A stretch of DNA of 64,000 nucleotides, from the NCBI GenBank assembly GCA_963920705.1, contig OY987239.1, positions 10,073,504 to 10,137,503 of the forward strand, read 5' to 3'. The notes beneath the pieces were generated by a model, which saw only the letters and a program-made list of their open reading frames with translations, ran no database searches and had not been told where the DNA came from. A program made the translations under genes and the position numbers. Of this stretch, positions 1 through 64,000 are shown piece by piece (position 1 is the stretch's first letter; each line of letters starts with the position of its first letter). The stretch is from Odiellus spinosus (taxonomy: Eukaryota > Arthropoda > Arachnida > Opiliones > Phalangiidae).

Positions 1-133
1 TCACGAAAATAAATTTTGAATGTTTTTTTATCCGAACCTATAACGTGTATAATATTCTAAGATAAGGCCATTTTTGGATAAAAATGGATATGAATTACTT
101 TATCTTCGAATAAGTTAACTCGATATATTTCAT
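1..133 (-). mobile_element. Family B MITE copy B1, cut by window start
   Basis: This is the end part of a family B element read in reverse, entering from outside the window. It has the conserved core stretch around TTTTTATCCGAAC and the segment ending at TTATCTTCGAATAAGTTAACTCG. The terminal GAGCTC end is missing. It faces B2 as an inverted partner, with about 235 bp between them. Confidence 0.8.
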
Positions 134-369
134 GCATCTAGTCTTTAAGTAAGACCAAATTGAGCCAAATATGAAATTTACTCCACCAATATTTCCCCTC
201 CATTCGGTAATTACGTTCATCGTGTAATCCCACTGGTAATCATATGACCGCTACGGGGGAGTAGGTCGAATAAGGCTAGCTTTTCGATACAGCTTTAGGA
301 GACGTCCAGTCTGTTCAAAATTTGCCACTATAATGATACCGAAAAATAAAATGTTATGTAACAGATGCG

Positions 370-822
370 CTTCATTCGAGTTAACTTATTCGAAGATAAA
401 GTAAAAAAACGTAATCCATATCCGTTTTTATCCAAAAATGGCCTTATCTTAGAATATTATCCGCGTTATACGTTCGGATAAAAAACAATCAAAATTTATT
501 TTCGTGAAAAATAACGAATAAAAAGATGATTTAAAATCTTAGTTTCGTCGTTTTATTTATATTCTTCGAATTAAAAGTCAATTTGAAATTTTTTCTTATA
601 TTTTAGACTAATTCTGGCTGGAAACGCGAATTTTCTTATCCATCGTTATACGTTTGAAAACGAGTAATTTGTAGGTAGATAAAGCGGCGAAGGCTTATCT
701 TCGGGTAAACCTTTTAACAATTATACGAATATACAAATTTAATTGTTTTAGTTACGAACAATTTATCTTCAAATAAAAAATATACGAATAACAGAAGATA
801 ATGGATATCCGATTCCGAGCCC
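370..822 (+). mobile_element. Family B MITE copy B2, 5' truncated
   Basis: The copy starts inside the element at TTCATTCGAGTTAAC and runs to the right terminus CCGAGCCC, a one-base variant of CCGAGCTC. TA follows at 823-824, as expected for a TA target. The first ~100 bp of the element are missing. Confidence 0.85.
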
Positions 823-1080
823 TAGTGTCGCAGATGGCGCCACTCGTCTCAGAGTTGCATATCTCTTTAGTACATCACTGTAAGATCTCTGAAATGAACC
901 AAAACCACAATGATTAGTTCTACATAGCATATTTTAATATCCAAGAAGCCTCAACACGTCAACATAGGTTCCAGCGATAAAAAGTACCAGTAAAACCGGC
1001 AGAGCTCTTGCAATCCTATCTATATCTTGTCGGGGGTTAGATTTTCTCTCCCCCAATTCGTTTCCCATCATCCCTAAAAG
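823..1080. other. Unassigned spacer with a TGGCGCCA motif
   Basis: No gene is seen. The palindrome TGGCGCCA lies near 835. The same motif recurs in several unrelated spacers of this window (near 24735, 39315, 50335 and 57357). Confidence 0.4.
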
Positions 1081-1418
1081 CAGAAGCCGATGAAACCCTC
1101 TTTTGAAGTCTATTACTCCCGGGTCTTGTCTACCCCTCTCTGTATGGGTTAGTTTCAAAAATCGCGATTCGTACGCCTCCTAACGGTAGATATTTTCGGA
1201 GCGGGAGTTCGTCGAGCGAATATCTCTAGCAGCCTTGGAGTTCGTCCAAAAAACGTCGTCGTTTGTGGATAGAGAGAATTTCCAATTTTGCGTAGACAGG
1301 GGGGTATGAAGTAGGACCCCTCCGATCTCGTAAAATTGTGAATTTTACCCATACAGAGAGGCGCGCTATATGGAACATTAGAGTAGTAGACTTCAAAGGA
1401 GGGTTTCATCGGCTTCTG
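1081..1418 (+). mobile_element. Family A MITE copy A1, intact, TSD CTAAAAG
   Basis: Both 32-bp TIRs are present (CAGAAGCCGATGAAACCCTC at the left, its complement at the right). The 7-bp duplication CTAAAAG lies at 1074-1080 and 1419-1425. Inside the TIRs is a second inverted pair, CTCTCTGTATGGG and CCCATACAGAGAG, so the element can fold back further. Short open frames starting in the TIR (ATGAAACCC) recur in every copy and are not genes. The 'BamA' subtype markers are GTTAGTTTCAAAAA and CCCCTCCGATCTCG (subfamily 1). Confidence 0.93.
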
Positions 1419-2493
1419 CTAAAAGCTAGGGAACTATCCTAGCTATTATTCCCCCCTTCCAGTCAATAGGCATCTTCTCTGTAGAGCTCAGGATCTAGGC
1501 GGGAAAATCAGGAATTACAGGGGCTCTCAAACCTAGTTGGTACGTCTCGCGGTACGGTTGTGCACCGCAATTCCTCGCGGTAACCGATAACCTCTATTTC
1601 TAGCCACAGTGTTAGGTTGGTGTATTATAGGTTAGGTACTAAAAAAAGCAACAGGTGATTGTTATAACTTGGAGTCAATGTCACGCGACATCTACTGAAA
1701 ATTTAATTTAGAAATTGATTTGTGATACCCTACTTGTGACTTTAAACAGTGATGAATGTTTGTAAGTAACATGGTAATTATTTAATATAATTACATTAAT
1801 TTTAATTATCATTTCAAGTCTTGTATCGTAATAATGAAGGATGTAAAACATGGTAATGTGTTAAATAATCAGATTAGTTCAATTGAAACCGTAAAACTAT
1901 CATAATTAAAGTTAAAAATTAAAAAAATATTTTTATTTAAAAAATTTCGTTTTAAGTGACTTAAAAACTAAGTTTTCCATTAGTGTAAATTAGTGACATC
2001 GTACTAGGCAACTCAGTGGTTAAAATTGACTTGTTCTCACCATTATTATGTATTATTGGAAAGAACCATGTGTACATTACTACAAGTGATTGTGAAATGC
2101 CATCTCGGAATTAACCTGTTTTTGAATTATGTCATGTGACATTTTGCGAATGAGTGGAGATGTGTATTGGTTTCTATGCCTTTGAGAGGACATGTTGAGG
2201 GTGAACCTCATTATTTGTGCGGAGCACACGCTCTATTTGCTCCAGCCAATCACGGGTGGAGACATTGGCAACATTATCGTACTTACAATCCAAAAACACT
2301 CAAAGTAAGAACATATTTCGTTCGATTTATTAAGATAATTTTTGGATATCCACAACCCCTTTTAGCCTGATATTTTTGATTAAGGGGGAAATAGCTTTGT
2401 GTAAGGGGGTAAATTGTAACATTTTGGGGCAAAAACAATTATAATCCAAGGGGGTATTCTTCCTGATTAAGTTGGTGCCCCTCTTGGCTACAG
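1419..2493. other. AT-rich unassigned stretch
   Basis: About 1.07 kb without a recognisable gene or known repeat. The last ~50 bp, up to the A2 insertion, are the first half of a duplicated unit whose second copy is at 2925-2990 (shared text TTGGCTAC followed by CTGTCTGT and CTTTGTAATC). A short open frame at 2167-2370 (67 codons) has no recognisable domain. Confidence 0.5.
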
Positions 2494-2832
2494 CAGAAGC
2501 TGATGAAACCCTCCTTTGAAGTCTATTACTCCCGGGTCTTGTCTACCCCTCTCTGTATGGGTTAGTTTCAAAAACCGCGATTCGTACGCCTCCTAACGGT
2601 AGATATCTTCGGAGCGGGAGTTCGTCCAGCGAATATCTCTAGCAGCCTCGGAGATCGTCAAAAAAACGTCGTTATTTGTGGAGAGAGAGAGAATTTTCAA
2701 TTTTCCGTAGACAGGGGGTATGAAGTAGGACCCCTCCGATCTCGTAAAATTGTGAATTTTACCCATACAGAGAGGAGCGCTATATGGAACATTGGAGTAG
2801 TAGACTTCAAAGGAGGGTTTCATCGGCTTCTG
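2494..2832 (+). mobile_element. Family A MITE copy A2, intact, TSD GCTACAG
   Basis: Complete element with both TIRs (the left reads CAGAAGCTGATG). The 7-bp duplication GCTACAG is at 2487-2493 and 2833-2839. A neighbouring duplicated unit at 2925-2990 carries the corresponding uninterrupted text GGCTACGGGATTGTCTGT, an approximate empty site. Confidence 0.93.
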
Positions 2833-3079
2833 GCTACAGGCCTGTCTGTCACTTTGTAATCCTTGGTTCTCTTTTTAAATGTTTCTGTATATTTTCGTGT
2901 TTTAATTCAGGGGCAGGGTTTATTTTGAGGGGGCATTGTCCCTTGGTGTCCCCTTTGGCTACGGGATTGTCTGTAGCTTCCTTTGTAATCTAGTTCAATT
3001 GCATTGAAATATCATCCAATTTCAATTGAATTAAATCCTCACATCAAACCATGGATATTTCGAAGCCACGTTGTGTCTT
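2833..3079. other. Spacer with partial duplicated unit
   Basis: Contains the second half of the unit interrupted by A2 (2840-2870) and a second, uninterrupted version of the unit at about 2925-2990. No gene is seen. Confidence 0.45.
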
Positions 3080-3083
3080 TTAA

Positions 3084-3537
3084 AGGGAGAATGAAAGACC
3101 GAAACAACCTATTTTTAATCGATTAATAATGCTAAAATAATGAGAAAAACAATAATATAACTCACCAAAAATATTTCGTTATTTTATAATCAATTTCCAA
3201 GGTTCCGATGCTAAGCCTAGGCTGCCTAACTCGGTGAACTAGGCTAGCACGACCTGTATTTTTTTTTTTAATATTCGCGGCTGTTCTTGTCGCCAATCAC
3301 GAGCGAGTACGCGTATTTTTAAAATACGCGTACTCGCTGATTGGCGACTAGATCAGACGGGAATATTAAAAAAAAAATACGGCTGGTGCTCGATTAGTTC
3401 GCCGAGCTCGGCAGCCAAGGCTTAGCATCCGCAAGTTTCGGAACTTTGGAAATTGATTATAAAATAAGGATATATTTTTGGTGAGTTATATTATTGTTTT
3501 TCTCATTATTTTAGCATTCTTAATCGATTAAAAATAT
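3084..3537. mobile_element. Family D fold-back element D1, right end missing
   Basis: The left end AGGGAGAATGAAAG follows TTAA at 3080-3083. The two halves of the element are inverted copies of each other, meeting in a central hairpin near 3300-3350 (CGAGTACGCGTATTTT and its complement). The right arm stops at about 3537, before the expected CATTCTCCCT and TTAA. TTAA targets are used by piggyBac and Kolobok transposases. There is no coding capacity. Confidence 0.85.
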
Positions 3538-3735
3538 GTAAATTGGCCCAAAATGGCTCAGTATAGAAATTCACTTCAAACGTGATCCGCTTCTGATAAA
3601 ACGTCAGTGTGTCCCCGTGGACAATATGAAATATAAATCTGATGTCATATACTTTTAAGAAAAATAGCCGGAAAAAGGGGGTAGCGTTTACAGTTGACAA
3701 AGATATATATATAGAAATTTTCTCTATGGTTCCAT

Positions 3736-4072
3736 CAGAAGCCGATGAAACCCTCCTTTGAAGTCTATTACTCCCGGGTCTTGTCTACCCCTCTCTGTAT
3801 GGGTTATTCTCAAAAGTCGCGACTCGTACGCCTCCTAACGGTAGATATTTTCGGAGCGGGAGCTCGTCGAGCGAATATCTCTAGCAGCTTTATAGTTCGT
3901 CCAAAAAACGTCGTCGTTTGTGGAGAGAGAGAATTTCCAATTTTCCGTAGACAGGGGGGATGAAGTAGGACCCCTTCTAACTCGTAAAATTGTGAATTTT
4001 ACCCATACAGAGAGGAGCGCTATATGGAACATTGGAGTAGTAGACTTCAAAGGAGGGTTTCATCGGCTTCTG
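3736..4072 (+). mobile_element. Family A MITE copy A3, intact, TSD GTTCCAT
   Basis: Both TIRs are complete. GTTCCAT is duplicated at 3729-3735 and 4073-4079. The interior has GGGTTATTCTCAAAAG and CCCCTTCTAACTCG, which mark subfamily 2, shared with A6, A11, A13 and A21. Confidence 0.93.
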
Positions 4073-4339
4073 GTTCCATTGAACAAGTATAGGAGCGAGA
4101 CTGGGAAAGAGACATATATTAGAAGCAGGGGGGAAACGGGAGTAGAAAGTGCCATTGAATCGATATGAAAGAAGCGTGTATTCGTCCGTCTTCCGTCGAT
4201 CTTCCCATCGGAGACACACAGCATCCCCCGTATCATCCCCATCCTCCCATTTCTGTCTCTTAAAATCCCTATTTCTCCTTACTAGGCTTACAATCTTACA
4301 CTTTTCGTCATCTTATCCACCTAGATCAGTTCACACTTA

Positions 4340-4801
4340 GAGCTCGTATAATTTTCATTAATTGGATAAAATCTACTTTGATTAAAAATAGACTTCATTC
4401 GAGTTAACTTATTCCAAGATAAAGTAAAAAAAAAAAACGTAATCCATATCCGTTTTTATTATCCAACAAAAATGGCCTTATCTTAGAATATTATCCGCGT
4501 TATACGTTCGGATAAAAAAACATTCAAAATTTATTTTCGTGAAAAATAACGAATAAAAAGATGATTTAAAATCTTAGTTTCGTCGTTTTATTTATATTCT
4601 TCGAATTAAAAGTCAATTTTGAAATTTTTTCTTATATTTTAGACTAATTCTGGCTGGAAACGTGAATTTCTTATCCATCGTTATACGTTTGAATACGAGT
4701 AATTTGTAGGTAGATAAAGCGGCGAAGGCTTATCTTCGGGTAAACCATTTAACAATTATACGAATATAGAAATTTCATTGTTTTAGTTACAAACAATTTA
4801 T
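4340..4801 (+). mobile_element. Family B MITE copy B3, 3' truncated
   Basis: The left end GAGCTCGTATAAT is preceded by TA (4338-4339). The element runs to the TTAGTTACAAACAATTTA segment and then breaks off, so the last ~60 bp are missing. Short internal deletions occur near 4370. B4 lies opposite it, 260 bp downstream. Confidence 0.85.
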
Positions 4802-5061
4802 TGATGTCGAGTGTGAACTTGTCCAAGTTTCTCAGCCTCTTTAAGTTCCTTTAACGGACGTGTTCTTTTTCTTCGTGTCTTGGAGTTGGATTTGCCGTGT
4901 GTGTGTGCATTGTGCAATGCGGGGGTTTTCCCAAGAGCGTCAATGAATCCCCTTTAATTTTTCACCAGATTCTCTCCTATTTCCCCCCAATTTCATCCCA
5001 TTTCTTTCTATCGAGGGGTTCCAGATATGGCACTCCAACTTCACACCACTATCAAGCCTGA

Positions 5062-5586
5062 CATCCATTATCTTCCGTTATTCGTATATTTTCAGATATT
5101 TTATTTTCGGATAAATTGTAACTAAAACAATGAAATTTGTATATTCGTATAATTGTTAAAAGGTTTACCCGAAGATAAGCCTTCGCCGCTTTATCTACCT
5201 ACAAATTACTCGTTTTCAAACGTATAACGATGGATAAGAAATTCACGTTTCCAGCCAGAATTAGTCTAAAATATAAGAAAAATTTCAAATTGACTTTTAT
5301 TTCGAAGAATATAAATAAAACGACGAAACTAAGATTTTAAATCATCTTTTTATTCGTTATTTTTCACGGAAAATAAATTTTGAATGTTTTTTTATCCGAA
5401 CATATAACGCGGATAATATTCTAAGATAAGGCCATTTTTGGATAAAAACGGATATGGATTACGTGTTTTTTACTTTATCTTCGAATAATTTAACTCGAAT
5501 TAAAATTAGTCTATTTTTAATCAAACAATACATCAGAATTTAGTAGATTTTATCCAATTAATTAAAATTATACGAATTCCTTGCTT
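5062..5586 (-). mobile_element. Family B MITE copy B4, ends decayed
   Basis: Reverse-oriented copy from ATCCATTATCTTCCG to ACGAATTCC. Neither GAGCTC end is intact: the left breaks at ATCCATTATC and the right reads TTGCTTGTAA. The core is well conserved. Confidence 0.83.
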
Positions 5587-5968
5587 GTAAGTAACTTTGA
5601 GGTTAAAAAGTTGGTATAAATGAAGTGTTAATTTCTGTATAATATAATATGATCAGACATTGTTCAACGTCCATAAATTAAAATTATGCAGATAAGGAAT
5701 ATGATTATAAAATTTTCTACACGAGGGTTGTCGCCTTATCGGAAAATTTAGGCTTAACTCTACGTTGGAAATAACCTCTTGTGATCCCGTGTCGAGAGTC
5801 GCTTCATGTTTTAAATAATTAACAAGAAACTCCTTAGAACCGTTTCTATTGCCGGAATTTTGCGATTTTGCCGCATTGCAGTAAACCTTATAGTTCATTA
5901 TATCCAATTTATAATTAATGTGGAAATTAAGCCTAATTATTAATTGACATTTTGGTATTTACTAAAAC
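5587..5968. other. Unassigned spacer with an 84-codon reverse open frame
   Basis: An open frame at 5653-5907 on the minus strand contains LDTGSQ, which resembles an aspartic-protease active site. About one DTGS is expected by chance across six frames of this window, and nothing else supports a retroelement. I do not call a gene. Confidence 0.35.
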
Positions 5969-6305
5969 CAGAAGCCGATGAAACCCTCCTTTGAAGTCTA
6001 CTACTCTAATGCTCGATATAGCGCTCCTCTCTGTATGGGTAAAATTCACAATTTTCCGAGATCGCAGGGGTCCTACTTCATCCCCCCTGTCTACGGAAAA
6101 TTGGAAATTCTCTCTCTCCACAAACGACGACGTTTTTTGGACGAACTCCGAGGCTGCTAGAGATATTCGGTGGACGAACTTCCGCTCCGAAAATATCTAC
6201 CGTTAGGAGGCGTACGAATCGCGATTTTTGAAACTAACCCATACAGAGAGGGGTAGACAAGACCCGGGAGTAATAGACTTCAAAGGAGGGTTTCATCGGC
6301 TTCTG
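5969..6305 (-). mobile_element. Family A MITE copy A4, no matching TSD
   Basis: Both TIRs are complete, but the flanks CTAAAAC (left) and ATTGTAC (right) do not match. This suggests recombination between copies or a flank deletion. The interior reads GCTCGATATAGCG where most copies have GTTCCATATAGCG. Confidence 0.88.
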
Positions 6306-6598
6306 ATTGTACGGACATGGTATAGAGTTACTTTTCTTTATAGTATATTTCGCGAAGGGTGAAATATTGCCACCTTTGCCAAATCCTTTCAATTTGGTGG
6401 GAAAGCTTCCTCTTGTCCCTGGTTGCTATAGAAACGGTGGGATTAATTAGGCGTGAAAAGGAAGCTCAAGAGCCAGACCAACAATGGTGAGCTTTATATA
6501 TATCTGTAGCTGAGAAGAATCTCAGGTGCGTACGAATTGTTACGCGCTAAAATCAGCGGAAAGCAAAGTGGAATGAAGCCGTATTCACACCAATTTTA
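6306..6598. other. Unassigned spacer with an X-box-like site
   Basis: Positions 6422-6435 read GTTGCTATAGAAAC, close to the RFX-factor X-box consensus (GTTRCCATRGYAAC). No gene is seen. A functional role is not supported beyond the motif match. Confidence 0.3.
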
Positions 6599-7085
6599 GA
6601 CCTCGGAATCGGATATCCATTATCTTCTGTTATTCCTATATTTTCGGATAAATTGTTTGTAACTAAAAAATGAAATTTTTATATTCGTATAATTGTTAAA
6701 AGGTTTACCCGAAGATAAGCCTTCGCCGCTTTATCTACCTACAAATTACTCGTTTTCAAACGTATAACGATGGATAAGAAAATTCACGTTTCCAGCCAGA
6801 ATTAGTCTAAAATATAAGAAAAAATTTCAAATTGACTTTTAATTCGAAGAATATAAATAAAACGACGAAACTAAGATTTTAAATCATCTTTTTATTCGTT
6901 ATTTTTCACGAAAATAAATTTTGAATGTTTTTTTATCCGAACGTATAACGCGGCCATTTTTGGATAAAAACGGATATGGACTTTATCTTGGAATAAATTA
7001 TAATTTTTTTTAATCAAACAGATAATATAGATCAAAATTTAGTAGATTTTATCCAATTAATAAAAATTATACGAATTTCGAGCTC
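6599..7085 (-). mobile_element. Family B MITE copy B5, TA-flanked
   Basis: The left end GACCTCGGAATCGG is preceded by TA (6597-6598), and the right end CGAGCTC is followed by TA (7086-7087). About 70 bp are missing internally, around 6955 and 6985-7010, compared with B10. Confidence 0.9.
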
Positions 7086-7499
7086 TAAACTCCAAGGACT
7101 AACTTCTTTTATCACCTTCTGATGTAGCAAATTTGTGAGAGACGTTGCTTTGTGCATATGGAAATCTAAGCGTGTGTATATGACTGATAATAAGGAAACC
7201 GAGTGTCAGGCGGGTCTGAATGAGGATTAAAAGGCAAGAGACGGGCGCAGGAAACTCTGATTGAAAGATCACTCATTCTTACTAGGGAGGGAAATTTTTC
7301 TTATTTCCTGAATCCTAAGTCCCATTCTCGCTAAAATAATTGCCTATTGTCAGTGTGATGGCGTGACGGCTTCCCAAGTTTTGATACACGCGACAGCTCT
7401 TAGAGATATTATTCATTGTAAGCATGTATGTATTGAATATCTATGTAACAAGAACTAAATTATGAAATCATGGAATGTCATACCTTTTGATTGGTGCGC
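7086..7499. other. Unassigned spacer
   Basis: No gene, array or known repeat is recognised between B5 and Q. Confidence 0.4.
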
Positions 7500-7630
7500 C
7501 AGGGACGGAAATAAGAAAATTTTCTTATTGGACAATGTCCAGTGACCCCCTCTTAAAAATAAAAAGATATCGGACATTTTGGAAAATTTATCGGACAATG
7601 ACCAGTGACTTGTGCTTATTTCCGTCCCTG
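7500..7630. mobile_element. Short hAT-like MITE (family Q)
   Basis: 131 bp with a 16-bp TIR, CAGGGACGGAAATAAG at the left and CTTATTTCCGTCCCTG at the right. The flanking 8-mers TGGTGCGC (7492-7499) and TGGTGCCT (7631-7638) agree at 6 of 8 positions, consistent with an aged 8-bp duplication. CAGGG-type ends plus an 8-bp duplication point to hAT. The body contains repeated GGACAATG-CCAGTGA text in two places. There is no coding capacity. Confidence 0.75.
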
Positions 7631-7726
7631 TGGTGCCTAGCCATCTTCAAATTTATTTAACTGCTTGTAGAGTTCTAAATAGATAATTTACCCTGATAAT
7701 TTAAGCGATAAATTATTATATTATTT

Positions 7727-8185
7727 TTAAACAAGATTCGCTATAATCTCAGACGTTGTAATTATCAAAATTACAGCATGAACTAAAGAAGATTTTAATT
7801 CAAATTTAAGTGAAAACCGCGAACCAAGAATCCATTCAGGTTCCATAAGAATATGGGAGGGCCGCGATTCAATAACCATCCTCCCAAACTTTGTAGCAAA
7901 AGTTCGTCCGCTTCGAATCGATTTTTCAAGTAAATCGCTCCTGACATCTATTATTAACCCGCGCCACTAACGACCTTGACATAATATTTTGAGTAATAAA
8001 AATGGAGCCGAACGAAAAAAGATCTAAGCGTACAAATGTCGCGAAAATTGCGGACGAACTTTTGTTACAAAGTTTGGGAGGATGGTACCAGAGGCTAAAG
8101 CTATGCTCCCATATTCTTATGGAACCTGAATGGATTCTTGCGCGAACTGATAGCATTTGTGGTTACAGCAAATTACCCGTTTCTT
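7727..8185. repeat. Repeat F copy 1, interrupted by E1
   Basis: 7727-7824 plus 8148-8185 match the uninterrupted copy at 12465-12608 (shared text includes AATTATCAAAATTAC, ATGAACTAAAGAAGATTT and AACTGATAGCATTTGT). The interruption is exactly E1 plus one 7-bp duplication. Confidence 0.8.
7825..8140. mobile_element. Family E MITE copy E1, TSD CGCGAAC
   Basis: 316 bp with long TIRs (CAAGAATCCATTCAGGTTCC, continuing to ATATGGGAG). CGCGAAC is duplicated at 7818-7824 and 8141-8147. The related locus at 12550 reads CACGAACTGATAG with no insertion, so both the element boundaries and the duplication length are confirmed within the window. A 63-codon frame inside (from 8002) runs into the TIR and is not a gene. 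Confidence 0.93.
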
Positions 8186-11098
8186 GGTTATAGTTACACA
8201 TTAACTACCACCTTAATTCATTTTGTGAATACCAATAAATTACCACGTAATTTACCCATTTCCATAATTACGGTAATTGTAGAACTCTAGCTTCGTCCCA
8301 CTTGTAAAAGGTCGGACTTTGGTTCCAGTAATTTCACGAAAGAGACCGCGCAAAATCCTATATTTAAATTTTAATTAGACTAATTAGGCCTGTAACGCAA
8401 AATAATCTCTACCAAGATTGTATTGAACGGAAACTTTTTTTCAAGTTACAAATGATATTTGATGGTTTTTTTAGGAGATTAATTTTAGCCCTTACGATTC
8501 AAATTTAATTGCTACAATGGGAAAGGTCACGGCGGATTATTACCCAATGTTAAACTATGTAGAATGTAAAATAGTCCTTGTGAACTTTTCCTTAACTCTT
8601 TATGCTGAGTAGAATAATGATTTATTGTTAAAAGCATTGTGGAGGACGCCCTGAATTGATGATGTGTTTTCTCCCCGCCTTTTTACAATATATATAGACA
8701 TATATATGCATGTTAAGCGTGTAATATAGGACAAAGTGTAGGCGCAGTAATACACACTGTTAAACCTCATATCAATAAAATAGTCATTAATACTAAGTCC
8801 AGGCTATGAATAGTCCATTTCAGTTAGGCTAAACTCAGTGGCTAGTAACGGGGCATACCAGTGATACCGACCGCATTCATGATGCGGTATCCTATGCTGA
8901 ACGCTACAATATGCGTCGCTGAACATTACCTAGGGGTTTGTCGAGATCGACTTCGACAATTTGCACGGAATATCCATGCACTTCTCGATCAGAATTAATT
9001 TAAGACCAAGTTGTAACACCCTATGATTTTCGATCGAAAACTACCTATCGAAATAGGTACCATATAGCCATCTGAGTTTGTTCTTCGGTTTAACTCCGTC
9101 GTGAGTCTTGATACATAATTCCCTTTAGTCGGTTCGTGCCGGTTTGCCACGCTGTTTTACTGTGCGATTTTAAACGTGTTTTAACATTTCGTATGGATAT
9201 ATGTTATTAGAAACGGTAATAGTACGTGTAAGTTGATAATATTTTGGAAAAGTGTTAAAAGATAATCGCGAAATTCAATCGGAATGAGTTAAACTCAATT
9301 GGTGAATACCGTGTATTGGATGTGAGTGTTTGGTGCCATTGAAAAAGCCTGGGAAAAGTAGGTGGGCTACTGAAGGAATAACTACTATGGAATATTTGAA
9401 TGATACTTATTTGAAGAGTGGTAAGCTAGATCTATTTATGTTACTCGTTTAATAGGAATATCTTAGTGAGTTATTTGTTTTAAATTACAATTTTGCTTCA
9501 TATTGCTCGCAACCTTCGATCGTAACTAAACTTGCTTTAATAGTAGATTAACCGTGACTTTTGGAGATATTAAGCCTAGCTAACCTATTAGCCGTTAAAT
9601 TATAATTTGTAATTTCTTCTAAGTCGTGGAAAGGGATTTTTAAGAGTCGGGGAACACCCCGGATGGACGCTTTAAAGCCCTCCACATTGGCTCATTAGAC
9701 CTTATTTACATTATGAGCTGCGGGAACAAATTATCTTAATGAGGTACGGGCGTGTGGCGACTAGCCAAGGCTTAACACTTTACCATTACTGAGACCGTTA
9801 ATTTCAATCATTAACGCTTAAAGTAATTCCAGTCTCCCACCCGACAGTGATTCGTGACCACGTAACGAGACCGTATTAGTTTACGAAGACATTCAAATCT
9901 TTAGAGAGTTTGAGAAAATAGCTATTGTATTTGTTCGCACACGTTCTTTGTACAGAAAGAGTAACGCCTTAACCCTAACGTCATTGGTGTCAGTATTTTA
10001 GTCGTCAAACACTAACAGACACAATCAACGCCCATACGTAAGACTCTCAGGATTTTGACACGCTTTCGGGCCAAAACGGAATAGGTGTAATATTGCCAGT
10101 TCGGAGTCCATTATGAGAGCTTCTTATTGGATAAAATATTAAAATCTGAGTACTAATATTAGTAAATATTCCTAATAACGAATTAAAAATTATTTTATCG
10201 TGTTAGAATTAGGCCTAGGTTTTATCAGACTGGTTATAGCGAAATTGCATTTAAGTTATCGTTTTAGTTATATAGAGGTTCATTTTAGGACTTTTTAGGC
10301 CTAGTTTTAGCAGACGAACTAAGATTATAAAGAAATTTACCATAAATCTTTTCTTATATCTTGTAACAAGTGACATTGACCTAGCACTCTGTCTGCTTTC
10401 TCGTTCGGGAGAAGCCAAGGCTTAGCTACTAAAACCAAACATTTCCCGCGAAATTTCGTTTTAAAGAGGGTTTTTTTCTGTATTGTACGTTTTCATAATA
10501 TAATTGTTAGTTAGTTTAGATTGATTGTTTTAATTTTATCTGGTGAGGACAAATAATATGGCACATCAACCTTTGATAAAATATTAAGTTTTTTAGTTAT
10601 ATATAGTTAGAACATTTTTGCAAGAAATTTCTACTTGGTTGTATATCTAATGACGCTTGGATGATTTTGTGCCAATCAAAACTAGCGCTGTATCTTGTGA
10701 AACGTCAAATTATTCCACCCTCAATGTTCAATATAGAAACGAACCTATAGACCCTTAAAATTGCAATCTTTTATCATAGAAAAATATAGGGCCCAACCTT
10801 CAGTTTAATTGTAATTAGTATCTGAAATGAATTATCTATGTAATGAGCATCGCGCGTGTCAGATTGTAAAGACGACATTTAAACACTGTAATTACAGACT
10901 TAGAATGGGTTTAAATCATAGTATACTGCGTTGATTTTTACGTGGTAGTTTAGATTCAAACTCAAATTGAATTTCAGTATCTTTAATAGCTTCCGTGTAA
11001 GTACCAGCCGCACCCCTTATTCGGTTGGAATTTGACATTTTTGATTGGCTTGCCCTCTATATCTCCCCTTTGCAATTCCGTAACCACCGACATCATAT
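8186..11098. other. 2.9 kb without recognised elements
   Basis: The longest stretch free of the dominant repeats. I see no convincing coding exon. Small structures include a hairpin at about 8879-8897 (ACCGCAT, loop, ATGCGGT) and a two-copy motif TTAGGCCTAG-TTTTA-CAGAC near 10207 and 10296. A diverged stretch near 8310-8350 (TTTCACGAAAGAGACC) reappears inverted near 50262. Confidence 0.5.
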
Positions 11099-11436
11099 CA
11101 GAAGCCGATGAAACCCTCCTTTGAAGTCTACTACTCTAATGTTCCATGTAGCGCTCCTCTCTGTATGAGTAAAATTCACGATTTTACGAGATCGGAGGGG
11201 TCCTACTTCATACCCCCCTGTCTACGGAAAATTGGAAATTCTCTCTCTCCACAAACGACGACGTTTTTTTGACGAACTCCAAGGCTGCTAGAGATATTCG
11301 CTCGACAAACTCCCGCTCCGAAAATATCTACCGTTAGGAGGCGTACGAATCGCTCTTTTTGAAACTAACCCATACAGAGAGGGGTAGACAAGACCCGGGA
11401 GTAAAAGACTTCAAAGGAGGGTTTCATCGGCTTCTG
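11099..11436 (-). mobile_element. Family A MITE copy A5, degraded TSD
   Basis: Both TIRs are complete. The flanks ATCATAT and ATCAACA match at only 4 of 7 positions, so the duplication has decayed or one flank has changed. Confidence 0.9.
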
Positions 11437-11521
11437 ATCAACAAGTGACTTTTTTATCTATTGCTTTTAAGTATGCCAGGTGCTACGGCCATTGGAGTAC
11501 AATTATAATGATGTTTTAACA

Positions 11522-11712
11522 CGATAGATGGCCTCGCTCTCGTACCTATCCACGTATTACACCCGTTGCTATGGGAAACGCGTCGAGTCTCTAAGCGCGA
11601 GGTTAGGGGTTACCACCTAGTTTGTCTCTCTCGTCATAGCTTAGCCAATCAGGATCAGAATGGGAACTACGATAGCGACATCTTTTAAAACAGATCGGTG
11701 CGCTGCCCCTGC
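11522..11712 (+). repeat. Repeat G copy 1
   Basis: Dispersed ~200-230 bp repeat starting near ATAGATGGC. It contains TTGCTATGGGAAACGCG, AGCTTAGCCAATCAGGATC and GCGACATCTTTT. Four copies are seen (11.5, 23.7, 32.4 and 49.9 kb). The class is unknown, and no tRNA-type promoter boxes are convincing. Confidence 0.7.
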
Positions 11713-11910
11713 AATTTCCTTTATTTCCAAACACTAGTAAAATTTAAAATTATATAAGTATAAAGATTACTGAGTGTTTTTATTTTAACCCATCACTGAC
11801 AAGCAGTTCTTACGATAAGAATACACAAATATTCGTGGGAAAGAAGAAGTTATAACGCCCAGTTTGCCTCTCCTCTTAAATCATTTTCTAGAATAGCGCA
11901 TCTCTAGAGC

Positions 11911-12239
11911 CAGAAGCCGATGAAACCCTCCTTTGAAGTCAATGTTCCATATAGCGCTCCTCTCTGTATGGGTAAAATTCACAATTTTACGAGTTAGAAG
12001 GGGTCCTACTTCATACCCCCCTGTCTACGGAAAATTGGAAATTCTCTCTCTCCACAAACGACGACGTTTTTTGGACGAACTCCGAGGCTGCTAGAGATAT
12101 TCGCTCGACGAACTCCCGCTCCGAAAACATCTACCGTTAGGAGGCGTACGAATCGCGCCTTTTGAGAATAACCCATACAGAGAAGGGTAGACAAGACCCG
12201 GGAGTATTAGACTTCAAAGGAGGGTTTCATCGGTTTCTG
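11911..12239 (-). mobile_element. Family A MITE copy A6, TSD CTAGAGC
   Basis: CTAGAGC is duplicated at 11904-11910 and 12240-12246. About 9 bp are missing just inside the left TIR (GAAGTCAATGTTCC). The right TIR has one change (CGGTTTCTG). Subfamily 2 interior. Confidence 0.92.
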
Positions 12240-12464
12240 CTAGAGCTTATAAGAGAAATGAAAGGAAAAAAAACTTTAAATTTACCAGAACACCATTATT
12301 TCTCACATCACCCTCGCGCTTGAAGTTTCGAAGCAAATCTTGCCTAACATTAATCTTAAACATTCATGCACACAACCTCTATCAACTCTGTCCACCCTGA
12401 AACGTTTAATATGGAGAACCCGAAGCTAGGGATATATGGTCTAAGGTAGTGTGGCTAGTTGTTT
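12240..12464. other. Unassigned spacer
   Basis: No gene or array is recognised between A6 and the empty F copy. Confidence 0.4.
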
Positions 12465-12608
12465 TTTTAACAAGATTCCGTAACCTCTCGCGTTATAATT
12501 ATCAAAATTACGTCATGAACTAAAGAAGATTTCAATTCATATTTAAGTGAAAACCACGAACTGATAGCATTTGTTGTTCGCCTTGATAATAGGTACAGCA
12601 AATGACCC
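12465..12608. repeat. Repeat F copy 2, empty site for E
   Basis: Uninterrupted version of the locus that E1 entered at 7825. At 12550-12575 the text runs straight through AAAACCACGAACTGATAGC, with a single copy of the 7-bp target (CACGAAC versus CGCGAAC). Confidence 0.8.
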
Positions 12609-12620
12609 TTTTTGGTGTTA

Positions 12621-13157
12621 GAGCTCGGAATCCGATCGATCCATTATCTTCTGTTATTCGTATATTTTCAGATATTTTATTTTCGGATAAATTGATTGTA
12701 ACTAAAACAATGAAATTTATATATTCGTATAATTGTTAAATGGTTTACCCGAAGATAAGCCTTCGCCGCTTTATCTACCTACAAATTCCTCGTTTTCAAA
12801 CGTATAACGATGGATAAGAAAATTCACGTTTCCAGCCAGAATTAGTCTAAAATATAAGAAAAAATTTCAAAATTGACTTTTAATTCGAAGAATATAAATA
12901 AAACGACGAAACTAAGATTTTAAATCATCTTTTTATTCGTTATTTTTCACGAAAATAAATTTTGAATGTTTTTTTATCCGAACGTATAACGCGGATAATA
13001 TTCTAAGATAAGGCCATTTTTGGATAAAAACGGATATGGATTATCTTCGAATAAGTTAACTCCATTAAAAATAGTCTATTTTTAATCAAACAGATAATAT
13101 ACATCAGAATTTAGTAGATTTTATCCAATTAATAAAAATTATACGAATTCCGAGTTC
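12621..13157 (-). mobile_element. Family B MITE copy B6, full length, TA-flanked
   Basis: Near full length at 537 bp. The left end GAGCTCGGAAT is preceded by TA (12619-12620), and the right end CCGAGTTC is followed by TA (13158-13159). Confidence 0.92.
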
Positions 13158-13700
13158 TATTAATAGTTAATAGTTAACTTAATTATAATTAATTGCAAAC
13201 TCAGATCCTAATATTTTTCTTAAGTCTGCATATATTAGGCATAAACCTAAATCCTGGTTTATTTTTGGGAAATTTAATTTAACCTTCTTAGACTTTTATG
13301 CATCCAAAGTTGCTTCCCAACTCCGTGTATGTGGCGTTCCGTCTTGAAAATTTCAACCATCAATCATTTACCAGAATCCGGAAAAGCACGGGGAGAAAAG
13401 TTTAGGTGGCAAAAATGAAAGTTCGGTCTCCCCTCTACTTTGCAAACTTTGCAGTGTATCTAAAATACCTAGGGTAATAAAGAATAGCCTCCAATTCGAT
13501 CACTCCTACCTACAGACTGTAGGTACCTACTGCACTGGGAATTTGCACAGAGTAGTTAGTAGAAAAGATATGCGCTTAAAGGCAGGTATTATTATTGACA
13601 TGATTTATTAAGTTAGTATGTTCTTAGACGTTGCAATCTCAGATTGAATGGTTAACTATTCCTCAGGTGTATTCGGTTCAGAAGGTCCCTTGTTTTTGTA
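13158..13700. other. Unassigned stretch before the 24-bp array element
   Basis: No gene is recognised. It ends with TA at 13699-13700, the probable target dinucleotide of the element carrying the array. Confidence 0.4.
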
Positions 13701-16700
13701 CAGGGTGTATTGATAAATTTGGAGCGTATCTAATAAACAACGTTTAGGCGGCGAGTTTCTGAGATATCTGGGAGGCGAGTTTCTGAGATATCTGGGAGGC
13801 GAGTTTCTGAGATATCTGGTAGGCGAGTTTCTGAAATATCTGGGAGGCGAGTTTCTGAAATATCTGGGAGGCGAGTTTCTGAAATATCTGGGAGGCGAGT
13901 TTCTGAAATATCTGGGAGGCGAGTCTCTGAAATGTCCGGGAGGCGAGTTTCTGAAATATCTGGGAGGCGAGTTTCTGAAATATCTGGGAGGCGAGTTTCT
14001 GAAATATCTGGGAGGCGAGTTTCTGAAATATCTGGGAGGCGAGTTTCTGAAATATCTGGGAGGCGAGTCTCTGAAATGTCCGGGAGGCGAGTTTCTGAAA
14101 TATCTGGGAGGCGAGTTTCTGAAATATCTGGGAGGCGAGTTTCTGAAATATCTGGGAGGCGAGTCTCTGAAATATCTGGGAGGCGAGATTCTGAAATATC
14201 TGGGAGGCGAGTTTCTGAAATATCTGGGAGGCGAGTTTCTGAAATATCTGGGAGGCGAGTTTCTGAAATATCTGGTAGGCGAGTTTCTGAAATATCTGGT
14301 AGGCGAGTTTCTGAAATATCTGGTAGGCGAGTTTCTGAAATATCTGGTAGGCGAGTTTCTGAAATATCTGGGAGGCGAGTTTCTGAAATATCTGGGAGGC
14401 GAGTTTCTGAAATATCTGGGAGGCGAGTTTCTGAAATATCTGGGAGGCGAGTTTCTGAAATATCTGGGAGGCGAGTTTCTGAAATATCTGGGAGGCGAGT
14501 TTCTGAAATATCTGGGAGGCGAGTTTCTGAAATATCTGGGAGGCGAGTTTCTGAAATATCTGGGAGGCGAGTTTCTGAAATATCTGGGAGGCGAGTTTCT
14601 GAAATATCTGGGAGGCGAGTCTCTGAAATGTCCGGGAGGCGAGTTTCTGAAATATCTGGGAGGCGAGTTTCTGAAATATCTGGGAGGCGAGTTTCTGAAA
14701 TATCTGGGAGGCGAGTTTCTGAAATATCTGGGAGGCGAGTCTCTGAAATATCTGGGAGGCGAGATTCTGAAATATCTGGGAGGCGAGTTTCTGAAATATC
14801 TGGGAGGCGAGTTTCTGAAATATCTGGGAGGCGAGTTTCTGAAATATCTGGTAGGCGAGTTTCTGAAATATCTGGGAGGCGAGTTTCTGAAATATCTGGG
14901 AGGCGAGTTTCTGAAATATCTGGGAGGCGAGTTTCTGAAATATCTGGGAGGCGAGTTTCTGAAATATCTGGGAGGCGAGTTTCTGAAATATCTGGGAGGC
15001 GAGTTTCTGAAATATCTGGGAGGCGAGTTTCTGAAATATCTGGGAGGCGAGTTTCTGAAATATCCGGGAGGCGAGTCTCTGAAATGTCCGGGAGGCGAGT
15101 TTCTGAAATATCTGGGAGGCGAGTTTCTGAAATATCTGGGAGGCGAGTTTCTGAAATATCTGGGAGGCGAGTTTCTGAAATATCTGGGAGGCGAGTTTCT
15201 GAAATATCTGGGAGGCGAGTTTCTGAAATATCTGGGAGGCGAGTCTCTGAAATGTCCGGGAGGCGAGTTTCTGAAATATCCGGGAGGCGAGTTTCTGAAA
15301 TATCTGGGAGGCGAGTTTCTGAAATATCTGGGAGGCGAGTTTCTGAAATATCTGGGAGGCGAGTTTCTGAAATATCTGGGAGGCGAGTCTCTGAAATGTC
15401 CGGGAGGCGAGTTTCTGAAATATCCGGGAGGCGAGTTTCTGAAATATCTGGGAGGCGAGTTTCTGAAATATCTGGGAGGCGAGTTTCTGAAATATCTGGT
15501 AGGCGAGTTTCTGAAATATCTGGGAGGCGAGTTTCTGAAATATCTGGGAGGCGAGTTTCTGAAATATCTGGGAGGCGAGTTTCTGAAATATCTGGGAGGC
15601 GAGTTTCTGAAATATCTGGGAGGCGAGTTTCTGAAATATCTGGGAGGCGAGTTTCTGAAATATCTGGGAGGCGAGTTTCTGAAATATCTGGGAGGCGAGT
15701 TTCTGAAGTATCTGGGAGGCGAGTTTCTGAAGTATCTGGGAGGCGAGTTTCTGAAATATCTGGGAGGCGAGTTTCTGAAATATCTGGGAGGCGAGTTTCT
15801 GAAATATCTGGGAGGCGAGTTTCTGAAATATCTGGTAGGCGAGTTTCTGAAATATCTGGGAGGCGAGTCTCTGAAATATCTGGGAGGCGAGTCTCTGAAA
15901 TATCTGGGAGGCGAGTCTCTGAAATATCTGGGAGGCGAGTCTCTGAAATATCTGGGAGGCGAGTTTCTGAAATATCTGGGAGGCGAGTTTCTGAAATATC
16001 TGGGAGGCGAGTTTCTGAAATATCTGGGAGGCGAGTTTCTGAAATATCTGGGAGGCGAGTTTCTGAAATATCTGGGAGGCGAGTTTCTGAAATATCTGGG
16101 AGGCGAGTTTCTGAAATATCTGGGAGGCGAGTTTCTGAAGTATCTGGGAGGCGAGTTTCTGAAGTATCTGGGAGGCGAGTTTCTGAAGTATCTGGGAGGC
16201 GAGTTTCTGAAGTATCTGGGAGGCGAGTTTCTGAAGTATCTGGGAGGCGAGTTTCTGAAATATCTGGGAGGCGAGTTTCTGAAATATCTGGGAGGCGAGT
16301 TTCTGAAATATCTGGGAGGCGAGTTTCTGAAATATCTGGTAGGCGAGTTTCTGAAATATCTGGGAGGCGAGTCTCTGAAATATCTGGGAGGCGAGTCTCT
16401 GAAATATCTGGGAGGCGAGTTTCTGAAATATCTGGGAGGCGAGTTTCTGAAATATCTGGGAGGCGAGTTTCTGAAATATCTGGGAGGCGAGTTTCTGAAA
16501 TATCTGGGAGGCGAGTTTCTGAAATATCTGGGAGGCGAGTTTCTGAAATATCTGGGAGGCGAGTTTCTGAAATATCTGGGAGGCGAGTTTCTGAAATATC
16601 TGGGAGGCGAGTTTCTGAAATATCTGGGAGGCGAGTCTCTGAAATGTCCGGGAGGCGAGTTTCTGAAATATCTGGGAGGCGAGTTTCTGAAATATCTGGG

Positions 16701-16766
16701 AGGCAAGAAATATCTGGTTTTAAGAATTAGTACGAATATTGTTGTAGGAATGTTAATCACACCCTG
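13701..16766. mobile_element. TA-flanked inverted-end element filled by the 24-bp array
   Basis: The array is bracketed by CAGGGTGT at 13701 and ACACCCTG ending at 16766. TA lies outside on both sides, and the inverted identity extends to 12 bp as TGTACAGGGTGT. Inverted ends plus TA suggest a Tc1/mariner-like MITE whose interior expanded into a minisatellite. The inner 20 bp of the ends match only weakly, so this is an inference. Confidence 0.55.
13746..16715. repeat. 24-bp minisatellite, about 124 units
   Basis: Head-to-tail units of GGCGAGTTTCTGAAATATCT plus GGGA. The period is a multiple of three and the unit lacks stops in one frame on each strand. This gives open frames of 1034 codons on minus (repeating RYFRNSPP) and 932 on plus (repeating SGRRVSEI). 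Variant units occur in groups: CTCTGAAATGTCCG at 13924, 14068, 14620, 15076, 15244, 15388 and 16636; GAAGTATCT runs near 15705 and 16137; GGTAGGCG runs near 14275. The grouping shows segmental duplication of multi-unit blocks. I do not regard either frame as a gene: amino-acid variation follows DNA unit variants, and no plausible N-terminal exon is seen. Confidence 0.95.
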
Positions 16767-16955
16767 TACAGGTCCGGTAACGGTTTACCGTTAGGTATAG
16801 CAGATAGGTTTGAGTAGGGATGCCATAGGTTAGCTTGGGTGTGAGGTTTAAACTGAATAACACCATAACACAAAGTGTAAAGCCTCCTCCTCTGCCGGTC
16901 GACGTTTCCCCATCGAAGACTTATCGATTACAACGGGCTTTTTTATAAAGTGAGA
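16767..16955. other. Unassigned spacer
   Basis: Short stretch between the 24-bp array element and B7. No feature is recognised. Confidence 0.35.
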
Positions 16956-17822
16956 ATGAAACGCGATAAGAAAATTCGCGTTTCCAGAATTAGTCTAAAA
17001 TATAAGAAAAATATTTCAAATTGACTTTTAATTCGAAGAATATAAATAAAACGACGAAACTAAGATTTTAAATCATCTTTTTATTCGTTATTTTGCACGA
17101 AAATAAATTTTGAATGTTTTTTATCCGAACGTATAACGCGGATAATATTCTAAGATAAGGTGCCATTTTTGGATAAAAACGGATGGCTTAGGTTCATTTG
17201 CCCGACTTCCAATTGATCGACAAGGAGTCCGTTTGATCGACTCCCATTTGATCGACTCCCATTTGATCGACAAGCCATTTCAATTGATCGACAGCCCAGT
17301 TTTTTAGCGAGTAACGAGTATAGGTCAGGTTAGGTTAGGTTAGGTTGGTTAATCTATTTATAATCGTTATTACGAAGTTGACCAATTGGGAAACGATCAA
17401 ATGCACCCTTTGTTGTCGGTAATTTGGGATTAGGCATCAATCATTTGATCCCTTTGTCGATCGTTTGGGAGTCGATCAAGTGGACCCTTTGTCGATCATT
17501 TGGGAGTCGATCAAGTGGACCTTTTGTCGATCATTTGGGAGTCGATCAATTGTGAGTCGATCATTTGGGTGTCGATCAAGTGGACCTCTTGTCGATCATT
17601 TGGGAGTCGATCAAGTGGACCCAAATCAAACGGATATGGATTAGGTTTTTATTACTTTATCTTCGAATAAGTTAACTCGAATGAAGTCTATTTTTAATCA
17701 AACAGATAATATACATCAGAATTTAGATTTTATCCAATTAATAAAAATTACACGAATTTCATTTATTAGTTCTGAAAATATACGAATAACAAAAGATAAT
17801 GGATATCCGATTCCGAGCTCTA
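16956..17822 (-). mobile_element. Family B MITE copy B7, split by C1, hybrid right end
   Basis: The left part (16956-17184) starts inside the element. The right part (17628-17822) continues after the C1 insertion. After the normal reverse-copy end (ACACGAATTTC) comes a ~50 bp piece of the opposite B terminus (GAAAATATACGAATAAC to CCGAGCTC), followed by TA. The right end therefore carries the wrong terminus, inverted. Confidence 0.85.
17185..17627. mobile_element. Fold-back element C1 with TTAGG-type core, TSD AAACGGAT
   Basis: 443 bp inserted into B7. AAACGGAT lies on both sides (17177-17184 and 17628-17635). The two arms are inverted arrays of a ~15-bp motif (TCGATCATTTGGGAG and CTCCCATTTGATCGA). 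The ends GGCTTAGGTTCATTTG and the complement of CAAGTGGACCCAAATC form an imperfect TIR. Between the arms is a short GGTTA run (17327-17349). There is no coding capacity. Confidence 0.88.
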
Positions 17823-18184
17823 TTTACATGACACTATCCCTTTAGATTCAATTTTTGTTTAGGTTTCAGTGTCCCTTTGAAGATACGTTTTGTATATGTT
17901 GATAATGTTTAGGGTCGATGGGAGCTCGAATTTTCGCGTTGTGCCTATCTGTGTGTTTTTCAAGCTACTAAGGTAATTACTCTTAGTTAGTGACGCTTCA
18001 ATGCCTGAACTTGCCAATACCAAATGGATCCTGTAAGAACCTGGATTTCTTCCCCTGACACTTAGGTGTTCACCATGAGAAAAAAAACACTCAAGAAATT
18101 TCATTTTTACCCTCATAACCCCCTAGGGGGGTGTGGGTCTTACTTTCTCTGTGGCGCTGCCGTTGGAAAAGACGAAAAACAAGT
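17823..18184. other. Unassigned spacer
   Basis: Contains an 85-codon reverse open frame (17859-18116) without a recognisable domain, and a CCCCCTAGGGGGG palindrome near 18120. No gene is called. Confidence 0.4.
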
Positions 18185-18524
18185 AGACGTTTGAAATTAG
18201 GCTTAATCGACGTTTGAAATTAGGCTTAATCGACGTGTGAAATTAGGCTTAATCGACGTTTGAAATTAGGCTTAATCGACGTTTGAAATTAGGCTTAATC
18301 GACGTTTGAAACTAGGCTTAATCGACGTTTGAAATTAGGCTTAATGGAGGTTTGAAATTAGGCTTAATCGACGTTTGAAATTAGGCTTAATCGACGTTTG
18401 AAATTAGGCTTATTCGACGTTTGAAATTAGGCTTAATCGAGGTTTGAAATTAGGCTTAATCGACGTTTGGAATTAGGCTTAATCGACGTTTGAAATTAGG
18501 CTTAATCGACGTTCGAAATTAGGT
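18185..18524. repeat. 23-bp minisatellite, locus 1, about 15 units
   Basis: Units read CGACGTTTGAAATTAGGCTT plus AAT. The same unit forms a longer array at 48246-49182. Rare variants (GAGGTTTG, GACGTGTG) occur at both loci. Confidence 0.95.
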
Positions 18525-19080
18525 TGCATCGAATGGAACGTTTGTCAGCTGACAGATTGACCGCGAATCTCTAGAGACCCAACCCGTTTAGGTTATTACA
18601 TAAATAGAATTAACCGTGTGACATATAGAAATCTTTAAAAAAAAGCAAATGACTTCAGATACTAGAAATAAATATCTCTAAGCAAAAACCTGTCACGTTA
18701 CTTATCACTTTGATCACATTAACTTGACACTACACTCAAAACGCAGTCACCCCTTTTATCTCCTTTCTTGTCAGTATTAACTTATTTTGAAACTAACGAC
18801 CCCGAGCGGTAACTTCCGTAACTTTAAGCATTTTTTAATCAGAGTTTGTACCACGTTCGAAGCCTAATTATGAACAAACTCGCTTCCTATTTAAATAACA
18901 TTAATCCCAGTATATTCTCCTGGTTTAAACTCGTTTTTAAAATATGATAGCGAGGTAGCCGAAGTTCTTACGAGCGTAGGTCGAACTTTATACCTGTTTT
19001 TAGTGGTTTTTTTTCTCATTTAATTTAAACTCACTTAGACCAAAAACGAAGTAACATGATTTTACAGCAAATAATAACTA
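18525..19080. other. Unassigned AT-rich stretch
   Basis: No gene, array or known element is recognised. TA at 19079-19080 is the target dinucleotide of B8. Confidence 0.4.
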
Positions 19081-19724
19081 GAGCTCGGAATTCGTATAAT
19101 TTTTATAAATTGAATAAAATCTATTAAATTCTGATGTATATTATCTATTTGATTAAAAATTAGACTATTTTTCATTCGAGTTAACTTATTCCAAGATAAA
19201 GTAACAAAACGTAATCCATATCCGTTTTTATCCAAAAATGGCCTTATCTTAGAATATTATCCGCGTTATACGTTCGGATAAAAAAATATTCAAAATTTAT
19301 TTTCATGAAAAATAACGAATAAAAAGATGATTTAAAATCTTAGTTTCGTCGTTTTATTTATATTCTTCGAATTAAAAGTTAATTTTGAATTTTTTTTCTT
19401 ATATTTTAGACTAATTCTGGCTGGAAACATGAATTTTCTTATCCATCGTTATACGTTTGAAAACGAGTAATTTGTAGATAGATAAAGCGGCGAAGGCTTA
19501 TCTTCGGGTAAACCTTTTAACAATTATACGAATATACAAATTTCATTGTTTTAGTTACAATTTATCCGAAAATAAATATAATTATTCACGTTACCTTTGA
19601 GCTTGGAATATTTACCGTGATCATTTAAAATTATTTATAAACTAAATTTTATTGTTTTAGTTACAATTTATCCGAAAATAAAATATCTGAAAATATACGA
19701 ATAACAGAAGATAATGGATATCCG
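19081..19724 (+). mobile_element. Family B MITE copy B8 with an extra internal block
   Basis: The left end GAGCTCGGAATTCG is preceded by TA. After ATCCGAAAATAAA (about 19575) an ~85 bp block is inserted (TATAATTATTCACGTTACC through GAGCTTGGAATATTTACC to TTATTTATAAACTA). After this the text GTTTTAGTTACAATTTATCC is repeated and the element resumes. It ends at GGATATCCG without the terminal GAGCTC. The same block occurs in B12. Confidence 0.88.
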
Positions 19725-19920
19725 TTTAAAATTTTATCCTGTTACTACGTTTTTTCACACAGTCAACCTTGAATAGGTTGAATTTAACGTTGTACCATAA
19801 ATTCTTACTTAAAACCATAAGTAACATAATTTCTTATAAGTATGCCAACCTCTCTCGCAAAAAAGGTTTTTATAGAAAAATAAAGAATGTATGTTTTGTT
19901 TTAATTATTTAATCATAAAA
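19725..19920. other. Unassigned spacer
   Basis: AT-rich; nothing recognised. Confidence 0.35.
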
Positions 19921-20244
19921 CCCACCTTTAGAAGTCTATTACTCCCGGGTCTTGTCTACCCCTCTCTGTATGGGATAGTTTCAAAAAGCGCGATTCGTAC
20001 GCCTCCTAACGGTAGATATTTTCGGAGCGGGAGTTCGTCCAGCGAATATCTCTAGCAGCCTCGGAGTTCGTCAAAAAAACGTCGTCGTTTGTGGAGAGAG
20101 AGAATTTCCAATTTTCCGTAGACAGGGGGGTATGAAGTAGGACCCCTCCGATCTCGGAAAATTGTGAATTTTACCCATACAGAGAGGAGCGCTATATCGA
20201 ACATTGGAGTAGTAGACTTCAAAGGAGGGTTTCATCGGCTTCTG
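19921..20244 (+). mobile_element. Family A MITE copy A7, left TIR decayed
   Basis: The interior and right TIR are complete. The left TIR survives only as CCCACCTTTAGAAGTCTATT after a diverged AATCATAAAA, so the terminal CAGAAGCC is gone and no duplication can be read. Confidence 0.88.
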
Positions 20245-20772
20245 GTTGCGTGTATGTTTAACTTTATTGGCATACTTATGAGAAATTAAGTTAACTTATG
20301 TTATAATTAAGATATTCCTTTAGTGGGGGAGGGAAGGAAACTTCAAAGTGAGAGTTTAGGTTTAGTTTTTGGCCGCAAACCTTTTTAGACGCCTCATTTC
20401 TTTTCCGAGTGTTCTATTCGTCAGGTTCAAGTTTATTTCGCCGATTCAATTTTATTTTATTTTATTTTTTTTTGGATTCTTTCGAGAGGTAACGGGAAAG
20501 CATTCACTAACTTATTGTCGATCATCTCTCGTAGTTTAAAAGAACCGGAAAAGTTCACTTGGATTTTGTTTAACGTTTTTAAATGTGCGGTATTGAAATT
20601 TATCGTTTAATAATTTGATAAATAATTTCAACTTTGTGTTTTGACAATATGTTGTGCGCTGTACAAGCTGTCTATAAAAATCAAGTGAAATTAGCTACTA
20701 CTCTTCATGAAAAACAGAAGAAACAATGCGAGGTAATTAAATTACATTAAAACATAATTAAATTAACGATAG
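20245..20772. other. Unassigned stretch with T-rich tract
   Basis: No gene is seen. A T-rich tract TTTTATTTTATTTTATTTTT lies near 20450. Confidence 0.4.
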
Positions 20773-21372
20773 GGTTTGTTCACATTTCGCCCAAAATTAT
20801 CTATTCCCATTTCGCCCAATCCTACTTCACCCAAACGTATTATGATTTGGCCCAAAATTATCGATTCCCAATTCGCCCAAACCAAAATTTCCTTGTCCCA
20901 ATTCGCCCAATCCCACTTCGCCCAATCGTTTTATCAGTTAGTAAAGAATTATCTATTCCCATTTCGCTCAACCTAAAATTCCTTTTCCCGTTTCGCCTAA
21001 AATTGTTAGGTTGGGTTATGTTAGGTTAGGTTAGGTAGAAATAATTAAACAGGACGAAGGAACCGATCAAGAGGATTTTGTTCGCATATGCCTTGGGTGT
21101 GGATTGGGCGAAATAAGAATTTGGCGAAATGGGAATTAGGGGAAATGGGATTGGACGAAATAGGATTGGGCCTAATAAATTGGGCTGATTGGGAATTGGG
21201 CCTAATAAATTGGGCTGATTGGGAATTGGGCCAGTAGGGATTGGGCCAGTTGGGATTGGGCCAGTTGGGATTGGACCAGTTGGGATTGGGCTAATTGAGT
21301 TTGGGCCAATTGAGATTGGGCGAAATGGGAATTGGGCCAAATGTTTTGGGCGAATCGGGGTAGAACCAAAGA
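20773..21372. mobile_element. Fold-back element L with TTAGG-type core
   Basis: The left arm is a degenerate array of TTCGCCCAA and CCCATTTCGCCCAAT. The right arm is its inverse (ATTGGGCGAAATGGG, with a regular 15-bp GGGCCAGTTGGGATT run at 21230-21290). In the middle is TTAGGTTAGGTTAGG (about 21018-21033). The outer ends are only roughly inverted (GGTTTGTTCACATTTCGCCC and the complement of the region ending at AGAACCAAAG). Boundaries are approximate and no duplication was identified. Open frames of 143 and 103 codons follow the short repeats and are not genes. Confidence 0.7.
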
Positions 21373-21384
21373 TAGGCTTAAAAA

Positions 21385-21846
21385 TTTTCATTCGAGTTAA
21401 CTTATTCGAAGATAAAGTAAAAAAACGTAATCCATATCCGTTTTTATTATCCAACAAAAATGGACCTTATCTTAGAATATTATCCGCGTTATACGTTCGG
21501 ATAAAAAACATTCAAAATTTATTTTCGTGAAAAATAACGAATAAAAAGATGATTTAAAATCTTAGTTTCGTCGTTTTATTTATATTCTTCGAATTAAAAG
21601 TCAATTTTGAAATTTTTTTCTTATATTTTAGACTAATTCTGGCTGGAAACGTGAATTTTCTTATCCATCGTTATACGTTTGAAAACGAGTAATTTGTAGG
21701 TAGATAAAGCGGCGAAGGCTTATCTTCGGGTAAACCTTTTAACAATTATAAGAATATAGAAATTTCATTTTTTTAGTTACAATTTATCCGAAAATATCTG
21801 AAAATATACGAATAACAGAAAATAATGGATATCCGATTCCGAGCTC
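21385..21846 (+). mobile_element. Family B MITE copy B9, 5' truncated
   Basis: Starts at TTCATTCGAGTTAAC almost directly after L and runs to an intact CCGAGCTC. The following dinucleotide is TG rather than TA. Confidence 0.87.
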
Positions 21847-22227
21847 TGAAGAGAACCCAATTTAAATAACGTGTTACTGTCTCTTGAATTAAATCTAGAA
21901 ATATTTACGCTTAAACCCATAAATATTTTAATATCACGATCAAAATGCATGGTCATAAATCTTTGTATTATCCCTATCATCTAATTCAAACGCCCTTATT
22001 TACTGTAAACACTAAATCACGAATAAACCCTTCCAGTATTTTGTATAAAGAATAATACAACAACTGAGAATAACTATAAATCTTAGATAACAATACTAAA
22101 ATAAGAAAAAAACAAATTGCTAACGGTTGGCAGTTAGGCCTATATTTATTTTAAAATTATTCGCTGACTTTGAGATGATTTTTGTGAAAGGTTTAATGGA
22201 GTCTAAACCTAGAACAATTTCGCTCTA
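21847..22227. other. Unassigned spacer
   Basis: No gene or element is recognised. It ends in TA, the B10 target. Confidence 0.4.
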
Positions 22228-22787
22228 GCTCGGAATTGGATCGATCCATTATCTTCCGTTATTCGTATATTTTCAGATATTTTATTTTCGGATAAATTGT
22301 AATTAAAACAATGAATTTTCTATATCCGTATAATTGTTAAAAGGTTTACCCGAAGATAAGCCTTCGCCGCTTTATCTACCTACAAATTACTCCTTTTCAA
22401 ACGTATAACGATGGATAAGAAAATTCACGTTTCCAGCCAGAATTAGTCTAAAATATAAGAAAAAATTTCAAAATTGACTTTTAATTCGAAGAATATAAAT
22501 AAAACGACGAAACTAAGATTTTAAATCATCTTTTTATTCGTTATTTTTCACGAAAATAAATTTTGAATGTTTTTTTATCCGAATGTATAACGCATCGGAA
22601 AATATTCTAAGATAAGTTGCCATTTTTGTTGGATAATAAAAACGGATATGGATTAGGTTTTTTTTACTTTATCTTGGAATAAGTTAACTCGAATGAAAAA
22701 TAGTCTAATTTTTAATCAAACAGATAATATACATCAGAATTTAGTAGATTTTATCCAATTAATAAAAATTATACGAATTCCGAGCTC
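22228..22787 (-). mobile_element. Family B MITE copy B10, full length reference copy
   Basis: 560 bp, the most complete B copy. The left end reads GCTCGGAATTGG after TA (22226-22227; the usual GA is lost). The right end CCGAGCTC is followed by TA (22788-22789). Ends of the form GAGCTCGGAAT and TA targets are typical of Tc1/mariner-type MITEs. Confidence 0.92.
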
Positions 22788-23206
22788 TATTAAATTCTGA
22801 CATCTTTGTCGTAAAATTAATTTTCGGGTCTGTAACCCTTTTAAATTCTAACGAATGCTTACTAAGCAATATTTTTAACGCTTTGAGCAATTTCTTTAGC
22901 ACTGGGTGTTTTCGTTATTACCTTTATGGGTTAATGGGTTTGTTCTTCATCATTATAGTCTATTCATATTGAAAAAAATTAGCAGTGGGTGTAAGTATAG
23001 TTTACCTTGCTTTATTTAATTATATCTGAGTCAAAACAGAATCGTACTATGAGGTAGATTATCTTTGCACGTGGTGCCAACTTAAGGTGGAATTGACCTT
23101 TATTTTAATTAGTACCAAAATATTCATGAGCAAACTAAGAAGTAATGTGATAATTGAATATAAAAACCGGTTTTTCTTGTAAGAACTGTGATCTTTTTAA
23201 GGTTGT
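22788..23206. other. Unassigned spacer
   Basis: AT-rich, no gene or element recognised. Confidence 0.4.
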
Positions 23207-23543
23207 CAGAAGTAGATGAAACCCTCCTTTGAAGTCTACTACTCTAATGTTCGATTTAGCGCTCCTCTCTGTATGGGTAAAATATCCAATTTTACGAGAT
23301 CGGAGGGGTCCTACTTCATACCCCCTGTCTACGGAAAATTGGGAATTCTCTCTCTCCACAAACGACGACGTTTTTTTGACGAACTCCGAGGTTGCTAGAG
23401 ATATTCGCTGGACGAACTCCCGCTTCGAAAATATCTACCGTTAGGAGGCGTACGAATCGCGCTTTTTGAAACTAACCCATACAGAGAGGGGTAGACAAGA
23501 CCCGGGAGTAATAGACTTCAAAGGAGGGTTTCATCGGCTTCTG
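23207..23543 (-). mobile_element. Family A MITE copy A8, variant TIR
   Basis: The left TIR reads CAGAAGTAGATG while the right keeps CATCGGCTTCTG. The flanks AGGTTGT and ATTTTGT agree at 5 of 7. The GTAGATG variant is always on the side next to GTTCGATWTAGCG (also A14, A15 and A17), marking subfamily 3. Confidence 0.9.
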
Positions 23544-23706
23544 ATTTTGTTCAAAAGCTTGTGTCTAAGCTCGTTATCAGTCAGTTAGAATTTAAAGTAA
23601 CCATATTTATATTTAATAGTAAACAAATGTCGAGGAAGAGTTCAAATCACTAGAGCCAGACAGGGGTGATGACTTTTTCGCAATTTAAGTGATCCCACTC
23701 TCGCAA

Positions 23707-23930
23707 TAGATGGCGCCCTATCTCTCGCTTTCGTACCTATCCACGTGTTACACCCGTTGCTATGGGAAACGCGTCGAGTCTCGAAGCGCGAGGGGAGGGG
23801 TTACCGGCCTAGTTTGTCTCTCTCGTCATAGCTTAGCCAATCAGGATCAGAATGGGAACTATGATAGCGACATCTTTAAAAACAGATCGGCGCGTAAAGA
23901 GTGTACCCCAATGATGCCCTGTCCCTGCAA
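23707..23930 (+). repeat. Repeat G copy 2
   Basis: The fullest G copy in this orientation, from ATAGATGGCGCC to AGAGTGTACCCCAATG. It contains GTTGCTATGGGAAACGCG and TTAGCCAATCAGGATC. An open frame at 23710-23949 follows the repeat and is not a gene. Confidence 0.72.
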
Positions 23931-24020
23931 GTTCATTTTCAATTTTTGAATTCGTCTATTTAATTTTTATGTATTTTTTTTATCAAAATTTGTGACAATG
24001 TCACTTAAATTCAGTGGCAT

Positions 24021-24359
24021 CAGAAGCCGATGAAACCCTCCTTTGAAGTCTATTACTCCCGGGTCTTGTCTACCCCTCTCTGTATGGGTTAGTTTCAAAA
24101 AGCGCGATTCGTACGCCTCCTAACGGTAGATATTTTCGGAGCGGGAGTTCGTCGAGCGAATATCTCTAGCAACCTCGGAGTTCGTCCAAAAAACGTCGTC
24201 GTTTGTGGAGAGAGAGAATTTCCAATTTTACGTTGACATGGGGGGTATGAAGTAGGACCCCTCCGATCTCGTAAAATTGGGAATTTTACCCATACAGAGA
24301 GGAGCGCTATATGGAACATTCGAGTAGTAGACTTCAAAGGAGGGTTTCATCGGCTTCTG
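24021..24359 (+). mobile_element. Family A MITE copy A9, intact, TSD GTGGCAT
   Basis: Both TIRs are complete. GTGGCAT is duplicated at 24014-24020 and 24360-24366. Confidence 0.93.
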
Positions 24360-24611
24360 GTGGCATTTATCCATTGCTTTGTATAATAGCTCAGCAAAAC
24401 GGAACTGGTATGTGTGTTATTCTTTTGTTTGTTTTTAACGAGCTTCACTCGACCGCGTTAGCTTTCTATTTGTGTTCTTATCCATGTCCAATTAAACAAG
24501 CCTATTATTTAAAATCAGAAGTAAATATATAAGACGAAGTATGATAGCTTGACTTTAACTAGTGGGAGACTTCCTTTGAATCTAAACAAGAGGTATTCAG
24601 ACAGTCTGGAT

Positions 24612-24941
24612 AAACGTGGAGTGATGGTCAATCGAGTACTCGGTAACCGCGTAAAAAATGTAAATGATTCTTACCCGCGCAAAAAAAAAATCAAATAATA
24701 AATAAATGGAGAAAGTAGTCTTCGTATGATCGCGCCAGATGGCGCCAGGGACTCCAGCCAGAGAGAGAGAAAACTCTCAACTGTCGACGAAAACATCGGT
24801 GTAACACGAAAAATTTGCCACTTTTTTAGGAGGAACACGAAGGGGAGTAAACGCGCTGAAAGATACGTTCCTTCCCCCAACTACATCTGTATTTCGAGAT
24901 ATCTTTCTATAACGTGTAGTGATGACGTCATCACTCCACGT
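24612..24941. repeat. Possible inverted-end segment bounded by ACGTGGAGTGATG
   Basis: ACGTGGAGTGATG near 24613 is inverted as CATCACTCCACGT at 24929-24941. This may mark the ends of a ~330 bp element. No clear target duplication was found. Confidence 0.3.
24912..24941. promoter_or_regulatory. 30-bp near-perfect palindrome centred on TGACGTCA
   Basis: Left arm ACGTGTAGTGATGAC, right arm GTCATCACTCCACGT, with one mismatched pair (24917/24936). The centre TGACGTCA is the consensus CRE/ATF site. No promoter or gene start lies beside it, so regulation is only a possibility. Confidence 0.5.
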
Positions 24942-25370
24942 AAAAATGAGCTCGGGCACGCTATTTTAAATCTAGCCAATTAAAATTGGCAACTGTTTAT
25001 GCCGTAATACCCTCTTCAGACGAAATTACCAAACTGTTTCATTTTTTTAGCTGATAGTATTCCTTGAAGGTTAATCGAAAAGAAATAAACGGGTTTTCCA
25101 AATACTAATCATGCTCTTTTCCGAGTCGCTACATTTCTTATAATGGTTTAACCTTTGACCCACCATTTCCGTTCTTAAAAATGCGTTGAATCAAAATGTT
25201 TATACAAAATGAGGGGTAAACTTTAAATCCATTTTTGAACGATGAAAAAATGCATTTTAGCAAAGGTCTTTGAGCTCTGTTAATAATCTATGGATCAAGA
25301 ACTCATTTATGTACCTGAGAATCAAACACTATTATTTGCAAATGTACTTTCGTGCGTACGTCCGTAACCT

Positions 25371-26406
25371 TTTCCAGAAAAGTCTGGGGAAGTCTAGAAA
25401 ATTCTGGGGAAGTCTAGAAAATTCTGGGGAAGTCTAGAAAATTCTGGGGAAGTCTAGAAAATTCTGGGGAAGTCTAGAAAATTCTGGGGAAGTCTAGAAA
25501 ATTCTGGGGAAGTCTAGAAAATTCTGGGGAAGTCTAGAAAATTCTGGGGAAGTCTAGAAAATTCTGGGGAAGTCTAGAAAATTCTGGGGAAGTCTAGAAA
25601 ATTCTGGGGAAGTCTAGAAAATTTTGGGGAAGTCTAGAAAAGTCTGGGGAAGTCTAGAAAAGTCTGGGGAAGTCTAGAAAAGTCTGGGGAAGTCTAGAAA
25701 AGTCTGGGGAAGTCTAGAAAAGTCTGGGGAAGTCTAGAAAATTCTGGGGAAGTCTAGAAAATTCTGGGGAAGTCTAGAAAATTCTGGGGAAGTCTAGAAA
25801 ATTCTGGGGAAGTCTAGAAAATTCTGGGGAAGTCTAGAAAATTCTGGGGAAGTCTAGAAAATTCTGGGGAAGTCTAGAAAATTCTGGGGAAGTCTAGAAA
25901 ATTCTGGGGAAGTCTAGAAAATTCTGGGGAAGTCTAGAAAATTCTGGGGAAGTCTAGAAAATTCTGGGGAAGTCTAGAAAATTCTGGGGAAGTCTAGAAA
26001 ATTCTGGGGAAGTCTAGAAAATTCTGGGGAAGTCTAGAAAATTCTGGGGAAGTCTAGAAAATTCTGGGGAAGTCTAGAAAATTCTGGGGAAGTCTAGAAA
26101 ATTCTGGGGAAGTCTAGAAAATTCTGGGGAAGTCTAGAAAATTCTGGGGAAGTCTAGAAAATTCTGGGAAAGTCTAGAAAATTCTGGGGAAGTCTAGAAA
26201 ATTCTGGGGAAGTCTAGAAAATTCTGGGGAAGTCTAGAAAATTCTGGGGAAGTCTAGAAAATTCTGGGGAAGTCTAGAAAATTCTGGGGAAGTCTAGAAA
26301 ATTCTGGGGAAGTCTAGAAAATTCTGGGGAAGTCTAGAAAATTCTGGGGAAGTCTAGAAAATTCTGGGGAAGTCTAGAAAATTCTGGGGAAGTCTAGAAA
26401 ATTCTG
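25371..26406. repeat. 20-bp satellite, about 51 units, HSE-like
   Basis: Very uniform units of ATTCTGGGGAAGTCTAGAAA. A block near 25640-25740 has AGTCTGGGG in place of ATTCTGGGG. Each unit splits into four 5-mers (TTCTG GGGAA GTCTA GAAAA). Every unit junction contains GAAAATTC, the head-to-head heat-shock factor half-site pair nGAAnnTTCn. Confidence 0.95.
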
Positions 26407-26756
26407 GAAAGTGCTTGAAAGTTCTAGAACATTACTGTAATAGTCTAGAATATTATAGAAAACTCTGAAATATTCCTGTAAAAGTCTAAAACATTCTAGA
26501 AAAGTCTAAAACATTCTAGAAAAGTCTAAAACATTCTACAAAATTCTGGAACATTCTAGAAAATTCTGGAACATTCTAGAAAATTCTGGAATATTCTAGA
26601 AAACTCTAGATTATTCCTGTAAAAGTCTAAAACATTCTAGAAAAGTCTAGAAAATTTCTGGAAAAGTCTAGGTCATTCTGGAAAATTCTTTTAAGTTCTA
26701 GAAATTCCTGGAAAAGTCTAGAACATTTTAGAAAATTCTGAAAAGTTCTGGAAAAC
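26407..26756. repeat. Decayed flank of the 20-bp satellite
   Basis: Irregular 10- and 20-bp relatives of the satellite unit (TTCTAGAAAA, GTCTAAAACA, TTCTGGAACA). It contains the perfect pentamer run at 26544-26603. It is more varied than the core and so is probably older. Confidence 0.85.
26544..26603. promoter_or_regulatory. Twelve consecutive perfect HSE half-sites
   Basis: Alternating TTCnn and GAAnn occur without a break at 26544, 26549, 26554 and so on to 26599 (spacers tg, ca, ta, aa). Heat-shock factor trimers bind three such units. The geometry is seen directly; HSF binding is inferred. Confidence 0.5.
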
Positions 26757-27154
26757 TTCTCTCCCATCATTTTTCATATAATTTTGCTAGTATTTGATAA
26801 AAGTTTTTAATTTTTCCGTACGGTTCATTCACTCTGTTAGATAATACAACATAACGTTACAATTTTGTATTTTTTATCTACTCGATCTTACGCTGCCGCG
26901 ATTAGGGTAATATTAACTGAACACTGTGAACACTATAAACACTGAATATCTACGAGGTTATTGCGGTAACGCATTCCTTATACCTAGATGAAGGTCAAAA
27001 CAAGGGAAAGAGAGATCAAATTTTTTCGTACCTGTGTTTCTCGCCTCCAGGTTATAATTTCCTTCATAAACTATATAAATTTTTCAAGAGATAATATCAC
27101 CTACGACTATATAATAGTAGACTCTCGGTTCGGGCTTTGCCAAATCGATCTCGC
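26757..27154. other. Unassigned spacer
   Basis: No gene or element is recognised. Confidence 0.4.
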
Positions 27155-27640
27155 CAGAAGCAAATGAAACCCTCCTTTGAAGGCTATTAATCTATTATCA
27201 GAAGCCGATGAAACCCTCCTTTGAAGTCTATTACACCCGGGTCTTGTCTACCCCTCTCTGTATGGGTTAGTTTCAAAAATCGCGATTCGTACGCCTCCTA
27301 ACGGTAGATATTTTCGGAGCGGGAGTTCGTCGAGCAAATATCTCTAGCAGCCTTGGAGTTCGTCAAAAAAACGTCGTCGTTTGTGGAGAGAGAGAATTTC
27401 CAATTTTCCGTAGACAGGGGGGTATGAAGTAGGACCCCTCCGATCTCGTAAAATTGGGAATTTTACCCATACAGAGAGGAGCGCTATATCGAACATTAGA
27501 GTAGTAGACTTCAAAGGAGGGTTTCATCGGCTTCTGCTATTATTCAATAGGATAGGTTTTACTAGCTCGGAGGGGACCTACTTCATACCCATCTCTCTAC
27601 GGAAAATTTGAAATTCTCTCTCTCTCTCTCTCTCTCTCTT
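27155..27640 (-). mobile_element. Old family A copy split by A10
   Basis: 27155-27198 is a diverged left TIR and start (CAGAAGCAAATGAAACCC to CTATTAATCTATTAT). 27544-27640 continues the same reading with AGCTCGGAGGGGACCTACTT, CTCTCTACGGAAAATTTG and an expanded CT run. The interval is A10. The right half is missing beyond the CT tract. Confidence 0.75.
27199..27536 (+). mobile_element. Family A MITE copy A10, nested, TSD CTATTAT
   Basis: Intact copy with CTATTAT at 27192-27198 and 27537-27543, inserted into an older member of its own family in the opposite orientation. Confidence 0.93.
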
Positions 27641-27784
27641 ATCTGGGGGAGGGGCTTCAAAACATGTAGAATGCGCGTGATTTATTCCTAGCTAATCTTG
27701 TATGTTTGAAAGTTCCCGAGCTCTAGCGTTCCGACGCGTACGATACAAGCGGAATTTGCGTGACTCTTTGAGTATAAACATAAC

Positions 27785-28118
27785 CAGAAGCCGATGAAAC
27801 CCTCCTTTGAAGTCTACTACTCCAATGTTCCATATAGCGCTCCTCTCTGTATGGGTAAAATTCCCAATTTTACGAGTTAGAAGGGGTCCTACTTCATCCC
27901 CCCTGTCTACGGAAAATTGGAAATTCTCTCTTTCCATAAACGACGACGTTTTTTGGACGAACTCCAAGGCTGCTAGAGATATTCGCTTGACGAACTCCCG
28001 CTCCGAAAATATCTACCGTTTGGAGGCGTACGGATCGCTCCTTTTGAGAATAACCCATACAGAGAGGGGTAGACAAGACCCGGGAGTAATAGACAAAGGA
28101 GGGTTTCATCGGCTTCTG
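27785..28118 (-). mobile_element. Family A MITE copy A11, TSD ACATAAC
   Basis: ACATAAC is duplicated at 27778-27784 and 28119-28125. Subfamily 2 interior. The right TIR lacks four bases (TAGACAAAGGAGGG instead of TAGACTTCAAAGGAGGG). Confidence 0.92.
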
Positions 28119-28879
28119 ACATAACTTATCCAACTTCCTCAGGTTTTCCCTTTTTTTGGTAGAATTAGACTTCTCTTAAACTTAGAAACGCACTGCTGGT
28201 GAGACCGTGAGATCCACAATCATTTTTTAATCGATTTGAAACGGGAAAATCAAACTGATATTCAAATCGACAGGAATCGTTTTAAGCATCGATTTATTGT
28301 AGCCTCATTTATCGGTTGCTGAAACCAAATCGGTATGAAACTGGTTCCCGAAGCAGTTTCGAGAAATCGAATCGATTCGAGTGAAACGTTTTGAAACCGT
28401 TTAAATCGATTCCAAGACCTAGTATGAACACGGCTAATGACAAGACCCCTGTTTCTACTCTCCATGAATCCTTGTTAAGCCTATTTCCACTTATACTCGA
28501 GCTTAAGTCATTATTTAAAATTAATAATCATGGGCTACTATATCTTTAGGATAATAAAAGAAATACGTGCTTACAATGTTACCAGGGAATAGTTGGAAAG
28601 GTTTTGTATATTAATAATGAATCCTGAGCTTGACTCTGAGATATTTAGTTGAAACTAGGAAATAAAGATTGCCATAAACGATAAACAAAATGGAAACCCC
28701 TAAAGCGTCAGAAACTAGTGGGTGGATACGCCATTATGTCCGTAATAGTCAAATCACGATATTAATAATATTGTTTGTAACTTTTTACGATATAATGCGT
28801 GATAGTGTTGATATAAAATTACCTTTAGTAATAAAACAATTGCTATAAAAGGGCAAACGGGAAATAATATTTTAGCACC
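28119..28879. other. Unassigned stretch
   Basis: No gene is called. Contains the perfect palindrome TCGAATCGATTCGA near 28365 within an ATCGATT-rich segment. Confidence 0.4.
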
Positions 28880-28883
28880 TTAA

Positions 28884-29370
28884 AGGGAGAATGAAAGGCC
28901 GAAACAACCTATTTTTAATCGATTAAGAATGCTAATTAATGAGAAAAACAATAATATAACTCACCAAAAATATTTCCTTATTTTATAATCAATTTCCAAA
29001 GTTCCGATGCTAAGCCTTGGCTGCCTAGATCGGTGAACTAGGCTAGCACGACATGTATTTTTTTTTTTTTAATATTCGCGGCTGTTCTTGTCGCCAATCA
29101 CGAGCGAGTACGCGTATTTTAAATATACGCGTACTCGCTCGTGATTGGCGACTAGATCAGACGGGAATATTAAAAAAAAAAAAAATACGGCTGGTACTCG
29201 ATTAGTTCGCCGAGCTAGGCAGCCAAGGCTTAGCATCTACAAGTTTCGGAACTTTGGAAATTGATTATAAAATAAGGAAATATTTTTGGTGAGTTATATT
29301 ATTGTTTTTCTCATTATTTTAGCATTCTTAATCGATTAAAAATAGGTTGTTTCGGCCTTTCATTCTTCCT
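28884..29370. mobile_element. Family D fold-back element D2, complete, TTAA-flanked
   Basis: 487 bp between TTAA at 28880-28883 and 29371-29374. Ends AGGGAGAATGAAAGG and CCTTTCATTCTTCCT. Both arms (about 230 bp) are near-exact inverse copies ending in a central hairpin (GAGCGAGTACGCGTATTTT and its complement). Poly-T and poly-A tracts sit at equivalent arm positions. This is a reference copy for a piggyBac- or Kolobok-type MITE. Confidence 0.9.
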
Positions 29371-29647
29371 TTAAATTAGCATTTATATATGGGAAAACAT
29401 TACGAATATTAAATAGGTTGGATTCTCACTTAGACCTTTACAGCCACATTTTAAATCAACCGAAAATTATGTTTTTCCCAGAATTAATTAATTACCCCTG
29501 GAATATAAAACAAGATCATTTGTAAGTGAAATATTATGTATATTTTCCTATATTTAATTATCATTAAATGGTCCCTATTAAAATTCTGTTGGCCTAATCA
29601 CCTGAAATTCTGATCTATATGAATTTTAAACTCGTTTATAATTAAAT

Positions 29648-29977
29648 CAGAAGCCGATGAAACCCTCCTTTGAAGTCTACTACTCTAATGTTCCATCCTC
29701 TCTGTATGGGTAAAATTCACGATTTTACGAGATCGGAGGGGTCCTACTTCATACCCCCCTGTCTACGGAAAATTGGAAATTCTCTCTCTCCACATACGAC
29801 GACGTTTTTTTGACGAACTCCGAGGCTGCTAGAGATATTCGCTGGACGAACTCCCGCTCCGAAAATATCTACCGTTAGGAGGCGTACGAATCGCGCTTTT
29901 TGAAACTAACCTATTCAGAGAGGGGTAGACAAGACCCGGGAGTAATAGACTTCAAAGGAGGGTTTCATCGGCTTCTG
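29648..29977 (-). mobile_element. Family A MITE copy A12, internal deletion
   Basis: Both TIRs are complete. About 9 bp (TATAGCGCT region) are missing near 29695. The flanks ATTAAAT and CCCATAC do not match. Confidence 0.9.
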
Positions 29978-30049
29978 CCCATACTAGTTAAGAGACAACT
30001 CAACTTGTAACATACAAAGTGAGGATGACAAAAAAAATTTTCGTATTCA

Positions 30050-30506
30050 AAAAATGAAATTTGTATATTCGAATAATTGTTAAAGGTATAAGGTTTACCC
30101 GAAGATAAGCCTTCGCCGCTTTATCTACCTACAAATTACTCGTATTCAAACGTATAACGATGGATAAGAAATTCACGTTTCCAGCCAGAATTAGTCTAAA
30201 ATATAAGAAAAAATTTCAAAATTGACTTTTAATTCGAAGAATATAAATAAAACGACGAAACTAAGATTTTAAATCATCTTTTTATTCGTTATTTTTCACG
30301 GAAAATAAATTTTGAATGTTTTTTATCCGAACGTATAACGCGGATAATATTCTAAGATAAGGCCATTTTTGGATAAAAACGGATATGGATTACGTTTTTT
30401 TACTTTATCTTGAAATAAGTTAACTCGAATTTAATCAAACAAATAATATACATCAGAATTTAGTAGATTTTATCCAATTAATAAAAATTACACGAATTCC
30501 GAGCTC
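30050..30506 (-). mobile_element. Family B MITE copy B11, 5' truncated
   Basis: Starts at AATGAAATTTGTATATTCG and ends with an intact CCGAGCTC followed by TA (30507-30508). There is a small deletion around 30430. Confidence 0.88.
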
Positions 30507-30788
30507 TAATTTTTCTAATTTTCTTAGGCAACCTCACTTTGGAGTATTTAACCTTTAGGGCGTACACAGAGTTGTACATAATTCTGGTATTATGGTATTT
30601 TCATAAAATTATACCTTAGTAACCCCGAAATAACCTGTCTTCGTCCGCGATCCTGTCTAGGGGAACTCTAAAAGACGGAACCTCCGGCGCCAAATTAAAT
30701 ATCTTCATTCTTTAGGTTAATAATTAGACTTTAAATTCACTTTGGGCAATTTCACATATACTCGCTTTCCAAATAAAAAGGAAAAATG

Positions 30789-31345
30789 AAACTCGGAATT
30801 ATTATAATTTTTATTAATTGGATAAAATCTACTAAATTCTGATGTATATTATCTGTTTGATTAAAACATAGACTTCATTCGAGTTAACTTATTCCAAGAT
30901 AAAGTAAAAAACGTAATCCATATCCGTTTTTATCCAAAAGTGGCCTTATCTTAGAATATTATCCGCGTTATACGTTCGGATAAAAAAACATTCAAAATTT
31001 ATTTTCGTGAAAAATAACGAATAAAAAGATGATTTAAAATCTTAGTTTCGTCGTTTTATTTATATTCTTCGAATTAAAAGTTAATTTTGAAATATTTTCT
31101 TATATTTTAGACTAATTCTGGCTGGAAACGTGAATTTCTTATCCATCGTTATACGTTTGAATACGTGTAATTTGTAGGTAGATAAAGCGGCGAAGGCTTA
31201 TCTTCGGGTAAACCTTTTAACAATTATACGAATATAGAAATTTCATTGTTTTAGTTACAATTTATCCGAAAATAAATATAATTATTCACGTTACCTTTGA
31301 GCTTGGAATATTTACCGTGATCATTTAAAATTATTTATAAACTAT
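30789..31345 (+). mobile_element. Family B MITE copy B12 with extra block
   Basis: The left end is AACTCGGAATTATTATAAT. After ATCCGAAAATAAA it carries the same ~85 bp block as B8, then leaves B sequence at ACTATCACAGG. The final ~80 bp of a normal B are absent. Confidence 0.86.
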
Positions 31346-31577
31346 CACAGGTTACTTTGCAGTGTTAGGATAAGTACGGAGTCCGTTTATTAAACCTCAA
31401 TCTACTGTAATGTAACTTAATTGAAAAAATATATATTTCGTATGCTTAGTAAGTCTAAATACTGTTTTAATTAATATTCCGGTAGTGAAAGCGATTGCCA
31501 TAGGCGTTACTAAATCGAGTTTTGTCTGGTTATATTAGCCTTTCTCAGATATATATAAAATTGCGTGTGAACTATAT

Positions 31578-32024
31578 AAAAAATTTTATATTCGTATAAT
31601 TGTTAAATGGTTTACCCGAAGATAAGCCTTCGCCCCTTTATCTACCTACAAATTACTCGTTTTCAAACGTATAACGATGGATAATAAAATTCACGTTTCC
31701 AGCCAGAATTAGTCTAAAATATAAGAAAAAATTTCAAAATTGACTTTTAATTCGAAGAATATAAATAAAACGACGAAACTAAGATTTTAAATCATCTTTT
31801 TATTCGTTATTTTTCACGAAAATAAATTTTGAATGTTTTTTATCCGAACGTATAACGCGGATAATATTCTAAGATAAGGCTATTTTTGGATAAAAACGTT
31901 TTTTTTTACTTTATCTTGGAATAAGTTAACTCGAATGAAAGTCTATTTTTAATCAAACAGATAATATACATCAGAATTTAGTAGATTTTATCGAATTAAT
32001 AAAAATTATACGAATTCCTAGCTC
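31578..32024 (-). mobile_element. Family B MITE copy B13, 5' truncated
   Basis: Runs from AATTTTATATTCG to CCTAGCTC, followed by TA (32025-32026). It lies inverted relative to B12 with ~230 bp between them. Confidence 0.87.
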
Positions 32025-32367
32025 TATCTAAATCGCATATTACAGTGAAGTCTGTAACCCTTTATGACTTTTGTTTTTTAGCCAGTTTTAGCTACAGTAT
32101 CTTTATTTGTAAATCACGGTGGTCCCATACCATAAAGAAGGAGGAAATAACGATAGAGATGTCCTTGGAGAATCATTTGTAACAAAATAACAGTCGTCGT
32201 TACAATGGAATCCTCGCTTGACTAATTTCCAAAGAAAAAAAAAACTAATTTTTTTTCGAGTATATGCCCGGATTTTGTTGGTAAAAAGTTTCCTAACGGT
32301 GTATCTCACTTGAATGTCGCTTTCACACTACATACAAATGAAAACAATTTATTTAAACTTGCAGGGC
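32025..32367. other. Unassigned spacer
   Basis: Contains a 68-codon reverse open frame (32103-32309) rich in aromatic residues. No gene is recognised. Confidence 0.35.
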
Positions 32368-32544
32368 GCCATTGGGGTATAATCTTTACGCGCCGATCTG
32401 TTTTTAAAGATGTCGCTATCTTAGTTCCCATTCTAATCCTGATTGGCTAAGCTATGACGAGAGATAAAATCTAGGCGATAACCCCTCCCCTCGCGTTTTG
32501 AGACTCGACACGTTTCCCATAGCAACGGGTGTAATACGTGGAGC
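32368..32544 (-). repeat. Repeat G copy 3, cut by A13
   Basis: Reads from GCGCCATTGGGGTATAATC to GTGTAATACGTGGA, then A13 begins. The remaining ~70 bp present in G4 are missing. Confidence 0.72.
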
Positions 32545-32857
32545 CAGAAGCCGATGAAACCCTTATTTGAAGTCTATTACTCCCGGGTCTTGTCTACCCC
32601 TCTCTGTATGGGTTATTCTGAAAAGGCGCGATTCGTACGCCTCCTAACGGTAGATGTTTTCGGAGCGAGAGCTCGGTGAGCGAATATCTCTAGCAGCCTT
32701 GGAGTACGTCAAAAAAACGTCGTCGTTTGTGGAGAGAGAGAATTTCCAATTTTCCGTAGACAGGGGGGATGAAGTAGGACCCCTTCTAACTCGTAAAATT
32801 GTGAATTTTACCCTTACAGAGAGGAGCGCTATATGGAACATTAGAGTAGTAGACTTC
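32545..32857 (+). mobile_element. Family A MITE copy A13, right end missing
   Basis: The left TIR and the subfamily 2 interior are complete. The right TIR stops at TAGACTTC and is followed by AAATGGCCGTAGCCC, text that also follows G4 at about 50188. Confidence 0.88.
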
Positions 32858-33533
32858 CATCGAAATGGCCGTAGCCCCTTGAAGTTGGTTTAATTGTATG
32901 GAAATGTCGAGAAAATTCAGATTCTATTGCCGCTAGATGTCGCTTACTATCGTTTGATTTTGTGTTAATAGTCATAAGTTTTGTGTGAATCTAGCTTTAA
33001 AAGTAATAATAGTGAAAAAATGTCGGTGCATTATATGCGGGCGTTTAGATTTGTCTGAATTTTTAAGTCTGGCGTTTCTCGATTTGTGGCGCCTTTGAGC
33101 CGCTGTCTGCTTTACGAAGGAAATAGTTTGGAGTTCGTACCCTTATTTAAAGTGTCTGACGGATACGTATACGTGACGTGAGAACCAGATTATAGATACT
33201 AAATAAAAATCAACGAATCACGTTGCGTCTGTAGTGGGTACAAAAACCTGGTCTAACCTTAATGTGTTTGAAGCGTAATCGTATTTTTTGAAAGCGTTAG
33301 TAGTTTTTACTAACGGTCAACACTAAAACTGTGACTAAATGGTGAGAGACGGGTACCTTGACGCCCGCACAAAAAGCGTAGGAGTCCTGAATTAAGACTT
33401 TATTTTCCCAGAAACATCACTTGGCTTACAATTGTTAGATAAGTGTATTATTCAAATTCTGATAAGACTTCATTTTCTTAGCTAGCCATTTTTAAATTGA
33501 AAAGCCTGAGCCAGAGGTTCATTTAAAATTATT
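32858..33533. other. Unassigned stretch
   Basis: The first ~40 bp (AAATGGCCGTAGCCC, TTGAAGTTGGTTTA) match the region after G4. The remainder shows no gene or known repeat. Confidence 0.4.
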
Positions 33534-34118
33534 ATAGGCTTAGCGCGCTCGTTGCCGAGATTGTAGGCTTAGCGTTCTCTTCCGAGATTGTAGGCTTAGC
33601 GTTCTTTTCCGAGATTGTAGGCTTAGCGTTCATTGCCGAGATTGTAGGCTTAGCGTTCGTTTCCGAGATTGTAGGCTTAGCGTTCGTTTCCGAGATTGTA
33701 GGCTTAGCGTTCGTTTCCGAGATTGTAGGCTTAGCGTTCGTTTCCGAGATTGTAGGCTTAGCGTTCGTTTCCGAGATTGTAGGCTTAGCGTTCGTTTCCG
33801 AGATTGTAGGCTTAGCGTTCGTTTCCGAGATTGTAGGCTTAGCGTTCGTTTCCGAGATTGTAGGCTTAGCGTTCGTTTCCGAGATTGTAGGCTTAGCGGT
33901 CGTTTCCGAGATTGTAGGCTTAGCGTTCGTTTCCGAGATTGTAGGCTTAGCGTTCGTTGCCGAGATTGTAGGCTTAGCGTTCGTTGCCGAGATTGTAGGC
34001 TTAGCGTTCATTTCCGAGATTGTAGGTTTAGCGTTCGTTTCCGAGATTGTAGGCTTAGCGTTCTTTTCCGAGTTTGTAGGCTTAGCGTTGTTTCCAAGAT
34101 TGTAGGCTTAGCGCGCTC
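33534..34118. repeat. 27-bp minisatellite, about 21 units
   Basis: Units of GATTGTAGGCTTAGCGTTCG plus TTTCCGA. The period of nine codons gives a 159-codon minus-strand frame of repeating NAKPTISET, which is not a gene. It shares TAGGCTTA and a following CGTTT-type stretch with the 23-bp arrays. Confidence 0.94.
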
Positions 34119-34937
34119 TGACAAAGGCCAATAGAGGTTGGACTTCTTACATACCTTGTTATATTTGATAGCAGTGAAATAATTATAAAATCATTTTTCT
34201 TTTGGAGTACCTAGCCATTTAAAAAACATTATACGATTTACGTTTGCGATTTAATTAGATATAAAGGTAATTATAGAATTCCTCGTTAAGCCTTGGCACG
34301 TGGTGTTTCATCTAAGATTGAAATATAATGGGAAACATCTGCTCAAACAATGGTACAGAATTAGAAGTAGAAAAAATCATTTGCACCTGAGATAAAAAAC
34401 AGCTATTAAAAATTTTCCTAGAGTTTTTTTTAATTCTTCGTTTATACAGAGTTGCACTCTTGAATGGGACTAAAATTTCCATGGGAAAACCTTCGGTAAA
34501 ACCGAATATTTAACTGTAACTCTGTATAGATATTCCATTATTAGATCTTTGAAGAATATTTATTTTTTATTTTATTGACGAGATGATTTGAGCCAAGGCC
34601 CGTTTTCAGTCGATCATTTAGTGTTAGTTTAATTTGAAAAATAGATTTAAATACAGAAGTTCCATGGTTTCACCCCAAGTATCCCGAAATTTTATTTGAA
34701 AAGGCGGCTAGGTCCAGTATATATTCTAAAGTAAATCGGGTCGAAATCGGGACGGCCGGGCGAGACACCCTCCTTCGTTTCGGAAGAGAGTTGTTTCCCG
34801 TTGATAAATTTTCACCCCCTGCCGTAAACGTCTAGCACCGCCTACTTAGTTCAAATCTCAACCGCTAGAGAGGGAAATTTATTATTCCGTATCTCGACGA
34901 AAGCTCTGACGACAAAACATTCTGAGCCACATACCAT
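34119..34937. other. Unassigned stretch
   Basis: About 820 bp with no recognised gene or repeat. Confidence 0.4.
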
Positions 34938-35278
34938 CAGAAGCCGATGAAACCCTCCTTTGAAGTCTATTACTCCCGGGTCTTGTCTACCCCTCACTGT
35001 ATGGGTTAGTTTCAAAAAGCGCGATTCGTATGCCTCCTAACGGTAGATATTTTCGGAGCGGGAGTTCGTCGAGCGAATATCTCTAGCAGCCTCGGAGTTC
35101 GTCAAAAAAAAAAACGTCGTCGTTTGTGGAGAGAGAGAATTTCCAATTTTCCGTAGACAGGGGGTATGAAGTAGGAGCCCTCCGATCTCGTAAAATTGGG
35201 AATTTTACCCATACAGAGAGGAGCGCTATATCGAACATTAGAGTAGTAGACTTCAAAGGAGGGTTTCATCTACTTCTG
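34938..35278 (+). mobile_element. Family A MITE copy A14, variant TIR, TSD ATACCAT
   Basis: ATACCAT is duplicated at 34931-34937 and 35279-35285. The right TIR is the GTAGATG-type variant (CATCTACTTCTG). The run of A at 35103-35112 is expanded. Confidence 0.93.
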
Positions 35279-35347
35279 ATACCATTCATAGTATGCCTTG
35301 TTGTAAACTTGTAGTATGATTTACCTTTGCTAATATATTTTAGGCCT

Positions 35348-35370
35348 AAGGTGGGTTTCATCGGCTTCTG
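35348..35370 (+). repeat. Solo family A right TIR
   Basis: AAGGTGGGTTTCATCGGCTT followed by CTG stands alone 70 bp after A14, a remnant of another insertion. Confidence 0.7.
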
Positions 35371-35585
35371 TCTAAATTCAAAACAATTTTCTACCATCTG
35401 TTATTTGGATGTGAATACAAAAGATGTTACACTGTCGTCACGCGTGAAACAGCGTGTAGATACGTTTATAATTACGTATAATATTCAAATTGTTTCAACC
35501 GTGATGTTAATAATTGATCGAGCTTGTATACTTTATTAGCACACGTTTAAAGTGACACTGTTATAAATTTTTGACAGAAAAATAC

Positions 35586-36059
35586 GATTTGGGTCCACTT
35601 GATCGACTCCCAAATGATCGACAAGAGGTCCACTTGATCGACACCCAAATGATCGACTCACAATTGATCGACTCCCAAATGATCGACAAAAGGTCCACTT
35701 GATCGACTCCCAAATGATCGACAAAGGGTCCACTTGATCGACTCCCAAACGATCGACAAAGGGATCAAATGATTGATGCCTAATCCCAAATTACCGACAA
35801 CAAAGGGTGCATTTGATCGTTTCCCAATTGGTCAACTTCGTAATAACGATTATAAATAGATTAACCAACCTAACCTAACCCAAACCTAACCTAACCTAAC
35901 CTGACCTATACTCGTTACTCGCTAAAAAACTGGGCTGTCGATCAATTGGAATGGCTTGTCGATCAAATGGGAGTCGATCAAATGGGAGTCGATCAAACGG
36001 TAGTCGATCAAACGGACTCCTTGTCGATCAATTGGAAGTCGAGCAAATGAACCTAAGCC
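35586..36059. mobile_element. Fold-back element C2, TSD GAAAAATAC
   Basis: 474 bp, opposite orientation to C1, with GAAAAATAC at 35577-35585 and 36060-36068. The arms are TCGATC motif arrays, and the core is CCTAA-type repeats at about 35868-35903. The 9-bp duplication here and 8-bp at C1 would fit a Mutator-like or related transposase. There is no coding capacity. Confidence 0.9.
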
Positions 36060-36498
36060 GAAAAATACATAGTTATTTAGTACGATGAATTAACACAAGA
36101 TGGCGCTGATTTTAATTGTAGGGGTCTCAGTTTTTCGGGGGGTAAGGATAGTTTGATTTCCCAGTCTTCTGAACTCTCTTACCTCTATCCACAGTATCGC
36201 TGCTACTCACGGAAGCGGGTGGGCACGCTGTAGGGCAGACGGTGTCGGTCTCGGATAATAGGCTCAATTGTGGCGACATCTTACGCGTAAAACACCGTTA
36301 TAATAACGCATTTCTTATCATAAATAAAGTAAAAATTAAACTTAATTATTCCTACGTCCGACTTTTAACATTTCATTCGAAAGTAAAGTTGAAGAATCTA
36401 ACGATATTAGGTACAGCCTCACTTGAGGTTTGGAGCCTTCCACCCGGTGTCAGCTCTGTCTTTAATAACTTACACTTAGTCGTTGTCACTCGTTATAC
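36060..36498. other. Unassigned spacer
   Basis: A 121-codon open frame at 36242-36607 runs into E2 and shows no domain. No gene is called. Confidence 0.35.
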
Positions 36499-36814
36499 CA
36501 AGATTTCATTCAGGTTCCATAAGAATATGGGAGGGCCGCGATTCAATAACCATCCTCCCAAACTTTGTAGCAAAAGTTCGTCCGCTTCGAATCGATTTTT
36601 CAAGTAAATCGCTCCTGACATCTATTATTAACCCGCGCCACTAACGACCTTGACATAATATTTTGGGTAATAAAAATGGAGCCGACCGAAAAAAGATCTA
36701 AGCGTACAAATGTTGGGAAAATTGCGGACGAACTTTTGTTACACAGTTTGGGAGGATGGTACCAGAGGCTAAAGCTATGCTCCCATATTCTTATGGAACC
36801 TGAATGGATTCTTG
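36499..36814. mobile_element. Family E MITE copy E2, TSD GTTATAC
   Basis: 316 bp, the same length as E1 and nearly identical. GTTATAC is duplicated at 36492-36498 and 36815-36821. TIRs run CAAGATTTCATTCAGGTTCC (left) and the complement of CAAGAATCCATTCAGG (right). Confidence 0.93.
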
Positions 36815-37680
36815 GTTATACATATACATTTAGATTGAGTGGTATTCTATCGAGCGTGAAACAGGCGGTCCCGTTATTACACTATCATAAAGTCAAGGGT
36901 GATGCTATTTCCTAAAAACGTTATGAAATTAATTATTATTACCTGGTCACGATTTTTAAGGTGGAAGTAAAAAGCTTTGTTTTGTGAATAAAATTATATT
37001 TTTAAACCCCAATGTCGAACGTAGCCCCTGGATCAGTTGGTTTATCAGTATGCAAATTTCGAATTCATCAATTTATTCGAAAAATAGGCTTAGCTGGATT
37101 CATGTATACCCTGAATTTATTCGCATTGAAGAGTCAGCAACCAATCGAATGTTATTGGATGTATCATTTAGATCTTGCCTTAACGACAGGCCTTTGATTA
37201 TTGGTCGATGACTCTTCAATGGGAAGAAATCCATGAATCCAGCTAAGCCTATTTTCCGATTGAGTTTTAAATTTATTTCTATATTTGTTTGTGAATGGTG
37301 GATTAGGCCTATGTTGCATTATCCCTTTAATTAATTCAAATCTTAATCCAGATTTAAGCCCCCATAAAACCAGTCGTTTAACCAATTCTACATTGAATTT
37401 CTAGTGATAAAAATTTCACTTTCAACTCTACGTAAAAAATAAACTCGCCTAATACTAAGTCCCTAGATTACCCAAAAAAAATCTATATATAGTAAAAACA
37501 GTAATACTAAGTAAGCGTGCGGCCTCCTAACGCTAACCCTAAAGGAATTTTCTACACCCTCTCCCACTATCCAAGCCCGCGATTTGCCTGCCACAAGTTC
37601 AAAACACACGAGAAGTTATTTCGGAAACATCTCTCTGCAGGCTCTGCTTCTATAGGCTTATAGAATAGGAAATAAAACTC
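36815..37680. other. Unassigned stretch with an inverted pair
   Basis: No gene is called. AAAATAGGCTTAGCTGGATTCATG (37080-37103) is inverted at about 37229-37256 (CATGAATCCAGCTAAGCC then TATTTTCC), and CGCATTGAAGAGTCA at 37122 pairs with TGACTCTTCAATGGG at 37208. Together these suggest a ~180 bp hairpin-forming segment at about 37078-37258. Confidence 0.45.
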
Positions 37681-37714
37681 TAGTTTCCGTCGATAGATGT
37701 CGCTGTGATTTTTC

Positions 37715-37885
37715 CCGCGCTATTTATAGTAACCTGGCGCACGCGCCGGCCAATAGAGAGGAAAGTAAGCGAGTGCAAGGGGGTGTTGGGAGGTATAGGG
37801 GTGAAAGGGGGTGTGTCATAAACGCGCGCGCTCCGTTTATTTCGCGATCGAAGGAAGAAGTTGCGTTTTATTTTAGTTGTCAGTC
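37715..37885 (+). promoter_or_regulatory. Candidate core promoter
   Basis: Locally GC- and CpG-richer than the rest of the window. Visible motifs are TATTTATA at 37721, CCAAT at 37750, several GGGGTGT (CACCC-type) stretches at 37780-37815, CGCGCGCG near 37824 and TCAGTC at 37880-37885, which matches the arthropod initiator. No downstream promoter element is found at the standard spacing. The motifs are seen; promoter function is inferred. Confidence 0.35.
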
Positions 37886-38314
37886 TTTGTCGGCGCGTTA
37901 AACGCGTGCCTGCAGCTACAACGTCAGAGAAGGATAATATTGCGTGCCAACGCTTACGCCAACTGTCACGCGGTCTCGTTGTAGGGTTTGTTAATCCCGT
38001 GTGTTTTTTTAAGCCTTTTTCTAAATTATATATAAATTTTAACGTATTTTTAATACCAGTCCGTATGGTAGACAGTTTTTATCGCCTTTTAACGTCGGGA
38101 AAACTCTTTTTTGTAGTAGGCCTAGTTTATGCCCGGTGTTTTTTAGCTCTCGGTGTGAAGGCCAGTATGAAAATGAGGAATACAATGTGTTTTTAAAATC
38201 CGCTTTACGAATATTTCGCAAAAAAAAAAAAAAAGCATCCATGTTTGGTGATAGAAGTGACTCGGTGTCAAGTGCTACGTGTGAAATAGCGCGTGTTGGT
38301 GTTGATTGGGTTTC

Positions 38315-38512
38315 ATGGCAGGGTGTATTCGACGTGCCCCACCCCCTAGAGGGGAAGGTGGTAGTGATACGGAAGAGTTTGCAAAATCTACAACGAAAAC
38401 GGACAAAAACGGAACAGGGGTTACTAGAACTAATTCTGGTCAGGTGACATGCACAGATATTACAACCTCAGATCCAAATTCAGCCGCCGCCCGACAGAAG
38501 TCAATTATTCAG
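38315..38512 (+). CDS. Candidate first coding exon, unknown protein (partial)
   Basis: The frame opens with ATGGCAGGG in good start context and codes for 66 residues before CAG|GTAGAT at 38512/38513, a plausible splice donor in phase 0. A second possible donor (CAG|GTGACA) lies near 38442. The peptide is hydrophilic, rich in Thr, Ser, Arg, Lys and Asp, with an early RRAPPPRGEGG stretch and a later SAAARQKSIIQ. It shows no signal peptide, membrane segment or domain that I recognise. It is not part of any repeat in the window and follows the candidate promoter by ~430 bp of possible 5' leader. The leader contains other ATGs (for example 38067), a negative point. Unspliced, the frame closes at 38557. 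No downstream exon can be identified. It could be a chance open frame. Confidence 0.3.
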
Positions 38513-38800
38513 GTAGATTTAGATATTATGTTTGAAATTAAAAATAAGTTTACCTAGATTATACTAAATATCGATGGGCTAATTAGGACCCGGGGGGGTT
38601 ATGATAAAATTCTTAAAAAAAATCTACGACAATCAGATGAGAACTTCTACAAAGGAGTTTTTTAACCCCTTTAGTTTTGGAAATGTCATGATTTTGTTTT
38701 AGACCCGGTTTTTGCCACTTAATTTCTCTATTGTTTCTAAATTGGCTTTAAAGATCACACGCGAATTTTAATATTAGAATTACTAGTCTGCACTAACTCC
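38513..38800. other. Possible intron start or unassigned sequence
   Basis: AT-rich sequence after the donor-like site. No acceptor and second exon could be identified. Confidence 0.3.
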
Positions 38801-39480
38801 GTTTAAATTTCAAACACCATTTTGAATCCGGCCAATCATATTTCGTTTTAGCAGAGGTATATAATAACCCCCTTCGGTGGGAAGTCTGAAAGGTAGGCAA
38901 AATCGACGAACAACGAGTGCCCGGCGTAAATCGCGGCGGATCGACACACCGCTTTACTCCCAAAAAATAGTTACACCATTTTCAACCTCACTAAATTTTC
39001 CCTACGCACACTTCCGGAACTGACGAGCTGAAGTCAACCTTCGACTCCAATTTAACAGACAGCCTGACTCCTGAGACAGGATGTTCTAAACACAAATCGA
39101 GCCGTCTTGTTTATACAAAGACCATTTACTAGAGTAGCGACATTGAGAAGTCCAGCGCGAGCTAGTGGCCTAGATAGTCAGTAGCGGGCTCTCGTTGTTC
39201 GTGATTTTTAGCATTGGTAGTATAGGGGCTTTCATACTTTCCACCGAAGGGGGTTATTATATACCTCTGGTTTTAGGCATTGCAATATTATAAATGCAAG
39301 TGGCAAGGCCCCAAAAGGTGGCGCCACATATCCCATCAATTCATACCAATTATATCAGATATTTTTTGAAACCCGTTGAAGACGGTAGCGCCATCTAACA
39401 AAACACGTATTAAGATATAATGATTGGCTGGTATCTCCTTTTCTACATGGAACAAAATGGTGGACGATTTAAATAAGTTT
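38801..39480. repeat. Old repeat J copy 1, hosting H1
   Basis: CACCATTTTGAATCC (38817) and CAAAAGGTGGCGCCAC (39313) flank H1. Both also occur, in the same order, around K1 at 56891 and 57350. The two copies are strongly diverged. Confidence 0.5.
38852..39269. mobile_element. Family H MITE copy H1, TSD GTTTTAG
   Basis: 418 bp with TIRs of about 40 bp (CAGAGGTATATAATAACCCC, continuing CTTCGGTGGGAAG). GTTTTAG is duplicated at 38845-38851 and 39270-39276. It differs from H2 at roughly 15 sites. There is no coding capacity. Confidence 0.93.
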
Positions 39481-39522
39481 TGGGGGTAAAGTGCTGATTT
39501 TAAACCCTATTTTTGGAGTAAT

Positions 39523-39925
39523 TACAGGGTGACCACTTTTCCTATATTTCCTATTATTTCCTATATTTTCACCTCCTTCCTATTTTCTCCTATAATTTAA
39601 TGTCAATTCCTATAATCTCCTATATTTCTACTCAAAATCTCTAGTTAAGGGTAAAGTTCTAAATCATACTGTCAGCCGTGGCTGTATAAGATTATTTTAG
39701 CTTAACTGTACATTTTCCAGTTAAAATAGTCTGTAAAATTCCATACTATTTAAGCAATTGGATCATATTAATACCGTGTTTAAACTGGTGGCGAGAGTTG
39801 TGACGTAATAATAAACATGGTTCCTACTTTTAATTATTTTCCTATTTTATCATATATTTTACACTTATTTTTTAATATTTTATCCTATATTTTACATCAA
39901 TCGATTAAGAAATACTAGTGTGACC
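39523..39925. repeat. CCTATATTT-rich degenerate repeat
   Basis: Starts CAGGGTGACCACTTTTCC and contains many TTCCTATATTT and CCTATTTTATC variants, ending near TAGTGTGACC. It resembles an aged CAGGG-ended element with an interior of short repeats. Boundaries are uncertain. Confidence 0.4.
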
Positions 39926-40181
39926 TAGATCAAGTCAAAAATATAGTAACATAAAATATGATTTCATAATCATTATTCTTTTGTTTTGGTTCACGAATAA
40001 TATTTGGGGTTTCCCACGTATTGTGACGTAGGAAAGCTGCTTGAACTCTATTTATTATGCAAATAAGGTAAAATCGATATTCCAGGGCAAAGTATATTTC
40101 CATAGAACTGGTTTAAAGGTATACTTCGTTCTTAAAATAAGTTTATTTCAAATCGATTTTGACTGTTTTATTTTATCTTAA

Positions 40182-40666
40182 AGGGAGAATGAAAGGCCGA
40201 AACAACCTATTTTTAATCGATTAAGAATGCTAAAATAATGAGAAAAATAATAATATAACTCATCAAAAATATTTCCTTATTTTTATAATCAATTTCCAAA
40301 GTTCCGATGCTAAGCCTTGGCTGCCTAGCTCGGTGAACTAGGCTAGCACGACCTGTATTTTTTTTTTTTTAATATTCGCGGCTGTTCTTGTCGCCAATCA
40401 CGAGCGAGTACGTCTATTTTAAAAATACGCGTACTCGCTCGTGATTGGCCACTAGATCAGACGGGAATATTAAAAAAAATACGGCTCGTGCTTGCCTAGT
40501 TCGCCGAGCTAGGCAGCCAAGGCTTAGCATCAGCAAGTTTCGCAACTTTGGAAATTGATTATAAAATAACGAAATATTTTTGGTTGAGTTATATTATTGT
40601 TTTTCTCATTATTTTAGCATTCTTAATCGATTATAAATAGGTTGTTTCGGCCTTTTCATTCTCCCT
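40182..40666. mobile_element. Family D fold-back element D3, complete, TTAA-flanked
   Basis: TTAA at 40178-40181 and 40667-40670. Ends AGGGAGAATGAAAGG and CATTCTCCCT. Same hairpin design as D2, with a few arm differences (for example GGTTGAGTT in the right arm) and a shorter right A tract. Confidence 0.9.
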
Positions 40667-40757
40667 TTAACTTAAATCTCATTTTAAAAGACTCTATTTT
40701 CATTCTTGTTAAATTTTAACTTCGTGTATTACTCCGCCACGGCGTTTTCCGTTATAT

Positions 40758-41175
40758 CAGAGGTATATAATAACCCCCTTCGGTGGGAAGTATGAAAGGT
40801 AGGCAAAATCGACGAACAACGAGTGCCCGGCGTAAATCGCGGCGGATCGACACACCGCTTTACTCCCAAAAAATAGTTACACCATTTTGAACCTCGCTAA
40901 ATTTTCCCTACGGACACTTCCGGAACTCGCGAGCTGAAGTCAACCTTCGACTCCATTTTAACAGACAGCCTGACTCCCGAGACAGGAAGTTCTAAACACA
41001 AATCGAGCCGTCTTGTTTAAACAAAGACCATTTACTAGAGTAGCGACATTGAAAAGTCCAGCGCGAGCTAGTGGCCTAGATAGTCAGCAGCGGGCTCTCG
41101 TTGTTCGTGATTTTTAGCATTGGTAGTATAGGGGCTTTCATACTTCCCCCCGAAGGGGGTTATAATATACCTCTG
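40758..41175. mobile_element. Family H MITE copy H2, TSD GTTATAT
   Basis: 418 bp, the same length as H1. GTTATAT is duplicated at 40751-40757 and 41176-41182. The right TIR has ACTTCCCCCCGAAGGGG. It lies only 1.5 kb from H1. Confidence 0.93.
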
Positions 41176-41407
41176 GTTATATTATTAGTTAGTGAATTTA
41201 TTTGACTAGGGATGATTTGTAGTTTGAGGTATAGTGAACCCGTTGTTTTAAATAATAGTATATTCTAATGCATTCATTTCCTGTTTTTTTGCAACCAATC
41301 TAATAAGAATTAATTAACTTATTGCTTAATATCCTGTTCGTATTGTAAGCCTTGGAACTGAAAACCTAATTTAGAATTTAAATTTGGTAAATGTAGATTA
41401 TTATTAG

Positions 41408-41625
41408 CGTTTCCAGAATTAGTCTAAAATATAAGAAAATATTTCAAATTGACTTTTAATTCGAAGAATATAAATAAAACGACGAAACTAAGATTTTAAA
41501 TCATCTTTTTATTCGTTATTTTTCACGAAAATAAATTTTGTATGTTTTTTATCCGAACGTATAACGTCTATAATATTCTAAGATAAGGCCATTTTTGGAT
41601 AAAAACGGATATGGATTACGTTTTT
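41408..41625 (-). mobile_element. Family B MITE copy B14, both ends missing
   Basis: Core fragment from GTTTCCAGAATTAGTC to GGATATGGATTACG only. Confidence 0.82.
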
Positions 41626-41888
41626 TATTTTTGTTATTGATCTGTGTATTGTGTTTGATAATATTCTAAACGTTAAAGATTTAGCCTTTTACTTTTTTTC
41701 GATCAGCACGTTCATGCTATTATCGAATTACCTGCCTCTGTAATTTCGAGTAGCATAAATCTTTCTACCCAATACTCCCCTCTCTTGAGGAAAAAGTTTA
41801 TATTTTTTTACTATAAACTAATGTTCAAGACCAGTTTGCATAATAGTAAACTCTGATAGCGGTTTGTTAAAGGTAGTCTGAAGGTAAT

Positions 41889-42394
41889 TTTACTAAATTC
41901 TGATGTATATTAATCTGTTTGATTAAAAATAGACTATTTTTCATTCGAGTTAACTTATACGAAGATAAAGTAAAAAAAACATAATCCATATCCGTTTTTA
42001 TTATCCAACAAAAATGGCCTTATCTTAGAATATTATCCGATGCGTTATACGTTCGGATAAAAAACATTCAAAATTTATTTTCGTGAAAAATAACGAATAA
42101 AAAGATGATTTAAAATCTTAGTTTCGTCGTTTTATTTATATTCTTCGAATTAAAAGTCAATTTGAAATTTTTTTCTTATATTTTAGACTAATTCTGGCTG
42201 GAAACGCGAATTTCTTATCCATCGTTATACGTTTGAAAACGAGTAATTTGTAGGTAGATAAAGCGGCGAAGGCTTATCTTCGGGTAAACCTTTTAACAAT
42301 TATACGAATATAGAAATTTCATTGTTTTAGTTGCAATTTATCCGAAAATAAAATATCTGAAAATACACGAATAACGGAAGATAATGGATATCCA
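41889..42394 (+). mobile_element. Family B MITE copy B15, ends missing
   Basis: From TTACTAAATTCTGATG to AATGGATATCC. Both terminal GAGCTCGGAAT segments are absent. Confidence 0.84.
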
Positions 42395-42812
42395 ATTTTG
42401 ATTTTTCATTCAAGTTCCCTTTAAATATGTTAAACAGTTATGCAAATTCCCAATGAAAGCTGTAATAATAATCGATTTTGTACTGAATGTTCCATAAGGA
42501 TTGTTTTTAGATCTACCACGTTTACATTGAGTATCCCTCCGATTACTTATTAATCACAGTGTAGTCTTATCTTGAACCTTATCTTCAAAAATAGCTCCCA
42601 TAATGCACGCGAACGGCAAACCCCAATCAAATTGGCTCAGAGTGACTCATTATTACCTGATACTATGTTACTAACATAGATTCGGTGTATTTTAGCTTTG
42701 ATAGTGCTACAGTGTTATGTTGACTTCCAAATTACGTTGGGGAATATTGCTTGGAGCTAAGAATAACTCCGATAATTTCGGGTTCAATTTTAGAAGGTAG
42801 TTCAAATAAAAC
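42395..42812. other. Unassigned spacer
   Basis: No gene or element is recognised. Confidence 0.4.
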
Positions 42813-43150
42813 CAGAAGCCGATAAAACCCTCCTTTGAAGTCTATTACTCCCTGGTCTTGTCTACCCCTCTCTGTATGGGTTAGTTTCAAAAAGCGCGAT
42901 TCGTACGCCTCCTAACGGTAGATATTTTCGGAGCGGGAGTTCGTCCAGCGAATATCTCTAGCAGCCTCGGAGTTCGTCAAAAAAACGTCGTCGTTTGTGG
43001 AGAGAGAGAATTTCCAATTTTCCGTAGACAGGGGGGTATGAAGTAGGATCCCTCCGATCTCGGAAAATTGGGAATTTTACCCATGCAGAGAGTGGCGCTA
43101 TATCGAACATTAGAGTAGTAGACTTCAAAGGAGGGTTTCATCTACTTCTG
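42813..43150 (+). mobile_element. Family A MITE copy A15, variant TIR, near-perfect TSD
   Basis: The flanks ATAAAAC and ATAAAAG agree at 6 of 7. The right TIR is CATCTACTTCTG and the left has CCGATAAAACC. Confidence 0.91.
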
Positions 43151-43426
43151 ATAAAAGTAGATTCGATGCAATTTAAATTTGGTTTTATTAATATTGAATC
43201 ATACCTTTAGTTATATTTTGTACATTTAATTCTATGTGCGTCTGTCTGTCGGTCTGGAACGTAGACGCAGACACTCTTAAACATCATTGCAAACTGCGCT
43301 GGAGTAATTTCAAAACACGAACTAGTTTTTGTTTCAAAAACACTTAAGACACGTAACTTTATTTCAAACGTTGATTAAGCATGATAAATAAGGTTTAATT
43401 TAATTATTCTATGATTTAGATATTAG

Positions 43427-43764
43427 CAGAAGCTGATGAAACCCTCCTTTGAAGTCTACTACTCCAATGTTCCATATAGCGCTCCTCTCTGTATGGGTAA
43501 AATTCCCAATTTTCCGAGATCGGAGGGGTCCTACTTCATACCCCCCTGTCTACGGAAAATTGGAAATTCTCTCTCTCCACAAACGACGACGTTTTTTGGA
43601 CGAACTCCAAGGCTGCTAGAGATATTCGCTCGACGAACTCCCGCTCCGAAAATATCTACCGTTAGGAGGCGTACGAATCGCGCTTTTTGAAACTAACCCA
43701 TACAGAGAGGGGTAGACAAGACCCGGGAGTAATAGACTTCAAAGGAGGGTTTCATCGGCTTCTG
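43427..43764 (-). mobile_element. Family A MITE copy A16, intact, TSD ATATTAG
   Basis: ATATTAG is duplicated at 43420-43426 and 43765-43771. Both TIRs are present (the left reads CAGAAGCTGATG, as in A2). Confidence 0.93.
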
Positions 43765-43771
43765 ATATTAG

Positions 43772-44152
43772 ATATTCGGAAATTATATCGTTATATTATT
43801 CACTCATGAAATAACGGGTAGAGTAGCTTTGACTGCGCTGTCAATTCGAGGTAAAATTAAATATGAGGGGTTTTCCCTTATCCTTACGTTTACCGGTCTG
43901 TAATGAATATTTTTTTGGAATAACGGATATGTGTCGGAAATAGCACAAAAGCCACAGAAAATGGTGGAAAAAAATCAATTTTTAGAGAATTATGTTCAGA
44001 GTTCGTGCTAAAGAAAATTGTAGATCTTTATCGAATATAACATTAAGAAATATATATTCTATATGCTATAGAATGTACTAAGTTCGCTTCTTCGTGAATG
44101 TTTCTATTAAATTATAAAAAGTTATTTATTTTTCTTGTGAACATGGTTTTAC
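43772..44152. other. Unassigned spacer
   Basis: No gene or element is recognised. Confidence 0.4.
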
Positions 44153-44491
44153 CAGAAGCCGATGAAACCCTTCTTTGAAGTCTATTACTCCCGGGGATCT
44201 TGTCTACCCCTCTCTGTATGGGTTAGTTTCAAAAAGCGCGATTCGTACGCCTCCTAACGGTAGATATGTTCAAAGCGGGAGTTCGTCGAGCGAATATCTC
44301 TAGCAGCCTCGGAGTTCGTCAAAAAACGTCGTTGTTTGTGGAGAGAGAGAATTTCCAATTTTTCGTAGACAGGGGGGTATGAAGTAGGACCCCTAGGATC
44401 TCGGAAAATTGGGAATTTTACCCATACAGAGAGGAGCGCTATATCGAAAATTAGAGTAGTAGACTTCAAAGGAGGGTTTCATCTACTTCTG
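44153..44491 (+). mobile_element. Family A MITE copy A17, variant TIR, no TSD
   Basis: Right TIR CATCTACTTCTG. The flanks GTTTTAC and GTAATGT do not match. There is a two-base insertion near the left end (CCCGGGGATCTTG). Confidence 0.9.
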
Positions 44492-44665
44492 GTAATGTAT
44501 TTTAACGAGTTTCGGACCATTTTCATCGTGTTCTTTAGCTAGTTATTGTTTGGCAACAATTTCAATTACATACTTATCACATTTAAACTACATTACATGG
44601 GCGCCAACAAGGGGAAATGGGGCAATTGCCCACCTTGTATTACCCCGCTTAACTAAAGGTTGTAG

Positions 44666-45003
44666 CAGAAGTACATGAAACCCTCCTTTGAAGTCTACTA
44701 CTCTAATTTTCGATATAGCGCTCATCTCTGTATGGGTAAAATTCCCAATTTTACGAGATCGGAGGGGTCCTACTTCATACCCCCCTGTCTACGGAAAATT
44801 GGAAATTCTCTCTCTCCACAAACGACGACGTTTTTTTGACGAACTCCGAGGCTGCTAGAGATATTCGCTCGACGAACTCCCGCTCCGAAAATATTTACCG
44901 TTAGGAGGCGTACGAATCGCGCTTTTTGAAACTAACCCATACAGAGAGGGGCAGACAAGACCCGGGAGTAATAGACTTCAAAGGAGGGTTTTATCGGCTT
45001 CTG
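44666..45003 (-). mobile_element. Family A MITE copy A18, variant TIR, TSD GTTGTAG
   Basis: GTTGTAG is duplicated at 44659-44665 and 45004-45010. The left TIR reads CAGAAGTACATG and the right has TTTTATCGG. Confidence 0.93.
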
Positions 45004-45010
45004 GTTGTAG

Positions 45011-45577
45011 TAAAGGGTTATTTAGTGCGATTGGCTCTATTGTGGCGACAATACAATTGTTCAAATTTTAATATAGAAAGAGTTGTCGTGAAGTTCACAA
45101 CTCAGTTATATTTTTTTTTTATCATCATCCAATCATTGAGATGGAATTGTAGGGTACTTTAACGTCTAATGCCTCGAAGCTCTCGATGACAAATGGTAGA
45201 ATAAGTCTTTCTCAGGGGAATAGCCCATCATCATCAACTGAAAAATGAACTTTAAATCTGTTTTCAATCGTTTTTGTCTTTGCTTTAAGATGGACTAGAA
45301 AGCTCTTATAACTATTGGGTGTGAACTAACAAATCACAATGGCTTTAAAAATGATCTTTAAAGAACGAACTCCTCCCTTGCACTCTTCGAATGGACGTTT
45401 TCTGTACTTTCAAAGGGTGTTAAATTATTACACTAGATAAGGAGATATGTACTCCATTTTGAACTTAAACTTAACCAGCGTAATTGTCACTTAAAGTAAT
45501 TGTTCGTCATATATTTATGATATTACATTTCTCCTACATAGTAATTGTCTACCATAATAAATTAGTAATCAGTTATG
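45011..45577. other. Unassigned spacer
   Basis: No gene or element is recognised before the 36-bp array. Confidence 0.4.
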
Positions 45578-47118
45578 CAGACCTTAATTGAGATATGTCT
45601 TCCTTGGTATTTGTTCACCATAATTAAGATATGTCCTCCATGGTATTTGCACACCAAAATTAAGATATGTCCTCCACAGTAACTGAACACCAAAATTAAG
45701 ATATGTCCTCCACAGTAACTGAACATCAAAATTAAGATATGTCCTCCACAGTAACTGAACACCAAAATTAAGATATGTCCTCCACAGTAACTGAACACCA
45801 AAATTAAGATATGTCCTCCACAGTAACTGCGCACCAAAATTAAGAAATGTCCTCAACAATAACTGCACACCAAAATTAAGAGATGTCCTCAACAATAACT
45901 GAACACCAAAATTAAGATATGTCCTCCACAGTAACTGAACACCAAAATTAAGATATGTCCTCAACAGTAACTGAACACCAAAATTAAGATATGTCCTCAA
46001 CAGTAACTGAACACCAAAATTAAGATATGTCCTCAACAGTAACTGAACACCAAAATTAAGATATGTCCTCCACAGTAACTGAACACCAAAATTAAGATAT
46101 GTCCTCCACAGTAACTGAACACCAAAATTAAGATATGTCCTCCACAGTAACTGAACACCAAAATTAAGATATGTCCTCCACAGTAACTGAACACCAAAAT
46201 TAAGATATGTCCTCCACAGTAACTGAACACCAAAATTAAGATCCACAGTAACTGCGCACCAAAGTTTAGATATGTCCTCCACAGTAACTGAACACCAAAA
46301 TTAAGATATGTCCTCCACAGTAACTGAACACCAAAATTAAGATATGTCCTCCACAGTAATTGCGCACCAAAATTAAGATATATCCTCCACAGTAACTAAA
46401 CACCAAAATTAAGATATGTCCTCCACAGTAACTGAACTCCAAAATTAAGATATGTCCTCAACAGTAACTAAACACCAAAATTAAGATATGTCCTCCACAG
46501 TAACTGAACACCAAAATTAAGATATGTCCTCAACAGTAACTGAACACCAAAATTAAGATATGTCCTCCACAGTAACTGAACACCAAAATTAAGATATGTC
46601 CTCAACAGTAACTGAACACCAAAGTTTAGATATGTCCTCCACAGTAACTGAACACCAAAATTAAGATATGTCCTCCACAGTAACTGAACATCAAAATTAA
46701 GATATGTCCCCCACAGTAACTGAACACCAAAATTAAGATATGTCCTCCACAGTAACTGAACATCAAAATTAAGATATGTCCCCCACAGTAGTTGAAGACC
46801 AAAATTAAGATATGTCCTCCACAGTAACTGAACACCAAAATTAAGATATGTCCTCCACAGTAACTGAACACCAAAATTAAGATATGTCCTCCACAGTAAC
46901 TGAACACCAAAATTAAGATATGTCCTCCACAGTAACTGAACACCAAAATTAAGATATGTCCTCAACAGTAACTGAACACCAAAATTAAGATATGTCCTCC
47001 ACAGTAACTGAACACCAAAATTAAGATATGTCCTCCACAGTACTTGAAGACCAAAATTAAGATATGTCCTCAACAATAACTGCACACCAAAATTAAGATA
47101 TGTCCTCCACTGTAGTTG
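45578..47118. repeat. 36-bp minisatellite, about 43 units
   Basis: Units of CACCAAAATTAAGATATGTC plus CTCCACAGTAACTGAA. Variants are CTCAACAGT, CCCCACAGT, GCGCACC and a shortened unit near 46235. The 12-codon period yields minus-strand frames (for example repeating VQLLWRTYLNFG) that are not genes. Both array edges decay gradually. Confidence 0.95.
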
Positions 47119-48245
47119 TCAAGTTACCCCAAGTTCCAATACTTACTACAAAATTAATTTAATATAAAATTTTGTTTCGTAACTTGAAGAGGTCATGGTA
47201 TTAATATCTCGAGATCCTAGCTGTACGTCAGTCTCAAAATGTCAGGTTTATCATGAAACGCCCCCTATTTGATAATGCTAAAAGTCTTAAACTAAGAACG
47301 CTAGTATAAAAAAAGGTCCAAATAAAAAATTCACCCCAAAATAGACTTTTCCCTGGGATTTCGCCTCTCTCGCTCTCTGCTTGTGAAGACGTCAGACTTT
47401 GATCAACACTTATGTTCTCCGTAGAAAATACCAAATAAGACCATCTCCCTTTCATTGTAATATAAGAATATTCCCTGTGAGACGAACTATTACGTAAGAT
47501 ATACGTACCCTTTTGAAAAAGCAGTGCAATCTGCTTTGAAGACTTCATTGCATCACTTGACAGCGCCACGTTTGAAAGACGAGGGCTTACCCTAGGCTTA
47601 GTAATAATGTCAAATGATGGGGTAAATCTATTAATACCTTTGTTACTTGACAGTGAGTAATATGAGGGGATAATCGATAATAACAGTGACAAGTGATATT
47701 GTCTTTAATCTTTATTACTTGACAGCGAGGTTGTTACTTGAGAGAATGATTACCTTTGGTAATTATATTGGTAACTAAGTAATTTTGCCCTATATCTTTG
47801 ACAGTGAGACTTATCATGAAGGGAAAATAATAATAAAAACACCTTTGGTTACAGTGACAAGTGACGAGGGATTTCTCTAAGATATTTTATATCTTGAAAG
47901 TGAATCCAATATTATGATAACTTTATGACCCACTGCCAAGTGATATTGTAACTATGATATATAAAGATTTTGGGGGCTCAGCTGCCCTTTTAAGGCAACT
48001 TTCTCTCTCTATCTCTCTTAAAATAGATTTTACTAGCTTCTTACTCTTCAAAGGAAGAAAAAAAAAAAAAAAAAATAGTTCCCATGTATGAAGTTATTTG
48101 TTTGCCCGAAGCTTGACGTTCACTGTTTGTTACATAATATTTATTTGTATCGCACGTTTCACTCAGAATTTTTCCCCGAGTTAATAATAGGGAGATTTAT
48201 AAGCAATAGAACAAGTTTCAGACAAGAATAAGACTTGGAACATGG
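47119..48245. other. Unassigned stretch with clustered ACTTGACAG motifs
   Basis: 47550-47950 contains about eight degenerate ACTTGACAGYGAG or CAGTGACAAGTGA motifs in both orientations. A 152-codon minus-strand frame (47234-47692) overlaps it. That frame is not repetitive, but it shows no domain and its codons run through the motif cluster, so I leave it uncalled. A CT-rich run and a 19-A run lie near 48000-48075. Confidence 0.4.
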
Positions 48246-49182
48246 TAGGCTGAATCGACGTTTGAAATTAGGCTTAATCGACGTTTGAAATTGGGCTTAA
48301 TCGACGTTTGAAATTAGGCTTAATCGACGTTTGAAATTAGGCTTAATCGACGTTTGAAATTAGGCTTAATCGACGTTTTGAAATTAGGCTTAATCGACGT
48401 TTTGAAATTAGGCTTAATCGAGGTTTGAAATTAGGCTTAATCGACGTTTGAAATTAGGCTTAATCGACGTTTGAAATTAGGCTTCATCGACGTTTGAAAT
48501 TAGGCTTAATCGACGTTTGAAATTAGGCTTAATCGACGTTTGAAATTAGGCTTAATCGACGTTTGAAATTAGGCTTAATCGAGGTTTGAAATTAGGCTTA
48601 ATCGAGGTTTGAAATTAGGCTTAATCGAGGTTTGAAATTAGGCTTAATCGACGTTTGAAATTAGGCTTAATCGAGGTTTGAAATTAGGCTTAATCGACGT
48701 TTGAAATTAGGCTTAATCGACCTTTGAAATTAGGCTTAAGCGACGTTTGAAATTAGGCTTAAGCGACGTTTGAAATTAGGCTTAAGCGACGTTTGAAATT
48801 AGGCTTAATCGACGTTTGAAATTAGGCTTAATCGACGTTTGAAATTAGGCTTAATCGACGTTTGAAATTAGGCTTAATCGACGTTTGAAATTAGGCTTAA
48901 TCGACGTTTGAAATTAGGCTTAATCGACGTTTGAAATTAGGCTTAATCGACGTTTGAAATTAGGCTTAATCGACGTTTGAAATTAGGCTTAATCGACGTT
49001 TGAAATTAGGCTTAATCGACGTTTGAAATTAGGCTGAAGCGACGTTTGAAATTAGCCTTAATCGACGTTTGAAATTAGGCTTAATCGACGTTTGAAATTA
49101 GGCTTAATCGACGTTTGAAATTAGGCTTAATCGACGTGTGAAATTAGGCTTAATCGACGTTTTGAAATTAGGACTAATCGAC
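48246..49182. repeat. 23-bp minisatellite, locus 2, about 41 units
   Basis: Same unit as at 18185. Variants GAGGTTTG, AAGCGACG and one-base T insertions (CGTTTTG) occur in runs, showing local unit duplication. Confidence 0.95.
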
Positions 49183-49563
49183 AGCTAGTTATTATTTAAA
49201 GGAAGATACTTCTTGGATGTATAAAGAAAGTATTCCTTGGGGTTTATAAGAGTTTTACAGTGTTTCGGTTTTTTTTGAGGGTGCCAATTCGCGTCCTAAT
49301 TGATTTACGATGTTGATATTGGAAGCTGTCGTGCATTGCCCTCTTTCACACCAGACTCTATTCTGATTTATCTTTCTTTATTGCGCTTAGAGACTTACAT
49401 TATATTGATTTTGTTATATAGAATTATGTAGCTTTAAAATATCTAAATATTAACTTAATTACTCTTTATTTTTTCATGAGCTCCGAAAGGAAATTGAGTA
49501 CCATTTTCGGAAAGATGGTTAATACACGATTCAATATATATATATATATAAATGTCATAGAAC
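49183..49563. other. Repeat O copy 1 and unassigned spacer
   Basis: 49470-49563 (GAAATTGAGT, CACGATTCAATATATATA, TGTCATAGAAC) matches 59715-59790. A TA microsatellite lies at 49537-49551. Confidence 0.5.
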
Positions 49564-49901
49564 CAGAAGCCGATGAAACCCTCCTTTGAAGTCTACTACT
49601 CTAATGTTCCATATAGCTCTCCTCTCTGTATGGGTAAAATTCCCAATTTTACGAGATCGGAGGGGTCCTACTTCATACCCCCCTGTCTACGGAAAATTGG
49701 AAATTCTCTCTCTCCACAAACGACGACGTTTGGTTGACGAACTCCAAGGCTGCTAGAGATATTCGGTGGACGAACTCCCTCTCCGAAAATATCTACCGTT
49801 AGGAGGCGTACGAGTCGCGCTTTTTGAAACTAACCCATACAGAGAGGGGTAGACAAGACCCGGGAGTAATAGACTTCAAAGGAGGGTTTCATCGGCTTTT
49901 G
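49564..49901 (-). mobile_element. Family A MITE copy A19 in repeat O
   Basis: The right TIR has CGGCTTTTG. The 7-bp flanks do not match. Instead ATGTCATAGAAC on the left and ATGTCATTAAAC on the right form a longer imperfect flank pair. Confidence 0.9.
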
Positions 49902-49940
49902 ATACATGTCATTAAACTAAATTACGCTATAGATAGGGGC

Positions 49941-50160
49941 AGCGCGCCATTGGGGTACACTCTTTACGCGCCGATCTGTTTTTAAAGATGTCGCTATCAT
50001 AGTTCCCATTCTGATCCTGATTGGCTAAGCTATGACGAGAGAGACAAACTAGGCGGTAACCCCTCCTCTCGCGCTTCGAGACGTTACGTGTTTCCCGTAG
50101 CAACCGGTGTAATACGTGGATAGGTACGAGAGATAGAGGCACAAGCGCGCCATCTATTGT
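49941..50160 (-). repeat. Repeat G copy 4, most complete
   Basis: From GCGCGCCATTGGGGTACAC to GCGCGCCATCTATTG. GCGCC-type text occurs at both ends. The CCAAT-type ATTGGCTAAGC and the GTTTCCCGTAGCAAC element are conserved in all copies. Confidence 0.72.
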
Positions 50161-51065
50161 GATAATTCGTTATATTTGTACCCAAATGACCGTAGCCCTT
50201 TGAAGTTGGTTTATCTCACGCGTTCTTGCACGAGTTATAATGTCGCTTTCGCGCGGTCTCTTTCGTGAAAGTACTTAATCCAGAAAGTCCACTTCCTTAC
50301 AAAAAAATTAGTGTTTCTATCGAGTAGCGATAGGTGGCGCCACTGAAATTAAAACTTTGAAAATTTATTGTAGCTTAAGTAAGCATTATATTTTTAAGGT
50401 TATTAAATTATTATAACACTAGTGACATCTGTTAGGTACGAAATAATGAAGCAGTTCTCTGTCCACAGTTCTTTTTCCTAAATTGTAAGGTAAATGGTTC
50501 TTTTTGAACCCCATTTATACTGATATCAGTCGGTATCGTTGCCTGGATGCATCCATATTACTTTTATTTCTCAACGGGGAGGCCAGGAGAAAATAGCCCT
50601 TGCAAGGAAAAATGGCGATATACCATTGTGTCCATTGTTAGAGTGCAATAAGACCGTAGCCCTGGTGGATTTATACCTTATGTTATACCTAATAGACATC
50701 ATAGAAAATTGAGATTGAAACGAACTTCCAAAAATTGTTCTTGGAAGCTTTTTCTAAATTAAGAAATATTACCATTGGCCCTACACTATCTAGCTGAAAA
50801 TACTCCACACGATATATTACTATCTATGGACTATCGAAAGTACTTTGCACTCATACTTTGAAAACCCTCTTAGAAGGTACATAACCTGGCACTAGTTGTA
50901 ATGGGTATGAAGATATGGTATGACGTCACGCGAAAACTACCTCCATCAAAATGTTTAGTATATAGCATCAGTTTCCAACGATGATAGCAATTTCAATAGG
51001 CTTTTAACCTTCGTTGGTCAATCAAAATCTACGCGTGTGAAGTAGACCAATTCCAGTCCTCTATT
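50161..51065. other. Unassigned stretch after G4
   Basis: The first part (AAATGACCGTAGCCC to TTTCGTGAAAG) is repeated in pieces at 32864 and, inverted, near 8325. The remainder is without recognised features. Confidence 0.4.
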
Positions 51066-52833
51066 TTGACTCTTAGAGGCGACTTTATCGAGACGTATCT
51101 CTCTTAGAGGCGACTTTATCGAGAGACGTATCTCTCTTATAAAGGCGACTTTATCGAGAGACGTATCTCTCTTATAAAGTCGACTTTATCGAGAGACGTA
51201 TCTCTCTTATAAAGGCGACTTTATCGAGAGACGTATCTCTCTTATAAAGGCGACTTTATCGAGAGACGTATCTCTCTTATAAAGGCGACTTTATCGAGAG
51301 ACGTATCTCTCTTATAAAGGCGACTTTATCGAGAGACGTATCTCTCTTATAAAGGCGACTTTATCGAGAGACGTATCTCTCTTATAAAGGCGACTTTATC
51401 GAGAGACGTATCTCTCTTATAAAGGCGACTTTATCGAGAGACGTATCTCTCTTATAAAGGCGACTTTATCGAGAGACGTATCTCTCTTTTAAAGGCGACT
51501 TTATCGAGAGACGTATCTCTCTTATAAAGGCGACTTTATCGAGAGACGTATCTCTCTTATAAAGTCGACTTTATCGAGAGACGTATCTCTCTTATAAAGG
51601 CGACTTTATGGAGAGACGTATCTCTCTTATAAAGGCGACTTTATCGAGAGACGTATCTCTCTTATAAAGGCGACTTTATCGAGAGACGTATCTCTCTTAT
51701 AAAGGCGACTTTATCGAGAGACGTATCTCTCTTATAAAGGCGACTTTATCGAGAGACGTATCTCTCTTATAAAGGCGACTTTATCGAGAGACGTATCTCT
51801 CTTATAAAGGCGACTTTATCGAGAGACGTATCTCTCTTATAAAGGCGACTTTATCGAGAGACGTATCTCTCTTATAAAGGCGACTTTATCGAGAGACGTA
51901 TCTCTCTTATAAAGGCGACTTTATCGAGAGACGTATCTCTCTTATAAAGTCGACTTTATCGAGAGACGTATCTCTCTTATAAAGTCGACTTTATCGAGAG
52001 ACGTATCTCTCTTATAAAGTCGACTTTATCGAGAGACGTATCTCTCTTATAAAGGCGACTTTATCGAGAGACGTATCTCTCTTATAAAGGCGACTTTATC
52101 GAGAGACGTATCTCTCTTATAAAGGCGACTTTATCGAGAGACGTATCTCTCTTATAAAGGCGACTTTATCGAGAGACGTATCTCTCTTATAAAGGCGACT
52201 TTATCGAGAGACGTATCTCTCTTATAAAGGCGACTTTATCGAGAGACGTATCTCTCTTATAAAGGCGACTTTATCGAGAGACGTATCTCTCTTATAAAGG
52301 CGACTTTATCGAGAGACGTATCTCTCTTATAAAGGCGACTTTATCGAGAGACGTATCTCTCTTATAAAGGCGACTTTATCGAGAGACGTATCTCTCTTAT
52401 AAAGGCGACTTTATCGAGAGACGTATCTCTCTTATAAAGTCGACTTTATCGAGAGACGTATCTCTCTTATAAAGTCGACTTTATCGAGAGACGTATCTCT
52501 CTTATAAAGGCGACTTTATCGAGAGACGTATCTCTCTTATAAAGGCGACTTTATCGAGAGACGTATCTCTCTTATAAAGGCGACTTTATCGAGAGACGTA
52601 TCTCTCTTATAAAGGCGACTTTATCGAGAGACGTATCTCTCTTATAAAGGCGACTTTATCGAGAGACGTATCTCTCTTATAAAGGCGACTTTATCGAGAG
52701 ACGTATCTCTCTTATAAAGGCGACTTTATCGAGAGACGTATCTCTCTTATAAAGGCGACTTTATCGAGAGACGTATCTCTCTTATAAAGGCGACTTTATC
52801 GAGAGACGTATCTCTCTTATAAAGGCGACTTTA
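51066..52833. repeat. 35-bp hairpin satellite, about 50 units
   Basis: Each unit is two 16-nt hairpins, ATAAAGGCGACTTTAT and GAGAGACGTATCTCTC, separated by single C and TT spacers (16+1+16+2). Seven units read ATAAAGTCGACTTTAT, making that hairpin a perfect palindrome. Changes in the stems are very rare. Confidence 0.95.
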
Positions 52834-53509
52834 AGAAAGCTACCAAAGTGTGCTGGATTTTAAATCATTTTACCTTTACTTTATTTTAAAATATTTAAAA
52901 CAAGCCATATATATAGAGTCGAGTCGAGTCTATAGTTTATTTATGAAATAGTCAGCTATGCAGTAATGGCATAATCACCTTAGTTTTCATAACCTTCACA
53001 CCTACCACGTTTACTAGTTTCAATCATGAAAAAGGTATCTATAGTATTACCCTTGTTGTAATCTGGGAATGATTTCTCTATAGTCGTAGTCAAGGTGGCG
53101 CGTGTTGGAAAGTAAATGGCATTAGTCAATACCAACATGAATGTTCTACTTGTCTGAAGCTTATATATATCTAAAAAAACATATTCAAGTATGATAGGAA
53201 CGTAGGTTTGTACGTACTGATTATTCGAAGTGATATCAACTACATAGTTACCTTAGAATGGTAGGAGCATCCTCCCACGCTAAGGCATCGTTCGAATAAC
53301 ACTCTATGGCATAGGTTTCTACACTGGGGCACCCCAGTTTACTTAATTTGAAAGCGGGTTGGTAGAAATGGGTATACACCTATTATTTCTGGCTCCTTAT
53401 CACCCTGGGGCTACGAACGGGGTTACGCAGTCCGTCTCATACCTTAAATTCAATGAACATACAGTTTTTTCAATCTATTTGTAAAGGAAATGTCTCATAA
53501 ATACAGATA
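52834..53509. other. Unassigned stretch with small hairpins
   Basis: Contains ACTGGGGCACCCCAGT (about 53323) and GGTAGGAGCATCCTCCC (about 53261). No tRNA or other RNA gene could be supported. Confidence 0.35.
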
Positions 53510-54029
53510 GAGCTCGGAATTCGTATAATTTTTATTATTTGGATAAAATCTACTGTATATTATCTGTTTGATTAAAACATAGACTTCATTCGAGTTAATT
53601 TATTCCAAGATAAAGTAAAAAATACGTTTTTATCCAAAAATGGCCTTATTTTAGAATATTATCCGCGTTATACGTTCGGATAAAAATAATTTAAAATTGA
53701 TTTTCGTGAAAAATAACGAATAAAAAGATGATTTAAAATCTTAGTTTCGTCGTTTTATTTATATTCTTCGAATTAAAAGTCAATTTTGAAATATTTTTCT
53801 TATATTTTAGACTAATTCTGGGTGGAAACGTGAATTTCTTATCCATCGTTATACGTTTGAAAACGAGTAATTTGTAGATAGATAAAGCGGCGAAGGCTTA
53901 TCTTCGGGTAAACCTTTTAACAATTATACGAATATAGAAATTTCATTGTTTTAGTTACAATTTATCCGAAAATAAAATATCTGAAAATATACGAATAACA
54001 GAAGATAATGGATCGATCAGATTCCGCTC
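53510..54029 (+). mobile_element. Family B MITE copy B16, TA at both ends
   Basis: The left end GAGCTCGGAATTCG follows TA (53508-53509). The right end ATTCCGCTC (AG lost) precedes TA (54030-54031). A short deletion occurs near 53550. Confidence 0.91.
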
Positions 54030-54039
54030 TATAGTATTA

Positions 54040-54373
54040 ACTAATCTGTACCTAATAACAAGCCAAAGGTCAGAGAAAACAGAATAGTCAATGAATTTGA
54101 AAATGAACCAAAAAAGTCGGGGAATTTTAAGATATTTCAAGAAGCCAGGAAATTAATCATTATCTGCGTAAATGATTCTCAGCTGACCGTGTCAGTTGTA
54201 TAGATTAGAACAAAGATACGCGTGCAAAGCGTTTGACGAACGCGATTATATTAAAAAATAAAAGGTTAAAAATTGGGTAGTATTAGCTGAAACGGTCAGG
54301 GAAAATCGTTGGAAAAGGTCAGGGAAAAACCTGGAATAGTCAGGGAATTTGAATCTGAAAAAACTGTGTTAGA
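54040..54373. repeat. Diverged copy of K (GTCAGGGAA-type repeat)
   Basis: Repeated GTCAGGGAAAA, CCTGGAATAGTCAGGG and GTCGGGGAATTTTAAG are interspersed with unrelated sequence. It resembles K at 56922 but no terminal repeats can be defined. Confidence 0.5.
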
Positions 54374-54480
54374 CCACCTTATAATTAAACCATGGTTCTA
54401 CGCTGTGCATTGGAAGTTATCACGCAGACATGATGTACTTGGTATTGGGATGCTTTTCTCGTTGGTCTCACGCGTGTTAC

Positions 54481-54816
54481 CAGAAGCCGATAAAACCCTC
54501 CTTTGAAGTCTACTACTCTAATGTTCCAAATAGCTCTCCTCTCTGTATGGGTAAAATTCCCAATTTTACGAGATCGAAGGGGTCCTACTTCATACCCCCC
54601 TGTCTACGGAAAATTGGAAATTCTCTCTCCACATACGACGACGTTTGGTTGACGAACTCCGAGGCTGCTAGAGATATTCGCTGGACGAACTCCCGCTCCG
54701 AAAATATCTACCGTTAGGAGGCGTACGAATCGCGCTTTTTGAAACTAACCCATACAGAGAGGGGTAGACAAGACCAGGGAATAATAGACTTCAAAGGAGG
54801 GTTTCATCGGCTTCTG
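54481..54816 (-). mobile_element. Family A MITE copy A20, intact, TSD GTGTTAC
   Basis: GTGTTAC is duplicated at 54474-54480 and 54817-54823. GTTTGGTTGACG in the interior is shared only with A19, suggesting a close relationship. Confidence 0.93.
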
Positions 54817-54823
54817 GTGTTAC

Positions 54824-55194
54824 GGGAAGCTGCTGGTCTGTTTATCTATTCTAGCAGCGTCATCTCAAAACGTTATCGTAAATGGGAACAATATTCTCTC
54901 TGGGCTTTTAGCTGATTCAGCACGACTTCAACTCCAATATACTCGTTATACTCCTAGCTCACGTCCTCTTTTTGTTCAACTACTTCATTTTACTAGTGAC
55001 TTTCTGGTGTTAATTTATTTAATTGCACAAATTCAGTGTGTTAGAATTAAAGTTAATTAAACTAGAAAAGCAATGAATATATTATTTTTTTATCAAAGCG
55101 AGTTTTTAGACGCAATTGATATACAAGTGATGATTGGTTCGAAGGAATTCAATCTTACCTAACCATTGTCTTCTAGAGATATGTCCTGAGGTAT
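54824..55194. other. Unassigned spacer
   Basis: No gene or element is recognised. Confidence 0.4.
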
Positions 55195-55745
55195 TCTCAA
55201 TTGACATTCACGGTTTTGCCATGAAGTATTTTTCAGTAATTGACCACAGTTTATTCATGATATTTTCAGAAGTAATTGACCTTCACAGTTTTGTCCTGAA
55301 GTAATGGCAAGTAATTGATCTTAACAGTTTTGTCCTGAAGTAATGGCAAGTAATTGATCTTAACAGTTTTGTCCTGAAGTAATGGCAAGTAATTGATCTT
55401 AACAGTTTTGTCCTGAAGTAATGGCAAGTAATTGATCTTAACAGTTTTGTCCTGAAGTAATGGCAAGTAATTGATCTTAACAGTTTTGTCCTGAAGTAAT
55501 GGCAAGTAATTGATCTTAACAGTTTTGTCCTGAAGTAGTGGCAAGTAATTGACATTCACGGTTTTGTCCTGAAGTAGTGGCAAGTAATTGATCTTAACAC
55601 TTTTGTCCTGAAGTAGTGGCAAGTAATTGACATTCACGGTTTTGCCATGAAGTATTTTTCAGTAATTGACCACAGTTTATTCATGATGTAGTCGCAAGTA
55701 ATTGACCTTCACAGTTTTGTCCTGAAGTAATGGCAAGTAATTGAC
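55195..55745. repeat. 39-bp minisatellite, about 12 units
   Basis: Units of TTAACAGTTTTGTCCTGAAG plus TAATGGCAAGTAATTGATC. The edges hold diverged units (CATTCACGGTTTTGCCATG). A longer block of three mixed units is itself repeated at both edges (ATTTTTCAGTAATTGACCAC). The 123-codon minus-strand frame is not a gene. Confidence 0.94.
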
Positions 55746-56019
55746 CTAAAGTATTGTTTAATTTACCATATTATGTTGGAATATCTATAATATTAAAATA
55801 ATTAACCATGTGGTGAAATATTAATATAATTAATTACATTAAGTTATGATTTTATAACCTCCTAACTTAAATTTTTTTGGTGGAGCTTTCGAGCTACACG
55901 ATAAACTTTTAACACACAAACTGTATTTACAAAAATATTTTAACCAACCAACCAACCACTCTTCACAGGATCTGATTGGTGGTTAATTAATCTTACTAAT
56001 ATTTATACCTCCGTGATAA

Positions 56020-56356
56020 CAGAAGCCGATGAAACCCTCCTTTGAAGTCTATTACTCCCGGGTCTTGTCTACCCCTCTCTGTATGGGTTATTCTCAAAAG
56101 GCGCGATCCGTACGCCTCCTAACGGTAGATGTTTTCGGAGCGGGAGCTCGTCGAGCGAATATCTCTAGCAGCCCTAGAGTTCGTCCAAAAAACGTCGTCG
56201 TTTGTGGAGAGAGAGAATTTCCAATTTTCCGTAGACAGGGGGGATGAAGTAGGACCCCTTCTAACTCGGAAAATTGGGAATTTTACCCATACAGAGAGGA
56301 GCGCTATATGGAACATTGGAGTAGTAGACTTCAAAGGAGGGTTTCATCGGCTTCTG
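56020..56356 (+). mobile_element. Family A MITE copy A21, imperfect TSD
   Basis: The flanks GTGATAA and GTTATAT agree at 5 of 7. Subfamily 2 interior. Confidence 0.91.
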
Positions 56357-56890
56357 GTTATATTTGCCAATCAGGATGTGAGTTTTTAGTCTTTTCGTTC
56401 CTTGAGTAACAGAAGTATCTTCTTAAAAACCGTGCGAAATGCATCAGATTTATGTCCAGGGATAAGTGCTTTATATCTCATGACGTAACAGTACGAGTCT
56501 TATATACCGAGTATCGCTTACGTAATGCTTTCAAAGCTTGTACGAGGATTAACTTCTGCATTTTTGGATGAGAAGCCAAGCGTATCGGCGCTTAAAGAGG
56601 CGTGCGATTATTTTTTTTAGCTCACACAAAATCCAGAAACACCACGACTTATAGAATGACGAAGACCTCCCATCTTTATAAGAACAATCTCATTCCCACA
56701 ATGCAATACCTTCCATGCATTATAGTTCTAATCCGACGTAGGAACTTTAACGCTTCGTATGATTTTAAATGAAGATTGAATAAAATCGTTGCTTAGACCC
56801 TAAACTATGTTATTTAGTACATGAAAGGTATTTAAAATAGTTATGTTAATTAAAAAACTGTATTTAAATCAGTACTCTTAAATTTTCAAC
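56357..56890. other. Unassigned stretch
   Basis: No gene or element is recognised. Confidence 0.4.
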
Positions 56891-57480
56891 CACCATTTTG
56901 AATCCCGCTCTGGAGATAAGTCAGGGTTGCCACAGACCTGGAAAACCTGGAAAAGTCAGGGAATTTCAAAATTGGTCTAAAACGTCAGGGAAAAGTCAGG
57001 GAATTTCAAAATTGTCCAAAGGTCAGGGAAAAGTCAGGGAATTTTTATATTATCCAAAAATAAAATTGTGGAATCTCATAATATAGATTCAGTTAGACCA
57101 GGGAGGCTTCCATAAATATATGTAAAAATTTCTTATATGGGATCAGAGCCTTCAAAACATTTATGGAAAGTCCCTACTAATTTAAACCTTTAAATTGGTC
57201 AGGGAAAAACGATGTAGATGGTCAGGGAAAACCTGGAAAAGTCAGGGAATTTTGTTATGAAAAATCTGTGGCAACCCTGTAAGTGGATTCGAGCCAATCT
57301 CGTATTTTTACTCCAATATTATTCATGTGTATACAAGCGGTAAACCCGCAAAAGGTGGCGCCACTTTCCCATGAAAATAGATTTGAATTCAAGTAAAGTA
57401 TTCGGAGACTGTGTCGATATCTAACCTAATACGAAAGACTTTACAAAAGAAAAGTTTTGATTGGCTGGGCTTCCTTTTTT
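56891..57480. repeat. Old repeat J copy 2, hosting K1
   Basis: CACCATTTTGAATCC at 56891 and CAAAAGGTGGCGCCAC near 57350 correspond to the J copy at 38.8-39.5 kb. Confidence 0.5.
56922..57279. mobile_element. MITE K1 with GTCAGGGAA interior
   Basis: TIR CAGGGTTGCCACAGA at the left and its complement at the right. TAAGT lies on both sides (56917-56921 and 57280-57284). The interior near both ends is made of AAAAGTCAGGGAATTT-type repeats. Ends of this kind are seen in hAT-like MITEs, but an 8-bp duplication is not visible. Confidence 0.72.
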
Positions 57481-58689
57481 CAGAGCTCCCATAGTACCTA
57501 TAACTACCTATAATTCCCTGGTGGTCGTATAAAAATATTTAATTCGTAAATTTATCCGATAAAATCCTATTTTATTTATTTGTTATGTTGATTAAATTGC
57601 TCTGAAAAAGGAAAAAAAAATCCATGTATATTAATTTTGGTTCATGAAAATTCGGTTAAAAGAAACATTCAACTTTAGTTTTGAAGTTTTCAACAGATCT
57701 AGGATTTTTAATATTGTCCGTTAGACACCGTTTTACTTAGCTCTAAAACTATACATCAATTTAAATCCGTCACGAGTCCGGCTACACAATTCTCTAGTTT
57801 TGCATCGTCTGCTTGTTCTAGAAAGTTCTTCACACGCGGTCGACGGATGTGTAGTCCGGTTTTCGAAGTGTATCTCGCGGTTTTAAAGTTTTATTTTATG
57901 ATAATCGTTAATATTAAGCGTAAGTTAATTGTAATTATTACAGTTTTGGTCATAATATTCGCTGGACTATCGCGAAATGATAGAAATAAGTTTGAAACGA
58001 ATCTAGGCATTTTGATGAGGTATTGAATCGGCGGGATAACGCGAGTGATCTCATGACGGGATTTAAGTGTTATGTAATTTTGAAGAGCTACCTATGTCCT
58101 TAGTCTTAATTGGTGAGTGAATTTTTGCATTACATTTTCGAATAACTAGCATTATCAATTTCAATTAGTCGAAAAGTAGGCTTAAGAAGTATCCGTAGAG
58201 ATCGTGTGATTTTATAGCTCGTTATCTTCGGCAAACGTTTTTAAAAGTGTTGGATTCTATACCTAGGCCTATTTTTTTCTACGTGTTAGCTTATTTAGGG
58301 CGCATTCGCGATTTTTAGGCTTCACACAATTGCCAACTCAGTGTAGACTTGACAATAGATCCATTGTTCAAAAAACCTGTGTAGTGATGATAAAGCTAGA
58401 GACGTTCGTTACAATATGACCTTTAGAAACTAGAATACAGCCTTATGGGCTCAGTATTGCTTTACTTGGTTACACGAATGAAACCAGAAACCGAAGAAGC
58501 GAAAAAAATCGGTTGTGACTTAATCTCGGGCGAAGGATTTTGGTATTACGGGTCAGAGGTCAACCACAGAGGGTGTTGATAATAGCGGCGCATTGGGTGG
58601 TAACGTGCCTTCAAACCAGGCCCCCCATAAGAATTCCCTAGCTGCTTTTGTTAAAGTCAAAATGTCACGACGTTTTCACGAAAGCTTTT
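57481..58689. other. 1.2 kb unassigned, with a perfect HSE
   Basis: No coding exon is recognised. The segment 57770-58000 is slightly richer in CpG and carries the heat-shock element listed separately. Confidence 0.4.
57816..57828. promoter_or_regulatory. Perfect three-unit heat-shock element
   Basis: TTCTAGAAAGTTC matches TTCnnGAAnnTTC exactly. About 0.5 such matches are expected by chance in 64 kb, and no gene start is visible downstream. Confidence 0.35.
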
Positions 58690-59090
58690 GCCGCTTTATC
58701 TATCTACAAATTACTCGTTTTCAAACGTATAACGATGGATAAGAAATTCACGTTTCCAGCCAGAATTAGTCTAAAATATAAGAAAAATATTTCAAATTAA
58801 CTTTTAATTCGAAGAATATAAATAAAACGACGAAAGTAAGATTTTAAATCATCTTTTTATTCGTTATTTTTCACGAAAATCAATTTTGAATGTTTTTTTA
58901 TCCGAACGTATAACGCGGATAATATTCTAAGATAAGTTGCCATTTTTGTTGGATAATAAAAACGGATATGGATTACGTTTTTTTACAGTTTATCTTCGAA
59001 TAAGTTAACTTGAATGAAAAATAGTCTATTTTTAATCAAACAGATAATATACATCAGAATTTAGTAGAATTTATAAAATTAATAAAAAAT
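58690..59090 (-). mobile_element. Family B MITE copy B17, ends missing
   Basis: From CCGCTTTATCTATCTAC to TTTATAAAATTAATAAAAAATC. Neither terminal GAGCTC is present. Confidence 0.84.
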
Positions 59091-59246
59091 CTGCATATAA
59101 GAAATATCCAAATCTTTATTAGGTCCCGATTGAGTCTGCGCAATGGTTTTAGAGATTATAATCTCGTTAGGGTTTCTGTCATAAATTAAGCCTGGTGTTT
59201 CTTAATTAAATTCCTTTCCTCATTTCCCTTTTCCATATAGCCAGAC

Positions 59247-59587
59247 CAGAAGCCGATGAAACCCTCCTTTGAAGTCTACTACTCTAATGTTCCATATAGC
59301 GCTCCTCTCTGTATGGGTAAAATTCCCAATTTTACGAGATCAGAGGGGTCCTACTTCATACCCCCCTGTCTACGGAAAATTACAAATTCTCTCTCTCCAC
59401 AAACGACGACGTTTTTTTTTTGACGAACTCCGAGGCTGCTAGAGATATTCGCTCGACGAACTTCCGCTCCGAAAATATCTACCGTTAGGAGGCGTACGAA
59501 TCGCGATTTTTGAAACTAACCCATACAGAGAGGGGTAGACAAGACCCGGGAGTAATAGACTTCAAAGGAGGGTTTCATCGGCTTCTG
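59247..59587 (-). mobile_element. Family A MITE copy A22, intact, TSD GCCAGAC
   Basis: GCCAGAC is duplicated at 59240-59246 and 59588-59594. Both TIRs are complete. Confidence 0.93.
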
Positions 59588-59694
59588 GCCAGACTTAATG
59601 AAGAATTTCAGTCATCCACTTCGGTTAAGCGTTTATCGTCATAATTTCAATATTTTTTTCGCGGATTAAGAAAGATAATTAAAGTGGCACTCTC

Positions 59695-59799
59695 ACGGAT
59701 TTTTTATGAACTCCAAATGGAAATTGAGTTATATTTTCGTAAAGATCGTTAAAAAACGATTCAAAATATATATACATATGTCATAGAACAAAATTACAG
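59695..59799. repeat. Repeat O copy 2
   Basis: Matches 49470-49563 (GAAATTGAGT, ACGATTCAAAATATATA, TGTCATAGAAC) without an A insertion and runs directly into the ~222-bp tandem repeat. Confidence 0.55.
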
Positions 59800-60500
59800 C
59801 GACAGTAAAAATACATATTTTATAATCACCCATTTACTCCTAAATCTGAACGCACGCTTCTATTTGTGAACACTTTCATTTAAAAATGTATAACTTAACT
59901 TTGGTTGGGTCTATTTAAAGATGGAAGAGCTCATTTTGTAGATTAAGAATGGGGCTATTCGGGGAACACAGCTTCAACACTCTAGGAAAAGACACGCAGA
60001 AGATACGACCCTAATTACCTCGACAGTAAAAATACATATTTTTTATAATCACCATTTACTCCTAAATCTGAACGGACGCTTCTATTTGTGAACACTTTCA
60101 TTTAAAAATGTATAACTTAACTTTGGTTGGGTCGATTTAAAGATGGAAGAGCTCATTTTGTAGATTAAGAATGGGGCTATTCGTTGAACACAGCTTCAAC
60201 ACTCTAGGAAAAGACACGGAGAAGATACGACCCTAATTACCTCGACAGTAAAAATACATATTTTATAATCGCCCATTTTCCTTCTAAATCTGAACGGACG
60301 CTTCTATTTGTGAACACTTTTATTTAAAAATGTATAACTTAACTTTGGTTGGGTCTATTTAAAGATTGAAGAGCTCATTTTGTAGATTAAGAATGGGGCT
60401 ATTCGTTGAACACAGCTTCAACACTCTAGGAAAAGACACGACCCTAATTACCGCGACAGTAAAAATTAATATTTTATAATCACCAATTTTCGAAATTTTT
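59800..60500. repeat. ~222-bp tandem repeat, three units plus partial
   Basis: Units start CGACAGTAAAAAT at 59800, 60021, 60243 and 60453 (spacings 221, 222 and 210). The third lacks GGAGAAGATA near its end. Conserved text includes TGAACACTTTCATTTAAAAA and AGAATGGGGCTATTCG. No coding capacity is seen. Confidence 0.92.
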
Positions 60501-60889
60501 AAAATATAAATACGTCACGTGATTTCACTATTGAAGAGCCTACAGTTGACTCTCGCACGTTCTGGCACCTACCTTCAAAAGATATATATGTAAAGCTTTT
60601 AAAGACGGTATTTGTTAATATTCATTCAGCGGATACCCCTAGGGATAATTAAGAAAGTGAAGCGATGGAGGGAGTGGTCCAAGTTAGCTACCGGCTTATA
60701 TTACAACTTGTATTTACTTTTACCTTACTCGCTAATTTAAATCACTAACGAAGGGTTGTATAGACTTTCTTGGCGCTGTCAAGAGATGTTGTTAACTCCT
60801 TAGATCCCTAGTTAAGGGGGCCGTCAATATATTTCAGAGTGTAACTAGTTTTGAAATTATCGATTTGTTAGTGAATACACTGATTCGGT
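60501..60889. other. Unassigned spacer
   Basis: No gene or element is recognised. Confidence 0.4.
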
Positions 60890-61825
60890 GTTGATTTGAC
60901 TGATTTTCGAAATTAATTTGACTGATTTAACAAATTAATCGGGTACATTTGACTGATTTAACAAATTAATCAGGTACATTTGACTGATTTAACAAATTAA
61001 TCAGGTACATTTGACTGATTTAACAAATTAATCAGGTACATTTGACTGATTTAACAAATTAATCATGTACATTTGACTGATTTAACAAATTAATCATGTA
61101 CATTTGACTGATTTAACAAATTAATCGGGTACATTTGACTGATTTAACAAATTAATCAGGTACATTTGACTGATTAAACAAATTAATCAGGTACATTTGA
61201 CTGATTTAACGAATTAATCAGGTACATTTGACTGATTTAACGAATTAATCAGGTACATTTGACTGATTTAACAAATTAATCGGGTTGATTTGACTGATTT
61301 AACAAATTAATCAGGTACATTTGACTAATTTAACAAATTAATCAGGTACATTTGGCTGATTTAACGAATTAATCAGGTACATTTGACGGATTTAACGAAT
61401 TAATCAGGTACATTTGACTGATTTAACAAATTAATCGGGCACATTTGACTGATTTCACAAATTAATCGGGCACATTTGACTGATTTAACAAATTAATCGG
61501 GTACATTTGACTGATTTAACAAATTAATCGGGTACATTTGACTGGTTTAACAAATTAATCGGTTACATTTGACTGGTTTAACAAATTAATCGGGCACATT
61601 TGACTGGTTTAACAAATTAATCGGGCACATTTGACTGGTTTAACAAATTAATCGGGTACATTTGACTGATTTAACAAATTAATCGGGTACATTTGACTGA
61701 TTTAACAAATTAATCTGGTACATTTGACTGATTAACAAATTAATCGGGTACATTTGACTAATTTAACAAATTAATCGGGTACATTTGACTGATTTAACAA
61801 ATTAATCAGGTACATTTGACTGATA
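60890..61825. repeat. 31-bp minisatellite, about 30 units
   Basis: Units of ACATTTGACTGATTTAACAA plus ATTAATCGGGT. Variants TCAGGT, TCATGT, GGGCAC and CTGGTTT occur in runs. The prime period gives no long open frame. Confidence 0.95.
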
Positions 61826-62269
61826 TCCCTGAATTGTAAATGATTTCAGTGGCTATACAAATTTGTAAACTATTTCAGTGATTTTTCTGCTGTGGTGGGA
61901 AGACATTTAATCTCTAAAATAAATATTAAGTAATATTTGTAAAATATTTTAATGGTTAACATATAACGTACGATAATACATACATAGAGACGGCCCCTCT
62001 AATCTCATCTAGCGTCGAAATGAATCCCTGCCCCTGTAACTTCATTAATTCCAATATCTTTCGCCGTGCATAATTAATTATAACCCTCCTTTTCGTCTAT
62101 ATAATCCTCTGCCCCCCGTGGCGAGCAGATGCTAAAAGCTTTGGATATCCTGTCTTTTATAAGTTATACAAGTAACTTTTAAATTCATGATGGTAATAAC
62201 GTTAGCTCCAAACTAAGACAAACTACATCAAAATAGGACGAAATTAAATTTTAACCTTAAATTTATTTT
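61826..62269. other. Unassigned spacer
   Basis: No gene is recognised. A weak CCCTGCCCCTGTAA match to the end of repeat G lies near 62025. Confidence 0.35.
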
Positions 62270-62770
62270 TCTGTTATTCGTATATTTTCAGATATTTTAT
62301 TTTCGGATAAATTGTAACTAAAACAATGAAATTTCTATATTCTTATAATTGTTAAAAGGTTTACCCGAAGATAAGCCTTCGCCGCTTTATCTATCTACAA
62401 ATTACTCGTTTTCAAACGTATAACGATGGATAGGAAATTCACGTTTCCAACCAGAATTAGTCTAAAATATAAGAAAAAATTTCAAAATTGACTTTTAATT
62501 CGAAGAATATAAATAAAACGACGAAACTAAGATTTTAAATCATATTTTTATTCGTTATTTTTCACGAAAATAAATTTTGAATGTTTTTTTATCCGAACGT
62601 ATAACGCGGATAATATTCTAAGATAGGCCATTTTTGTTGGATAATAAAAACGGATATGGATTAGGTTTTTTTTACTTTATCTTGGAATAAGTTAACTCGA
62701 ATGAAAAATAGTCTATTTTTAATCAAAGAGATAATATACATCAGAATTTAGTAGATTTTATCCAATTATT
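62270..62770 (-). mobile_element. Family B MITE copy B18, ends missing
   Basis: From TTCTGTTATTCGTATATTTTC to GATTTTATCCAATTA. Both TIRs are absent. Confidence 0.85.
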
Positions 62771-63039
62771 TAAAATCAATCAAAATAAGCCTCTTGCTTA
62801 TTTCATATTTAAATGAAGCTGATGCTTTGAAGTACATGTTATAACCCAGGTGTATTATATATAAAAAATCCCAAATCTTCAAAACCAAATCAATCTAATG
62901 GCATATCTTAATCTAACCTAACCACGCGATTTTTAGTTTAGTGGCTTATTACGCTATCCGAATATCGTTAAAGCCACGTCTGGGTTACCCTATAATCGTT
63001 TACTTTGTGGCAGGACACGATATTGACCAAGTTACAGCC
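62771..63039. other. Unassigned spacer
   Basis: No gene or element is recognised before the 172-bp satellite. Confidence 0.35.
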
Positions 63040-64000
63040 TAGAAATCAATTTAAAGGAAGACTATTGACTGAAAATTTTATCTTTTTTCTCAGTTTTTTG
63101 AAAATTTCTTAAAATGGCCGTAACTTTTCTTTACGATGTCCTAGGCATAAACCGATTGCACCATTAAAAAGAAGACATTCCCTAGATTAATTTAAAATAA
63201 TAAAATTAACATGAGCCACTCGTTAAAGATTATTCCGCCACTGATAGAAATCGAGCAAAAATCCAAAAATGACCCCTATCTTAAAATGGCCGTAACTTTT
63301 TTATTTTAACACCTAGGCATAAACCGATTGCACCATTTGAAAGAAGACATTCCCTAGATTAATCTAAAATAATAAAATTGACATGAGCCACTCGTTAAAG
63401 ATTATTTCGCCACTGATAGAAATCGAGCAAAAATCCAAAAATGACCCCTATCTTCAAATGGCCGTAACTTTTCTCTATGATCACCAAGGCATAAACCAAT
63501 TGCACCATTAGAAAGTCGACATTCCCTAGTTTAATTTAAAATAATAAAATTGACATGAGCCACTTGTTAAAGATTATTCCGCCACTGATAGAAATCGAAC
63601 AAAAATCCAAAAATGACCCCTATCTTAAAATGTCCGTAACTTTTTTATTTTACCACCTATACATAAACCGATTGCACCATTAGAAAGAAGACATTCCCTA
63701 GATTAATTTAAAATAATAAAATTGGCATGAGCCACTAATTAAAGATTATTTCGCCACTGATAGAAATCGAGCAAAAATCCAAAAATGACCCCTATCTTAA
63801 AATGGCCGTAACTTTTTTATTTTAACACCTAGGCATAAACCGATTGCACCATTAGAAAGAAGACATTCCCTAGATTAATTTAAAATAATAAAATTGACAT
63901 GAGCCACTCGTTAAAGATTATTCCGCCACTGATAGAAATCGAGCAAAAATCCAAAAATGACCCCTGTCTTAAAATGGCCGTAACTTTTTTATTTTAACAC
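63040..64000. repeat. 172-bp satellite, continues past window end
   Basis: AAAATGGCCGTAACTTTT, or a near match, recurs at 63111, 63283, 63455, 63627, 63799 and 63971, exactly 172 bp apart each time. Monomers also share GCATAAACCGATTGCACCAT and GATAGAAATCGAGCAAAAAT. The monomer is close to nucleosome-repeat length. The array leaves the window, so its size is unknown. Confidence 0.95.

Follow-up and report, generated by a model that had tools for sequence, protein, structure and literature searches.

Three sequence-unrelated MITE families with a common 7-bp target rule as probable members of the P superfamily

The MITE families A, E and H are very probably non-autonomous elements of the P superfamily (P-MITEs). 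They have the same 7-bp target-site duplication and the same target preference as the P transposons 1360 and Galileo, and are therefore likely to be passengers of P transposases. Most likely they do not represent an element type of their own but are moved by such transposases in the ordinary way; all three are new families of an already known kind. This assignment, made mainly on target-site evidence with backing from the genome's own P elements, places about 16,000 small repeats of the 443-Mb genome in the P superfamily.

From end counts, we estimate about 10,800, 2,900 and 2,300 genome copies of A, E and H, respectively. Their terminal inverted repeats (TIRs) measure 38, 35 and 41 bp, and A and E additionally have separate inner inverted repeats. 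Comparison of the three families revealed no internal similarity between them, in agreement with the first-pass annotation, which had called them unrelated. The same annotation gave all three a CARAR start; a common start does exist, but since E begins with CAAGA, it has to be written CARRR. None of the MITEs is long enough to encode a transposase, and no ORF of at least 120 aa lies wholly within any A, E or H copy of the window (the whole 64-kb stretch of DNA analyzed). The window contains 24 complete copies (20 A, 2 E and 2 H):

1081..1418, MITE A, exact 7-bp duplication CTAAAAG
2494..2832, MITE A, duplication GCTACAG
3736..4072, MITE A, duplication GTTCCAT
5969..6305, MITE A, no matching duplication (CTAAAAC / ATTGTAC); both flanks fit VTNNNAB by eye
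7825..8140, MITE E, duplication CGCGAAC
11099..11436, MITE A, no matching duplication
11911..12239, MITE A, duplication CTAGAGC
23207..23543, MITE A, no matching duplication
24021..24359, MITE A, duplication GTGGCAT
27199..27536, MITE A, duplication CTATTAT
27785..28118, MITE A, duplication ACATAAC
29648..29977, MITE A, no matching duplication
34938..35278, MITE A, duplication ATACCAT
36499..36814, MITE E, duplication GTTATAC
38852..39269, MITE H, duplication GTTTTAG
40758..41175, MITE H, duplication GTTATAT
42813..43150, MITE A, duplication with one mismatch (ATAAAAC / ATAAAAG)
43427..43764, MITE A, duplication ATATTAG
44153..44491, MITE A, no matching duplication
44666..45003, MITE A, duplication GTTGTAG
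49564..49901, MITE A, no matching duplication
54481..54816, MITE A, duplication GTGTTAC
56020..56356, MITE A, no matching duplication (GTGATAA / GTTATAT)
59247..59587, MITE A, duplication GCCAGAC

The sixteen exact duplications reported earlier are all present, in 12/20 A copies and in both E and both H copies; each is exactly 7 bp long, and 10 of the 16 were also recovered with stricter end motifs. Eight A copies have no exact duplication, one of them because of a single mismatch. Counted by eye on the window copies, A occupies position 6 in 15/16 duplications and T position 2 in 12/16, the same figures as originally given.

The sample was enlarged to the window plus 77 genome loci; it is non-random, the outside copies being taken from the first hits on contig C1. 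Copies were counted when each end matched an 18-20-base TIR motif, up to 3 mismatches being allowed, and overlaps and repeated flanks were removed. An exact duplication was found in 56/86 complete copies (26/43 A, 13/22 E and 17/21 H) and was 7 bp long in all 56 cases. The other 30 copies had no exact duplication, and among the 86 none was found of any other length from 3 to 12 bp. Shuffling the right flanks within each family gave a mean of 0.6-0.8 exact matches, which sets the chance level. An extra E copy outside this count (L030:922-1516) is split by another element and has an exact 7-bp duplication.

The pooled duplications have T at position 2 in 46/56 cases and A at position 6 in 51/56. 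The self-complementary rule VTNNNAB, proposed at the outset as common to all three families, was borne out: it fits 38/56 duplications (15/26 A, 10/13 E and 13/17 H), compared to 81/1736 neighboring 7-mers (4.7%) and 3.8% of window 7-mers (binomial p ~2e-37). The accompanying claim that T is absent from position 1 and A from position 7 is true of the 16 window duplications, but does not extend to the enlarged sample (T1 in 2/56, A7 in 5/56). In A and H there is a further preference for T/A three bases outside the duplication (35/52 and 27/34, respectively) that is lacking in E (12/26; Fisher p = 0.019, both sides taken as independent). Comparison of target sites in the enlarged sample thus confirms a common core rule for the three families, but confines the outer T/A to A and H.

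A palindromic target with a GT...AC core is a trait of the P superfamily, and the A, E and H duplications have it. The P-superfamily element 1360 of Drosophila is described as making 7-bp duplications at GTTNAAC, given earlier as KTNBWAB (PMC3276498); compared by target site, both cores fall within VTNNNAB. Galileo, also of the P superfamily, has a 7-bp duplication, GTANTAC, inside a longer palindrome (PMC4168063), again matching the A/E/H rule. There are differences: ANAGT...ACTNT is given for the P group (PMC3276498), whereas A and H prefer outer T/A, and Galileo is reported to have unusually long TIRs (PMC3688188), compared to 35-41 bp in A, E and H, A and E having separate inner repeats as well. 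The P-MITEs of Anopheles gambiae are likewise short and were attributed to P elements of their host; they are described, however, as having 8-bp duplications and ends that match known P subfamilies (PMC1562414), whereas A, E and H have 7-bp duplications and no matching P element was found.

The genome in which A, E and H reside has P elements of its own. We resolved both ends of five transposase-carrying P families (P1-P5), with TIRs of 31, 35, 33, 35 and 29 bp; TIRs of about 30 bp with C...G ends are a trait of the superfamily that A, E and H (35-41 bp) display as well. P-type RNase-H and GTP-binding domains are present in each of the five ORFs, a THAP domain being located in the P1 ORF and, for P3, in a separate ORF. 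The P5 and P3 ORFs, the two of the five compared with solved structures, each gave a match to 6p5a, the P transposase of Drosophila. An exact 7-bp duplication was present at 8/8 resolved sites of these families. T2 occurs in 7/8 of them and A6 in 5/8; 4/8 combine the two, where 12% would be expected (p 0.010). The five families join 1360 and Galileo as P members with 7-bp duplications, which suggests that 8 bp, as described for some P families elsewhere (PMC1562414), is not the general duplication length of the superfamily. A scan of the sampled DNA revealed further 7-bp families with CA...TG ends; the TIR of one of these (L029:531-828) resembles that of P1 (0/6000 shuffles as good, for a pair picked from 91).

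We infer that P transposases mobilized A, E and H. In this scheme, a P transposase supplied from another locus would bind the 35-41-bp TIRs and excise the copy, which would then be joined to a GTWNWAC-like target with a 7-bp stagger, as for Drosophila 1360 and Galileo; gap repair would produce the 7-bp duplication. Different P lineages probably served the three families, perhaps one for A and H together and another for E.

Autonomous partners were sought by their A, E or H ends, as originally proposed. P elements with 7-bp duplications exist, but low-power searches found no transposase-carrying element with those ends. The ends occurred in 0/12 sampled P locus groups, of 386 P candidates in the genome, with both ends resolved in only 5/12. 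Five P loci (L069 and L078-L081) yielded no resolvable ends, and L107 and L108 offer no more than a possible site for a P left end, with no TIR match. Alignments of the A, E and H TIRs with those of P1-P5 did not surpass shuffles (best value 0.115, for A against P1). When the genome was searched for a TIR that continues into a different interior, A gave 22 places in one search and 43 in another, and E gave 0. By eye, none of the A places has one of the 150 scored P matches within 10 kb, and the 43 were mostly MITE variants, with about six unclear. By calculation, each search mask passes only ~21-24% of unrelated continuations, so that the A and E searches provide weak negative evidence. Two candidates were rejected. 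A P transposase locus with 36 bp of the A TIR (L072), at first taken as an A partner, proved to be a P element of 5725 bp that has landed in an A copy, flanked by the exact duplication ACTACAC (from its extension and copy pieces on C2 and C3). An apparent long E element, with ends 10 kb apart (C1:12200345 and 12210446), has mirrored flanks, the arrangement expected of an inverted duplication (L104, L105).

The first-pass annotation had suggested one transposase lineage for A, E and H, which stands only in the sense of one superfamily, P. In the narrow sense, one P transposase family would have cross-mobilized them by recognizing the target and the general layout of the TIRs instead of their sequence, a single lineage thereby spreading at least three sequence-unrelated MITE families. 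We consider this unlikely. Duplication length and core rule are identical in A, E and H and TIR lengths are similar (35-41 bp); A and H also have the outer T/A in common, and their TIRs are weakly alike (15/6000 shuffles as good with the first base kept, 169/6000 with the first four kept). However, E lacks the outer preference, and its TIR aligns to that of A or H no better than shuffles. Moreover, the P families found have different ends and yet all make 7-bp duplications; the common rule is therefore at least partly a trait of the superfamily and not diagnostic of one enzyme.

A hAT origin of the three MITE families, from a lineage with 7-bp duplications, is improbable. H starts with CAGAG, which resembles hAT ends, and hAT transposases are plentiful in the genome (150 scored matches). 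The n-T...A-n rule also resembles the hobo rule NTNNNNAN as given in PMC3276498. Against this, two hAT families made 8-bp duplications at 5/7 sites (one of the other two had none and one had an end missing), these duplications do not follow a T2/A7 rule (2/5 each), and 8 bp, the hAT trait, was seen in 0/86 A/E/H copies. Other hAT families (L076 and L077) had no resolvable ends.

Of the two transposase types originally named, P and Dada, P is upheld by the 7 bp at 8/8 P sites vs. the 8 bp of hAT, while Dada is highly improbable as the source of these MITEs. Its duplications are described as 6-7 bp, a range that includes 7, but it targets small RNA genes, and TIRs are described as lacking from the U6 and U1 families of Dada (PMC3706591). 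A, E and H have TIRs of 35-41 bp, and their duplications vary, which does not fit a preference for multicopy small RNA genes. The window with its 24 copies gave no match to Rfam (gathering) or with ARAGORN, although RNA genes broken by insertion could escape. TIRs, varied duplications and the lack of an RNA gene in the window make a Dada origin unlikely. That the position biases reflect base composition or reading bias has negligible probability: the window is 63.5% A+T, but the neighboring 7-mers of the same flanks, the control for composition, refute it as the cause.

For the A copies without a duplication, no exchange partners were found by eye among the window flanks. In A copies with at least two mismatches, single flanks still fit T2/A6 (9/16, p 3e-5), which suggests that these copies are the product of exchange between copies rather than of decay.

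The window sits in contig C17 of a 443-Mb, 286-contig genome and contains 20 complete copies of MITE family A and two each of families E and H. Genome-wide, the family A sequence CAGAAGCC was counted 13,062 + 13,218 times, against 2,339 + 2,396 for its reversed control, giving an estimate from end counts of about 10,800 copies, assuming both ends to be present. The E head, with one mismatch allowed, had 2,867 + 2,848 matches (control 0) and the H head, with two allowed, 2,348 + 2,330 (controls 0 and 2), corresponding to about 2,900 and 2,300 copies by the same kind of estimate. Between the three families, no resemblance exceeding 9-base words was found.

Consensus sequences of the MITE families (length, copies, mean identity to consensus, TIR)
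A: 338 bp, 41 copies, mean identity 96.5%, TIR 38 bp (37 matching)
E: 316 bp, 21 copies, mean identity 98.1%, TIR 35 bp (34 matching)
H: 418 bp, 20 copies, mean identity 98.2%, TIR 41 bp (41 matching)

The sixteen duplications read in the window by the first-pass annotation are all exact and 7 bp long; unmentioned there, no exact duplication flanks eight of the 20 window A copies, one of which misses it by a single mismatch. We assembled a target-site sample from the window and 77 genome loci; once overlapping pairs and repeated flanks had been removed, it comprised 43 A, 22 E and 21 H copies. The sample is non-random in that copies beyond the window come from the loci of first matches on contig C1. 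Exact duplications flanked 26/43 A, 13/22 E and 17/21 H copies, every one of 7 bp. Pooled, they carry T at position 2 in 46/56 and A at position 6 in 51/56, and 38/56 fit the self-complementary rule VTNNNAB, compared to 81/1736 neighbouring 7-mers from the same flanks. A further preference at three bases outside the duplication, for T on its left and A on its right, was seen in A (35/52) and H (27/34) but was not clear in E (12/26, p 0.08; A and H vs. E, Fisher p 0.019, taking the two sides as independent).

In A copies with at least two mismatches, T2 and A6 were kept in 9/16 single flanks (12% expected), as exchange between copies would leave them. The A copies without a matching duplication look as if they were products of half-swapping between copies. 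Those at 5969-6305, 44153-44491, 49564-49901 and others have no matching duplication and at least one flank fitting the target rule.

At first look, the genome yielded 386 P candidates (PF21787) and 220 hAT candidates (PF05699); 150 of each were scored and all 150 matched. Both ends could be resolved in five of the 12 P locus groups sampled.

Transposase-carrying P families (locus, length, TIR, target sites)
P1: L070, 3777 bp, TIR 31, four sites (TTTGAAG, ATTATAC, GTTTTAC, ATACAGA)
P2: L073, 4581 bp, TIR 35, GTTTATA
P3: L072+L082, 5725 bp, TIR 33, ACTACAC, inserted into an A copy
P4: L103, 5318 bp, TIR 35 with one mismatch, GTAGAAT
P5: L106, 6182 bp, TIR 29, GTACCTA

All eight sites are exact 7-bp duplications, with T2 in 7/8, A6 in 5/8 and both in 4/8. 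The five ORFs, predicted transposases, each have P-type RNase-H and GTP-binding domains; a THAP domain lies within the P1 ORF and, in P3, on a separate ORF. Comparison with solved structures covered the P5 and P3 ORFs, and both match 6p5a, the Drosophila P transposase. Seven hAT sites (two families with the same ends) gave exact 8-bp duplications in five cases, none in one and a missing end in one; T2 and A7 each occur in 2/5. The P element within the A MITE runs from L072:126 to L082 (C17:8098425-8104149). It probably moved recently, since the compared pieces of its copies on contigs C2 and C3 are 100% identical to it.

In the published reports, the modal duplication is 7 bp for 1360 and 8 bp for P and hobo, the 1360 motif being GTTNAAC, earlier KTNBWAB (PMC3276498); Galileo makes 7-bp duplications at GTANTAC (PMC4168063), Anopheles P elements and P-MITEs make 8-bp ones (PMC1562414), and Dada makes 6-7 bp ones in small RNA genes (PMC3706591). 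The target rule places A, E and H with the P superfamily, nearest 1360 and Galileo. That one transposase lineage mobilised all three, as initially proposed, does not follow from the rule, since 7-bp duplications are common to P families whose ends differ. Neither the sampled P loci nor low-power TIR searches covering A and E yielded a transposase-carrying element that has the ends of A, E or H. A literature search for three TIR strings found no paper, which says nothing about absence from repeat databases.

Scanning a genome DNA sample for 14-base TIRs (at least 13 matching) with flanking duplications revealed nine more short insertions that have CA...TG ends and are flanked by exact 7-bp duplications (T2 5/9, A6 7/9, both 3/9).

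Further 7-bp insertions
L074:33-312
L016:360-640
L066:2655-2946
L007:963-1408
L009:854-1150
L003:441-678
L029:531-828
L054:538-854
L030:1229-1500, nested in the E copy L030:922-1516

The L029 TIR resembles that of P1 (0/6000 shuffles as good, the pair being chosen from 91), linking a MITE with 7-bp duplications to a P element of the same genome. Two short elements starting with CAAGGTTAGTAAAG (L028:522-990 and L048:2341-2856) have exact 8-bp duplications and are possibly hAT MITEs.

Two E ends separated by about 10 kb (L104 and L105, C1:12200310-12210490) have flanks that mirror each other, as in an inverted duplication. The window also contains long minisatellites.

Long minisatellites
13750-16704: 24-bp unit
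25376-26407: 20-bp unit
45616-47114: 36-bp unit
51077-52833: 35-bp unit

None of the nine window ORFs of at least 120 aa lies wholly within a MITE copy; one (36242-36607) extends into an E copy, and seven overlap tandem arrays by position. A short TAACC-type repeat at 35862-35908 is reminiscent of arthropod telomere repeats.
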